Origin: Lyophyllum atratum
Taxonomy: Eukaryota; Basidiomycota; Agaricomycetes; Agaricales; Lyophyllaceae
Assembly: GCA_014905825.1 (NCBI GenBank)
Contig: JACGCN010000020.1
Span: 496,001 to 560,000 of the forward strand
Length of the DNA stretch: 64,000 nt
Direction: 5' to 3'
Made by a program: the position numbers and the translations under genes. Below the pieces are notes generated by a model. The model worked only from the letters and a program-made list of their open reading frames with translations, searched no databases and was not told the origin of the DNA. This document shows positions 1 through 64,000 of this stretch, one piece after another; position 1 is the stretch's first letter, and every line of letters starts with the position of its first letter.

Positions 1-765
1 CTCCTCCACCCGCTCTTTCGCCTCAAGCTTGTCCCGCTTCCGTTTGTACGACCGCTCCGCTTGCTCTTGCTCTGCGACCATTTCACGAGAAAGAGCGAGG
101 TCGGAGGCAGAAGGCAGGGTTGGTCCTTGAACACGCCCTCTGCTTGGTCCAGCCTGTGACGATGATTCGCGGTTGTAAGTCGCGGCACTGATATCCTCTC
201 GCGCAGCTCGGAGGGCTTCATCGTCAGCGCGAGTCTTCTTTGAGGCAAAGGACCATTTATAAGCCGTTTGGTTTGTTGCGGAAATAGTAGCAGGGTCGAT
301 GCCGGCGTATAGGGATTCTGTTAGAGAAGGTCAACATAAGTGATAGCTCAGCATGACGGTGTGAAATATTTACTTGATAGTTTCCCTCTGTTCCAAGCCT
401 GGTTTCGTCAGACATAATGACGCGTGTGGGGGAAGAGAAAGTGTACCTTTACGAACTTGCGGAAATAGCTGTTTTACATATTAGGACTCACCAAAACAGG
501 GAGTCGACGCGCTTACCTCCTAGCTTTATCACCAGAGAGTTCATCGAAGTACTAACATCACTTTCAGACGAGTCCAGCCCTTGAAATAAGGCTTGGATTT
601 TACCTTGCCCTTTTCGTCCTTTAACCAGATTCTGAACTCATCGCTTTTCTGGAAGTAGTCGGATTCCGATAGCGGGGAGGCGTTGTTTGGTAGCTTGATG
701 TCTCTTTCTGGTGTCCTCGAGCGCTCCCTGCGGGGAGACCTAGAACGTGAATGGCGAGATGGCAT
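1..765 (-). CDS. RS-rich conserved protein, 5' part (3' end outside window)
   Basis: The start ATG is at 765-763. Exons fitted by frame and GT-AG signals are 765..604, 551..517, 468..447, 398..374 and 317..1, leaving the window still open. The protein begins with an arginine/serine-rich tail (SRSRSPRRERSRTPERD) like that of splicing-associated proteins. A conserved-looking block follows, spread over the small exons: SDEFRIWLKDEKGKYF, DELSGDKARSYFRKF and AWNRGKLSK. After that come a YKWSFASKK motif and a charged helix rich in E, K and R up to the window edge. I do not recognise the named family; RNA-processing association is inferred only from the RS tail. The run of 35-, 22- and 25-nt exons is unusual, but each junction keeps the frame and the protein reads coherently across them. 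Confidence 0.75.
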
Positions 766-2432
766 GGTGGGTACTCGTAGTACTAGTAGCGAACTGAAGT
801 GAGTGCACCACAAGTGCACCAGCCTGATGAATTTTCGAGCTCCGCAAACGGGCTATTTCAGCTGCGGCCGATCAACAGGTCAACTTCTGCTCATACTTCG
901 TTCTCCCATTTCCAGTTTCCAGTCATCCAGAGCTGTGTTGGGTTCTGGTCGACTGCTCCAAGTTCTAAATGCCAATAATCAGTCCAGAGTCCAGATTGTT
1001 TGCACTGAAATCATAACATGACCCCTGGATACTTACAAGCAGCATGGACTACTTCCATGCTCGGGATCTGGATCTCGCCAAGGTCTCTGCTCTGCTTTTT
1101 ACACCTAGTCTGCTCAGTATGACCGTAATAAGGACATCAGCGGTATTCGCGGGGTCGTCGACGAACCCGGCGAGAGGGCTTCTATCTCAGTCAAAGACAA
1201 GACCGGCCATAGCTATGTATCTGTGAATTTGTGCTGCTGGAAACGCTTGGATCTGCTGGGATGCATCACAGAACTGTCGACACCCTCTGACCTCGGTCAG
1301 ACGCGTTCGAAAGGGTGTAGACGACCTCACCACCTACTACTACTGTTCGGGCAATGATCCAGCGCCGCCGAGCTCCTTGTCGTGCTACGATTATCCCTCT
1401 TTTCTCCGATCCGACACGCCGCTCAGCTTGAAAGCCTCCACGTGCATGTCGAGTCCTATTACCCAAATCACTCCTACTCGCTCGACATGCGTATCAGACC
1501 TCCGGACAGCCTCGAAGACTGAATTCAACATAGGCGATTCGTTGTCTGATCGTGGGCGCGACCGGCCCCTCAGATGTTGAGCCTTGGAGTGTCTTGCTGC
1601 GTCTTCAAGTGTTCTTGCTCATCCGGTCTCAGATCTAAGTAACTAGGTGTACTTCATACAGGTGTCAATTCCCAAGTTCCTTGTCCCAGGCAGTGCAGTA
1701 CTTCGACGCAGTGCCTAGCATTCGATATACTTGGGCATACTCTCAGCAATGCTCTTTAGGTCTTTTCTATGTTTTTTTTGTATGTTTTTTGTATGTTTTT
1801 TGTGGTATGTTCTACAACCCCGGCCATTATTGGGGATTTGAGCCCCAGGACATTGGGGATTTGAGGCCGATTTTTGGAAATTTTGTGGCCGAACATATAT
1901 AGGAGCGTCCGGGGGCCTCATCGAACATTTTCACGCTTCATTCCGTCCTTCGCGTGACACTCCAGTCGAACATGTGATCGCAAATACTGTACATTTGGTC
2001 CAGAGTCTATAACGGGCGGATTGCTGAGGCCATTCAATGAATCACAAAAGAGATGCTGAGCAACGATTCAAGCTGTTGGAAATAAACTGGTGACGAAATG
2101 ATTTTCACGATCAGCGTCTGTCAAGCTCCTGCAAGGAGAAGAATGCTCGCGTCCACGCATCCGGATATTCTCCCATGAGTGCCATTCATACGCGGAATCA
2201 TCTCTTATAGAGGACGTGGTCGATAACAACCCCAAAGCAGCTAAGTGGATATTGTTTTCGACAATCTTCTGTCTTTACCCTTATAAACCCTGCAAGAAAA
2301 CTATGAGATACGCAGAGGAAGCATGAATTGGTCATCTAATTGAAATGGACACCTGCTATAAGAAGGTACGTAAATGTGCATGTCGAAGAGTATTGTAACG
2401 TACCCATCAGCCGTGGAAACCCGAGTAATCAT
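766..2432. other. Intergenic, no gene seen
   Basis: Only short ORFs without coding character. A T-rich stretch at about 1765-1805 repeats TTTTTTGTATG about three times, and the phrase TTGGGGATTTGAG occurs twice at about 1830-1870. I see nothing else that can be named. Confidence 0.5.
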
Positions 2433-3591
2433 TCAATATTCACCCGGACCGTGCTCGCAACTGATACTACTACGAAGACTGGAATACATCGCGGCATAAC
2501 GCTCTTGAGCCAATAGGGCATCTATTTCGCGCTTTTCGGATTCCCTGATAAAGTGGATGGCATGCTTGCCAAATGAAAGAATCAGTATTCTGGTCCCAGC
2601 CGGTAAACTTTCGATTATCTGACGGACACAGACACTTGGTTGCAGATCCGGCGTGCAATCGAATCCGAGGTCGAGGTTGCGTAAGTGCGTCAGTCGGGAC
2701 AAGTCAAGGTGACTATCTGAATTGTCATAAAGTGGTTAGCATGAGTCATGAGCGAGTAAAGAATAATTTACCAAGTATAGTGTGCAGACGGATCTCTTCG
2801 AGGCAGTGAGCTGCGGCATAAATGATATCCTTTATCGCGGCTGCGATAGGACCAATATCCCTTATCAAGGGACGAGATGGTAACATGCATATTTTTAAGA
2901 CCTTGAGGCGGGACAGAGACAGCGAACACAGTTGGCGTGGGTTATGGAGGGCTTGTAGGATGTGCGGTGCTGCTTCTTTCGGCGTCACAGAGAGCGATTC
3001 GAGATATGCCTGGGTTCTGGTGCTCGGCTCTCCAAGACCTGAATAAGAGGAGCCTTCATCTGGGATAGTGACTGAATCACTGGCGGTCAAGCTGAGATGC
3101 CGGAGATGTGATAGTTGAGTGAGGTATGTTATCGGCAAGCCGACATGATAACGTATCGTGATCGTCGCACATTGGGCCATGACGTCGAGGAGAGCGGTCT
3201 GTAAGGATTCAGGGAGAGACTTCCAAGGGAGATTTGACTGGGCACGTAATGCGACTTCTCGCACATGAGATCGAACCATCTGCAATATCTCACAGACGAC
3301 CTTCAGCGGTGCTCCGCCGGGGCGTAAGTTCTCCTCCCGGGCCACATGTATCCTCATGGAGAGGATGAAAGAGGCCAGGACAGGGTTGTTCAAAAGGTTA
3401 AGATGGAGCCGCTCGTTATGTACGCCTGGCCCGCCGTACGCCGTGTCAAGGTTAATCGAACGAAAGAGCCGTCGCTGGCACGGTACTCGGAAAACGCGAG
3501 AAACAAGGCTGCAGGATCGAAGTGATATAGAGTCCTCGGATATAATCTCCATGATCTCATCTACGATGTCTTCAGGAATGGTAGTGGTCAT
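2433..3591 (-). CDS. F-box domain protein
   Basis: Two exons, 3591..2772 and 2716..2433, joined across a 55-bp intron (GTAAAT...TTCAG), give a 367-residue protein. The N-terminus (about residues 3-45) has the agaricomycete F-box pattern: IPEDIVDEIMEII, SLRSCSLVSRVFR, then CQRRLFRSINL. F-box proteins usually bind Skp1 and present substrates to SCF ubiquitin ligases. The rest is leucine-rich with weak LRR-like periods (LSHLRHLSLTAS, LTHLRNLDLGFD) and probably binds the substrate. F-box genes of this type are very numerous in mushroom genomes, so the substrate cannot be guessed. It is a single-copy intact gene just left of the transposon nest, transcribed away from it. Confidence 0.85.
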
Positions 3592-4879
3592 GACTGCGTT
3601 GACGAGGTGTAGAGATCAAGCAAGTTGCAACGATAATCGATGGATCATCGACAGTGCTTGGCATTGCCCTCGCGAAATAAGTGTTTGGCATCATCCTCGG
3701 GCGACAATAGTCGCGTTATGCTTTCGGCTGCCGTCCCTTGCCTCAACACCACTACTTACGTCGACCTCTGGCGCCATACGATGAGTCGCTACGTATGAAT
3801 TGCTCAAAGAATATCTGCATTGCAGTCCTTCAGCAGCAATGCAAGTCTGCCCCCGCCACCCGACACGTAGCTGCAGCGCCGTCGAGTTGACCGACATTCT
3901 CCGCCCGCAGCCAATATTCACACCCTCTAAATCCTCATACCCTCCATAACCCCTTCTCTCAAAGAAAGGCACCGTTCACATCCGGTCTTCACACGCGGCC
4001 GGTTGTCTCGGATCGTCAGTACTATGTTGTGCAGCATCGTCCTCCATCACCCTCAGCCTTTACATGTCACACGATAGCGCTTGTATGTATTCCCGCTCCA
4101 TCTTTTCCCGCCTCTCGAATTAGACGACATGCACCGCCTCTCTACCACCATCTCTCCGGTCACAGCCCGACTATGTCTATCTCGACTGTAGAAACCAGAC
4201 CTCACTTTTGATTATACCCACTCCGGCGACTCTGGTACATGGTTCCGTCAAACAAGCGGCTCAGGAGGTCAGAGGTCCTGTCACGATCCGAAGAGACTCT
4301 CCGACGCGTACTGCGAATTGTTTAGGAGCTAGAAGGATCCAGTTACGAGCGAGCGGAGGAAATGCCGCTGCCCACAGTTTGGGGAAGGGATCGCTAGGAA
4401 TCCATTTTTGGGAGGAATCGTAGCCCGTGAAGTGAAATCAGATCGTGGTTTTATTGAAATGCAGGAAGGGTGCAGGATCTTCGCTGGTGGAGGTGATTAA
4501 CCGATTATCAACCGCTGCCGCGTCTAGTAAACATAGTTCGGGTCCATCCATCATCTCCGCCCGTTCTCTCCCCACCCTCGTGCTAGTCCGGTAATGATGT
4601 GGCCTGAGTACGAGGGTCCATTATTCGAAGATTCCTTTTAGACAAGTTGTACTGCGGGATAGGCACTCCCCATTGTTGCCCCATTGTCTTCGAAAGCAGA
4701 TATTATGCGTCCCTGATTTTCCATCGCTGACAATCTTCGGTCAGACTCTCTATCCTAATAAGGCGCTTCTTAAGCCCTTCACCCCGCCCAGGATCCCAGG
4801 GCGGCCGCACTTGTACGCTCTCAGTGTTGGACAACTCCAAGTGGGAGGGCTCAGCTGGCGCCCCCGCATACCTCCCGAT
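3592..4879. other. Intergenic, upstream of the F-box gene
   Basis: No convincing coding exon on either strand. It holds the presumed promoter of the minus-strand F-box gene and runs to the outer inverted end of the transposon nest. The ORFs here are short, proline- or serine-rich and lack splice-supported extension. Confidence 0.45.
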
Positions 4880-5486
4880 TACAGTCTTTCACCGGTCCTT
4901 GACACACCACCACTCCTTGACACAAAGGCCGATTTTTCCACTTCAACTTGCTCAACTGCCTCGGAGTTTTTCTATAGGCAAATTATATAATATATCTATC
5001 TGATCTCTGAACGTAGAGGATGTCTGCTGCCTCGGTCCATCTGGGTTGAGACATCAGTTCAGAATTTCAGAAGACATGAAATTTTGTTGTGCTATATCTG
5101 CAGATGCAGAGGAACTTCCAGGAAACTCTGACTCATAGATGGTAAGTCATATGAAATGGTCCCTTTTCATCGCATACTATGTGCTTCCTCTGACTTAGGT
5201 GTGGAAACTGAAGGGTTTGACTGTTTCGACGATGAAATGTCCTCCACACAGTCACGTCACAGTTGCTAAATCGGGTCTCGCGTCTGATGATCAAAGTTCA
5301 TCGAACGTCGGTTGCCTCGAAATCCTGCGCCTGTTTTGGTTGTCACGCCTGATGTGACCTGTGTGTCAAGGACTAAAATTTTGTTGATAAGGACATTCTG
5401 CACAGATGTTCTTCATCGTCCATACTCCTCTCCGTCGATAGCGAGTTTCAATAGCTACACTACATCTTGACACCCTAATCCAAGAT
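4880..5486. mobile_element. Left arm of an older DNA element interrupted by the 32.4-kb element
   Basis: It begins TACAGTCTTTCACC at 4880, then GTCCTTGACACACC. The same two blocks occur in reverse complement at the far right (37983 back to about 37955), with one difference between them. A further CCTTGACACA lies at 4915, and an inverted copy of the second block lies at about 5361-5375. The flanks would share only a TA dinucleotide as target duplication (gatTA|CAGTC on the left, GACTG|TAcat on the right). Arms of 607 and 91 bp imply an original element of about 0.7 kb, too small to code for a transposase, so a MITE-like element. Moderate confidence: the matching end blocks are short. Confidence 0.5.
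5481..5486. repeat. Target site duplication CAAGAT, left copy
   Basis: CAAGAT directly abuts the left 113-bp inverted repeat. The same six bases follow the right inverted repeat at 37887-37892 in direct orientation, as expected of a transposition event. Confidence 0.8.
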
Positions 5487-5599
5487 TATGGCAACAGGGA
5501 CTGACCAGCTCCCTAACCGACGTGCCGAGCCGTAATTTGAGCTCCGCCATCAACCAAACAAATCCACGACTCAGGACCCCGGATGTATCAATCTAATCT
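5487..5599 (+). repeat. Left terminal inverted repeat (113 bp)
   Basis: Matches the reverse complement of 37774-37886 without gaps. The four mismatches cluster at about 5523-5528. The similarity stops abruptly after ATCTAATCT. Confidence 0.88.
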
Positions 5600-5720
5600 G
5601 CTGATCAGTCAGCCATCCCGGCCAATTCAATCGCTCAGTCAGCTACTTGAAATTTATTTTGTATTTATTGCTCCTCACAATGACATCCCCTTGTGTCTGC
5701 TCATCTCATCTGCTTCTGCC

Positions 5721-6583
5721 ATGCCTGAATTTGGTGAAGGAGTCCTTGATGGTTTTCAAATCCAACATTTCCTAGAGGAAACTCCGGCAGAAGATCTCAT
5801 TCTAGAGGCTGTCTGGGGTGACGCCACATCAAAGGAGAAGGGAAATCACCCACCGGGTTCTTTGGCTGCTGAAGGACATGTATACCCTGTTCCTTCCTCA
5901 ACTATTGTCCAACGGGGCCTTTTCCCTCCTAAATACCACTCCCTAGAAAATGTTCCAATCTCAAATCACAAGCTCCAACTCGTCGTAACTGAACCATCAC
6001 CTCGCAATGTTATTTTGAAGTTCCGGGATGGAAATGGCGAGGATTACTGGACTCAGGTATGTCACACATTCTATCAATGCGTGTGATTGACTAATTTTCG
6101 TAAACCCTCAACTTTAGATTCAGTTATTCAAACATACATCCGTTCAAATATACTCGAAGGAAGAATGGCATGATGCAGTTTGCAAGGTTGACAAAGATGT
6201 ACGCTTTTTAACTTGGCAGGATTTCTAAATTACTGACAGCTTGATAATAGCGCCGAGGCTTTAAAATTGGAATCGCATTCGAATTCAAGACACACGTCCT
6301 CGCGCTACCAACAAATGATCTTTTGATTCAAGTAAGTCATTGTTTTTTGCTGCTGACATGGTTCTGTTGGTCTGATATCTTCTTTTTAGGTTCATTGGGC
6401 GTACTGCCGCAAGGATTTGCCTGCACAGCAAGCAAATATTTATACCGACTATTCTGCATTTTTGGCCGAGTTAGTAGCCTGGATGCGTTTGCGGAGAGCA
6501 TCGCGTTCGAACCGTACCGGCCTGGCTATGACTGCTATCAGGAAGGAGTCGAGTATATTCTATGGAGCAGGCGTCTATACTAC
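5721..6583 (+). pseudogene. Unknown element gene, 5' part, broken by LTR element A
   Basis: Start ATG at 5721 (MPEFGEGVLDGFQ). An in-frame upstream reading would begin inside the inverted repeat and lacks support. Exons are 5721-6056, 6118-6198, 6251-6331 and 6390-6583, all introns being short GT-AG in phase 0. Exon 4 ends exactly at the 5-bp target duplication ACTAC of element A, in the middle of an open frame; reading continues at 17576. With the insertion set aside, the summed exons are 1791 nt, or 596 residues plus stop, with no internal stop. This shows the gene was intact before the insertion. No family motif is recognised. The protein is soluble-looking, of mixed charge, with no signal peptide or membrane segment. 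Confidence 0.7.
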
Positions 6584-6788
6584 TGTAACGGGGTTACGGG
6601 GGTAGGCCTTGCGTTCACGCTAGGCGTAAGCTTGACTGGTCTGTCGATTGCTACGTCTAGGTAAATTTACAAGGTCTGCTTTGTATCTATTTACTCTAAG
6701 TCCTTTAATAGGCAACGCTGGAAGGCGTTGCCAAACAATGTGATACAGAACCCGCCTTGGGCGGGTTCCGGGTATATGCGCCCTTACA
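6584..6788 (-). repeat. LTR of element A (3' LTR in element sense)
   Basis: 205 bp, TG...CA ends, appearing identical to 17366-17570. Contains two strong hairpins: GGCAACGC/GCGTTGCC and GAACCCGCC/GGCGGGTTC. Confidence 0.95.
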
Positions 6789-6799
6789 TACCCCCCTTT
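6789..6799 (-). other. Polypurine tract of element A
   Basis: On the element strand AAAGGGGGGTA stands immediately before the 3' LTR, the expected plus-strand primer. Element B has the equivalent AAGAGGGGGTA. Confidence 0.8.
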
Positions 6800-7126
6800 A
6801 AGATCGCGTGAAGCGATCTTCACCAAGGAGTATGATTAGGCAAAGTAAAATAGTAAGATTATGGAAGGTGTAGGGCCCGGCGCCCTACACCAGAAATTGG
6901 TTAATGCAAAACTACGTGTTAGTCCACGTAGTTTCGACTTCAGAACTAGTGGGTAATAGCCCCACTTGACGACCACTACGATGCCGTTCAGGAGAATATC
7001 CGCGTGCTGAACATGCGTTGCTGCGTAAGATTATACGCAACCTGCGGAGTGCTTTTCGACGGTACAGGGGGTATGGCCCCTGACAATGGTGGCTGGCCCT
7101 CCCAGGTGCCCAAGTGTCGTCTTGGA

Positions 7127-10072
7127 TTAAGACCCCATCTCTGTGTCAGGGTCGGCAGGGTTGTTATCTGCCGGACCTTGGCTAGCGGATATCGCTGCGA
7201 GAGACAGAGGCCCGGATAGGGCCGCCACTGGATCCACATGGGTTTCGGCAGCTGGAGTTTCAGCTGCCGCGACTGTGGTTGAGGTCGCAGGAGTAGGGTC
7301 CGGTGCCGAGGGTGCCGCCATTTCGACGTTGGTAGACGTCGACGCCGATAAAGCGGGAGTAGGCAGGTTCGGAGGAGGCGAGTTGGCTCTCCTCCGAGAA
7401 CGCAGTTCCCGAAAGTGCGGATCTTCGCCTACAAGCATCCATTCGGAGCTTGCTAAGCAATCCACCGAGTCATGGTGTAGTTCCACGTGCATCAGTGTCT
7501 GAATGCGCGTGATGTCGTCGGTGGTGGGATGATACCACCCGTCCCACTGTGGTAAGGATGGGGGAACTCCCCAACGATCAAGACGAGAGATCCGATCGTT
7601 GTCAACAGTTCGAAGCAGGTCCCGATGAGGACCTGCCATCGTCCAGTAATGGTCGATATAGTGGAGCCCATAGGTATAGCTATGGTTCATCCAACTAATT
7701 GGGATTCCGCTATCAATCAAATGTTGAAGGGTCCCAGCCTCAGTTACCCGTCCATTGGGAGGGTAAAGTGGGAGGCGCGGGATGGTAAACTCTGGCCCGG
7801 TAATCGGTGTGAAAGGCCGATCTGGGTGGGCTTGGTCATGGGCCGCTACAGCCTCGGAATAGAAGAAGGGTCGGGCGGCGATAGCTGCGAAGCTTCGCAT
7901 GAACCACGACCGTAGGCTGTGAGTAGTTGGCGCGAGCATATTCGCCAACAAGTAGCCCCAGATCCCACGTCGATGGACGCGGAATCTGAAATCCATTGCA
8001 ATCCCTCCGTACTGGTTCTTGGAACCAGTACGCCCGTGGTGGATCATATGCCGAGCCCAGTGCTCGACATCGAATGCATGGTCGGGACCAGGCTGGGGCA
8101 GACCAGCGCCTCGTGTAGGCCTGTCTCCCCGATATTCAAATGCGTTTCCGGGCCTCCTAATTGTAGGGGTCCGCCATAGCGGAGACCGACCATCTATCGG
8201 TCGCCGAATGTTGCGGAATTCATCCGCAGATACGCGTACCATAGCTCGGTCGCGCATATGTGGCGCGACTGATAGAGACACGCGACGGAACTCGCGCAGG
8301 AGCATGTATCCTTCTACACGCTCCTGGTCCGTCACTCTGGTCGACCGTTCATTGATCATAACCAGCAGTTGATCCACTTCCCGAGGGTTCATTGGGAACC
8401 CGCGGGGCACGACTGCATAAAGGCGTCCCGGAGTTGGGAGGCCTTCCTGTCCGGATCCCAGCTCGCGGTCCGCATTTCGAGCCGCAGACTCCATTGCATA
8501 AACTCGGTTTTGGGTGGGTGACACATAGAACACCCGCCCTAGCATGTCCCAAAATCGGTTGTCCCTCTCGTGGCGGTTCTCAATGAAGACCACCCCAAGT
8601 TCGTCAGGAATCCGACCTGGGTTCTCGTTCTCGGCCTTTCGCGCTAAGTTAGCGCGATGTTGTTCTCGACCGGGTGCCTTCTTTTTGGCCACCTCTTCGT
8701 CCTCAGATTGAGAAGACGCGCCATTGTCCGACTCAGGAGAGCCGTACGGCTCCGTACGCTTCTCCTTGGGCGCTGGAGGTGGTGGTGATGGTGGCTGCAC
8801 CATCACTTGTGGAGGTGCAGGTGCTTCTGCTGGCATGGTATATCGCGAGGAAGGTTCTTTCTTACCTCCTCGCTCAGGGTTCCGAACCCGGCTTTCGTCC
8901 GGGGTCGGTAGTGGCAATGTCGGGGGTAATGGCAACCCCCGAGGTTCTTGTGGAGAGGCTACCACCGACGTTGATGACGTCGATGCACTCCTATTCATAT
9001 CTCGTGCTGGTAAGGGGCGCATTTCGCGCGCCCCCCTCTCTCCTCTTCCCTCTCGCCGGCCCCCATAGTCGAGCGGGCGTTCATCGCGCCTCGCATCGTG
9101 GTCTGGGTGGCGATCAGGGCGCCGCTGGTCAAACTCCGAGCGTCGATCATAACGTCTTGGCTCAACGTCGGCACGACGGTAGTCCGATCGTGCCTCTCGT
9201 CGCTCCGCGTATCTGCTCTCAGAGGGGGAGCGGTCTTGTCGACGCGCTGCCGTCTGCTGCATTTTGGTGGGACGGGATGATGATCCCTCCCCTCGGTCTG
9301 GCGACGATAGTGCCGGACGTTTCCTGGCCAAGCTCAACTGCTCGGCCATCGCTCCTTCTCTTGCCTTGACGCGCTCCAATTCGGTGCGCACACCCTCATA
9401 GCCGTCGAGCAGCTGGGTGATAACCAGCTGCGCCATTCCGTCGTCCAAAAAGTCGCAGAAGTCGCGGTGGATGCCCGCGGCCTCGAGTCGGTCCAAAAGG
9501 GATGCTACCAGACCATCGTGAGCAGATGGTCTGCGACTGGATGATGCGTACGACGCTTGGCGATCGTCCGCATGTCGTGTTGGCTGCCTATTCTGCACTG
9601 GCGGCGCTGGCGCTGGAGGTGTTGGGGGTCGTGGACGACCCTGGTCATCGACCTCCATTTGCTCGGGTTCATGGTACCGCGTGATCTGCGGCACCGGTTG
9701 GAAGGAAGGTTGCGCTTGAGGTTGGGGGTACCACGCCTGTTGCGGGTACCCCATGTAGTTCGGCATTGATGGCATCTGTTGAAATGCCATCGGTTGTTGT
9801 TGAAAGTAGCCGCCCATGACGGGTGGCTGTCCTTGTTGCGTTGCTGGTTGGCTCATGTGGCCAACTGGCGGTGGGACTTGATAGGGCTGCAGGCTCTGAT
9901 GCGCCTGCTGACCCAAGTAGGTAGGTGGAGGGGGCATGCCGTCGGCACGCCCCTGTATTTCCCCCCCACTTGAACCCATCCCGGGGTTCACTTGCTGGTC
10001 GGGGCGGTTATCACCACCCCGCGTTCCGTCGTTGCTGGAGCCTTGGCCTGGGTTGCTGTACACGTTGGACAT
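7127..10072 (-). CDS. Third ORF of element A, unknown conserved protein
   Basis: The first ATG of the open frame is at 10072 (MSNVYSNPGQGSS), giving 981 residues. The N-terminal third is low-complexity: rich in P and Q, then R, D and S. From about residue 450 a globular region begins, with ENRHERDNRFWDMLG, NRVYA, PRGFPMNP, RGAGL, HHGRTGS and a P.TPI.G.EFTI-like block. The same motifs in the same order occur in ORF3 of element B (27630-30659). The C-terminus is Ala/Ser/Thr-rich and ends DTEMGS. No hydrophobic segment or signal peptide is seen, so it is not a classical envelope protein, and I see no enzyme motif. It follows pol after about 117 nt and is preceded by a splice-acceptor-like CACCAG. 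Confidence 0.85.
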   Translation of the reverse strand: MSNVYSNPGQGSSNDGTRGGDNRPDQQVNPGMGSSGGEIQGRADGMPPPPTYLGQQAHQSLQPYQVPPPVGHMSQPATQQGQPPVMGGYFQQQPMAFQQMPSMPNYMGYPQQAWYPQPQAQPSFQPVPQITRYHEPEQMEVDDQGRPRPPTPPAPAPPVQNRQPTRHADDRQASYASSSRRPSAHDGLVASLLDRLEAAGIHRDFCDFLDDGMAQLVITQLLDGYEGVRTELERVKAREGAMAEQLSLARKRPALSSPDRGEGSSSRPTKMQQTAARRQDRSPSESRYAERREARSDYRRADVEPRRYDRRSEFDQRRPDRHPDHDARRDERPLDYGGRREGRGERGAREMRPLPARDMNRSASTSSTSVVASPQEPRGLPLPPTLPLPTPDESRVRNPERGGKKEPSSRYTMPAEAPAPPQVMVQPPSPPPPAPKEKRTEPYGSPESDNGASSQSEDEEVAKKKAPGREQHRANLARKAENENPGRIPDELGVVFIENRHERDNRFWDMLGRVFYVSPTQNRVYAMESAARNADRELGSGQEGLPTPGRLYAVVPRGFPMNPREVDQLLVMINERSTRVTDQERVEGYMLLREFRRVSLSVAPHMRDRAMVRVSADEFRNIRRPIDGRSPLWRTPTIRRPGNAFEYRGDRPTRGAGLPQPGPDHAFDVEHWARHMIHHGRTGSKNQYGGIAMDFRFRVHRRGIWGYLLANMLAPTTHSLRSWFMRSFAAIAARPFFYSEAVAAHDQAHPDRPFTPITGPEFTIPRLPLYPPNGRVTEAGTLQHLIDSGIPISWMNHSYTYGLHYIDHYWTMAGPHRDLLRTVDNDRISRLDRWGVPPSLPQWDGWYHPTTDDITRIQTLMHVELHHDSVDCLASSEWMLVGEDPHFRELRSRRRANSPPPNLPTPALSASTSTNVEMAAPSAPDPTPATSTTVAAAETPAAETHVDPVAALSGPLSLAAISASQGPADNNPADPDTEMGS

Positions 10073-10078
10073 GGTATC

Positions 10079-10115
10079 CTGGTGCGATGTAGTAGATAAG
10101 AGAAGAAAACGGAAC
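10079..10115 (-). promoter_or_regulatory. Putative 3' splice acceptor before ORF3 (element A)
   Basis: On the element strand a pyrimidine-rich run (TTTTCTTCTCTTATCTACT) leads to CACCAG, six bases before the ORF3 ATG. Element B has a comparable signal at the same place. This suggests ORF3 is made from a spliced subgenomic RNA; inferred from sequence only. Confidence 0.5.
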
Positions 10116-10189
10116 TCGCGCCAAACACAAAAATTATTGATGGTTATGTAACCGATCACTTGTGCCTGATCACATGACCACGTCGCGTC

Positions 10190-13100
10190 CTAGACGCGTC
10201 GCGGTAATTTGGAAGGCGTCTTGACGCCTTGCAACTCCAGGTAGCGGGTTAATGCCGCTAGCTGATTGCAGTTTGCATGTGGCTCCCAGGTAGTATCTCC
10301 CAGGCTCCACCGCACCTCGTATTCGAGGGTATTTTCCGGGGTCCATCTATGGCCCAGGATGTCTTCAACGAACCATTCGTGATTATCCGGCGCCCCGAAA
10401 TCATAAGGCTCCGGATGTGTACGGTTCGGAAACATTGTGTCGTTAGTTGCGTGGTGAGGACGCAACAATGATATATGAAACGTTGGATGAAGTCGGCGCT
10501 CAGATAGTGCCGCCGGCAGTTCCAACGTGTAGTTAGACGTCTCAGGCATAGCCTTAGCGACTCTGTAGGGCCCAACAAATTTAGGGCACAACTTCCTCGC
10601 TCGTCCCTTGGGCAGATTCAAATTCTTGGTTGACAAATACACCAAGTCGCCCTTCGAGATATCCGGTCCTTCAGACCGTCGCTTGTTCGCGGTGTGGGTC
10701 TGAAACACCCGCGCCTCTATAATGGCGTCGTGAGCTTCAGCCAGGTTCAGGAGCGCGCGTTTAGCGTACTCCTGGATTCCTTTGGGTAGCACGCTGTCAG
10801 AGCGTATTTCCTTAAGCATGGACGGCATATAGCCCCCATTTAGCTCAAACGGCGCAAATTTCGTCGTTCCCGACACGCTCGCATTTATCGCGAACTCTGT
10901 CAAAGGCACACGATCCACCCAATCTTTCTGGTCGTGGCGGACGACGGCGCGAAAAATCTGGCCAATGCTGCGATTGGCTCGCTCCGTCTGTCCATCCGTT
11001 TGCGGATGAAACGATGTGGACATCAGGAGCTTAGCTCCTAATAACTTGTGAAGCTCGCGCCACCAGCGCGATGTAAACTTAGAGTCTCGATCGCTTACAA
11101 TCGAGCTCGGTAGGCCATGGAGACGAACGATCTCCTTCAGGTAAACCCAGGATAGCTTTGTCGCTGTCATGGTGGTATGTATGGGTATCAAGTGCACCAT
11201 ACTGGTCATGCGACATATCACTACCCATAAGTAGTTAAAGCCTTGTGACTCGGGAAATGGTCCTATAAAGTCCATTCCGATAGAGTCCCAAGGTTTGATT
11301 GGGACTGGTAGGGAATGCAGTTTCCCTGCCGGTTTCCGTGTAGATGTCTTGGTCTGCTGGCAAAACTCGCACGTCTTGCAGAACGTCCGCACAGTATTGG
11401 CTAGCGATGGCCACCAATACCATCTTCGAATGTATTCGGTGGTGCGATCCGCCCCGAAGTGGCCCATGGTTTTGTGTGCTTGCTCAATTATCATAGTAAT
11501 GAGCTCCGGTTTTCGAGGAACACATAGAACGTCGTCTTTATTCTCGTTCTTTTTCCAAATGAGCTTGCCCTTCACAGCGAATGCGCGGTATTGCTCAGGA
11601 TTTTCTAAGATCAATGAGAATATCTTCTCATCGGCGTACCCTGATACCACTTCATGACGGATGTAAGCATCCGTCTTATCCGGGGGAGGAGCGACATTAG
11701 TCCTCCCCAATAACATATCACCAACAGTAATGTCTTGTCCACTACTGCTGATAGCATCTTGAGTGTGATGCGATGCAGCACTTGGTGCCGCCTCATCCAT
11801 TATGTCGGCCTCGATCTCGCGATCTTCTTTACGATCCTGTAATCGCTTGCTGCGACGTAATTCTTCGTCGTTCATCGCCCGAATTTCGACAACCTTTTCC
11901 ACGATCTCTTGGTACCGTGGGGCTGGTAGGTCTTCACCCGTAGGGTCAATCCGAGCGTCAGCATTGACAAAGTCATGGACATCGTAGGTATCCTTGTGCG
12001 TATCGCTTTCAAAATAGCGCGATAGGCAATCGGCTACTTTGTTAAGTTCGCCTTTCACATACGTGATGTCGAAGTTGAACTTCGACATGTATTCCATCCA
12101 ACGTCGCTGCCGAGGTGATAAGTTCACCTGGGTCTTAAAGAACTCGAGCGCCTTATGGTCGGTAATGATATGGATTTGGTATCCCACCAGTTTATCCTCC
12201 CATTTAAGTAGCGCCTCGAGAATCGCGAGGGTTTCGAGTTCATGTACAGCATAATTTTGCTGTGCATTCGTAAATTTCTTGGACATGAATCCAGCTGGCT
12301 GCGCTTGGATCCACGTAGGTCCTTGCCCATACATAGCGCCGACGCCTGACTTAGAGGCGTCGCATATAAGCCATATGGGTTCGCCTGTTTCCGGTTTGAT
12401 AGGCCGAATGATAGGCGTAGTACAACAAATATGCTTGATCATTTCAAAGCATCGCTGGTGTAGGGGTCTCCAATAAAAGGGCGACCCATTCTCGGTCATC
12501 GCCATTAGCGGTCCAGTATACGCCGTGATATCTGGGAGAAAGTGTCCCAGATAGTTGACTAGTCCAACGAATCGTTGAATATCATTGTAGTTGCGTGGTG
12601 TTCTCCATTCCCGGATGCGTGCTAATTTATCCGCATCTGGGTGGATTCCTTGGTCGTCGATTATATGACCAAGGCAGTCGATTCGGTCCGAGTACAGTTC
12701 GCACTTTTTCCACTTCAGATACAGGGACTGTTCGCGTAACCGTTCGAATATAACACGAAGGTGTGCTTCGTGCTCTTCAATAGAGTTCGAGAATATAAAA
12801 ATGTCGTCCAGGTAGACGTGCATAAACTTCCCAATGACGTCTCGAAATATAGACGTCATTAACCGTTGAAAGGTAGCGGGGGCATTGCAGTCCCCGATTT
12901 GCATAATGTTGCTGGTGTATGTACCAGCAATCGTCGCAAACGCAGTTTTATGGACGTCCTTCTCGAGGATGCGTACTTGTTCATACGCGTCTGTAAGATC
13001 AATCTTCGACCGTATTTTGCCACGGGCGACGTCTTCTCGTATGATTTCCTGGTCCGGTAACGGGGTTACGTCTTTGACTGTATTGTCATTTCGTTGCCGC

Positions 13101-14134
13101 GCATCCAATGGTGTTCTGAGGGAGCCGTCCTTTTTCGGTATACATAACAGCGGTGCTGCCTGTTTCACCGAACACGGCTCCCACCACTTGGTGTCCGTAT
13201 ATTTATTAACCTTCGCGTAGAATTCCTCGCGAAGGGACATAGGACATCGTGGTGTGTGGTAATTGTACTGCTTGTCTTCATCGATGAGGTTTATTTCATG
13301 GTTAACCTCTCGCCAGGGTGGTAGTTCCGGTTTAGTACCACCCACGATGTCTTCAAACTCATCATGCCATTGCTGGCGGAGTCGCGGGTAGTCTTCTCGG
13401 GTAAGGCCTATATTAGCGGCCTTGCCCTTTCCGTTATCAGTCCTTGCAGCGCGTATGGACGCTGCATCTTGCTTGCTAGGTTTATGATCGAACCTAGCAC
13501 GCATCTTCACCAGCGAAAACTCGCTCTCGTCTCTGACTGGAAGCCTATATAGTGGCCTCTTCGATCGTCGACGATTCATTATGAAGTTCACCTCCGATGG
13601 TTCCGAGACTTCGCGTGGTTGTGCATTTCGATACACGTCTCCTTGCATAGTTCGGGTTCTGCCCTCGGTAGCTCTTATAGAAGCTATCACGGCGTTCCAT
13701 TCCTGAGGCATTCTAGGGTCGATCATCCACTCATAGTCTGGATGTGGTGTCGGTTGGTCCCAGAACGACTGATGGCTTGACTTCGAGTACGGTTCTGACC
13801 CCGTATCTCGATCCGCTTCGTTCGTTTTCGGCACTTGAGGTGCATGTTGTTGCTCATCGCTCGTAGGAGGCTCTTTCCGAGCCTTCTGGTGTTTTTTACT
13901 TGGTTTTTTCTTTGGTAGAGGTGGTATATCCCCCCCTTCCAGAGTTTCTTGAAACTCTTCCTCGGACAGTAATAATGCTGGATGATCCTTAGGTAGGCTG
14001 TTTACCGACCTACCCTCATCACTGAATTCGTCATCGTCTTCCATGGTCGCCTTCTTCCCGCCAGTAGATAGAAGGGCCGATGGACCCTTCGAGGAACCTG
14101 GTGTATTCTCAGATTCCTCCACCACTGCTTTGAG
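10190..14134 (-). CDS. pol: Pol of element A: RT, RNase H, integrase, chromodomain
   Basis: The open frame directly follows the gag-protease UGA in the same frame. No ATG lies near the start; the first is in the motif KKATMEDDDEF. Domains in order, numbered from a GTG at 14125: reverse transcriptase with KIDLTDAYEQVR and the catalytic YLDDI at about 430-440; RNase H with the ICDAS and DHKALEF motifs at about 580-655; integrase HHCC zinc finger (H...H, CKTCEFC) at about 880-915; DDE core (MDFIGPF, VSDRDSKFTS, TDGQTERANRS) at about 945-1045; then CPKFVGPYRV. A C-terminal chromodomain (EYEVRWSLGDTTWEPH) lies at about 1250-1300. Chromodomains of this clade direct insertion to marked chromatin. 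The frame is fully open, so the element may be autonomous. Confidence 0.95.
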   Translation of the reverse strand, partial: LKAVVEESENTPGSSKGPSALLSTGGKKATMEDDDEFSDEGRSVNSLPKDHPALLLSEEEFQETLEGGDIPPLPKKKPSKKHQKARKEPPTSDEQQHAPQVPKTNEADRDTGSEPYSKSSHQSFWDQPTPHPDYEWMIDPRMPQEWNAVIASIRATEGRTRTMQGDVYRNAQPREVSEPSEVNFIMNRRRSKRPLYRLPVRDESEFSLVKMRARFDHKPSKQDAASIRAARTDNGKGKAANIGLTREDYPRLRQQWHDEFEDIVGGTKPELPPWREVNHEINLIDEDKQYNYHTPRCPMSLREEFYAKVNKYTDTKWWEPCSVKQAAPLLCIPKKDGSLRTPLDARQRNDNTVKDVTPLPDQEIIREDVARGKIRSKIDLTDAYEQVRILEKDVHKTAFATIAGTYTSNIMQIGDCNAPATFQRLMTSIFRDVIGKFMHVYLDDIFIFSNSIEEHEAHLRVIFERLREQSLYLKWKKCELYSDRIDCLGHIIDDQGIHPDADKLARIREWRTPRNYNDIQRFVGLVNYLGHFLPDITAYTGPLMAMTENGSPFYWRPLHQRCFEMIKHICCTTPIIRPIKPETGEPIWLICDASKSGVGAMYGQGPTWIQAQPAGFMSKKFTNAQQNYAVHELETLAILEALLKWEDKLVGYQIHIITDHKALEFFKTQVNLSPRQRRWMEYMSKFNFDITYVKGELNKVADCLSRYFESDTHKDTYDVHDFVNADARIDPTGEDLPAPRYQEIVEKVVEIRAMNDEELRRSKRLQDRKEDREIEADIMDEAAPSAASHHTQDAISSSGQDITVGDMLLGRTNVAPPPDKTDAYIRHEVVSGYADEKIFSLILENPEQYRAFAVKGKLIWKKNENKDDVLCVPRKPELITMIIEQAHKTMGHFGADRTTEYIRRWYWWPSLANTVRTFCKTCEFCQQTKTSTRKPAGKLHSLPVPIKPWDSIGMDFIGPFPESQGFNYLWVVICRMTSMVHLIPIHTTMTATKLSWVYLKEIVRLHGLPSSIVSDRDSKFTSRWWRELHKLLGAKLLMSTSFHPQTDGQTERANRSIGQIFRAVVRHDQKDWVDRVPLTEFAINASVSGTTKFAPFELNGGYMPSMLKEIRSDSVLPKGIQEYAKRALLNLAEAHDAIIEARVFQTHTANKRRSEGPDISKGDLVYLSTKNLNLPKGRARKLCPKFVGPYRVAKAMPETSNYTLELPAALSERRLHPTFHISLLRPHHATNDTMFPNRTHPEPYDFGAPDNHEWFVEDILGHRWTPENTLEYEVRWSLGDTTWEPHANCNQLAALTRYLELQGVKTPSKLPRRV

Positions 14135-14137
14135 TCA
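14135..14137 (-). promoter_or_regulatory. In-frame UGA between gag-protease and pol (readthrough site candidate)
   Basis: Context on the element strand is GAA TGA CTC AAA; pol continues in the same frame with no further stop. Element B has GAA TGA CTG GCC at the same place. UGA followed by CU is a leaky context known for readthrough, best known as UGA CUA. Confidence 0.6.
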
Positions 14138-17100
14138 TTCTTTCCGTTTTTCCAAGGATCGATGGCGTCTAATGCGGCCATCGGTATCCTCCAGGCTGAT
14201 CCGGATCGCCGGAGTCGCCTTCCCATTAACGACCACTTCGTTACGGTGAAAGTCCAATACGACTTTATTGGCCCGCATGAAAGGCGTGCCAACCACTACG
14301 TCATATCGGTCAAAGTTAGCCAGGTCCATATAAACCTGGCCTTCAAACCCTGGCACGATCATGTCGACCATTGTGCCAAAGTTTACAGTGGCTCGACTCC
14401 CTTTAGTGCCGAGCTGTAGGATCAATGGATCCTCCAGTGGTGATACTCGAATATTCGCGACCTGCGCGAACGATGGTGTCAACCCAGTAGTAGTACTACC
14501 AGAGTCCCATAGTGTCCAGGCTTCATGCCCGCCCACCGTTGTATAGGTGACGAGGCATTCCTTGTCATCGATAGGGAGTACTGGGCGGGCGATCTTGTCC
14601 TTCCCAGTACGTACCTTGGCTCGCCGTGGGCGAGCCTCCTCGTTTCGATTATCCGATACAACAAGTTCAGTCATAGCGAACATCCGCTCGGTAGTATCTT
14701 CCCGAGCATAGTAGTCATTGTCGTAAACATCCAGTTCCACATAGGATTCATGGTCGTCTTCAGTGTCCGCCTCCGATTCGGGGCGTTCACTATCGGTGTC
14801 CTCTGATTGACCGTCTGACGTCTGATCGCCCTCGGTTTCAGAGCCCTCGCCCGGAGCCGCTGTATGAGCTGCTCTAACAAACGCTCGTGGCTGTTTGGGC
14901 TTCGGGCAATTCCTTGCGAAGTGGTCTTTAGAACCACAGTTGAAGCACCCGTCATTAGCGGGAGCCTTGTTGTAGTCCGGGCGACGATTCTCGCCCGCCT
15001 TCGCTACCGGTTTCGCAACGGGCTTGCCACCTTGCTGACCACCTGAGCGTGGTTTGAATTCACCACGCCCTTGGGGTTTGTACTCCTGTGGTTTCCGGAA
15101 TGGTTTGTCGTTACCGGTACCATACGATCGTCTCGCTCGGTTGAATGGTTGTGGGGTAGACAATCGTCCCCCAGCTGGTCTCCGAGCCGGTGTCGCAGGT
15201 GTCGGTTTCAACGCTATCTCGTCCTCGAGTAAGTCCGCAGTTTTCTTGGCTGCCTGATAAGCAAGGCCAAGAGCTAAGAACTCGTCCGCGGTATTGACTT
15301 CAGGCGATAATCCTTCCTCAATGAGGTGGATTCGCATGTCTTGCGGGAGAGTTCGTAAGAACTTCCATAAGAACGTATAATCATCCGTTCTAGCTGCCAT
15401 GTTTTGAGCATGATCTACAAGGTCGTCATATAGACCTTGTATTCCCTTGCTGGATGAGTACTTCACAGCGTTGAAGTCCTTGCGAGCGTCTTGCATGGTC
15501 GACGGTAGGATGAACCGGTCATACAGCCCCAGAACGACGTCCTCAAACGTCCAATGCTGCTTATCCCGGTTGACGTGAATAACATGGCGATTGTACCACT
15601 TTCTGGCTTCGCCTTCCAAGAATTCTGAAGCTATAAGAACGCGCTCTTGGTCGCGTTCCTGTCCTCCAAACTGGCTCACAGCCAGCATCACGACTAAGCT
15701 GGCTAACCACTCTTCTAAGTCTCCGAACTTCGCGCTACCGGAGTAGGTACCTACGGACTTTGCGTCCGCACGTCGTGATTTCATCCCATCCGGTAATGAT
15801 AACCGTGTGGCGAGTCGTTCATGAATCAGTCGACGCAATCGCTCATGCATCTTCAACTTATGTTGCTGCCCAGCAGCTTGGATTCCGTCCGCAATCGATT
15901 GACTGCGCCGGATTGGTTCTGGCATATAATAGCCTCGACTCATAGATCGAGGCTGTGCTGGTGACGGGGGTGCGTCGATACGCACCCGGTAATCCTGATG
16001 GCCTTCCGCCACCGGTAACAAGGGTATCTCCTCGGTACTTTCGTCCTTTATGTCGACAGTGGTTCCCTGTTTCTGAGACCACTGTCTAGCCATCTCGTCG
16101 ATAGGTACATGACCTTCGAATACAACGCCTTGGTCGTCGTAGTTGGACACCCTGCTTGTAGCAAGGTCAGCGTTACGCAGTTGTTGATACGCAACGCGAT
16201 CCTTCCAGTCCTTAGCCATCGGTATGCGAGCTAAGGTTGGCACTTGTATTCCTAGCGCTTCAGTCGCGCTCCTAGTAGGCATGTTGGTGTCGCGCACTGC
16301 AGAGGGTGGTTCATACGACGAATCACTCGGAGGGTTACGCTTAGGTCCCTGCGAGATGGATTGAAAACGCTCTCGAGTCTGCTTTTCACGCTTAGCTGCC
16401 GCTCGACGACGTCGATAGTCGTCCTTAGATTCACCCGGATGCCTTGCCTGGTGAAGGGCCGATACCGCTAATGCCGCTTCATCCAACGGCATCTCGGACT
16501 CGTTCCCTCTAGCGTATGGAGTGATATTCTCCGTACGCGCCTTTCCTTTTCCTTTGTCGAGGGCCGCCTTGCGGATGGTAGGGCTGCCGACAATAGAACT
16601 CACTGCGGAAGTTGATGTTCCCTTAGGGTATTTCCTTCTATATTCCTTGACTACTACGGACAGTGCAGGAATAAATCGATCAGCGTAATTTACCGCTGAC
16701 CGCCCGGCACTCCGATTGATACCTGTATCGATCGCAACGAGGTGTTCAGCACGTTGCTCTAGCCTATGCCGCCGATGCTCGCTTTGCACATCGGTGGTAC
16801 TCCAAAATTGCGTCGCCTTCAACGCAATATACGCTTCCCGTTGGGATGCGCGTTCGTTTTCCTCGGGATCGGTCAAATCGTCCGGATCCGATGGCGGGTA
16901 AACAATGGCGGGCGCGATGGCGGGTGCGATCCCGATTGCGCCCGGTCCTAGCCTGCTGTCTGGCCACCGTGAGGTTCCCGAAGGTTGCCCGGCGTCAGGT
17001 CGATCTACCCTGCCGCGATCTTGAGGGAGTAGTTCTGGTAGTGCCGGGTATATGTTCGATCCCGGATTTGTCTGTACCTCGGCAGTGCCAAGGCCCAGAT

Positions 17101-17245
17101 GGTTGAAGGCTGGTGGACTATAGCCACCAGCCCATGATCCCGCCGCCTCCATTGCTGGGAATGGTACTGGCTGTGGCGTTTGCGCACCCGGCCAGTTGTC
17201 GTTGTCGTGAGACAAGTCGTCTTGCGGTGTGGGAACGTTGGTCAT
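14135..17245 (-). CDS. gag: Gag-protease of element A
   Basis: First ATG at 17245 (MTNVPTPQDDLSHD), 1036 residues. A disordered N-terminal half is followed by a capsid-like region at about 500-700 (TYSGSAKFGDLEEWL, EGEARKWYNRHVIHVNRD). A CCHC zinc knuckle, CFNCGSKDHFARNC, lies at about 767. A retropepsin domain lies at about 913 with the active-site motif LWDSGSTTTG and, later, VVVGTPFMR. So structural protein and protease are fused in one frame, and pol is separate behind a UGA. The homologue in element B is 1154 residues with the same order. Confidence 0.93.
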   Translation of the reverse strand: MTNVPTPQDDLSHDNDNWPGAQTPQPVPFPAMEAAGSWAGGYSPPAFNHLGLGTAEVQTNPGSNIYPALPELLPQDRGRVDRPDAGQPSGTSRWPDSRLGPGAIGIAPAIAPAIVYPPSDPDDLTDPEENERASQREAYIALKATQFWSTTDVQSEHRRHRLEQRAEHLVAIDTGINRSAGRSAVNYADRFIPALSVVVKEYRRKYPKGTSTSAVSSIVGSPTIRKAALDKGKGKARTENITPYARGNESEMPLDEAALAVSALHQARHPGESKDDYRRRRAAAKREKQTRERFQSISQGPKRNPPSDSSYEPPSAVRDTNMPTRSATEALGIQVPTLARIPMAKDWKDRVAYQQLRNADLATSRVSNYDDQGVVFEGHVPIDEMARQWSQKQGTTVDIKDESTEEIPLLPVAEGHQDYRVRIDAPPSPAQPRSMSRGYYMPEPIRRSQSIADGIQAAGQQHKLKMHERLRRLIHERLATRLSLPDGMKSRRADAKSVGTYSGSAKFGDLEEWLASLVVMLAVSQFGGQERDQERVLIASEFLEGEARKWYNRHVIHVNRDKQHWTFEDVVLGLYDRFILPSTMQDARKDFNAVKYSSSKGIQGLYDDLVDHAQNMAARTDDYTFLWKFLRTLPQDMRIHLIEEGLSPEVNTADEFLALGLAYQAAKKTADLLEDEIALKPTPATPARRPAGGRLSTPQPFNRARRSYGTGNDKPFRKPQEYKPQGRGEFKPRSGGQQGGKPVAKPVAKAGENRRPDYNKAPANDGCFNCGSKDHFARNCPKPKQPRAFVRAAHTAAPGEGSETEGDQTSDGQSEDTDSERPESEADTEDDHESYVELDVYDNDYYAREDTTERMFAMTELVVSDNRNEEARPRRAKVRTGKDKIARPVLPIDDKECLVTYTTVGGHEAWTLWDSGSTTTGLTPSFAQVANIRVSPLEDPLILQLGTKGSRATVNFGTMVDMIVPGFEGQVYMDLANFDRYDVVVGTPFMRANKVVLDFHRNEVVVNGKATPAIRISLEDTDGRIRRHRSLEKRKE

Positions 17246-17365
17246 AGGGTCCAATAGGGTCCGAAAGGGTCCGTGGGTTTTTTGTGGGTTCTTGACGTCG
17301 GTTGGCGTCGGTTGGTGATCGAGAGTCGGTAGATGTAGCAAATTAAGCAAGTTAGCTTAAAAAAA

Positions 17366-17570
17366 TGTAACGGGGTTACGGGGGTAGGCCTTGCGTTCAC
17401 GCTAGGCGTAAGCTTGACTGGTCTGTCGATTGCTACGTCTAGGTAAATTTACAAGGTCTGCTTTGTATCTATTTACTCTAAGTCCTTTAATAGGCAACGC
17501 TGGAAGGCGTTGCCAAACAATGTGATACAGAACCCGCCTTGGGCGGGTTCCGGGTATATGCGCCCTTACA
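17366..17570 (-). repeat. LTR of element A (5' LTR in element sense)
   Basis: Second 205-bp copy, appearing identical to 6584-6788; followed by the target duplication ACTAC at 17571-17575. The base run after it on the element strand, TTTTTTTAAGCTA, is shared with element B and does not begin with the TGG expected of a tRNA 3'-end primer site. Confidence 0.95.
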
Positions 17571-17575
17571 ACTAC

Positions 17576-18950
17576 ACAAGAGATATTCCATAAGGCTGGT
17601 GCGTCGGATTTCTTTTTCCCACCCTTGAAGCGTGCTAATTTCATATAACAGGTTTATCCCCAAATGTTACAGAGAGAGAAGTGTTTGACTGCCCATCGCG
17701 AACCGCCCGACTTGTTGCGGCCTGGTATGATCTCGCTGCAGAGATGTACGAGTCACTTTGGTACGCCTGCTGCTTCTCATTTATTTCCGATTCTAATCTC
17801 ACATGCCCCAGGTCCTTTATGAAGCCGTTTTTGCGCGGATTCAAATTCGCCTGCCATCGTACAGATCGCCTGCGATATGCGGAGCGCCTGCTTGTCTATC
17901 GGAAGGACCGCACAAACCTATCACTCCGATTTAAAGAACAACTTAATGCGTTCAAGGTAAGACTGCTTGCTCAACTTTAGTAGTATTTAATGTCCTCATC
18001 TCGCCTTCAGGTATCAAATACTGCTATGCAGGACTCTGCTGAGCTATGTCCTCGGAAGCATGGTGCGCCTGCAGTGCCTTTTGACGTGTTTGAGCCCGAT
18101 CATGTCAAACGCGCCTTGATCAACGAGAATGTCGGCCTTGGCTCGCTGATCTTTGGTAACAGTCTGTGGGAAGTCCTTCATGATAAGGCAGGACTTCCAA
18201 TAGGATGTCTCACCCCCCAAAATTTGCTCGTAGATTATTTCTGTGATCCATCCTGTGAGTTTTCTACGCCTTTATCATTTTCTTCCTAACTAACAGACAA
18301 TTCAGTTGACCATTCAACCTGGCTCTATCCGAATGGATATAGCTTTCTGTTCAATGAAGCTGCGGGTCGCCAAGGCATGACTGCTTGGGCAAAGACCCTG
18401 TTATATAGGATTGCTAACACCCACGTATGGACCATCATTCCAACGTACCCCTGTAACTCCTGTCCGGATATGCCGCCTTCGAAATCAGCGGGGCGATCAA
18501 GCCAATCCTCAAAATTAAAGGTATCGAACTCTGATCAGGAGTCTACCAGTGTTTCACTGATAGAAGGACAAGAACGGTCGCGTCTATTGATGCGGAATGT
18601 GACCCGGCATTCAGACATCATGACTGTAGGTCCTCTTGATTTCTGTGGCACTGCAGAGATCGTCCATGGGCAAGGAGGAAAGGAACTGTGAGTACCTTGT
18701 TTCGTTCACAGGTTATTCATCTGTTCTGACTGCCGTCACCCATGCCCTGCTTAGAGTTATGGTGTGCAAGCTAGACCCTCGACATTCAGCTTTGTCACTC
18801 AAAAGACAGATTCTTGGAGCAGCAGCTGCCAAGCTGAAGGGCAAGGGCCTTGATCGTATTGGGATTCGTCCGAACGAGCGGAAAAGGCTACTCAGCAGTT
18901 TAGAGGTGGCTGACTTGGCTGACCACCGGCGAAAAAGACACCATCTATAG
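17576..18950 (+). pseudogene. Unknown element gene, 3' part, separated by element A
   Basis: Continues the frame broken at 6583. Exons are 17576-17598 (rest of exon 4), 17652-17760, 17812-17956, 18011-18254, 18306-18687 and 18755-18950, ending TAG. All introns are 50-67 bp with good GT and AG signals, and phases match at each junction. The protein part contains CPRKHGAP, VGLGSLIFGNSLWEVLHDK and a Cys-Pro-Cys-rich PTYPCNSCPDMPP, then a basic C-terminus (RKRHHL). I recognise no family. Its place beside the left terminus, facing the integrase and kinase genes, suggests a function for the element, but that is inference. Expression across an 11-kb insertion as an intron seems unlikely. Confidence 0.65.
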
Positions 18951-19791
18951 CAATATTTTGTTATTTACACGTTCTAGTAATACCTCTAATGAATTATGAT
19001 ACTATTTTCACCTACACGCCTATGGAGCACCCTCAGAAATAGCCAGCACGGAACAACCTCATGCAACGAACCTCATGCAACTCCCTCGGGTCCCGCGGGG
19101 CCCGTCTTCCCTCGTTCCCCCCTCGTTCCTTCTCCTCCTTATTCCTACCTAGACACTGACCCGCCTTGTTCCGTCTCCCCTCGTTCCTCCCTCATTCCTC
19201 CTCCTCCTTAGGCAGAGGAACAGCCTGAGCTCATGTCATGATTCTTCCAGGGACCACATTCTGACTGGCTTCGATCTCGACGCGAGACTCGGCGTGGGGA
19301 TGGGGGCGTGGATGGGGTGTCCTGGTCGTCGTCATGAGATGGTGTTGGGACGTGGATGGGGTGTCCTGGTCGTTGTCATGAGATGGTGGAGGTTGTGGCA
19401 TGTATCTTGGGGAGGGCCGCTTTTTGTCAGCTCGGCGAGACTCGGAGACTCGGGGGCGTGGATGCGGGCAGATCATGTCGGTTGAATGGTTGGCCTAGTG
19501 AGCGGGATGGGAGCTCAGGGAGTCGTCGATGGTGCTACTCGTTGTGGGGTTGGGATTGGATGTGCTGTGGGCAGTTCGGGGCGACATAGGTGTGATAGAC
19601 CTGTGGAATCAGTGGCTAGGTAGGAAGGGAAGGGAGAAGAGAGCAAGGGAGAGGATACTCACGAATTTACAATAGAGGCTGCAGGTGGCGTTGCACTCGC
19701 CTCGACGCGAGACTTGGTTGCACTCGCCTCGACGCGAGACTTGGTTGCACTCGCCTCGACGCGACTTGGCGAGACTCGGTGAGACTCGGCG
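18951..19791. repeat. Gene-free repeat-rich tract before element B
   Basis: Contains a pyrimidine-rich run at about 19085-19210 (repeated CTCGTTCC and CTCCTCCTTA). A minisatellite lies at about 19290-19440 with units of about 40 bp containing GGATGGGGTGTCCTGGTCGT. A 27-bp tandem repeat lies at 19690-19766 (GTTGCACTCGCCTCGACGCG unit start, two full and one partial copy). The same 40-bp units reappear right of element B from 31264, so element B split this array. Confidence 0.75.
19690..19766 (+). repeat. 27-bp tandem repeat, about 2.9 copies
   Basis: Units start at 19690, 19717 and 19744; each contains the palindromic core CTCGACGCGAG. No coding sense. Confidence 0.85.
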
Positions 19792-19993
19792 TGTAACGGG
19801 CACGGTCAACGCCTATAGCGCTGACCGTAATGTTTGGCAATACCATGTTTGGCAACGCCTTCGGCGCTGCCTATATAAACGGTTGTGTACAATAGATGTA
19901 AACAAGCCCTTGTAAACTCGTGTATAGCAATAGTACCCATTGGTCAAGCTTACCACGCAACGCAAGGCATCCCTCTGTAGCGCCCGCGCTACA
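19792..19993 (+). repeat. 5' LTR of element B
   Basis: 202 bp, TGTAACGGGC...GCGCTACA, appearing identical to the 3' copy. A TATATAA box at 19872-19878 is the likely core promoter for the genomic RNA. The leader begins TTTTTTAAGCTACC, like element A. Confidence 0.95.
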
Positions 19994-20121
19994 TTTTTTT
20001 AAGCTACCCAAAAGTGCTTAACTATCCACTTATTCTATTATCTGGCGCTCATATCTTATCTTAACCCCTTCGACACTCTTCCGGCACCCTTAACCCAATC
20101 CGGACGACTTCGATCAAGAAC

Positions 20122-23100
20122 ATGTCTGACCCTGAACCCGACAACTTGGACACCAACCACGACGAGCCGGCAGCGCCTGGGGCGTTGCCCGTTGTGCCAG
20201 GAGCCTATGTGGCCCCTGGACGAAGACCCTCGAGACATGAGCCGGCTGTACAGTCGACTCAGTCCCGAGATCACCCGTCTCGGAACCCAGACCCGACGGA
20301 AGGTATCGCGACCGTGGGAACTGGCAATTTGCCAGCTCAGTACACGGCCCATCGCAATCCGATCGAGCGCGACCTAGCGCTCGAGGATGAGGGTGTCTTT
20401 GAGACACCCGAACACATCTTAGATACCTCGGAGGATGACGATCACGTCGACGCTGAACGCGCCGCACAGATCGTTCTGGACCAAGCCGTAGACGCTTACT
20501 TCCAGCAGCAACCGCAAGTGAGCGCGCATCGCGCTCAAAGATTGCGGACTATTGCCGCTGAGACGCTTTCCGCCTCGTATGAACAACATCGCCTTATGTA
20601 TGGTGATAGATACAATGCTAGTGAGCAATATAAATTGTTGATACAACAATTAACCGAGGAGTATTTACTTCGGCGGCTTGAGCGCAAGTCGCAAAGGGGT
20701 TCCGCAACCCCTACCCCTCAACATAGTCCAGTCAGACCCGCCCGAGTGAGATCACCCGGGCCTCAACAAGCTCGGGATACTAATCCCCCGAGTTATCGGC
20801 AACGACATGGATCCCGGGCTCGGGATCCACCTCCACACTTACCGATGGTAGGTGATACGACTGCTTCAGTCGTGCAACCGGATCGGGTGCTGGATGCAGC
20901 CTTTGAAAGGTTGAATGAGCAGCAAGCGCCAGGTGAAACCAGTGCGCAGTATGCAGCCCGCCGGGCTGCCGCTCAGCGCGAACAACTTTATCGGACGACA
21001 TCGAGTCGCCCCGTTGGAGTAACTATGGATCATCGGATGGAGAGTGACTCGTCTGTTGCCAGTGAGCAGTATGCAGCCCGCCGGGCTGCCGCTCAGCGCG
21101 AACAACTTCATAGGACGACGTCGAGTCGCCCAGTTGGAATGACTATGGATAATCGGACGGAGAGTGACTCGTCTCTCGAGCCACCAACCACCCACCACGG
21201 GACGCTTAATGCGCCCTCGACTGTAGCTCGCATCCAAATCCCGGATGCTAGAGGCCGTACCGGTATGTTTGATACCGTGAATGACCGCATTGCTGGTCAG
21301 CGTATACGGGACTCCCAGATCAACGAAATGGGATTCAGTACTACTGATGACCAGGGAATACGCTTCGAGGGCGGACGCCCCCGAGATGTTATGAGAGAGA
21401 CTTTTGTAGCCTCTCAACCTAGTGAGCCAGTCGTTCACGATAGAAAGACATTCGCACGTCTTAAAGCTACTGCTACGCAGCAGCGCGTGAAGTCCGAGGA
21501 CTTAGACGAGCGAACACCGTTCGTCCCAAGGCCACCTCGCAGCAGCACTGCGCCACGAGGTCCACCAGCGGTACAGTTTGCAGCGCCGACGGTTTCACCG
21601 CCGGCCGATACCAGATTGGAACGGGAGGACTACCTTCCTCCACGGATGGTATCAGTACCGCCACAAGGTGGTCAAACGGCTGATCCGGGTGACCATGCAG
21701 CCAACCGTCCGTACCCAGGTGTAGGGCATCTACCAGTAGATGCACGCGCGTTCTCCATGCCGCTACCTCAGCGACATTCGCCCGTAGCGGAAGGAGTGCA
21801 GTTAGCTGCCGAATATCATCGGCAGCGTATGCATGAAAGACTAAAGTCTTTAATCTACGAACGCTTAGGCGTTCGGATGTCTATTCCCGAAGGCGTTAAA
21901 GCCCGAAGGACTGACGGAAAGACCATTGGTCTTTACAGTGGGTCTGCTAAATTTGGCGACCTAGAAGAATGGTTAACCAACATCGTTGTGATGTTGGCTG
22001 TCAACCAGTTCGGAGGAACCGATCGCGACCAAGAGCGGGTTCTCATTCTATCCGAATTCTTGGATGGAGAAGCCCGCAAGTGGTTTAACCGGCATGTTAT
22101 TCATGTCAATCGGGACCACAAGACGTGGACCTTCGAGTTGGTCGTTACCGGTTTATATGACCGGTTTATCCACACTTCCACTATGCAAGACGCTAGAAGC
22201 GCCTTCTTTTCAACTCGATTCACCAACTCGCTTGGTGTACAAGGCTTCGTTGATGCCTTGTTGGATCACAGTCAAAATATGTCTCGTCCCCCGGACGAGC
22301 TCACGATTATTGACACATTCCTATTTGGGTTGCCCGCAACTATGCGAGAGCAGCTCTTTAACGATGGATTGTCACCCGAGGTTAACACCCTCGATGACTT
22401 CGTGGCTTATTCTAAGTCATACGAAGCCGCTACGAAGACGGCTGAGCACTATCGTGGACAGCCTCATGTTCGTAGAGCATCGGAATCCCCGGTTCGAAAT
22501 CAGACTTATCGAAAGCCTGATCATCTAGCTACCAAGCGCGTATTTATGCGCGCTGGAGACTTACGGCCAGGGGTGAAACGGCAGGTGTATCCTACACCTA
22601 ATCACTATCGGGACCAGCCGAAACGAGCGGGACCGCAAGGCGATAGTCGTCGAGCGAACGCACCGTTCAAACCATCTCCGTTGAATAACGAGCTTGGGGC
22701 CCGTCCCAGGATCGGTGGTAACGTCAGGCCTGCCTACCAACCTAGACAGGATGGTAAGGACGACGGCTGTTTCAATTGCGGCGAGAAAGGCCACTTCTCG
22801 AAGGAGTGTACCAAACCCCGACGCAACCGTGTCTTTGTACGAGCGGCGCATACTGCGTCGCCGGATGAGTTAGCCGATGCTGATGACGAGCAGGAACATA
22901 TGAGTGCTCCTGAGGATGACGATGACGATGTAAGGGACACTGAACGTCCTGAATCGGACGCTGCCTCTGAAGGTAGCGACGACCTTGTGGAAGTCGAAGT
23001 ATATGATAACGAGTTTTATACTCGTTCGTCGGATAGCGAACGAATGTACGCTATGACGGAGGCACCTTTTGAGGAGGTGCAGCGACCACCGGCTGGTCGC

Positions 23101-23586
23101 TACAAACTTGTCTTGCAGAAAGGGACGCTTCAGCGCCCCGTACATTCTGCTGCAGACAAGGAGTGCCTCGTGACGTATATTGATGTCGGAGGACATCAAG
23201 CCTGGACGTTGTGGGACTCTGGGAGTACCACGACAGGAATTACTCCTGCATTTACTCAAGTAGCGGGTATCAAGGTTAAAACCTTGGATAACCCCCTTAT
23301 CTTGCAGCTGGGTACGACTGGAAGCCGTGCTACCGTTAACTTTGGTACCGAAGCTCAGGTAGATCTACCTGGGTTTAAGGGTACTGTGTATATGGATGTA
23401 GCGAACTTCGATCGCTACGACGTCATTATTGGTACGCCGTTCATGCGCACCAACGGCATTGTTTTGGACTTTGCCAGAAATGAAGTCGTTGTTAACGGCG
23501 TCGCGACACCCGCGTTGCGGGTGAGTCTCGAGGACACTGATGGGCGACTGCGTCGTCATCGGACGCTTGAAAAGCGTCGGGAATGA
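20122..23586 (+). CDS. gag: Gag-protease of element B
   Basis: ATG at 20122, 1154 residues, ending at a TGA that is followed in frame by pol. A long disordered N-terminus precedes a capsid-like region at about 605-770 (LYSGSAKFGDLEEWL, GEARKWFNRHVIHVNRD). A CCHC knuckle, CFNCGEKGHFSKEC, is at about 882, and retropepsin at about 1029 (LWDSGSTTTG), then VIIGTPFMR. At about residues 273-353 a segment of about 40 residues is duplicated in tandem (QYAARRAAAQREQL twice, each followed by TTSSRPVG), at 20946-21060 and 21066-21180. Element A has only one such unit (RRRRAAAKREK). Coding sequence is otherwise intact. Confidence 0.93.
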   Translation: MSDPEPDNLDTNHDEPAAPGALPVVPGAYVAPGRRPSRHEPAVQSTQSRDHPSRNPDPTEGIATVGTGNLPAQYTAHRNPIERDLALEDEGVFETPEHILDTSEDDDHVDAERAAQIVLDQAVDAYFQQQPQVSAHRAQRLRTIAAETLSASYEQHRLMYGDRYNASEQYKLLIQQLTEEYLLRRLERKSQRGSATPTPQHSPVRPARVRSPGPQQARDTNPPSYRQRHGSRARDPPPHLPMVGDTTASVVQPDRVLDAAFERLNEQQAPGETSAQYAARRAAAQREQLYRTTSSRPVGVTMDHRMESDSSVASEQYAARRAAAQREQLHRTTSSRPVGMTMDNRTESDSSLEPPTTHHGTLNAPSTVARIQIPDARGRTGMFDTVNDRIAGQRIRDSQINEMGFSTTDDQGIRFEGGRPRDVMRETFVASQPSEPVVHDRKTFARLKATATQQRVKSEDLDERTPFVPRPPRSSTAPRGPPAVQFAAPTVSPPADTRLEREDYLPPRMVSVPPQGGQTADPGDHAANRPYPGVGHLPVDARAFSMPLPQRHSPVAEGVQLAAEYHRQRMHERLKSLIYERLGVRMSIPEGVKARRTDGKTIGLYSGSAKFGDLEEWLTNIVVMLAVNQFGGTDRDQERVLILSEFLDGEARKWFNRHVIHVNRDHKTWTFELVVTGLYDRFIHTSTMQDARSAFFSTRFTNSLGVQGFVDALLDHSQNMSRPPDELTIIDTFLFGLPATMREQLFNDGLSPEVNTLDDFVAYSKSYEAATKTAEHYRGQPHVRRASESPVRNQTYRKPDHLATKRVFMRAGDLRPGVKRQVYPTPNHYRDQPKRAGPQGDSRRANAPFKPSPLNNELGARPRIGGNVRPAYQPRQDGKDDGCFNCGEKGHFSKECTKPRRNRVFVRAAHTASPDELADADDEQEHMSAPEDDDDDVRDTERPESDAASEGSDDLVEVEVYDNEFYTRSSDSERMYAMTEAPFEEVQRPPAGRYKLVLQKGTLQRPVHSAADKECLVTYIDVGGHQAWTLWDSGSTTTGITPAFTQVAGIKVKTLDNPLILQLGTTGSRATVNFGTEAQVDLPGFKGTVYMDVANFDRYDVIIGTPFMRTNGIVLDFARNEVVVNGVATPALRVSLEDTDGRLRRHRTLEKRRE
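23584..23586 (+). promoter_or_regulatory. In-frame UGA between gag-protease and pol (readthrough site candidate)
   Basis: Context GAA TGA CTG GCC; the frame stays open into pol for 1306 codons. Position, stop identity and the following CU are the same as in element A, though surrounding residues differ. Confidence 0.6.
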
Positions 23587-26500
23587 CTGGCCACGCCACC
23601 AGCGGTGAAGGTTGCTCGATCGAAGGTGTCGATCGAGGTCTTGGATGAAAAGGTGGAGGCTACGAATAGCCTCCCCGATGGATTTCCGTCCATTATGATA
23701 TCCGAGGAAGAGTTTCAAGAAACTCTAAGAGGGGGGGAAGTACCAAAGACCTCCCCGAAACCTGAAAAAAAACCGAAGCGTACGGCTAACGCAGCTGTAC
23801 CGGATGTAAATCCTGAAGTAGTTGGAGTTGAAGCAACTCCAGCAGGCGATGAATCGAACGTAGCTCAGGCTGCGGACACCAAGGTCGATGACGACGCTTT
23901 CCAAGCGCCGGTAGATCGATCGGAACGATTCATGTGGGATCGACCAGATCCAGTACCTCAGTACGAGTGGTTATTTGACCCTCGAATGCCGGATGAATGG
24001 AACCAAGTTATAGGTTCCGTACGGGCATGGCAAGGTCGTAATGTACGACCTGCAGTATCGGTGTATCGTGAGGCTCTCGATGAGGAAGTCTCAGAGCCGA
24101 TGGACTTCAGACGAACGTCCAAGAAACGAGCTAAAGCTCCACCCTACCGGGTACCGGTAGTTGATGATAGTGATTTCAACTTAGTTAAGTTGAAAGCGAG
24201 GTTTGAACCCCCGCGATCCAAGGGTGCTTCAGCCTCCATTCGAGCCGTCAACACCAAGGATATACCAAAGACGACCCAAAAGGGCCGTCTAACGGAAGCC
24301 GACTATCCTCGACTGCGTCAGCAGTGGTATGATGAGTTCGAAGACATGGTATGTGGAACTAAACCAGTTCTGCCACCATGGCGCGACGTTAATCATGAGA
24401 TAAATCTTATTGATGACACGAAGCAATATACCTATCACGCGCCTCGGTGTCCTCAGTCGCTTCGCGATGAGTTCTACGCTAAGGTAAATAGGTATACCGA
24501 GTCTAAATGGTGGGAACCGCGACCTGCTCGGCAGGCCGCACCCCTGTTGTGTATTCCCAAGAAAGATGGGTCCTTACGAACTCCTCTGGATGCGCGTCAA
24601 CGCAACGACAATACGATCAAGGACGTCACTCCGTTACCTGACCAAGAGGTAATCCGGGAGGATGTCGCTCGCGGCAAAATTAGGTCAAAAATCGATCTAA
24701 CAGATGCCTACGAGCAAGTGCGCGTGCGCACTGAAGACGTTCCTAAGACCGCCTTCGCAACGATAGCTGGCACGTATGTCAGTAACATCATGCAAATCGG
24801 GGACTGTAACGCCCCCGCTACGTTCCAGAGGTTAATGACTTCGATATTTCGAGATGCCATTGGACGTTTCATGCACGTCTATTTAGATGATATATTCATT
24901 TATTCGGACTCCATCGAGGAGCACGAGCAACACCTTAGAGTCGTCTTCGAGCGACTCAGAAAGTACCAGCTTTTCCTGAAGTGGAAGAAATGCGAATTGT
25001 ATGCGGACAAGGTGGATTGCCTTGGCCATATCATCGATGACCAGGGTATCCACCCAGATGCCGACAAACTCGCGCGTATACGCGAGTGGCGAACTCCTCG
25101 CAGCTATAATGACGTCCAGCGCTTCGTTGGACTGGTCAATTATATCGGTGCTTTCCTCCCGGATATTACGGCCTATACAGGGCCGTTAATGTCTATGACT
25201 CAAAACGGGATGCCTTTCTACTGGCGCCCCATTCATCAACGATGCTTTGAGATGATCAAACGCATCTGCGTTACTACTCCAGTAATTCGACCCGTTGAGC
25301 CGAAAACTGGAGAACCCATTTGGGTTATCTGTGATGCTTCGACGTCTGGTGTCGGTGCAATGTACGGACAAGGACCTACATGGGCGCAGTGTCGTCCTGC
25401 CGGGTTCATGTCCAAGAAGTTCACGAGCGCACAACAAAACTATGCTGTGCATGAACTCGAGACCTTAGCGATCTTGGAAGCCCTCTTAAAGTGGGAAGAC
25501 AAGCTCGTGGGTTATAAAATCCACGTAATTACGGACCATAAGGCCCTTGAGTTCTTCAAAACTCAACTTAGTCTCACTCCGCGCCAAAGGCGATGGATAG
25601 ATTATCTATCGAAATTTGATTTCGATATAACCTACGTTAAAGGCGAATACAATAAAGTCGCTGACTGCTTGTCTCGATATTTCGAGAGCGACACAGCTAA
25701 GGACGTCCATGACGCCCATGAGTATGTCAATGCGGATATTCGTATTGATCCAGAAGGCGAAGACCTCCCTCAGCCTCGGTACCAAGAGGCTGTAGAAAAG
25801 GTCGTCGAAATACGCGCAATGCGCGAAACTCGACTTCAAGCTAATCGACGTCTCCAAGAACGCCGAGAAGAACGTGACCTGGAAGCTCAGCTTATGAACG
25901 AAGCTGATGCCATGGGTGATAACCACACTGCTACCGATGCGTCGGCAGCAGAGGATACAGATAACCATGTCACCTTAGGTGACATACTATTCGGACGAAC
26001 CGTAGTGGCTCCACCGAAAGACCGTACTGATGCGGCCTTTATCGATAAAGTGAAGAAGGGTTACCCTTCTGATAAGCTTTTATCGCTCATCCTGGAAGAC
26101 CCAGAGGCTTATAAAAGCTTCACCGTCAAAAAGGATCTTATCTGGACCACCAACTTAGCTGGCGGTCGGGCAATGTGTATCCCACGGAGTCCTGAACTCC
26201 TCACATCGATAGTGGAGCAGGCCCACCAGACTCTTGGCCATTTTGGCGAAGAGCGCACCGCCGAATATGTTCGACGATGGTACTGGTGGCCCGACATACC
26301 TAAGACCGTGAAGGCCTTTTGCAAGACTTGTGAAGCGTGTCAACGCGCCAAAGTCTCGAATCAAAAGCCAGCGGGTAAAAATCACCCGCTGCCCATTGCT
26401 CTGAAGCCATGGGACTCAATTGGAATGGACTTCATAGGCCCGTTCCCAGAGTCTAAAGGTTACAATTACCTTTGGGTCGTCATCTGTAGGATGACGAGCA

Positions 26501-27507
26501 TGGTTCATCTGATACCGGTCCACACCACTATGACAGCTAAAGAGTTGTCCTGGGTGTACCTGAAGGAAATCGTGAGGCTACACGGCCTCCCGAGCTCCAT
26601 TGTCTCGGACAGGGACTCTAAGTTCACGTCGCGATGGTGGAAATCACTCCATAAGATGTTAGGAGCCAAGCTCTTGATGTCGACATCCTTCCATCCTCAA
26701 ACGGATGGACAAACCGAACGGGCCAATCGTAGCATTGGCCAAATATTCCGGACGATCGTTCGACACGATCAAAAGGATTGGGTTGACCGCGTGCCCATGA
26801 CGGAATTCGCCATAAACGCTAGCGTATCGGGGACGACGAAATACACCCCCTTCGAACTTAATGGCGGGTTTATGCCGTCAATGATTAAAGAGATTCGGAA
26901 CGACGATGTCGTCCCGAGAGGTATTAAACAGTACGCAGAGCAAGCGTTGACGAACTTAGCCAACGCCCATGATGCGGTTATTGAAACTCGTGTCTTTCAG
27001 ACACGAACGGCGAATGCACGTCGTAGTCCGGAACCAACTATCGAAGTTGGAAGTTTGGTGTACTTATCCACCAAGAACCTGAATCTACCCAAAGGACGGG
27101 CACGCAAATTGTGTCCGAAATTTATTGGTCCCTACAAGGTACTCGAGGCCTTCCCTGAGGTCTCGAACTATATCTTGGAACTACCCGCGGCGCTTGCACA
27201 GCGTCGCATCCACCCTAAATTCCATGTCTCGCTTCTACGACCCTATCACGCGTCGAGCGACTTGATGTTTCCCAATCGATCGCGCCCAGAACCTTACGAT
27301 TTTGGGGTCGAAGACGACCAGGAATGGTTCGTCGAAGACATTATGGGACATCGCTGGGTCGATAACGACCTGGAATTTGAGGTTCGTTGGAGCCTCGGTG
27401 ATACGACTTGGGAGCCGTATAAAACCTGCCAGGACCTTGCGGCCCTGGACCGTTATCTGGAGTTGCAGGGCGTTAAGCGCCCTAGGCAGTTGGCGAGACG
27501 CGTCTGA
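23587..27507 (+). CDS. pol: Pol of element B: RT, RNase H, integrase, chromodomain
   Basis: Open from the gag-protease stop. The first in-frame ATG comes only at codon 36 (PSIMISEEEFQE), so Pol is probably made as a Gag-Pol fusion. Domains, numbered from the GTG at 23605: RT with KIDLTDAYEQVR and YLDDI at about 427; RNase H with VICDAS at about 573 and DHKALEF at about 645; integrase HHCC finger (GHFGEERT, CKTCEACQ) at about 870-908; DDE core from WDSIGMDFIGPF (935) to TDGQTERANRS (1032); CPKFIGPYKV; and a chromodomain at about 1239-1290 (LEFEVRWSLGDTTWEP). Clearly homologous along its length to Pol of element A. No frameshift or stop is seen. Confidence 0.95.
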   Translation: MATPPAVKVARSKVSIEVLDEKVEATNSLPDGFPSIMISEEEFQETLRGGEVPKTSPKPEKKPKRTANAAVPDVNPEVVGVEATPAGDESNVAQAADTKVDDDAFQAPVDRSERFMWDRPDPVPQYEWLFDPRMPDEWNQVIGSVRAWQGRNVRPAVSVYREALDEEVSEPMDFRRTSKKRAKAPPYRVPVVDDSDFNLVKLKARFEPPRSKGASASIRAVNTKDIPKTTQKGRLTEADYPRLRQQWYDEFEDMVCGTKPVLPPWRDVNHEINLIDDTKQYTYHAPRCPQSLRDEFYAKVNRYTESKWWEPRPARQAAPLLCIPKKDGSLRTPLDARQRNDNTIKDVTPLPDQEVIREDVARGKIRSKIDLTDAYEQVRVRTEDVPKTAFATIAGTYVSNIMQIGDCNAPATFQRLMTSIFRDAIGRFMHVYLDDIFIYSDSIEEHEQHLRVVFERLRKYQLFLKWKKCELYADKVDCLGHIIDDQGIHPDADKLARIREWRTPRSYNDVQRFVGLVNYIGAFLPDITAYTGPLMSMTQNGMPFYWRPIHQRCFEMIKRICVTTPVIRPVEPKTGEPIWVICDASTSGVGAMYGQGPTWAQCRPAGFMSKKFTSAQQNYAVHELETLAILEALLKWEDKLVGYKIHVITDHKALEFFKTQLSLTPRQRRWIDYLSKFDFDITYVKGEYNKVADCLSRYFESDTAKDVHDAHEYVNADIRIDPEGEDLPQPRYQEAVEKVVEIRAMRETRLQANRRLQERREERDLEAQLMNEADAMGDNHTATDASAAEDTDNHVTLGDILFGRTVVAPPKDRTDAAFIDKVKKGYPSDKLLSLILEDPEAYKSFTVKKDLIWTTNLAGGRAMCIPRSPELLTSIVEQAHQTLGHFGEERTAEYVRRWYWWPDIPKTVKAFCKTCEACQRAKVSNQKPAGKNHPLPIALKPWDSIGMDFIGPFPESKGYNYLWVVICRMTSMVHLIPVHTTMTAKELSWVYLKEIVRLHGLPSSIVSDRDSKFTSRWWKSLHKMLGAKLLMSTSFHPQTDGQTERANRSIGQIFRTIVRHDQKDWVDRVPMTEFAINASVSGTTKYTPFELNGGFMPSMIKEIRNDDVVPRGIKQYAEQALTNLANAHDAVIETRVFQTRTANARRSPEPTIEVGSLVYLSTKNLNLPKGRARKLCPKFIGPYKVLEAFPEVSNYILELPAALAQRRIHPKFHVSLLRPYHASSDLMFPNRSRPEPYDFGVEDDQEWFVEDIMGHRWVDNDLEFEVRWSLGDTTWEPYKTCQDLAALDRYLELQGVKRPRQLARRV

Positions 27508-27600
27508 ACGAACGCGTCGTGAGCACGTGATTGTGGTCATCAGATCGAGATGGCTGAGTTCCAATGAGGGAATGTTGCGGTGACATATCACTGTCACAAC

Positions 27601-27622
27601 TTTTTTTTCTCTTCATCAACAG
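27601..27622 (+). promoter_or_regulatory. Putative 3' splice acceptor before ORF3 (element B)
   Basis: Eight T residues, then CTCTTCATCAACAG, eight bases before the ORF3 ATG at 27630: a textbook polypyrimidine tract plus AG. The matching signal in element A makes it more credible. Confidence 0.55.
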
Positions 27623-27629
27623 CAACCAC

Positions 27630-30600
27630 ATGGACGCCAACGACCCCGACAACCCAGCAAACGCGCAGGGCGGCTTCGGCCGCCCGAATCAGGATCTGAC
27701 CCCGGGACAGGGTCACGGAGGGGGAGGAGGCGCGAGTAACGCGTCCCCGAACCTTCCTGCCCAAGTTCGCGGGCCGATGCAATTCGGGACCCTGGACCAC
27801 CAAGTGGCCCAAGGGTTTTACCCGCAGCAGCAGCAACAGCAGCCGATACCGAACCCGATGGGTTCGTATCCGTATCCGGCACCGATGGCCCCTCCGGGGT
27901 CGTCACAATATGGCTACCACTACCAGCCAACCCAGGGTTTTGCAAACCCTGGTACTTCTAACACCACCTGGGGATCGTATTCTACGACCCCCCAACAGTT
28001 TCTTTACGCGACGAGGCCACAAGACCCCGTCATGATGGAGGTTGACGATGGCGCTCGGCGTCCTCGGCTACCGACCCCGCCACCTGCTCATCGGGGATAT
28101 TCCTCGAATACAGAGCACCAGTCGGAGCGCAAGAAGGGAAAGCGCCCCGAACGACAACCAGAGGCGACTCCGCCTCGAGACCAGGCTTGGACGAGCGTCG
28201 TCGATGACGTTCGTCGACGACTAGTGGCGGAAGGGATTGATACCGAATTCCTCGGCTTCGTCGAGTACGATTCGGCTGCCCTTGTCGTGACTCAGCTCTT
28301 GGACAGAGCTGAGGAGGCACGACTCCAAGCCGCCCGCGAACGTTCGCGAGCTGATCTGATAGCAGCTCAGCTCAAGAACGAACGGAAGAGGATGTCATCA
28401 TCCTCACCTTCTCGGGAAGATGGACCTTCTTCAAGGCCCATCAAAGTTCATCAGACGGACACGGCGCGTCAACAACGTGCCGTAGCGCCTATTCCTAGGC
28501 GCGACGCTCGTCCCCAGTCTCCACGTCGGCGCTCTGAGCGTCAACGATCTCCAGAGCCCTTTCCCGCTCTCCCACGAATGTCGTCGGGATCGCGGAGTAC
28601 AGGGAGTTCGTTTGGCGAGGCATTCCGGCGCTTTGAGCGCACGGATGACTCGGACTCCTATATCAGTAGCGACCCGGTGGGCCGTGATATCGAGCGACGG
28701 GATGATCGGTATCCCTCGCCCTTCGAGGTTCGTATCAACCGGCCATGGATCGAGTCCATGCGGCCGGAGGAGTACCGGAGGCCAGTGGCCCCCACTCGCC
28801 CGTTACCGTCTTCATCGAAGTCGGTCAAACCTGTGGCTTCTTCAAAGTCACAAAAAGTCACCCCCGCTAACCGCGACGGTGGACGTCGTGAAGTCACGAC
28901 GTACAAAGTACCCGAGGCTGCACCAGGACCCCCTCAGTGGGTCCTGACTCCGCGTCCTGCCCCACCGCCGACAACATCAGTTGCCGGCCCGTCCAGGGCT
29001 CGGATCATCCGTGATCCTCTTGAGGCCTCGGTTCACGGCGAATCCGACGATGGCGCCAGCTCTGGCGCCTCGGATAAGGTCGTGTCTGCGAAGAAGAAGA
29101 AGGGTCAAGAGACCCACCGAGCTAATGAAGCTCGGCATCGGGAGAATGAAGAACCTGGGCCCATTGCCCAGGAAATGGAAGTAGTGGTGGTTAATAACCG
29201 CCACGAACGGAGCAATCGCTTGTGGGACATGTTGGGCCCACAGTTTTATTGGTCTCCCTACGACAACAGGGTATACGCCCTCATGGAAGCTTTCAGAGCT
29301 TCCTCTCGTGAGGTTGGGGACCGCCAACGGTACCAATTGCCGGCCTCTTCTGGTCGGCTTTATGCCGCATTCCCGAGAGGATTCCCGATGAATCCTTTCG
29401 AAGTTCAGAAGTTGTATGACTTCGTCTTTAAAAAGACGACGAATGGCACATGGCGGCTCTCAGACGAAGAGCGATGCCAAGCCTATGAGCTCCTCGCTGA
29501 GTTCATTAGGATCTCGCAGCAGATCCACCCCCGCCTTCGTGACCGCGCCATGCAAGCGGCCGCAGAACTTTCCCACTTCGAGGAGCGTGAGCCTCCCCGA
29601 GTAGCTTCAGGCTACCAACCGTGGCAGCACCCACCTGTTGTGCGTCCTGCCGGCGCACTGTCTGCCAAGGTTACTGGCAGAACACGCGGGGCTGGGCTAA
29701 CGCCGCCTTCGGGCAGTAGCAGCTTCAACCAGGAGCTCATGGCGCAGTATATGCTGCACCATGGACGTCCTGGTACCCGGAACTGGCACCATGGCTTAGC
29801 CATGGATTATGCCCGCCGAATCTCCCGTGAGACCGTCTTCGGCCACACGCTGACCTCCATACTGGCACCTGTCAGTAGCAATCACCGTTCCGCATTCGTG
29901 AGAGTGCTGGCGAGCATTATGGTTCGCCCATACTTCTACCATGAGATGGTAGAAGCTCACAATGCAGCCAACCCCGATCGACCATTAGTGCCGATCTCAG
30001 GTCGCGAGTTCACCATAACTCGCTTTAACCCGCCAGAGGACCGTAACCTCATTTCTGAGGATATGGTCGTCCGGCACTTGATCGAAAACGGTATCCCCGT
30101 AGAGTGGATACATCACTCGTATGCTTACGCGCTCCATTGGTGGAATCACACCTGGCCAATGGACGCCGAACTTCAGGCGACTTATCGCCAGGTCGACGAT
30201 CAGCGTCGGGCACGGCTGGATGAGCATGGCACTCCGCCAATCATCCTTCAGTGGAGTGGGTGGCGTTACGCTACCCCCGACGACTGTACTCGCCTCAATA
30301 TCCTTGAGGGAATTGAGGCTGCAGAACATGGCGGTATCCGTCAAACTGGAACCGACTGGCTCTCCGTTGGAGAACCACTTCTCTTCGTCGATCTCCCCAA
30401 TCGGAGAGATATGCCATCTGACGACCCTATGGAAGGGCCATCACACTCGTCGGCACCAATCGGTGTCGTCCCCCAACCTCCTGTGGCTTCGGCCACCGCG
30501 ACTTCGACCACAGTCGCAGCGCCATCGAGCGCTGAAACCCCTGTGGATACCATGGCGGCCCCATCTGGGCCACCTCCATCGGCAGCGGCTCCCGCTAGCA

Positions 30601-30659
30601 CTCTCCCTCCGTTACCAGAGGACAGGGACGAAACGATGGGGGATGTCGAACATGGGTGA
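27630..30659 (+). CDS. Third ORF of element B, unknown conserved protein
   Basis: ATG at 27630 (MDANDPDNPANAQG), 1009 residues. P/Q/G-rich N-terminus with a poly-Q run, then an RS/RD-rich middle, then a globular part from about residue 500 sharing motifs with ORF3 of element A. These include NNRHERSNRLWDMLG, NRVYA, AFPRGFPMNP, TRGAGL, HHGRPGTRN and DRPLVPISGREFTI. The C-terminus is Ala/Pro/Thr-rich and ends with ETMGDVEHG. No membrane helix, zinc motif or catalytic signature is recognised. That two diverged elements both keep it open means it is selected, hence functional for the element. A second structural protein or a chromatin or RNA-binding factor are possibilities, none demonstrated. 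Confidence 0.85.
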   Translation: MDANDPDNPANAQGGFGRPNQDLTPGQGHGGGGGASNASPNLPAQVRGPMQFGTLDHQVAQGFYPQQQQQQPIPNPMGSYPYPAPMAPPGSSQYGYHYQPTQGFANPGTSNTTWGSYSTTPQQFLYATRPQDPVMMEVDDGARRPRLPTPPPAHRGYSSNTEHQSERKKGKRPERQPEATPPRDQAWTSVVDDVRRRLVAEGIDTEFLGFVEYDSAALVVTQLLDRAEEARLQAARERSRADLIAAQLKNERKRMSSSSPSREDGPSSRPIKVHQTDTARQQRAVAPIPRRDARPQSPRRRSERQRSPEPFPALPRMSSGSRSTGSSFGEAFRRFERTDDSDSYISSDPVGRDIERRDDRYPSPFEVRINRPWIESMRPEEYRRPVAPTRPLPSSSKSVKPVASSKSQKVTPANRDGGRREVTTYKVPEAAPGPPQWVLTPRPAPPPTTSVAGPSRARIIRDPLEASVHGESDDGASSGASDKVVSAKKKKGQETHRANEARHRENEEPGPIAQEMEVVVVNNRHERSNRLWDMLGPQFYWSPYDNRVYALMEAFRASSREVGDRQRYQLPASSGRLYAAFPRGFPMNPFEVQKLYDFVFKKTTNGTWRLSDEERCQAYELLAEFIRISQQIHPRLRDRAMQAAAELSHFEEREPPRVASGYQPWQHPPVVRPAGALSAKVTGRTRGAGLTPPSGSSSFNQELMAQYMLHHGRPGTRNWHHGLAMDYARRISRETVFGHTLTSILAPVSSNHRSAFVRVLASIMVRPYFYHEMVEAHNAANPDRPLVPISGREFTITRFNPPEDRNLISEDMVVRHLIENGIPVEWIHHSYAYALHWWNHTWPMDAELQATYRQVDDQRRARLDEHGTPPIILQWSGWRYATPDDCTRLNILEGIEAAEHGGIRQTGTDWLSVGEPLLFVDLPNRRDMPSDDPMEGPSHSSAPIGVVPQPPVASATATSTTVAAPSSAETPVDTMAAPSGPPPSAAAPASTLPPLPEDRDETMGDVEHG

Positions 30660-31045
30660 GGCACTTTACTCATCCGCCTTTGACCCCATGGACGCATGAC
30701 GTCAGGAGGACCAGTTCGACGATCAGACACTACTTGATCGCGAACTTGGGTATCGTCGATGGCATCGACACCTAGGCGTTTTAAACGTCTAGTTCTTCAT
30801 TGATATCCCGAGGACAGCAGTATGCTGCCCTCTCAGCTGTTTTCTCCAGCGTGAGTTTCTCAACTCACGCTTAACCATCGTCGAGGTAATATACCTCGAC
30901 TCGGGTTCGGAACTATGTGATACTCTTGCAGCGGGACGACGGGTCCCGCGCTTTATCTCTTATACCATATGTTATAAGTTCCACGAACTTATTATAATTT
31001 ATTTACAATACTATCTACTTCTATGAAGACTGTTTACGCAGTCTT
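30660..31045 (+). other. Noncoding 3' region of element B
   Basis: About 390 nt between ORF3 and the polypurine tract, with several short self-complementary phrases (AACTCACGC/GCGTGAGTT; ACTGTTTACGCAGT). Element A has a comparable 338-nt stretch at 6789-7126. No ORF. Confidence 0.6.
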
Positions 31046-31056
31046 AAGAGGGGGTA
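31046..31056 (+). other. Polypurine tract of element B
   Basis: AAGAGGGGGTA immediately before the 3' LTR. Confidence 0.8.
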
Positions 31057-31258
31057 TGTAACGGGCACGGTCAACGCCTATAGCGCTGACCGTAATGTTT
31101 GGCAATACCATGTTTGGCAACGCCTTCGGCGCTGCCTATATAAACGGTTGTGTACAATAGATGTAAACAAGCCCTTGTAAACTCGTGTATAGCAATAGTA
31201 CCCATTGGTCAAGCTTACCACGCAACGCAAGGCATCCCTCTGTAGCGCCCGCGCTACA
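31057..31258 (+). repeat. 3' LTR of element B
   Basis: 202 bp, appearing identical to 19792-19993; followed by the target duplication CGGCG at 31259-31263. Confidence 0.95.
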
Positions 31259-31263
31259 CGGCG

Positions 31264-31615
31264 TGGGGATGGGGGCGTGGATGGGGTGTCCTGGTCGTCG
31301 TCATGAGATGGTGTTGGGATGGGGCGTGGATGGGGTGTCCTGGTCGTCGTCATGAGATGGTGGAGGTTGTGGTGGCATGTATCTTGGGGAGGGCCGCTTT
31401 TCGTCAGCAAAGCGGCGGTTCTGCAGAATACAGTGGGCATACCAAGTCGGCTCCCCCCACCAGGGGTCTGCCGTCCTTCCCTCGATGGGGTGTCCTGGTC
31501 GTCGTCATGAGATGGTGGAGGTTGTGGTGGCATGTATCTTGGGGAGGGCCGCTTTTTGTCAGCGGCGGTTCTGCAGAATGCAGTGGGCATACCAAGTCGG
31601 CTCCCCCTGTCTCGG
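31264..31615 (+). repeat. GC-rich minisatellite of the carrier element
   Basis: Imperfect copies of the 40-bp unit GGATGGGGTGTCCTGGTCGT... alternate with GGGGAGGGCCGCTTTT and a block GCGGCGGTTCTGCAGAAT (31412 and 31563) followed by GGGCATACCAAGTCGGCTCC. The same units are found left of element B. Confidence 0.75.
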
Positions 31616-31889
31616 CATCCCTTTTTGAGGGGAGGAGGGCGTTGTTACGTGTTTGGAAAAGAGAATAGATCTAACTTGATCAACGAAGTTATAGTTGAGA
31701 AAAGAATCGAAAGAAAACTCACCTAGAAAGAAAATCCCTGGGCATGCGCAGGACGGCCAAGTGGTGGTAGCGGATTGAGAGATGAGAGATATGCACAGCC
31801 GCAACATCTGATCTTGGGTGATGTCATTGTTATCATCCGCTATATTCACTGATCTGGCTTTCCCGGTCTCGACACCTGAAGATTTTGAA

Positions 31890-32704
31890 GGTTTTTAAAG
31901 TTTGAGCTTGGAAATAGGACCAGCAAGCATATGCCGGCTAGCTTGCAAAAGGATATCCATTTAAAAACCACCCATTTGAAGTTATAGGTAGGACGATGGG
32001 AGAATGACCATTTTTGGGCATCAGACGGTGTACGCCTTTCCAAGTTACACCATTCCTAGTTTTTTAAAGTCTGAGCTTGGGAATAGGACCAGTAGACATA
32101 TGCCAGCCAGCTTGCCAAAGGATATCCATTTAAAAACCACCCATTTGAAGTTATAGGTAGGACGATGGGAGAATGACCATTTTTGGGCATCAGACGGTGT
32201 ACACCTTTCCAAGTTACACCATTCCTGGTTTTTTAAAGTCTGAGCTTGGGAATAGAACCAGTAGGCATATGCCAGCCAGCTTGCCAAAGGATATTCATTT
32301 AAAAACCGCCCATTTGAAGTTATAGGTAGGACGATGGGAGAATGACCATTTTTGGGCATCAGACGGTGTACACCTTTCCAAGTTACACCATTCCTAGTTT
32401 TTTAAAGTCTGAGCTTGGGAATAGAACCAGTAGGCATATGCCAGCCAGCTTGCGAAAGGATATTCATTTAAAAACCACCCATTTGAAGTTATAGGTAGGA
32501 CGATGGGAGAATGACCATTTTTGGGCATCAGACGGTGTACACCTTTCCAAGTTACACCATTCCTAGTTTTTTAAAGTCTGAGCTTGGGAATAGAACCAGT
32601 AGGCATATGCCAGCCAGCTTGCCAAAGGATATTCATTTAAAAACCACCCATTTGAAGTTATAGGTAGGACGATGGGAGAATGACCATTTTTGGGCATCAG
32701 ACGC
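31890..32704 (+). repeat. 169-bp tandem array, about 4.8 copies
   Basis: The phrase CTGAGCTTGGGAATAG (TTTGAGCTTGGAAATAG in the first unit) recurs at 31901, 32071, 32240, 32409 and 32578, a period of 169-170 bp. Units differ by only a few bases and the last is cut after GGGCATCAGACG. It lies downstream of the alpha-kinase gene. The ORFs across it are repeats of the same translated unit and are not taken as genes. Confidence 0.92.
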
Positions 32705-32998
32705 AGTATCTCAAACTAGGAGACTAGGTAATTGATGATTGACATTAAAGCATTTGAATGTATTGTATCTAGACTGTGTTGTAGTAACAATGTGAGGTAG
32801 CTATTGGATTAGGGTTGGAGGTGGCTAGTAGATTAGGGTTTGGGACGATGGTATGAGGAGATGAAGGTAAATAAAGGAATGTTGGCCCATTCAAAAACTG
32901 AGGGGAATTGATGTAAGGTTGGATTTAGGGCTGGACGCAGAAGGAAGAACCGAAGGGTAAGGTTGGATTTAGGGAAGAACCGAAGGGTAAGGTTGGAT

Positions 32999-35519
32999 TT
33001 AGGGCTGGGCTGGACGCAGCACCGAGCCTTGTGATTCCCAGAGGTCGTAGTCAGTCGGAACCTCAAACCATTCACAGAAATAATTGCATCTGTGGTTGGG
33101 CTCAAGATTTGTATGGCCGGAGGGATGGTTGCCATCAGCGAAAATAACACCAAGGGCACTGGGGAGATAGGGCGTCAAGTTCCATGCAAATTTTCAGATT
33201 TTTAACAGGTACCCACCTGTCGGTTATGATCTGAGGATCACTAAGCAAAGAGTTTCCCCCTATATAAAGGTATTAGATGAGTGGTAGCTGGCACTGATAT
33301 TCCGAGCATATACCTTGGTAGTCAGATACAAACACCAGCTTCCTTGTCTTGAAGTACTGCACATGTTGACTGAAGGCGAGAAAGAGTGCGCGCTCCTGGT
33401 CTTCCTTGTCTGATAATGGAAGTGGGACTGGTGACACGTTGTTCATATACTTCCTGAAAGCCCCTTCCCTTTCGCCACCAATGACTTCTTCAAGAAGGAA
33501 TACTTGACTCTCCTTAGCGCTGTCTGCATGCTCAACAGCTAGAGCGGCGTCGACGAATCTGAGCTGAGGAATATAGAAAGGTGGGGGTTTCCCTTTCGCC
33601 TGGATGCCCTTTTCGACAAAGGCATAAACAAGGTCAAGCAGCACGCGCGCCCAAGCAAGGCATGCAATCTCCATCGTTAGATTCTGGGCTTGTGTTCGTC
33701 CATCGTGTGGAATGTTCTGGGTTACCTGTATCTCTTTGCCCTTGCTTCGAACGGAGCCAGATTTCTCATAGTACGTCTGCTTTGCACAAACATCTCTGCT
33801 TTGACCAAAAAGGGGGCGGCTGGCTGTCCCAAATGACGATAGCTTGAAACCGCCTTTCTTCTGCTTCTTAGATGAAAGCTCCAGCTGCAACGTGGCTTCG
33901 CCCGGTGGTCCAAGGTATGCTTTATGGTTAACCAGGTTCTTCCCAGAGCACATCTCGAGCAGCTGGCTCAGCGTGTGATGTTCGACGGGATATATGGTAA
34001 CATGAATTGCCTTTAGGTCGACTAGGAGTGCGCTTTAGTATGTTGTAAGCAATTTCTTTGGATTAAAGACATACATAATGATTGAACGTCCTTAGCTGTG
34101 GGCAGCTGCTGTGAACGGAGTGCATCCCCAAGTCTTCTTGTGGTCGGTGACAAGTCATAACTAGGACCAGCTTTGGGACGCTTCGAACTTCGCCCTGGAG
34201 TCTGTGGTGTATCCGAGACCAGGTTCGTCCTCATGTCTACGAGAACACCAGATATGCGGTGGGTTTGCTCTGGTTCTGGTGACGGTGACCTGTAGCGTTT
34301 TTTGCCCTGTTTCTTGCCCTGAGTTCGGGTCGGTGTCATCACCTCCTGTCGCTCTGACTGCTATATTATACAGTCAATACAGCTGTAGATATGAAGACGA
34401 AGATTCACGAACCTTTGCAACCTGAGCATGCAACCGCTCCTCCTCCCTCTGCTCGCTCCAGGTCAAATACTGATTGTAAATGGGATTCGGGACATGGAAG
34501 TTGATGATGCATCGACCCTCTTTGAATACTTGACCACCCTTGGCAGTCTTGAAGAATGGCTTCGAGATCACATCACGATCTGGAGTATTTGATTTAATCC
34601 TTGCTCCATCTTTATCTCGCATGACAAAGTCATGGATACTGATGTGAAACCCCTCCGTGTATTCTTGCCAAGAAGGTAAGATCTCATCATATAAAATCTT
34701 CTTGAGCTCCGTCGCCCCGATATGAACAGGAATGTTATTGACGGCCTCGACAATGTCCTATCACATATTGAGTCCAGGCACTTAGTCTGGAGATTTGAAA
34801 ACGTACCCCGACTAATAAAAACTTGACTCCCCCAATGGGCTTGCGAACAGCCCGGACTTCGACGGTTACAACATTGCCGCCATTGGTGGAGAATGCCTTC
34901 TGGGCCAGTGATTGTGTGGCATACGCCTTTTGCGCCAGTGATTGTCGTGTCGCATGGTACACAGCATGATTGCCAGTATACCCGGAACCCCCCTGTGGTC
35001 CAGAATGAGAACTTGCTGATATCTGGCCCATACTGAATTGGGGAACAAAACCAGGTAGCTGCACTGAGGGCCCAGCTGGGGCTGCCATGCGCATCGGACC
35101 ATTTGACGTCCCGATGACATAGCCTGCCTGAAACGATGGCACATATGCAGTGGGGCCTACTGCTTGGACCACATTTGTTACTTCTATACCCGGCCCTGAG
35201 CAATCCATGTCAAGAAACATATGAGGGCAGACTCACGACCTCTTTGCGCACTCGAAATTTGTCTATGAATTTCCTTCTGATGATCCGCTCTGGGTAAAGC
35301 CATAGACGTCCTGCGTACTGTCGTCTTCTTCTGCATGTAGTACTGATAGCACCCCAAGCAGAGCATCCTGCCAGGCTCATTGGGGTTGTTGCTGTGAAGG
35401 AAGTGCAACTTTGTGCCTGCCGGAAATGTCGCCGTGCATGACTCGCGCGCACAGTGTACCACAGCAGTGTTGTCAACGCCAGTAAAGTCAGCAGCATACT
35501 GGGTGGTCTCTTCAGACAT
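32999..35519 (-). CDS. Alpha-type protein kinase carried by the TIR element
   Basis: Exons 35519..35237, 35195..34807, 34757..34413, 34357..34075, 34021..33314, 33259..33217 and 33158..32999 give 736 residues. The N-terminus has a CxxxxC...CLGC pattern that may bind zinc (about residues 23-58, then QKKTTVRR). A low-complexity region follows with a tandem QSLAQKAYAT/QSLAQKAFST repeat. The C-terminal third matches the MHCK/eEF2K-type alpha-kinase fold: RFVDAALAVEHAD, VFLLEEVI, FSQHVQYFKTRKLVFVSDYQG (the DLQG-like metal site), SLLSDPQIITD, and the zinc-holding end NHRCNYFC. The glycine-rich segment reads FADGN where FGEGN-like is usual, so activity is uncertain. Such kinases phosphorylate Ser/Thr in helical substrates. 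The target here is unknown, and a role in the element's life cycle is inference from location. Confidence 0.85.
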
Positions 35520-35641
35520 GACCAAAGAACAAATGGTGACGGAGGAGGCGCGTGAGTTGGCAAGCAGCGGAGGTTTAGAACATGGCAAAAAGAGTCAAAT
35601 TTGCAATCGAGAATGTGACAAGTGTGATATTAAGAAATTGG

Positions 35642-37405
35642 CTAATCACTGAAGTCCGCATATTCTCGGAGGTCGATGTTGCTCTCGTCCTCACTCCCAT
35701 CGTCAAGTCCTGCAGGTAAAACAGGATCATCTAAGCCACCCATGTATACATAACCATATGGCCCCACGACGTTATCACCGTGTCGCAGCTCCCGGAGGCC
35801 AGCCATGACAGGCACATCATGCTCCTCACCTTGATCTGCCATAAGCAGGGCAGCTGTGAAGGCAGGATCATGAGGAAGTGCAAGAAATGCCTCCAACAAA
35901 TCTGAATACACGGCCCAGAATGTGAGAGATGATACTGCAGGACTTCCAATAGACACATATAAGGCCGAGGCTTGTTCACCAAAAGTTGGTGGTACGAGCT
36001 GGAAAACAGGGTCATCAGGGGGAGCCCACTCCTTTTCCACCTCGTCAAAGAGTTCTGGAGATATCACAACCTTGAGAAACTGCATTCAGGAGATGTGTGG
36101 TGTAGAACTTGGCATGAAACCTACCATGAAGTTTTTGGACCCATTGAACTGGTGAGGCTTTGCATGAATCAAATCAGGAATTCCATGTGGCAAAATTTTG
36201 TGCTTGTCGGCGCGGCGAGGACTGGAGTTGTACCGCGAGGTCCAAAGGTCAAGCTCTGCCTGCAGCCAAGGGATGGCTAGCCATCGAAACACAAGCCTGA
36301 TAAGCCAAAATCAGCGACACATAATATCTAAAATGATATCCGTACTTTTCAATTGGGTCATTAGGGTCATACCATCCATTATTCAAGCCTTCATCCAGGA
36401 TGTTCTCAAAGCCAGGCGTCCACTGGTGCCGAAGCTGTGACCAAAGTGCCTCGGGCTTGATATTTTTCTTGTCAATACACCATCGATGCTGCAACGTATC
36501 GCTCAGGCTGGGGTCTAAACGGTGGCGAAGTGAGGTGTGCATGTTTGCCACACCGTTGTTCTCCTTTCCACGATCACTTTGAGTGATGAGGGGAATGCCT
36601 GGCGCAAAAGGGTAATGATGAAACTGAAGAGCTATTCAGCAAGAGACCCACCGCCAACCTTACGTCCTGCAGAAATGTAGTAGCCATTGATAAGATGTGT
36701 GTTCCGGTTACACCACCAGATTTTCAGCCAAGCCACCCGACCAGGATAAGGATCTATCGAACAATGCATCCACAATCCAAACCTCTGCCATTTATCGTGT
36801 TGATCAATGGCCCATATATCCATGACACCAGCGGCCCAAAACCGTTTCCGCCGGAATTTCTGAGACTTGCGCGCAGCTACAGCATCTGGCTCCGTCTCCT
36901 TAAAGAAGTCTAACAGCTGCTGCCTGTGTAACGGGTTAATGAAGATCGGTTCATGTGCATATCCTACTCACTCGGGAACCTTCAATTCATAATCTTGACG
37001 TAGTAGAGTTACCATCCCGCGAGCTCCCATTGTGGGAAATCGTGTCCGTATTTCGTCTACAAGCGGCTTGATATCCTCAAAAGATGTGGTCTGTTGGCGA
37101 GCACCCTTAAGTCCCAACTTTGTGCGAAGTCGTCTCAGCGATGTTATACTAAAAGTAGTGGTTCAGCCCAGGTGGCCATGCCAGCTGTCAGCGTCACTCA
37201 CCTGAAACCGTACTGTGCCTTGTCAAAGTGATCAAGTACATGCTCGACAATCTTTTTCTCTGACAAACCAAGGCGCCAATAGTACCGAACCCACTTATGA
37301 AGTTCTTCCTCTGGCGCTGCTACACATTCAGAACTATTAGTACCAGGTATTCATAGCAATAGTGCACAACATACGAATTGGCTTGTGTTGATTAGGCTTA
37401 GGCAT
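35642..37405 (-). CDS. Integrase-core (DDE) transposase-like protein of the TIR element
   Basis: Exons 37405..37375, 37319..37202, 37148..36972, 36923..36652, 36598..36346, 36296..36125 and 36079..35642 give 486 residues. The N-terminal region (EELHKWVRYYWRLGL, ITSLRRLRTKLGL) looks like paired HTH-type DNA-binding segments. The middle fits the fungal 'integrase core' proteins common in agaricomycetes: MDIWAIDQHDKWQRFG (first Asp), RVAWLKIWWCNRN, PLITQSDRGKENNG (second Asp and following Glu), MHTSLRHRLDPSL, WTPGFENILDEG, FRWLAIPWLQAELD. The acidic C-terminus ends DLREYADFSD. It starts about 370 bp inside the right inverted repeat and is the best candidate for the protein that mobilises the element. 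Acceptor AGs three bases apart at 37320/37317 leave one residue uncertain. Confidence 0.85.
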
Positions 37406-37773
37406 GGGTCCCCTTTGTCGAAGACCAAGAACCCTACCACTGACTAATCAACAAGATATAGTAAATGGCCACGCGGTGGGGGTGCACCCAGCAGCGTGTA
37501 TGATGGACAATTTCCATGATGAAATTATGCTGCACACATGCCTTCAATAAGGCACTAGTAACATACATGTGTTGGCGTTCTCTGAATCTATTTCTGAATT
37601 CTGAAATACAGCAGATGCTCCGAGATGAAAAGACCAGCCCGCTCTAAGATAAACAGATTGATACAACTGTAAGTAAAGTACTCAACCCGGCTTCAGAAAC
37701 TTGCAGAGATTGTCACTGGTGTTGTGCAGAATACTTGGCGGTGGGTGGGAGGAGACAGAAATACGGTGAGGAG

Positions 37774-37886
37774 AGATTAGATTGATACATCCGGGGTCCT
37801 GAGTCGTGGATTTGTTTGGTTGATGGCGGAGCTCAAATTACGGCTTTGACCGTCGGTTAGGGAGCTGGTCAGTCCCTGTTGCCATA
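37774..37886 (-). repeat. Right terminal inverted repeat (113 bp)
   Basis: Reverse complement of 5487-5599, about 109 of 113 identical and gap-free; the outer end is immediately followed by CAAGAT. Confidence 0.88.
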
Positions 37887-37892
37887 CAAGAT
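37887..37892. repeat. Target site duplication CAAGAT, right copy
   Basis: Direct copy of 5481-5486 abutting the right inverted repeat. Confidence 0.8.
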
Positions 37893-37983
37893 ATTGCCGA
37901 CTCTGATTTCCTTTTGCCTCTCCAAAAGAAATTTCCGACAGGCATCTTTATTTGGGTGTGTCAAGGACTGGTGAAAGACTGTA
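37893..37983. mobile_element. Right arm of the older outer element
   Basis: Ends GGTGAAAGACTGTA at 37970-37983, inverse of 4880-4893, preceded by TGTGTCAAGGAC. Forms the outer pair of the nest with 4880-5486. Confidence 0.5.
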
Positions 37984-38467
37984 CATCGCCCGCTTGAAGT
38001 CGTCAATTGAACCAATCTGAAGTTCGCCTTGATAGAATAGTTGTCCGCTCTTCATTGCGCCCACCAATTGCAGTCTCATATCATACAGGCGCAGTGCAAT
38101 ATGCTCGAAAAGTCAAGTCCCTGCCAGAATCTTTTCTAGAAATCTTACACGCTTTCACTCATAGTGATGATTATGCATTTCGCAGTAGTCATCAAATTAT
38201 ACACCTCGAGCGGTGAAAGTGTGGCGCAGATTCGAAGTCTCTAATTTGCCTTCGGCTTCAATTTCTCTTAAAGCTGCGGCACCTTTACCCACCTTACTAT
38301 GATGATATGATGTTTATCGCAAGTAGAGAAGAATCCGCATTCGAACAGCGAAGGCGGTTGTTTGCGCTTGTTGTCCAACGTCCAGCTGTACAGTACCACT
38401 TCAGCCACAGGCCTCCTTACTCAGTATAGTCAAGATTCCGCAGGCCGTCCTCAAAAATCCGCTCAAC
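37984..38467 (+). promoter_or_regulatory. Upstream region of the eL28 gene
   Basis: No ORF with coding sense. Only about 580 bp separate the eL28 start codon from the 32.4-kb element, so the ribosomal-protein promoter must lie in this short piece or partly within the outer element. No named site is identified. Confidence 0.4.
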
Positions 38468-39510
38468 ATGTCCTCCGATCTCCAGTGGCTCCTCCTCCGC
38501 GTTCGTTGCGTTTACCGCCTCACGCTGGTCTGATCAGGCAGCTAATTTCCCGGGACAATTTTGACAGAAGAACAACTCGTTCATCGTGAAACGAGTTCCC
38601 GAGGGACCCGTCTTCTCCAGGGAGCCCGTGCGTACCCTACATACTTCACATGCGTACAGAGGAGTATTGACCACCCGATTCAATCATGTAGGGTAACCTC
38701 CGAAACCTCCACTCGTACAAATACTCTGGACTCGCGAACGAAAAGGTACATCCCAGGTCCAATCGGGAGATGCAGTGAGACGGAGGAGGCTGACGTTTCT
38801 TACGGTTATTGTGAACAGTCGATCGACATCTCGGACTCGCCAGAAGGCATCCAGATCACGACACGCAAGACAAAGGTCGCACCCACCGCCGTTAAGCCCG
38901 CTTTTGCCAAACACACCATCCGCGCCCGGTCAGGGTCCCGCCGCGCACAGGGCATCGTTTCTCAAATCGCTAAGCGCGGATACAGGCCCGACCTCCGCGC
39001 CGTGAGTGCCTTTGCCTCCTCCTCCTCCTCTCTACCTTCCCGTGTCTTTCGTTACGGCGTTGTCGTTGTTCTGTTTCTTGATCTGTGGCTATTCTCGAGA
39101 CGATGCACTCTATTAGTAGAACCCACCCGAACCGCTGAAAAGCGTATGAAGGGCTGGGCGTGGAAAACGTTTGCAATATCAACCCTCCCCGCTGGAGTCG
39201 ATCAAACTCCAGCGGGCACCTCGCCATGTCGCTATCGGGCCCCGTTCGATGCTCCCCGCGGCAGGATCCGACTCTTTGGCGCTAACATCTTTCTTGCCTC
39301 GTTCCCTTTCCTTCGTTTCATATCTCTTACACCCTCCTTTTGTTTTTACCTTCCAAATTGAATATGGTGCTGACACGCTTTACCCCGTCACCCCAGGCTG
39401 CCCTTGCCCGTGTCTCCCGCCTCCTTGACGCACACAAAACGCGCAAGCCCTCACCACCGAAGAAGGTCAGGACCCGCAAGGCGAAGGCGGTCGAGGCTTC
39501 ATCGGAGTAA
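38468..39510 (+). CDS. eL28: 60S ribosomal protein eL28
   Basis: Exons 38468-38500, 38568-38627, 38692-38745, 38819-39001 and 39397-39510 give 147 residues. The protein starts MSSDLQWLLLR, followed by KNNSFIVKRVPEGPVFS. It then has NLRNLHSYKYSGLANEK, KPAFAKHTIRARSG and KRGYRPDLRA before a basic KKVRTRKAKA tail. These are the eL28 landmarks (M..LQW, NLR..HS.KYSGL, KYRPDLR). The protein is part of the large ribosomal subunit; eL28 is absent from baker's yeast but present in most other eukaryotes. Three short introns precede a long 395-bp last intron that contains a structured RNA candidate. The long open frame at 38561-39361 is mostly another frame read through introns. Confidence 0.92.
39107..39290 (+). 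ncRNA. Structured RNA candidate (H/ACA-like snoRNA) in eL28 intron 4
   Basis: It resembles 39671-39848 over its whole length although it is non-coding. Shared stems are CGCT-GAAA-AGCG closed further out by CCCA/TGGG, the hairpin CCCGCTGGAGT...ACTCCAGCGGG, and a last stem CGCCA/TGGCG enclosing GTCGCTATCGGGCCCCGTTCG. It ends ...CTAACATCT, an ACA three bases from the end, as in H/ACA snoRNAs. Ribosomal-protein introns often host snoRNAs. A clear H box between hairpins was not found, so the class is uncertain. Confidence 0.55.
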
Positions 39511-39670
39511 ACCAACCATGTGTATGCTTCATTATGCCGATCCATGTATACATGACCCCGCCTTGAGATCCTGAGAGGGTTGCTGTCTTCGTGAGTTCCG
39601 AGTTATGATTCCTTTTCTTATCGTCTCTCTCTCTCTCTTTTTCCTTGGTCCCATTCTATGGGGGAACGCA

Positions 39671-39848
39671 TTCTGTTAGAACCCACTGGACCCGCTGAAA
39701 AGCGAATGAAAGTTTGGGCGTAGAAATGTTTGCGAGATTGATCCACCCCGCTGGAGTCGATCAAACTTCAGCGGGTATCGTGCCATGTCGCTATCGGGCC
39801 CCGTTCGTCGCTCACCGCGGAGGATCCGACACTATGGCACTGACATTT
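39671..39848 (+). ncRNA. Second copy of the structured RNA, downstream of eL28
   Basis: Same hairpins as 39107-39290 with substitutions that keep pairing: the last stem is GTGCCAT/ATGGCAC instead of CGCCA/TGGCG. Loop sequences GAAA and GTCGCTATCGGGCCCCGTTCG are unchanged. Ends ...CTGACATTT, again ACA plus three bases. It could lie in the 3' UTR, in a downstream noncoding intron, or have its own transcript. Confidence 0.5.
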
Positions 39849-40119
39849 CTCTATTTTTCTGGATAGTAAATACATCTTGTATTCTATACTCGTCACAATA
39901 AAGACTGCGTTCCATGAACATCGGAAGCGCAAGCTCGTCTATCTGCAAGCTCAAGTCAAGTTCAGTCAAGTATCGATGCTTAACATGATGGAGGGAAGAA
40001 TAAGACAGTGTGAGTGGTATAAATATTACAGCAATTCTCAAGACACTAAATTCGTACAATCACAGATCTTTGCGCTCGTTTCGCAATTCATTCCCGCCCA
40101 TGACCTCGCGCAACCTCTC

Positions 40120-40668
40120 TCAAACCCCCAACGACCTCCCCGCAGGTTGGGCAATCCTTCCAGCCGCACCAAATCCCTTATGACCGTCCTTGCCTGGCCT
40201 CGTCGGGTCAAGCTTACGATGAGCAAGGTCGCGAAGGTGTTTCTCGTTCTCGTGTTTCTTCTCCTTCTTGAGTGGCACCTCTTCCTCGTGATGAGGAGGT
40301 GGTGGGGCCTGTACCTGCTCTTCAGCGCCGGTATGAACGGGCCGCGGATAGTCGGTGGGTGTGCTGGGCTCAACAGGTGCAGGTTCCCTGGTTCACAGCG
40401 TTAGACCGCAGCTATCCTATGATAGGGTGCTGCAGTGCGTACGGGGAGGGATTGCGCTTGGGCCTTGAGGTCACGGAGAGGCGCCGTCCACCGACTTTGA
40501 CTTTACGAAAGTGATTGTTTTACGCATTGAGCTTGAGGTCACTAAGACGGTATGCAGACCGCCTACGTACCTGCTGGCGGGTGAATAGCTGAGATATCTG
40601 ATAATGCCATGGTTTGCAAGGGAAGTTGGAGTTTGGTCGTCGATACCCGATTCTGAGACTTGGGCCAT
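40120..40668 (-). CDS. Small charged protein, unknown
   Basis: Two exons, 40668..40571 and 40387..40120, with a GTACGT...ACCAG intron of 183 bp, encode 121 residues from an ATG in good context (ACCATGG). The N-terminus is MAQVSESGIDDQTPTS. The middle is P/E-rich (EPSTPTDYPRPVH) and then strongly charged (EEEVPLKKEKKHENEKHLRD), ending GRIAQPAGRSLGV. The frame is coherent across the splice and the composition is protein-like. No family recognised; probably a small disordered cytosolic or nuclear protein. It is divergent to the TRF4-like gene, sharing about 235 bp of upstream sequence that contains a CACGTG at about 40686. Confidence 0.6.
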
Positions 40669-40902
40669 GGTACATATAGTACTTGGCACGTGATGGGGTC
40701 AGGAGACTCAACCCCGGCGGCGGTCAGAAGTTAGAACGCTGCTCATCGTTCACGTCAACCATCATCCTTCCCAAGCTTTATTCCCAGCCCATCTCCTTCA
40801 GGCTAGGTTATAGGTTGCACAGAAACTACTCCAAACTAAGCGGCTGCGCCACCTACTTCAAAACTGTCGGTGCAGGAGAACGTGAATTTTATTCGCGACT
40901 AT

Positions 40903-42609
40903 ATGAAGGAACCATCGAGCTCGAGCGGTAACCGCGACGCTCGCAGGCGCTCACGCGCAAGTAGGCCGTACTCTGACCACAGCCAGGGTGAAGGCTCCTC
41001 CACTCGATCGAAGTCAGAAAGGACTCCGCGATCACGCCGGGCAAAATCTGCGAGTATGGCTCCACTGCCTAGCGCAGAAGACGAGATCAGTCACTCGTTC
41101 TGGTTGGAGATCCTTCCCAAGGGCAAAAAATACGATGGTGCGGAGCAAAGGCACGTCGCCCTCATATTTTGGCTCTTGTAATAGCTACAACTCTAGCACA
41201 GGCTACACCACGAGATAGTGGCGTATCTCACCTACATGGAGCAGACACCGAGGGAGAAAAAGGCGCGTGAAGCGGTTATGGCAGGGATACGGAGAATGGT
41301 GCATGGCCGGTTCCGCAATGCAGAGGTCAACGTTTTCGGGAGTTCCGCGACGGGGCTCACCCTGCCAACGAGGTAAGCCCTCCCCATCCTCTCGTGAAAA
41401 TTTGTTATAGAATGCTAGAAACCGTACAGCGACATCGACGTAGCGATCACGATCCCCCATATCCAGGACGTAAAACAAGCCCTCTTCCAACTCTCCGCCA
41501 AACTCAAAAACTCTGGACTCATGAGCAACGCCTTCGTGAATCACCGCGCCCATGTTCCCATCATCAACCTCACTACGCGCGAAGAATATGGTGCGTCTCC
41601 CGCCTGGACCTTTGCTCTCGTTCATGTCGTATCGTCTAGGTTCGATCAGCGTGGACATCGGCATTAACAACACACTGGGGACGGAGGGAATTGAGGTGAT
41701 GAAGGGGTACCTCTCGCGGATGCCGGCCCTCCGCCCGCTTGTGCTCCTTATGAAAGGCTTCCTCCGTCAGCGAAAGCTGAATGACGCGTCCAAAGGGGGG
41801 TTGGGCAGCTATGCCCTAGCGTGTATGTGTATACACTTCCTCCAGGTCCGTCCGTTTCACCAATACTTTGCATTTTGTGATGCTGATCTCATTGAGCAGC
41901 TCAATCCAGGTAAACGACCCCAGGACTTCATCAACAAGCCCATGGAGACTGAATCGCTTGGCTTCCTCTTAACCGATTTTATGTTCTACTACGGCTTCGA
42001 GTTCCCCCACACGACGTCATACATCTCCGTCGCTGAGGGCAAGGTCCTTCCCAAGCCTGAACCGTCCGAATCGCTCGACATTCGGTGTCTCATCAACCCC
42101 GGTAAGCATTCCTTCCGCTGTCGCGTTAGATCTGTCGATCTCATTGTGTGATATGGGCGGTCAGAGAACAGCATTTCGAAATCGATAAACAAAGCTGAGA
42201 CGTTCCTACGTGTCTTCAAAGAAGCCTATGCCACCATTCTTCAGCTCAACCTCGTTGACGAAGACATGCTCGGCCAACTCGTAGGCGTGAACAAAAAGGT
42301 TTGTCCAAACCTTGACCACCTCATTCATCAAATGACTTACCTCGTACACATTCGCAGTTCCTCGCCCAACGCGCGCTCATCTCCAGTGCCGACGAGGTCG
42401 TGCGGCAAGCTCACGTTCCTCCCCGTCCTCCCCCTGCACACTATCCACATCCACATCCACATCCCTTGCCGCAACGCCCCTCTGGGAACACCCCGCGTGC
42501 GCCCAGGACATGGAAGTCGAATCCTGGCCCCGGGGCTGGGGCTGTGGCTGGACCCAGTCGCCCACATACCCATGCGCTGCCGCCGAATCCGATGGGGCTT
42601 CGGTCGTGA
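40903..42609 (+). CDS. TRF4: TRF4/Cid14-type non-canonical poly(A) polymerase
   Basis: Exons 40903-41102, 41202-41372, 41430-41590, 41640-41845, 41900-42101, 42165-42298 and 42358-42609 give 441 residues. An RS-like basic N-terminus precedes FWLHHEIVAYLTYME. The nucleotidyltransferase signature is FGSSATGLTLPTSDIDVAI with its two catalytic aspartates; the third Asp is in ISVDIGINNTLG. Then come LRPLVLLMKGFLRQRKLND, SYALACMCIHFLQ and a PAP-associated domain (SLGFLLTDFMFYYGFEF). The C-terminus is P/H-rich. In yeasts this enzyme adds short A tails to aberrant nuclear RNAs as part of the TRAMP complex and hands them to the exosome. Introns are all 49-99 bp, and the summed length is a whole number of codons. 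Confidence 0.88.
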
Positions 42610-43005
42610 GCCGTCGGCGGGAGATGGGAGTTTGGTGTCTATTTATGTTTTAATGGTCGGATACCAGGTTGTTGGTAATTTTACGGTATATCTATCCGTG
42701 GCATGGTTCTAGGTAGGAATGTAGGGCTGGTGTCTTGTGCACATTGTATTGTACTCGGTAATATAAGCAACGATACAGTAATATAAAGATTGTTGGGTTC
42801 AAGACTTGATGTGGTCCTGAATCAGTAAGTAGATCCTAGAAACCTAAAGGTTCATTTCCAAAGCCTCTTTGGCACGATCTACAGTATCCCATACTCAGTA
42901 CTCAGTACCCAGGAGGAAACCTAACAGCCATCGAACAACAAGGGCAAATACACTGAAAGTTTCGAAGTAGAACTCCTTGCCTCGAGATTCTGTTCCACCT
43001 AACAA
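42610..43005. other. Intergenic, 3' region of the TRF4-like gene
   Basis: No ORF of note; a likely 3' UTR followed by a short upstream region of the next gene. Confidence 0.4.
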
Positions 43006-43657
43006 ATGTATGACGATTGTGACTCTGACGTGGACTCGGATGGTTATCTTAACGTCGAATACCCTCCATTTCTTACCTTATATGGCGCCGAAGAAGCAAG
43101 ATCAAGAACGAACAAGAATCGGGCACGGGTCGAGGCTATAGAGCAAGGGAAGGACGCGGCCACTGTCATCGGTGGCTACTCCGAATTCTACCTCGTTGTG
43201 CGGTTCTTTAAGTCGGTGGAAGGATTCTATACCGTGTGTTGAGCGATAAGGAAGCATTTTCATTGTACTGGAATACTGAATGATTTATGCAGGGTTCTCT
43301 TGACTTAACAGGTCGCCATCTGCCGGTGAAACTTATTCTAACCGTCGCCTTGATATAGTTACTGATTTTGGTGCGATTCAGCGATACATAGATCTTGTAA
43401 CGCGGTGGAATCTCTATCTTGTCGACTTCATCACATTGACCGTGCACGTCAAAGAATTTGAAACTGACACGACGGGCCCTGATGGACAGCCCTTGAAGTT
43501 CGTCGATTACGATTTCGAAGATGAGACTCTATGGGAAGATTTCCAAACTCGGTGGAAAATTCCTCTGAATAATTGCTATGGGCAGCTTGGGCTGCTGACT
43601 GGTACGTGTACTAGTAGATCATATGTCCTCGTCCTATCAATCAAAGAACATTACTAG
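43006..43657 (+). CDS. Unknown protein, two exons
   Basis: Starts MYDDCDSDVDSDGYLN. Exon 1 runs to 43202 (donor GTTCTT) or 43235 (donor GTGTTG); both keep frame with the acceptor TTAACAG at 43311. Exon 2 reads SPSAGETYSNRRLDIVTDFG and later FVDYDFEDETLWEDFQ, then RWKIPLNNCYG, to a stop at 43657. A further intron at GTACGT (43600) is possible, which would change the last 20 or so residues. Acidic, without signal peptide or recognised domain. Codon-like, coherent composition across two exons supports a real gene. Confidence 0.45.
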
Positions 43658-43689
43658 CAAGGGTCCTTTCTACTATATCTCGGAATCCT

Positions 43690-45264
43690 ATGCCTCGAAT
43701 CCAACAGCTCTGTCTTGTCCAGCTCCCACCCGAAGCTCTCGATCATATCTTTTGGATGTCGAACTTGAACCAGATGCGCTTGCTGTCGTCGACATGCCGA
43801 CATCTGAATGATATCGGGAGTCGTCACATCTATAAGGTTATTCCGATCTTTCCATCTTCAAGCACGCAGGGTCCTGACTCGCCTGTCAGAGCCGAATGAT
43901 CACCTTCGACGTTGCATGGGATGTATTAGACGAACTGAGAGAATCCGACAACCCGGTAGAGCGCTTGAAAACCGCCGCGTACTCAACCCGCGAGGAACTT
44001 CTACTTACTGAAGACTGATTTCCTCATCGGCCGACCGGACCTCATGGCCAAGATTGAGAATCTCACCATCCTTGACGAGTGGACTCCTTCGATGCTTGAC
44101 AACCATGGGTTCGACTTATGGACGATGGATGCCGCATTTTACCCACCCATATACAAAGCCTTTACCCAGATACTTTCTTCCAGTTTCAATATCACAACAT
44201 TGGTTCTACAGAATATTTCGATCACATCCGAAATCATACGGCTCATTTCCGACCTCCACCACCTCCACACCGTTCGGCTTTGCATGTGTCTCTTTACCTT
44301 CACGACTTGTGAATGGATTCAAGTAGGTCATGCCCCGCTGTGGAAGTCTGTCTATAACCTTCACATACTGCCCCCTCGGTCATCGTCGGGGTCGGTGTCT
44401 TGGTACAGCACCTTGCTATGCCCCCACCTTCGAACATTTTCAGCACAGGGAGTGATCGCTCTGCCAGGCATACCTGGAGATGTTGCCCTCAAGTTCCCAT
44501 CATTTCCAACCCTAGAGCGTTTAACTCTGACAGAGGTCCTTCCACATCATGTGCCATACTTCGCGGCTGCCCTTTCAAGTAGACCAGGTGTGACATTCGG
44601 TCGATTAACACACTTCAAACTGCATGTTGCACAGGGATGTGGCGATGATGATGCTATGACGATGCTCAATGCTCTCTCACAAGGACAAGCCCCCCTTCAA
44701 GCTTTAGTGATGGAAGGCCTTACAGAAGGAGATTTCCGCCTCTTTGACCAAATAGCACATAGTTTCCCGAGTCTTCTAGGCCTTACTTTGCTCCGCCGCG
44801 AAAGTGACTGGCGAACAAAGACCATATATACCGTCTGGCCACACAGCGCCTGGGAATATGCATCTCATCTACATGGCCTCAGCCAACTACAACACTTTGG
44901 ATGGAATAACTACAGTGGTGTAATTCATTCCTCCGCTCCGCTCCTCCGATTCGAGGAAGGCTTCTACGACCCCGAGAAGAAACCGGAAGAATGGTTCAAA
45001 GCCACAGAAGACGACTTCTTTGAAGTCGACAAGTGGACGCCGGCGGTATTCGCGGCGCACTGCCCGAGCCTCCGAAGCTATACGTCTTCGTCGGCTGTAA
45101 TCGACTGGTATATATCGCGAACGCCAGCTGGGGCGATTGTCATGGATTCGCCAACGCAGCGCGGAGGTATCCTTCCATGGGTGATGAAGTGGAACCCTGT
45201 GCGATCGGGTGGGCACTGGCCTATTGTCGAACCAGCTGGGACGATCAAGACTAGCACTCCATGA
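43690..45264 (+). pseudogene. F-box protein gene with an apparent single-base frameshift
   Basis: ATG at 43690; exon 1 to 43836 holds the F-box (LPPEALDHIFWMSNLNQMR, LLSSTCRHLNDIGSRHIYK). Intron 43837-43889; exon 2 starts SRMITFDVAWDVLDELRESD and runs into a TGA at 44016. A second frame, open across that point, then continues without interruption to 45264 (TDFLIGRPDLMAKIENLT, later LRR-like LERLTLTEVLPHHVPYF). The shift must lie within about 43960-44015. I find no intron that would reconcile the frames. So this is either a recent pseudogene, an assembly or sequencing error, or a splice event I missed. Without the shift it would encode about 520 residues. Confidence 0.6.
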
Positions 45265-46223
45265 CCTAACTCGACTAACCGTCAGGAGTTCTCGTCAACA
45301 GCTAATAGGGAATGTGCGGTGCAGAGGGTTCGTTACGCGGCGCTGGGTTTTTAGAATGCGGCGATGTCAGGTATCAGTCGACGCCATATGATAAACCTCG
45401 GAGGAGCTCGAATCGGGAATTGTTGTCATCTACACCTAAAATATCAGGACGTATGCATAGTTTCTACGCATTTTACGCTTGTCGGGTCGGCAAGAGAAGC
45501 TAGTAGGGACTTGGAAGTCAAGCACCAAGGTGTCTCATGATTCAGAATCAGCCAGTTGACAGCCAGGCGCTATCGCACTCCTACTCCTACTCCTGACCCT
45601 TATCTTTGCCATGCTCCTGGGCATATGAACCTGGGGAATATGTACTTGGTGTCGCGTAGCAAGTGTTACATACTTGTTGATTATTTTCCAGGGCCACTAC
45701 GAAGAACAGGATGATTATGAGTACATCATTGGCAGGTCATCACAGTGGCTCCCCCCCATTGCAATCAGTTTTGAATCAGATCCGATGACCACGCGAACTC
45801 AGACACAGCAGAACGGGAAACTAGAATGTTATGCCGTGTGCTGAAGCAAGGGTACGTAGGTATAGAGTGTAAGGTACGAAATTGTGATGATGTATGGTAG
45901 CTAGGTATGCTCGTATTCAAAAAGCAAGGACGCCAAACCAGAGAAACAGTTAACTGAGATACATCATCCATCATGAGAAATGGGGGAGTGGAGGTGGACA
46001 CGAAAGGCAATGTGAGAGTAATGTTACGTATTATGGATAACGAGGATCCTAACAGTTCGTGAAAACCAAATGTCAATGGATGAGTGAAGTGAAGCGTGAT
46101 GATGATATCGGAATACAGATGCAGGGGGACGTGATGGAATAATTAGAAGGACGAGCGAGATGGTGGAGGGAAGGAATCTCCTATACATGGACGCGACCAG
46201 GGGTGCTGGACAATGTGGGGATT
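45265..46223. other. Intergenic between convergent genes
   Basis: Lies between the F-box gene (plus) and the C2H2 gene (minus), so mainly two 3' ends. No exon with coding sense is seen. Confidence 0.45.
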
Positions 46224-47401
46224 TTAAGCAGTCTGATCGACTTGCGTGCGCAGAGCGGGAGGGGATTGAGGAATCTCAGTACGCAAGGAGGAGACGGCCA
46301 TGCTCGCTGCAAAGCTTAGGGGTTCCGAGAGGGACGCGTACGGGCCGCTATAGGTATGGAAGGAGGATGTCGGCGGCTGGTATATAGTAGCTGTCCTTGC
46401 CTGCTTCGTGGATGTGTCGTACGGTTCGTGTGGAGGGTAATAGGGCTGCAGCTGTCGCGGGGGTGCGACGGATAGGAGCGGCGGTGGGGTGCTTTGACGA
46501 AGCTGTACAGGGCTCCCAGCATCGTCAGTGTTGCTCGATTCGGAGGTGGCGAGATCCTTGTGCACTTTGATGTGTTGCAGGAGATTGTCATGTCGGTTGA
46601 AGTTTTTGTTACATAGGGGGTATGTACATTTAAACGCTGTCCACGAGAAACGCGTGTTTAGCATCAAGCGTAGAACAAGGGGTACGTCAGGTAAGCTTAC
46701 GTTTCTCGTGAGTGTGGATAGAGCGAATATGACGCTTGAGATGTTCCCCCCGGTGGAAACACTTTCCACAGCTTTCGACTTTACAAACATACATTCGAGT
46801 GTCCTTGGCGTCGGCGTTGCTATCGTCGTTGGGAAGCCTCGTCGGTACGCGACGACCACGGCTTTTCTTCGTCAGGTTAGGGACGGGAACAGGGAGAGTA
46901 GCACGAGTTTTTGGTACGGCGAGGTCCATAGCAGTGTTTTGATTGTGAGTGTTTTGGTTGTACGATGAACTGTTCAGATGTGCCAACTGCGTCGCGTTAA
47001 GAGGGGGCGTATCACCTTCCAAGAGTGGGGTAGAAACCTCGGGCGGTGGCCTTCTCCCCTTGGGCGCATCGGCCTCCGACGAATCGGAAGCGACATAAGG
47101 GGCGGCCATGTGTTTCTTGGAAACTCGGGTGACTCTTTTTCTAGGTTCCGGCGAAGGACTGTCGTGAGGTCGTCGACGTTTGGGCACTCGGCCGGTTTGG
47201 GAGCGTGTGAGCGGTCGACTGGATGGCAGCACTTCGAGCTTGGGTACATCTGCTGACGTTGACGCCTTTTGTACACCACCTTCTGCCTGTTTGAACGCCG
47301 CCGTCAGGGGCCCATCGCCACAGATTATCGTGTGTTGAAGTGCTCACCTCCTCTTCGCGTCGCTGAGTCCCCTCATCTTCCTCCTTCTGATCTGTAACCA
47401 T
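46224..47401 (-). CDS. C2H2 zinc-finger transcription factor, paralogue 1
   Basis: Exons 47401..47348, 47286..46701 and 46636..46224 give 350 residues. The N-terminus is acidic (MVTDQKEEDEGTQRREEE), then basic and disordered. The motif VPVPNLTKKSRGRRVPT stands before two C2H2 fingers: YVCKVESCGKCFHRGEHLKRHIRSIHTHEK and FKCTYPLCNKNFNRHDNLLQHIKVHKD (given here only as landmarks of finger 1 and finger 2). An intron splits the linker after HEK. The C-terminus is P/S/Y-rich, as in activation domains. Two adjacent fingers of this type resemble MSN2/4-like stress factors that bind short G-rich sites; that is family-level inference. The same motif, fingers and intron position recur in the gene at 56753. 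Confidence 0.85.
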
Positions 47402-50400
47402 TTTCCCCGTCGTTTTGAGTATCAAACGTGAGCCCAGCTTCAACTTCCCTCCGAGTGAAAAACGTAACAGGGGCTGCGTAATTGAGCAACTGAACAGTGC
47501 TGAGAGGGGTCCTGTGAAGCCTGGCGCGAGGTAGTTTAGTCTTCCGGAGTTGCTGGCGCTCTAAGGGCACGGGTGATGTGGTATCTGGAGCGAGGAGGAT
47601 GGTGGTTGAGCGCAACCAACGCAGAGTACGAGCCCCTGAGCTCGAAAAGGAACTTGGGCGGAAGTATATTTTTTCGCACACGCCACGTGGAATACCTGTT
47701 TTTAGGCGCTTACACAGCCTTACGTAAATGCATCGTGGTTCCATGCCGCGATTGTGTTCTGGTTCAATCTCCCATCCAACCCTTAGTTACTCTCTTCGAG
47801 CGGTCGACGACGGAGAAGACGGTTGGGCTACACCCTAGCTTTGAAGAATTTATTGCGTTCTACTGTATAAAACTCTTCGATTGCTCCTTATGACATGAAG
47901 ATGGCGACTATTTCTAGCGTGAATGCAGCTCAGTGCCCTTCTCGAACTGGACTATCTGCTGTACAGTGGAAATCTGGCGAGCTGGTCAGTGTCCGACATC
48001 CACATCTATCTGCAAGCCCACTGACTATCGACAGACCCACTGGCCTTTACCGATACTTCGCTCACAGTCGTTCTGTGATTTTCAGCTAGGACCTCGCACA
48101 TTCATCAGATATTCCTGGACCTACTTCTAGGCTACTATGATGTGTTTATACAATGTGACTAGAGGAAACGCTGGATAAGAGGAAACCAAAATTATTGGTC
48201 GTTGCAAACCTGTGAGCTTATACAAATTGCGGGCTCGACGCTAACTGTTGCAATCATCTCATATTCAAGTTTTCATTATAACCAGGTTCGTCAACTCTCA
48301 GATTTGTGGCGCTCAGCATTCTCTTTTCAGCTTCACGGTCGAGTTGAGGAATATCCTGGCGCCTGACTGACGCAACAGCTCGTATACAAGCCGACAAGAC
48401 GTGTACCTCACGAACTCGTAATAAGGGGATAACAATTTTGCTCACTTGAGGATGTAGGCGTGCGCTCGGTACTTTCCTGTCTTAAGCTCTCTACTTATAT
48501 TCGATCTGAATAGTTCCTCCGACGTTATCAGATAAATGAAGGAAGGTCGCCAGAAACGGCAACCGCACTGCACTTGGATGTTTTGACTTTGACTATTCGT
48601 TGGTCCTTCGAGACTTTCTTGCGTATTCAAGTCAGGAAGTCTAGCAGCGGAGAATATGGCTCTTGGCATTGACTCTTCCGCAGTCTTGGAATGCCCTCAT
48701 CTGATATCATCGTGGGTCCTCTTTCTTCCGTTCTTCCAGAAAGTGACACCATGGGGCCTCTCATCCGCCGCTTCGGCTTTATTAATTAGACCTCATCTTT
48801 CAGCGAGCGCCTTCGGGCAACATCTACCTCAATTACTTGTCGGTCGTCGGTCCATCAGCCCGTTCGTGGAGTTGAGGTTTCTCGTGGAGGGTTATTATTG
48901 CCGGTCTTGGCCGCATCCCTCCAATTGTCTTATACGGGCCTCTTTGACAGTCTTCTTGACGGCCCCCTTCGGCTTCCCACCTCGAAGGGCTTCGAACATC
49001 GGCGAGCGCATCATGTGGATAGTGATAAGAACTCAGACGTGTTCAGATATAGTCGTGTTCTTCTCAATCAACCCGGTCTCGCCTAGACCAAGTATCATAC
49101 CCTCACACAGCTCGATCTCCAAATGGCCAACGGGAAGACCCTGTAATTTGGCACACATCAAAACGGACGTCTTCGGTACTTCACTTCCTCGCCACCGTCA
49201 AGGAGGTTTATCTTTGTGCCATGGGACCGACACGCGCATCTACACGCACGCCGAGGGACTCTGGTTCCATTCGCCCGGTCCTGAGTCGCGACCCAGACAG
49301 TCGTGTGTAGTTTGTATCACATTTGCTCTCTCGGAAATTATCCCCGGTTGGGCGCCTTGCGTCCGCTACTGTGGCCTCGATCGCAGACTTCCTCTGCCTT
49401 TGGCATGTTTGTAGCACATCAAGAACCTACTACCTTCCTGGGTAGAACACAACAAGTATGCGTATTGGTGTCCTCGCCGCATCTTAGTGGCAGGATAAGT
49501 ACTTTTATGGTCCCCTTCGTCGTCTATTACATCTCGCATCAGATGCCAATGACGTCGGAAAACCAGACTCTTGTGAGGGTATGTAACCTTCATTTACACC
49601 TACAGATGTACCTGACAGACAGCAGATCTCGTATAGGCTTATACAATCTGCTTTCCGGTCGGATTCTTCGACCCAATCAAAGATGCCTCTGCTGGATGCA
49701 AGCCCGAGGACCACAGGTGCGGATCATTGTGAGCTCAGTAGGTCCTTCAAGTTCGATCCTCATGGGAGCTTATCTTCTCCCGCGAACTGTGTTGCAAGCG
49801 ACGCTAGTCGCCCTCACGTAAAATTTCGCCTGTAGCTGCTCGATTAACCTTGTACTAGCATGCACGCAGCATCGCCAACTCTTAAATGATCGGTGGTGAT
49901 GGACGGTGTGCCAGGTTCGTAGCCTCGTGGCCTTATCATCCAAGCTAAGATCAAATGTCATCTCATGTTGTAACTTCATATTCAAGTTATCCACTGGCAG
50001 ACCGTCAATCGTCCTTCATTTTCTCAATGGGGCTCTTACGACATGGACCAATCGAGCTTGTATCTCCGACGAGCTTTCGTAACCTGACTAACTGTTCAAG
50101 TCGACCTCTGGACTTTTACGGGTCTTTACGGCCTGGCCTGGCTTCTATTCCCTCTAATGTAGGAGGTAGCTGCGATTCTCCGGACGCCGACGAAACATAT
50201 CGGTGGACTGATACCAGGAACTTGGCTGGAAATCCCATTTTGATCAGACAGATAGAGTTAGGGTTCGACCTGTGGTCTAATGATGTGAGATGGTACCATA
50301 TCCGTTCCATGGGCTCATCGTCTTCCACGCTCAAAGGTATTTTAATCTCTAGGCTGACAGTGACTCCAGAGCGCAGCTTTCTTCCCAGCTTCTTGATCGA

Positions 50401-52700
50401 CATTGTCGTGAATTCGAATCGGTTGACAGGTCATTGTTCTAACCTCGGACTCGGCGCTTTTCCTTGATCATGATATCCTGTCATGTGGCCGACTCTTTAC
50501 TCCATTTTCTGTCATCTTGGCCGTTATCGCGAGCTCCAGCCACCATTCTGATACGGACCAGACTACTGCGCAGCGATGATAACAGGCCGCTGATACAAGC
50601 TGTCCAGTGATTGTCCGCCGCGGTCTGGAGGTAAAGCAAGTTTCGAAGCTTGATCCCGGAGCACTAATAGAGATGAATGAAAATGAAATACATCACCTTT
50701 TCACACAGATCGGATGTCTTCTATTCTATTCTCACTTGCGCCGGGCACATAATAGCTTCACATCCCCGCGGACGAGCGTAGGAACGTTCTACCTTGTATC
50801 TTTCGATTTCCCTTGGACCACCGACCCTGGAAGAAGCATTGGTGCCTGTTCGCCTGAAGTGAACGATATCGCTCTTTTCATTTCCTTCGTCGATATTATC
50901 TGGTATATAAGTAAGTGTCGGCGTCGATTTTCATCTGGAATTATTCACGCCAGTCTTTTCTCTGTCAGGTAGATACGGTCGACTCCAAGTATAGCGCATA
51001 ATTGCCCGAGCCTTGTGGGGGGCTCCGACTTTCCTTCCTAGCTGGAAGACAGACATATCGAGAGGGCTTTTGTTTCCTGGTTGGTGCGACATGTCAAGGT
51101 TACAATTGTTTACGCCACCAAGGAAGTGAACGTCAGCTGCTCAACAGCCACCGGTGGAGCCAGTGCACTCGCCCCGAGATAGCAATCCGGGTGAGTGGCT
51201 GCGCCGCCTCGATAGCCCCATATCGCGGCAGCAGGACGAAGCATCACCCAAGCACGTCATCCTTGAATTAGTATCCCGCAGCTATACATATATCTCGCGG
51301 GGACGGTAGATACCGCATGCCGGCCTCGTCCCAGTCCCAGCCCAACCCAGCACAGCGGAATGTCAATGAAGTCGAGCTGTCGAAGAACTCAGAATGGCAG
51401 TAGCTCTCATCGCTGCAGAGATTCGACTCCGCTTATGGGCGCGGTGGTTCTTTTGAGTCCTTCCCTCCGTGGACTCTCCAACGGCGTATCTATTACGTCT
51501 ACCTGTTCTTCCTGCCATCTGGCCTAAACGGAATGCATCTCTCAAGGTCAGATGAGCCGTTGCGAGAATCTCGTGCACATAGACGTTGATGAGACATTAT
51601 CTGCTCGGTGTCGATGTCGGGACGCAGCATCCGCGACTTCTGAAGGGGCAACGGATCGGACCGCCATGTGTCTTGGGTGTCTCGCTGGCTAGACGTACTT
51701 CTCGATGTTTGAGTGTTGAGGAATGTGATGAGCTGCCTGGGAATGGGCCGAAGATGTGATCCAGGATTGCGATGTGATTTGAGTTGCGCGGTTTCATCCG
51801 CGAGCGTACTGTGGGGTATCTGCTGATCTGATTTGCTTTTGGGACTTCACTAGGTATTTCTTCAATTTCTTGCGTCGGTCGGCCGTCGGGCTCATGGACA
51901 TGTTTCCGCAGTAGCCCTGTGGCGACGGGATGACTTTATGCCGCCGCTGGCGGCGAATGTACGACGATGGTGTACATGTTCCCTCGAGATTCACATACCC
52001 TCGTCAGTCTAGATCGTGCTATTCTCAATGACCAGCCATTCCCCGCAGTAAAACGTCATCTACCATGATGCGGATGCCTGCATCCTGTATAAAGCTCCCC
52101 GCTGTTTGTGGACCAGGCTCGCGGATCGAGAAAGATTGAGCTTCAGTCTGAAATAGAGTAGAGATTTGGGAAGAACTTTTTGGGAAGAACTTTTCAGGCT
52201 TCAAGCTTCTACCCGAAGCCTAGCACCTTCTGGTCATATTTGATAGCAGAGGCCCTTTTCCCCGCCTTTCAGGTCACAATCCCGCCCTTAGAAATCATCG
52301 AGCTCGACATCGTGGCCCTTCAGTGTCTTGTACCTTATTGGCACCCTAGTTGTAAAGCCACCGTCGCGGTGCGCATGCACATACCGTAGCCCAACCCCGG
52401 AGGGCTTCACCATCTTATTTCGCCACATTCCATCTCTAGTTGTTCGCTGTAACGGATTTCTCTGAGTTTCCAATATGATCACCGTGCCTCGATAGCGGCT
52501 CCATCACTACTTTATCACCGCCATATCAATTATCAACTGAGCCTTGAAGGTGACGCGAAATGTCGGTTCTGGGGAGCGTTCTGGAGCGTTTGAGCGCTTT
52601 TGCGGCTGCAGATAAAAATTATACCAGGAACCAAGTCACGGAACGACCGCGTGCCTCTCAAGGTCACTATGGACGTGTACGGATACTATCAAACCTCAAG
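47402..52700. other. Gene-poor tract, no supported gene
   Basis: ORFs of 60-250 codons exist (longest 48656-49414, plus) but none shows a recognisable domain, splice-supported extension or coherent composition; neighbouring frames are similarly open. It may hold degraded genes or long untranslated regions of the flanking C2H2 genes. I see no LTR, inverted-repeat ends or tandem array here. Confidence 0.4.
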
Positions 52701-55700
52701 CCACGCAAAACCAATCTCCCTTCGTAACCGACACGTATAGTTATAGCCTGCTACAAGCTGCTACACCCATGCGTGTGCGTTCTTATTGTGGGTTTTCCAC
52801 CATCTTCCGCCTCATCCTCAACCCGACCCCAACAACCGATGTCCAACTAGATCGGGGCGGGGCAGGCATGATCACGAAAAAGAGGGCAGGGCCGAGCCGT
52901 ATATGATTATCCGGCCTCGCCCAGATCGCGCAACTCGCGTGTTTGCCCGCGCTTGCACGTGTGTGCGCATGTGCACTTTTCAGCTTGCAGATTTCATTGT
53001 TTGCCGATCCGGATCTCGCGGCCGTTCCTGGCGGCGATTAGACTTCTGGGCGGTATTTTTGGCAGAAGAGATGGCTCGGAGGCCCTTGGAGGTGGGAGAT
53101 AAAGAGAAGCGCTGGGAAGGAGAGGCGCCTTGGTGGGTGGAGGTAGGGGGGTCGTGCGGCGCAGAGGATAGTTCTTGTATTATCAGTATTGGAATTCTGC
53201 GTTACTTCTCGTACATCGAGAAGCGGGCTCAAAAGAGGTCCTGCGTCCGGTATACCGGCACCGCCGCAATTCTGCATGTATGCACAAATGAGTGGGTACA
53301 CCAGGTTTGAATTTACATAGCGATACTTCGCCCATAATTAAAACGAATACGTCTTTGGGCTCACCACTGTAACGACACAAAGGCAGATGCCAACTCTGCT
53401 CATGGCCCTGGAAGGCGATATTAATCAGTCACTGACAAGCCTCCAGGGCAGGTGACAAGCACCCATGGGATGGATGACCATCCACACGACGAAGGAGGAT
53501 ACTCAGGTGAGTCAAAACCCGAACTCCAGATAATAAGCAGAGCATCCCAGAAGGGCACTCACAGTGCGATCCTTGGGATGAGTGATATTGCGATCATCAC
53601 CAACATCTATGTCGAATCCGGGTCTTTCCATAGCAGGATGACTTTTCAACTTGGCGGACATCAACAACGGGACTGCCACAACATTATTCCATGCCGTATG
53701 TTGATGGGGAGGGCCTGAACGATAATGTTCGGTGAGAACGCAAGGGGTGGATTAGATTACATATGCTGACCTGAAGACGATTCGGTGGACGTCGCAACGA
53801 CGACGGTATGGCATTGGCATGGAACCTGGTAGATGTCAATGATGCTGACAGCAGTGGCAGTTTGTGGCATCTGTACTGGAACTTGGAAGTCGAAGGACCA
53901 TTGGCCTTGAAATCTTTATCGCAGCAACGTGGGCTGGCGAGTCGGAATAATGGACGCTCCTATTGGGGTCGTGCCATGTGCGCATGCCATGAAAGACAGG
54001 TGTGGTGGCGGTTCTGGTTCGAATTGGAAGGTAGTATGACGGTGCGCGGGAGCATGGGTGCCCTGTGACGGCGCCAACCGGGGAGCGTAGTATAGCAAGG
54101 GTGACAGAAACGGGCCTCGAATGTACCTAACCGCCGACAATGTGTCAAACCAGCTTCGGAAAGTCGTAAGGGGCAAGAGGGCTGAAGAAGGCGAACGTCA
54201 AGAAGCAGAAGCATGATCGCGAGATGGCGCAATATTAATGACACAATCGTCGAAGTACGTACGTACGTGAGCACGAACACATAGCATGGAATCACGAAAA
54301 ACGCGAAAGATACGACCCTCGCGCGATACGAGAGCGCCACGGCCGGGACATGCCACCTAGAGCGCGAAGCATGAGCTACACTAGAAATTTGTTTGAACCG
54401 TACTTGATACCGCACGAGCGCCTGCAGGCCCATCTACCACCTGTGTGTTGTGAAATGAAGGAGCCAGATTAGGATCTGAATTCGAAGCCGTCTGCGATTA
54501 TGGATATGCACACGGGCGCGACAGCAAGAATCCATAGACGTCCAACAGTCATTCGGAATGTCACAACGAGGCCACGGTCGGATGTTCCGGGTTGTTATCG
54601 CAGAGGTGAGGATGGAGATGTGGCCTATGCGAGGCGGTCAAGTAGCCTTTCGAGCAATCGACATTTGGCACTGGCGAGTTGCGAGAATGCGCATGCGGAC
54701 AAATGGAGAAGACGGTTTAATGAAGCGAGAAAGCTTGAAATAAGCCTCAGAGAGGTTGCATCACCATTCATGTGCATCATCAGCCAACTCGTCCATGAGA
54801 AATCGGAATCGGATATCACTTGACAGGGAGCCGAAATTCGCGTAAGTATGCCTTGCTTGGGTGCTGGGGGAAGCCTCGAGGTGAGTCTGGAGCTTCGCGG
54901 AGTTGTGAATGGGGTGATCTACCCACTATTGGGAAACAAGAAAGGCAGCCGAATTGCGTACATAGCTGGCCTCATGTAGCTTGCTCGCGTGTTCTCACAT
55001 GGTAGTGAATTCTTGGATGAGAGTCTTGAGAATGCGAAAGGCTTCTGAGACTTCACGGAATGCCTACAGGACGCGAGCAACGATAACGAATATCACAACG
55101 ATCAGGGACAACACGTAAAGTTGGGACCCATAGGTGTGAACGCGGACTGGTACGCGAACCTGGTCGTGATCAGACTGCCGCGCGTCCATACGGGAGTTGG
55201 TTGAATTAGTCGAATTGGAAATTCCAAAAGTTCCTGCTGCACACTACCGAGGACTTTTAGTTCTTATCAGCAGGATGGTTGTTCAACTTGTTGACGACAA
55301 TGGCGCATCTAGTTAAACAGAGTCAGGTGGTTACAAAGTTCATTGTGGCGCTTTGGCATCGTTGGCCACAGGCCCACAGCCAGGAATGGTCACGAAAATC
55401 ATCAGCTTCATAATTAAAACAACCCTGGTTGGCAATCCGTAACGGAAATTTAGCGCGAATCTTTCGCGATCAGCACGAGGCGTCAAGTTAGTAGCACGCG
55501 AAAAATAGAATGGTGAACAACACGTTACACAAGGATCCGCCGTTTGTTTCTCGAATACTTGGGCGAGTTTAGGGACGTAGTGAGGTTGCTTGCCATACAG
55601 CATGCTCGCATGGTGGACTCAGGATCAAAGTCAAAGTTTCTAGGTCAGAGATCGGTGATGTGTGATTGGGTCTTGCGTCTATTTTTGAAATTACTGGCTG

Positions 55701-56752
55701 GTGGCCCTGACCTAGGATCTGAGATGGGCTGGAAGGAGTCGGTGGCCGGAGTGATTGGGACCGGAAGTATGGAGGCGAAAATGAGGCGGGGTTCTACATG
55801 CCCAATGGACCGACTTGCTCTTGCTCGTTGTAACAGATGTTGTGGAGCTGATAAGCGGGAAGGTTTCTGGAATGGCAACGGCGGCGGAAGACGGTTCGCG
55901 CGTGTCATGAGAACGCGAAAACGAACGTCCGGGTACAGAAGAAGCTGAAGCTGGCATCAGTGAACCAGAGATTGGAGAACACGGTTTCGGAGATGAGCGG
56001 TGGGCGGAGTACCAATGCATGGGCCGGTCCGGGTGGCGGTGCATGCTAGGGCAGATGAGGGGAGATATGCAAAAGCGGAAGTATGGGCCCGCATGACTGG
56101 TGATGTTCCCGATCTGTGGGTGGTTCTTTTTTGGACAGACTCGAGAAAGTGACTCAATTTGCGGGCAACCCGACACGAAACCCGAAAATGCACCCATTGG
56201 CCGTGTAATGACAGCAATCGTGGCCGCATTACGCGCCAGTCTCTGGTATCTATATCTTCAGTATTTGCGCGATACCTGGTAGCAGCAGGACGAAGATTTT
56301 GAGCGGTTTGGAGTGGTGCCTGTGTGTATTTCTGTTGTGCCAGCATCTGAGATCGATCGACAGTGGTCGGTCAGCTGTATCACCAACCTTTTTACCTCAA
56401 CTTCCAACAACCTCGTACCAGTGCGTCTTTGTACATCGATATCCCTATCTCTTCGCTGGCGACCTCGCTGGGCCGCCAACCCCCAGGACTGGTATAACTA
56501 CTCCCCATCTCCCCGCTCTTCGACGCCCCACCTTTGCCGTTCTTCCGTCGATCACATCCGGCGCCAAGGTGCGATCTGACAAACGCATTTCCAATCCCCC
56601 ATTATTGACATGAATTTATCGCTCTTTAATCATTCCCCAGCACACCCACCCACAGGCATCATATCCAACTCTGCCCTTAAAGCCTGCCACGCCGCTCCCC
56701 GGGTTTCGCTCCGGCTCGAGAGTTCGTTTATCCGAGACCCATTGGCCTTCAA
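52701..56752. other. Upstream region of C2H2 paralogue 2, no supported gene
   Basis: No coding exon convinces. A short microsatellite (GTACGTACGTACGTGAGC) lies at about 54255. The last kilobase (55.7-56.7 kb) is pyrimidine-rich on the plus strand and probably forms the promoter and 5' UTR of the factor gene at 56753. Long upstream regions are usual for fungal regulatory genes. Confidence 0.4.
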
Positions 56753-59116
56753 ATGCGCCCTCTCAACTTTTCTTATATCGAAATTTCCCCGGATTTCGCT
56801 TCCCGTCCCTTCCACGCCAGTAGCATGTCCGACCCCGTCAGTCCGACATACACATCTTATTCCATTCCTTCCCCCTTCTCTTCTGGCTCCAGTGCATCAT
56901 ATCCCAATCACAGCCCTGTCTCGGAGCCCTTTGAGGTTATAACTGATTTGGAACACCATCATCACCCCATGGAGGACTATACCGTCGGATTTGCTCCACC
57001 ATCGAGCTCGCTGCCCGTCTACAGAGACATGGGCTACATTACACAACAGGACTTTGAGTATAACATGGTGAATTGGTCAGCATCTGAGATGGGTGTGGCC
57101 GCGAAGAGGCAACTACCACCACCTCCGCCGCAGCAGTTCCAACAGCATCCATCTTACCGCTCAGTGCCACCACAGGATCTGCCGAGTGAGGTCGGGCGAA
57201 TGAAGAACCTGGCATTGTACATCCCGCCGTCACCCACTACATTCCATCAGCAGCAGCAGCCGTCCCCAGGCGTTATTCATTCGCCTATCCCCATCGTGCC
57301 ATCCAACGCACCGTCAATTCACTCCCCGTCGCTCGCCAACCACTCTCCCCATACTACAGTGCAGCCCCTTGAGCAGCCTCATCGCGCACAAGTCCAGCCG
57401 CAGTTCGATGTTGACGTGGAGGAGTGGCGGTCCGCTCCGAATACCGCGCACCATACCCAATACCCGCCGACCTACACGCACACCCAATCCCACTCTGTAG
57501 CAATGGCACCAGTGTACCCTCTCAACGGTGATCCGTCCCATGCGTCCATGCGGCGCACCGTTTCAGATTACTCCCACATCTCAGGCAACGGGCAACGCGT
57601 GAAACATGAGGACATGGGGTCGTACGCTTCCCTGGGACCCTACGCTAATCGACATACCCACAGCCCTCTCCAAATGCACATCTTCGACCTCTCTGCCCCA
57701 TCCAGACCTTCCGTGCCTAGCGAAGCATCTCAGATGCAGGCTCCGCCACTCCCTCCCACCCACTACGCCCGCCCTGCCCCCGATCACCTCCATCAACAAC
57801 AACACCAACCGCAAGCATATGCCGTCCATCCCGCTGAGATATCACCTGCTGAGCCCCACCCCGGGTTCGATGCCCCCGCTGCAGACGTTGGGTATAGTGC
57901 GGACGTTGGGTACGAACAGGCTGGGTACGTTAGCGACTCAGGGTATGTCGAGGCGTGCGACCCGCAGTTCGTCCATGTCTCTGAAGTGATAGAGGATGCT
58001 GAGCTTGCTGATCCGGGAATGGTGAGCGATCTGGAGGACGAGTGGGACGTGCGGCGTAGGTGTTTGGAGGCGGAATACGCTGAGGCCGCCACAGGAGCTG
58101 CTGGTGAGCTGGAGGCTCAGTCAGCGATGGTTGATGTGGACGCTGACGCGGCTACAGATGTCGATGCCGATGGTGAGGACGATCTGGAGACTAGCTACTC
58201 CCATTCGGGATACGTTCCTCCGCCACAGCAGCAACATCAGCCGGCAGACGCCACTTCGCCACGTGGCGTCAGTCCCGATCTGCAGGAAGAGCTGCAGTAC
58301 CCGGCGGAGACCACGCAGCTCGACGAGGGCGAGGATGAAAACGATGACGATGAGCTGGAGAGTGAGGATGACGATACTCGCGACCCTGAATTTGTCCTCT
58401 GCCGACCTCGTCGGCATACCTCCGCCACCTACCCTTACGCCGAAAGCAGAAACCTTCGTTCGACGCGGTACAACCCATACCCCACTTACTCTTCCGCCTC
58501 TCCTACCGGCCGCTATCCCGACGAGTCCCAGTCCCAGAATTTCTACACATCCCAGCAACATCGGCCTCGCCGTTCCTACTCCCACACCTCCGTCTCCCCA
58601 GAGGCCTCTGAGCCATACTCCCCCCTCTCTGCAGGCACCAACATGCCCCGCCGGCGCAGCCGCCCCGCCACCACCCTTCCCATCCCTGTGCCTATCCCCA
58701 ACCTCACCAAAAAGTCGCGTGGCCGTCGTGTGCCCACGATGGAGGACTTCACGGGCGAGGATGGCACTCAGACGCCGCCGAAGCCCACAGTGAACAGGAA
58801 GAAGGGTGCCGCTGCGACTGCTGCGAAAGGCATGCGCACGTACACATGCGATGTAGATGGCTGCGGGAAGCTGTTTGCGCGTGGCGAACATCTGAAACGG
58901 CATATCAGGAGTATTCATACATACGAGAAACGTAAGTCTCACTTCTTCTTTCTAGTCTAGGGTTCCTGGCTCATCGGATTGTGTGCTTTAGCTCATCGGT
59001 GCCCGTATCCTGGCTGTGGCAAAGACTTCAGCCGCCACGATAACCTCGGGCAGCATATGCGCGTGCACAAGGACTATGCGCCTCCCAAGGATAACCAGAA
59101 CATCTACAACGTGTAG
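56753..59116 (+). CDS. C2H2 zinc-finger transcription factor, paralogue 2
   Basis: Exon 1 runs from ATG 56753 (or ATG 56825, MSDPVSPTYTSY, which looks like the more natural start) to 58931; exon 2 is 58992-59116. Length is 767 or 743 residues. A long low-complexity N-terminal part is rich in P, Q, H and S with an acidic stretch (DEGEDENDDDELESEDDD) that may activate transcription. Then come VPIPNLTKKSRGRRVPT and two C2H2 fingers: CDVDGCGKLFARGEHLKRH in finger 1, and CPYPGCGKDFSRHDNLGQH in finger 2 after the intron. It ends DNQNIYNV. It is a paralogue of 46224-47401 with the intron at the same place, but in opposite orientation and twice the length. Confidence 0.88.
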
Positions 59117-61778
59117 GGGAAGGGCTTCAACGCCCCCACCGCTGCGCATCGGGCGCACGTCTGTAACAATACCATTTCTTCGGGATGGATGGATTGTATT
59201 TTCTATTTTTTTCTGCTCTTTGTAATTTCCTGAATCCCTGTCCCTTTCGCTTCGTCGTTCCCCATTTCACGACCTCGCCATGACCTTTCGACATGATGCA
59301 CGCTCCTGGTTATCATTATTGGACATCTTCGCGCAATTATGAGCCCTGGCCTGCTGGGCACAGGGTCCGATTCTTTCCTGTTCCTTCCCGTCCTCTCGAT
59401 ACGTATCAAAAGGCCCCCACGGACGGGCGTACCCATGTACATACTCCTCCTCATCCTCCGCTCCCTTCTCCTACCCCATCCCCTCCTACTCGCGTCATGG
59501 ATTTCTATTGCTTATGTGTCTCGGGTTTCTGGGTTCCACTCGTTGTTATGTTCACATATTCTCCGGTCTTCCTCTCAGCCTCATAGATGCGTACTATGAT
59601 TGTATTACAAGCACCACTCACACTCGCCTTTACTCACCCGACTCACAGTAACACCCACCCATTCCCTTCCCCGCTCCCCGTTCCCCTCTATACCTAATAC
59701 GCTACCTCCCCGCCCCAGAATCAAATAATGTCCAAGAACCCTCATTATCCTATCGGAAATTACTTATTTTGTACGGTGTATCGCGCAGTTTTATTAACCC
59801 TTACATTATCCCGTCTTTATCTTACATCAATCCCGTAACGAATTCGAATAGAACTATGGCATCATAAAAGCGCCTTTTTGAGTCTTCCCCCATATGTTGG
59901 CAAGGCGAAGATGCCACACTGAGGCGGTTGTAGGGTTCGTTCCTAGCGCGCCATGTGTCGAGGCTGGTAATATTATAAGCACATAAGTTAGAATCCGCTT
60001 GTGGACTTCACCTTCGATATCTTCGCGCCGTTGGATAATTTGTAGGACTAAAACTCAAGATTCCAGCTGGGATGGAGGGTAGATAAAGGCTGGTAAAGGC
60101 TCGCCAGATACCGGTACGCCCGAGCGCAGCAGTCTTTCGGGGGATGCTGCCAAACTACACCAACCTCATCCGGATCACAACTCTACGTTATTGTTCCGGA
60201 TCAGGACTCAATAAATGAAGCCTTCAGCGATTAGCATTCATGCTCATCGATCGTCTTTGCAACCCCAACATTTCTATCAGATGCGCCGCCCCCAGGAAAT
60301 CAGAATCAGCAAGTACCCCCGATTAATGCGGTAACTGGTAGCTAGTGGACACTAGTCTGCTGCCCATGGTGATCATCATATGTTGGGATATTCAAGAAGC
60401 CGCCGATATCGCAGTGGTACCTGATCGATGATCATCGCCTCCCCAGAAATAGATTCAGATTCTCCGTAGGCAAGTTATTTTTTCCGATCGTGGATCGCAT
60501 GAAGCGGCTGATGAATCTGAGGACGTCGCGTCGACCGACGCCACGACGTTCGGCCGAGTCCTCCGCTGTCACTTCGAGCGATTGGAAGGGCAGTTATGCG
60601 TTGGGCGTCTCAGAAGGTGGTACGCGGTGATAGGAACGTCTTAGGACCGCGCGGCGCCAGCTTCACGCCCACGCCTACTTACTTATCCGATAAACCATGG
60701 GTATAGGTGAGTGAATTGGGCTGATCTGGCGAGAGAGACGTTGGATTGTCCCTGTGATTGGCAACCACAATAGAAGGCCTTGTTTAAGCCCGTCGAGTAC
60801 CCTGATTATACACATTGAAAAATTAAGCTCTGTACCCGTTATTGTGATTTCCGAATACTTGCGTGTGTGTGCGTATCCTGAGTATTCGGGCGCACGGGTG
60901 TCGGATGCTTTTGGTGGCCTGGTCTTGTGCACTAGCCCCAGGGCGCCTATTCCCTTGGAAATGGGTTAAGTTATCTCCAGCTCCACCACGCCCTGATCTC
61001 CTCACATCTCACGGCAATTCTTTTCTTGGGACTGCGCATGGACCTCAGCTCAGCTTGGATCCTGAGGTTGGATCAGACTGCGCGTGTTCCTGATGTTCGA
61101 GGCTGTTCTACGAATCCAAGCTCAAGCACGAGGAATCCACGCACAAAGAATGAAGGAGGGTGATTGGAGAGTCTCCGATTGACAAGGAGGCCGAAGGTTT
61201 CCCATAGGCGGAGGGCGGGCTAGGGACTGTGAGACGAAGAATAACCTTCATCCGATCGACAACACTTCGGTACTTCAGTAGTAACCATCGTCGGCCCGCC
61301 CGAGATAAATGAAGCATGACACCCTACTAATATAAACGACCGATCATTATCCGCTCACTCTCTTCGTTCCTCTTTGCACAAAGGGCCAAAAAACCATTCG
61401 CCAGCGTCATTATACGCTCTCACTTTCCTGAATTTAACAACACCCAAGGAGCATCGGCTATGACCCAAAGGCGGACAGAACCAACAAAAATTGCCACCGG
61501 ATTCCTTGGTCTTTCGACCGTCATCTCCATCGGCGGCGAGAATTACAGACATTATGGGCGGTTCCTAGGAGTGCGGATGTGATTGAGGTATTGTTACAAG
61601 CTAGACTGGCTATATTGCGGAAATCTATCGACTATGGTGAGATCAAAGGTGAAATATGAGCGAAAGGACGACTTACACAGTTTCGACGGACGATCTACTG
61701 GTAAGACAGTACAGACATAAACAATGATGCAAGGGTATAGCGAGATGGATGCAGATGGGAAATACACGTGGCGAGGGG
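59117..61778. other. Intergenic, no gene seen
   Basis: 3' UTR of the C2H2 gene and about 2 kb without a convincing exon. A short basic reading at about 60498-60620 (MKRLMNLRTSRRPTPRRSAE) ends quickly and lacks support. Confidence 0.4.
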
Positions 61779-62464
61779 TTAAGCATCGTCCGTCATGATA
61801 GCAAAGAATTCTTGTTCGTTGATCTCCCCGTCTTGGTCAAGGTCGAACTCGTCGATCATTGCCTGTCTATAAACGCCAAGCTCGTGATTAGAAAGCTTTG
61901 TAGTTTGGCGCGTAACTCACAACTCGTCGTCCTCTAACCGGTCTCCAATCTCCTTCGCGACTCTCCTTAGGTTCCGCAGACTGATTTTACCCGTGTTGTC
62001 GTCGTCGAAGAGTTGGAAGGCGCGTCGGATCTCTTCCATGGGGTCCCGTGCCAGTATCCGCTCGCTCACTATGATTGGAGGGTCAGAGAACGCGTAGAAT
62101 ATATGAAGCAAAGGATATGAGATATGCGACGCGTGTAATACACGGTGAAGGCAGGGTAGTAGTGCCAATGGCAAGCATCATCGAACTGAAGTGACGACTC
62201 ACTGATTTTTGCAAAATCCTCGAAGTCCATTAGCCCATGACCGGTCTTATCATGGTCCCGCAAAATCTTCAACACCTCTGCCTTCTTCATATCGAATCCC
62301 AACGCGCGCATCGCGACTTTTAGCTCGTGGTAGTCCACGCAGCCATCCTTGTCCGTGTCAAATAGCTCGAACGCCTCTTTGATTTCCTGCTTCTGCTCAT
62401 CTGAAAGTTCAGGGCGTGTATGGGTCCTTCTTTTCGCCTTCTGCGCTGCAGCTGAGTTGTACAT
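61779..62464 (-). CDS. CDC31: Centrin (Cdc31-type EF-hand protein)
   Basis: Exons 62464..62203, 62068..61921 and 61866..61779 give 165 residues. After a short basic leader ([19 protein letters not shown]) comes [16 protein letters not shown]. Four EF-hands follow: [24 protein letters not shown] (weak), [12 protein letters not shown] and [12 protein letters not shown]. The linkers [10 protein letters not shown] and [18 protein letters not shown] are hallmarks of centrins rather than calmodulin. Centrins act at the spindle pole body or centrosome and in mRNA export and repair complexes. In-frame upstream sequence extends past the chosen ATG (to 62593), but it has no family similarity. Confidence 0.93.
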
Positions 62465-63272
62465 CGTCTGTACTTGGCCGCCCGAGAAGTTGTTGAGCAG
62501 AGGACAAGAGTATTGTGTGGCCTGCACGTGAGCACCATGCAAGGCTGTCGGCAAACTTGAACAAACTTTCAGGCTTGCGGCCTTCAAGTTCAACGTTCAA
62601 CGTTTCGACGTTCAACGTTCAACATTCATGGGGGTTGGGATCACAAGTCGACCTTCGCCGAGGAAAGATAATGCGTCTTTCGTAAAGAATCGAATCTTTC
62701 GATGAATTCAAGTATCCAGAGCTTGGTGTTCCTAGTCTTGCAGCGGTCCGAAATGTGGTGAGAAACTTTCCGTTGCTTAAACCGTCCACCACTGATGTCT
62801 GTCTAAGTCGAAGTCTACTTCATACTTTCAATACCAGGATATGATTTTCTTCGCTAAAAAATGCCGTTGGCTATCATCCGACGCTGCCATCCTTGTCAAA
62901 TCGTCTCTCGGTATATTGGTTCCGCAGACAGAACCGGAGAAACAGGGCTGCGGCCCGCTGCCATGGTCACCCCTTCTGGTCATATGACGACTGCCTCACC
63001 ACTTGATGCCAGCAACAGTATCGCCGATGATGTTTTCTACTGGCTCTGCTCGTGACCGCAACGTTCACAAGTTGGAAACGGACTTAATCCTCGGCGAGCG
63101 TATGATCTGGATAATTGGTCTGTCTCTCCATTGTGCGACGTTTATCCGCACCCTCGGTCAGTCCTGGATGGTCGCGTGATGCTAAGTTGAAGCGCCGGCC
63201 CGTCATGCTACACAGCGATAATTATCCGTGGAGTATAAAGCGTGAAGCAGAATTGATATTGCTACGCACAAG
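62465..63272. promoter_or_regulatory. Divergent promoter region, centrin and mannanase
   Basis: About 800 bp between two divergent genes. At 62588-62623 the unit AACGTTC is repeated four times with a central CGTTTCGACG, making a symmetric array upstream of centrin. A TATAAAG at 63234-63240, 33 bp before the mannanase ATG, is a good core promoter candidate. Confidence 0.5.
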
Positions 63273-64000
63273 ATGAAGCTGTACACAAGTTTGGTCGTCT
63301 TAGCGTTAGCCGTATCTCCAACACTTGCAGCGCAGCCTCTCTATGCGCAATGTGGAGGTATTGGGTGGACGGGAGATACAAGTTTGTTGTGCATTCTCTC
63401 ATGGCACCCAATTCACTGATTCGACTCTTTTTCAGCCTGTGTATCAGGAGCGATATGCATAAAACAGAACGAGTATTACTCCCAGTGTCTCCCAGGATCC
63501 ACAACAGCTCCGCCTACGACGGCGCCGCCCACAACTACCAAGACCACCACAACCACCACAAGTCCACCTCCTGCCTCAACTGGGTTCGTAAAGACCTCCG
63601 GCACACGATTCACATTAAATGGCCAGAGATATACCATCGTGGGGTGCGTTGCGACTATGATTCCTATTCATTTCGTGTCGTGACATCAAGACAGTGGAAA
63701 CGCATACTGGGTAGGCTTAGCGGGTCTCAGCACGGCCGACATGAACACAGCGTTCTCGGATATTGCCAAGGCTGGAGGGACGACCGTCCGAACATGGTAT
63801 GAATCTCTCTGATGACTGATTGATATGCTTGTTCACATGAACGTAGGGGATTCAACGAAGTGACCAGTCAAAGCGGAAACTGGTATCAGAGCTGGTCTGG
63901 AAGTACACCCACAATCAATACCGGTGCGACTGGGCTGCAGAACTTCGGTAATTCACAGTGTTCTTGAGACCTCCAATACCTTGTCGATCGTTGATTTCTA
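63273..64000 (+). CDS. Secreted CBM1-GH5 endo-mannanase, 5' part (runs off window)
   Basis: Exons 63273-63381, 63436-63643, 63695-63796 and 63847-63947; then a donor GTAATT and the window ends inside the intron. A signal peptide (MKLYTSLVVLALAVSPTLA) is followed by a complete fungal cellulose-binding module: QCGGIGWTG, then CVSGAICIKQNEYYSQCLPG. A Thr/Pro linker comes next, then the start of a GH5 barrel: GTRFTLNGQRYTIVG, AYWVGLAGLSTADM, GGTTVRTWGFNEV. This beginning fits subfamily GH5_7 endo-beta-1,4-mannanases of mushrooms, which cut mannan in plant walls. The catalytic glutamates lie beyond the window. CBM1 placed first is common in this group. Confidence 0.88.

What the first reader, a model, noticed from the sequence alone, without database searches (positions are those of the whole stretch)
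5487..37886. A three-gene inverted-repeat element pairing an integrase-like protein with an alpha-kinase
Seen: 113-bp TIRs (about 96% identical), an exact 6-bp direct duplication CAAGAT outside them, and between them an integrase-core gene, an alpha-kinase gene and an unknown 596-residue gene. Known: integrase-core proteins and alpha-kinases are both expanded in some mushrooms, and cargo genes do ride on transposons. Inferred: the kinase and the unknown protein are standing parts of a mobile unit of about 9.9 kb. That would explain the kinase expansion and would be a DNA transposon with its own protein kinase. I know of no described superfamily with this content.
Basis: partly seen in the sequence, partly recalled or inferred. 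Interest (0 to 1): 0.9.

Follow-up and report, generated by a model that had tools for sequence, protein, structure and literature searches.

The report
Mushroom transposon with kinase and glycosylase-like gene
A jumping DNA element in the mushroom Lyophyllum atratum carries, besides its transposase, a protein kinase and a third protein that looks like a DNA-repair glycosylase, which may help it escape silencing by DNA methylation.

Summary
Confirmed: window 5487-37886 has 113-bp TIRs (109/113 identical) and an exact 6-bp duplication, CAAGAT. Without two nested Ty3/gypsy retrotransposons it is 9,936 bp. Four paralogous empty sites carry one CAAGAT, so it moved. Host: Lyophyllum atratum.

It is not a new superfamily. 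Termini (TATGG..CCATA), 6-bp TSD, integrase-core transposase and alpha-kinase match IS3EU, whose kinase was published in December 2025 (Kojima, PMC12730594). A second copy and three other complete IS3EU elements in this genome also carry transposase plus kinase.

Reading: interchangeable base-modifying enzymes that counter methylation silencing. Enzyme activity is inferred; two Fpg-type residues look changed. Novelty: new variant of a known kind.

The parts
5481..5486 (.). target-site duplication CAAGAT, left copy
   Evidence: single copy in four empty sites
5487..5599 (+). left TIR, starts TATGGCAACAGG
5721..18950 (+). gene 3, Fpg/Nei-fold (predicted) glycosylase-like protein, about 596 aa by analogy with P0001 (598 aa); broken in this copy by the LTR element at 6584-17570, which lies in its fourth exon; end read by eye
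6584..17570 (-). nested Ty3/gypsy LTR retrotransposon 1 (LTRs 205 bp identical, TSD ACTAC), not part of the transposon
   Evidence: absent from the C81 copy
19792..31258 (+). nested Ty3/gypsy LTR retrotransposon 2 (LTRs 202 bp identical, TSD CGGCG), not part of the transposon
   Evidence: absent from the C81 copy
31892..32703 (.). 169-bp tandem repeat array (4.8 units), kept next to a TIR in four of the five gene-poor copies
32999..35519 (-). alpha-kinase gene, 7 exons, 737 aa; catalytic-motif residues kept
35642..37405 (-). IS3EU transposase gene, 7 exons, 486 aa, D149-D208-E249 (DD40E)
37774..37886 (-). right TIR, ends CCTGTTGCCATA
37887..37892 (.). target-site duplication CAAGAT, right copy

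Best explanation
It is a 9.9-kb IS3EU-superfamily cut-and-paste DNA transposon, later hit by two LTR retrotransposons. Shown: TIRs, TSDs, empty sites, a second copy, relatives with the same gene set. Inferred from family knowledge: the DD40E transposase binds the TIRs, cuts the element out and inserts it with a 6-bp stagger. The alpha-kinase is a standing IS3EU component; its catalytic motifs are kept, and I infer that it phosphorylates the transposase or a host repair or chromatin factor (target unknown). The third protein has a predicted Fpg/Nei DNA-glycosylase fold with the N-terminal Pro-Glu of that family. Inferred: it excises modified cytosine, or finishes the removal of oxidised methylcytosine, on the element's DNA, and so counters methylation silencing. 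That is the job proposed for the TET/JBP dioxygenases of other IS3EU elements. My odds: IS3EU 0.95, Fpg/Nei fold 0.85, anti-silencing role 0.35.
Against: Sequence libraries do not see gene 3 as Fpg/Nei: Pfam gives no such hit in 19 members at E<=10 and the PDB profile search gives none. MutM's hhalign probability is only 15.9%, and Nei alone ranks 9th of 18. By eye, the Fpg Lys57 position reads Asn in 'PRNV' and the H2TH Asn reads Val, so substrate or activity may differ. The models are modest (mean pLDDT 69.8 and 60.9) and share their alignment rows. In the window gene 3 is broken, and in the C81 copy all three genes carry lesions. The dioxygenase-like gene matches 2OG/Tet_JBP models only below their cut-offs. 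No expression, methylation or biochemical data were available. The window's layout (transposase and kinase on the same strand) differs from Kojima's opposite orientation.
Confidence: 0.75

Rival explanations
1. Gene 3 is a diverged Fpg/Nei-fold protein that serves transposition itself: as an abasic-site or end-processing enzyme during gap repair, or as a pure DNA-binding factor for the TIRs or the 169-bp repeats, not as a demethylase.
For: Two residues used by classical Fpg for base excision look replaced while the N-terminal Pro-Glu is kept (by eye). The 169-bp repeats are kept in four of five gene-poor copies, as a binding array would be.
Against: Some IS3EU elements carry gene 3 and others a dioxygenase-like gene, and the two did not co-occur at any of the 12 stretches compared; that points to DNA base modification rather than end processing.
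Confidence: 0.35
2. The kinase and gene 3 are passive passengers, host genes picked up by chance and carried without use.
For: Transposon cargo is common in fungi (recalled); three ~3-kb copies with perfect TSDs moved without transposase or kinase.
Against: The trio recurs in elements that share only about 27-54% protein identity over the matched exons. Kinase motifs are kept in 6 of 6 sequences compared, one of them the C81 copy, and MPE..E in 18 of 21 gene 3 homologues. The alpha-kinase is also in all TET+ IS3EU families per Kojima.
Confidence: 0.12
3. It is a new superfamily, or a Polinton- or Ginger-like element, rather than IS3EU.
For: Polintons also make 6-bp TSDs and carry a retroviral-type integrase (for the TSD; integrase recalled).
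Against: TAYGG..CCRTA ends, 6-bp TSD, size about 10-11 kb, alpha-kinase partner; no H2C2 domain found in the transposase, while Ginger1/2 make 4-5 bp TSDs.
Confidence: 0.05

Closest known systems
IS3EU/GingerRoot DNA transposons (Repbase; Kojima and Bao 2023 PMC10045372; Kojima 2025 PMC12730594)
   Same: TA..TA termini of type TAYGG..CCRTA, TIR over 30 bp, 6-bp TSD, IS3/IS481-like DDE transposase, alpha-kinase gene
   Different: Here the third gene is an Fpg/Nei-fold protein instead of TET/JBP, and in the window the transposase and kinase point the same way
TET+ IS3EU of rusts and Tuber (Kojima 2025)
   Same: Element C1:3381062-3392303 of this genome has the same plan: transposase, dioxygenase-like gene in the middle, kinase opposite
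   Different: Section 3.2 of that paper names no IS3EU among TET+ transposons of Agaricomycotina; the window family has no dioxygenase-like gene by tblastn
Fpg/Nei (MutM, NEIL1) DNA glycosylases
   Same: Predicted fold over residues 2 to about 440 (ends of the aligned ranges), N-terminal MPE..E, H2TH-like G.GVYT..E....AGLSP
   Different: Sequence similarity too low for Pfam; Lys57 and H2TH Asn look replaced by eye; long C-terminal part; carried by a transposon. The host has two separate loci with an H2TH domain over cut-off, C70 and C60, one of them with a Fapy domain over cut-off
Alpha-kinases (TRPM7 kinase, PDB 1ia9)
   Same: D.QG..LsDPQI and H.CN..C motifs; E 6.8e-5 by sequence (run with P0022, the annotated kinase of the C81 copy)
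   Different: Long N-terminal region with a Cys-rich stretch and no Pfam match

Membership tests
IS3EU DNA transposon | 6-bp target-site duplication | tested here: met
   6 of 7 TIR-bearing places of this family, and 3 other complete elements found by a scan that asked for TIR and TSD together; four empty sites
IS3EU DNA transposon | TIRs over 30 bp ending TAYGG..CCRTA | tested here: met
   113-bp TIR, TATGG..CCATA
IS3EU DNA transposon | IS3/IS481-like DDE transposase without HHCC domain | tested here: met
   PF24764 integrase core, no H2C2 hit at E<=0.1, DD40E
IS3EU DNA transposon | transposase clusters with Repbase IS3EU in a tree | not testable with these tools
   Repbase sequences not held
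IS3EU DNA transposon (TET+ layout) | alpha-kinase opposite to transposase with a TET/JBP gene between | tested here: not met
   window family: same strand, no dioxygenase-like gene found; the C1 element has this layout with a weakly matching dioxygenase-like gene
Fpg/Nei DNA glycosylase | Fpg/Nei fold with H2TH | tested here: met
Fpg/Nei DNA glycosylase | N-terminal catalytic Pro-Glu (recalled: P1, E2) | tested here: met
   MPE..E in 18 of 21; the models P0014, P0015 and P0019 lack this N-terminus
Fpg/Nei DNA glycosylase | catalytic Lys57-type residue and H2TH Asn (recalled) | tested here: inconclusive
   look replaced by Asn and Val by eye; no reliable residue alignment
Fpg/Nei DNA glycosylase | Pfam PF01149/PF06831 match | tested here: not met
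   none in 19 members at E<=10
Fpg/Nei DNA glycosylase | glycosylase/AP-lyase activity | not testable with these tools
   needs enzymology
Alpha-kinase | PF02816 with catalytic Lys, D.Q and DPQ motif and zinc motif | tested here: met
   54.5 bits over cut-off 21.3; motifs in 6 of 6
Ginger1/Ginger2 | 4-5 bp TSD | tested here: not met
   6 bp
Polinton/Maverick | protein-primed DNA polymerase and capsid genes (recalled) | not tested
   no such Pfam hit among the ten open frames scanned, but not searched specifically

The most novel reading that the evidence does not exclude
IS3EU transposons of mushrooms carry their own Nei-type DNA glycosylase that removes methylated or TET-oxidised cytosine. 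It is interchangeable with the TET/JBP dioxygenase of sister elements, so a transposon encodes a base-excision demethylation step (and a kinase to control it) to escape silencing.
Probability: 0.3. Interest if true: 0.88.

Novelty: new variant of a known kind. Interest (0 to 1): 0.64.

Why it matters
Transposon-borne TET/JBP dioxygenases are thought to fight DNA methylation, but oxidation alone does not restore cytosine; excision must follow. IS3EU lineages in the same genome with a glycosylase-fold protein in place of a dioxygenase-like one make 'transposons carry demethylation enzymes' directly testable. The work also shows that the alpha-kinase, published for TET+ IS3EU of rusts and a truffle, is a standing part in this mushroom too, and gives a protein family annotated only as hypothetical a predicted fold and a testable activity.

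Tried and rejected
New superfamily: dropped after searches showed that IS3EU with alpha-kinase is published. Passive cargo: disfavoured (see rivals). Gene 3 by sequence alone: Pfam and the PDB profile gave nothing. hhalign against Nei alone gave nothing special (rank 9 of 18); a joint profile of Nei, MutM and six enterobacterial Nei also aligned on the H2TH stretch (score 32.1, probability 12%), without a matching control of unrelated profiles. Linkage of gene 3 to a transposase in other species: I compared contig lengths in the lists by eye and saw none shared outside L. atratum, so gene 3's linkage is shown only in this genome. TIR scan: 9 regions, 3 gave a TIR pair with a 6-bp TSD; C71, C86, C60, C97 and C102 gave none; the two C64c candidates are arms of a palindrome without matching TSDs. 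A later scan of C93 and a longer C102 stretch gave none. Alpha-kinase loci L001-L004 and L008 show no similarity to this kinase family and no transposase within 1.5 kb at E<=1e-3; a longer stretch around L001 (C93) then showed a remote transposase about 3 kb away. Literature: ten searches in open-licence PMC papers; by titles and abstract starts none is about a transposon-borne Fpg/Nei protein, and searches found no paper with their terms. Repbase and supplements were not searchable, so absence from print is not established.

Full report
OBSERVATION. The 113-bp terminal inverted repeats are 109/113 identical and similarity falls off after them, and CAAGAT flanks the element on both sides. Splicing by GT-AG introns gives a 486-aa integrase-core protein and a 737-aa alpha-kinase on the minus strand, and a third gene on the plus strand whose fourth exon is split by retrotransposon 1.

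MOBILITY. The TIR finds 14 matches at 7 places. The window, C81, C80, C108, C1 and C102 have perfect and different 6-bp duplications (CAAGAT, TAGCAG, GTTTCG, GTCCAG, ATCCTC, CATGCC); C2 has lost its last two bases and has no TSD. C81:480555-491560 is a second copy with all three genes and without either retrotransposon: 2 differences in the first 1,097 bp, a one-base deletion in gene 3, and inserts of roughly 600 bp in the kinase and transposase genes. C80, C108, C1 and C2 are about 3-kb derivatives without transposase and kinase that keep part of gene 3 and the 169-bp repeats; C102 is a 185-bp copy. The window's flanks lie uninterrupted at four other places, each with a single CAAGAT; three are 98-99% identical to the flanks and one (C86) about 80-93%.

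WHAT FAMILY. I saw the passages of Kojima 2025 (PMC12730594) printed, its outline, the first of two parts of its Discussion and section 3.2, and passages of Kojima and Bao 2023 (PMC10045372). IS3EU there has TA..TA ends (TAYGG..CCRTA in the rust families), TIRs over 30 bp, 6-bp TSDs and, in all TET+ families, an alpha-kinase gene. The window element meets these. Its transposase keeps D149, D208 and E249 in 96%, 98% and 100% of 51 aligned proteins: the window's and 50 of the 120 listed.

THE STANDING GENE SET. In this genome three more complete IS3EU elements have TIRs matching at 28-30 of their first 30 bases and exact 6-bp TSDs. C64:2906616-2917819 (ACTGGT; 'C64a') and C64:3146151-3157403 (CGATCC; 'C64b') carry transposase, kinase and gene 3. 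C1:3381062-3392303 (CGCATG) carries transposase and kinase with a gene between them that weakly matches 2OG-Fe(II) oxygenases (E 0.0083) and Tet_JBP (E 0.14), both below cut-off. That is the plan Kojima describes for TET+ IS3EU. C71 and C86 hold incomplete second copies of C64a and of the C1 element. Eleven places match the kinase (ten if the lone N-terminal match at C86:1116132 belongs to the C86 copy); 8 have a transposase beside them: C65, C81, C1, C86, C60, C64a, C71, C64b. Eleven places match gene 3. Four are the ~3-kb derivatives. Of the other seven, five have transposase and kinase (window, C81, C64a, C64b, C71), C102 has a remote transposase but no kinase found, and C97 has neither in the 9.9 kb read. 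Twelve stretches were searched for the dioxygenase-like gene: it was found at C1, C86 and, in two damaged pieces, C64c; not at the window, C81, C64a, C64b, C71, C60, C97, C102 or C93. Gene 3 was not found at C1, C86 or C64c. In other species transposase and kinase sit together: consecutive locus tags in Arthromyces matolae and joint gene models in Crassisporium, Tricholomella and Arthromyces.

MECHANISM. Shown: anatomy, TSDs, empty sites, co-occurrence. Inferred from the DDE family: cut-and-paste with a 6-bp stagger. Inferred: the glycosylase-fold protein and the dioxygenase-like protein stand in for one another because both act on modified DNA bases; Kojima argues that the TET/JBP proteins undo methylation silencing. 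Oxidised methylcytosine needs excision, and a Nei-type enzyme could provide it. The kinase's role is open; its Lys, D.QG, DPQ and H.CN..C residues are kept in 6 of 6 sequences compared.

JUDGEMENT. The element is a member of IS3EU with a third component that I found in no paper of the searches listed. The fold assignment survives a change of master sequence, but both models draw on overlapping alignments. Function is a hypothesis with direct tests.

Noticed in passing
window 6584-17570 and 19792-31258: Two mutually diverged Ty3/gypsy elements share an unusual plan: gag and pol in one frame separated by a single UGA followed by CU (possible readthrough), and a third ORF of 981 and 1009 aa after pol, 37% identical to each other and without Pfam match.
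   Followed up: partly
P0001, P0023, P0030 versus window genes: Gene 3, kinase and transposase are 92%, 89% and 83% identical to Crassisporium funariophilum (another suborder), but the best matches in Lyophyllum shimeji and Tricholomella of the same family are 45-72%: suggests horizontal transfer between mushrooms, unless those are other element families.
   Followed up: partly
window 35519-35642: Transposase and kinase are about 120 bp apart on one strand, and annotated models in L. atratum, Crassisporium, Tricholomella and Arthromyces fuse them into one protein; a true fusion product cannot be excluded.
   Followed up: partly
window 4879-5486 and 37887-37984: The element sits inside another repeat of about 0.7 kb with 29-bp inverted ends; four other copies of that repeat gave the empty sites.
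   Followed up: yes
C80, C108, C1:3405330, C2:842577 (L025-L028): The ~3-kb derivatives contain about 1-1.6 kb not matched in the window, in some including a stretch that reads like a gypsy integrase tail, beside kept 169-bp repeats.
   Followed up: partly
G000 C46:1009573-1075915: Four alpha-kinase exon hits spaced about 22 kb apart, a possible tandem amplification of another alpha-kinase type.
   Followed up: no
G000 C93:247842 and C2:510837: Weak integrase-core hits (below cut-off) lie about 3 kb upstream of the two best-scoring alpha-kinase hits; possibly a second, remote transposase-kinase pairing.
   Followed up: partly
G000 C64:620496-635894 (L041, L042): A palindrome of about 15 kb whose arms hold remnants of the kinase and of the dioxygenase-like gene.
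   Followed up: no
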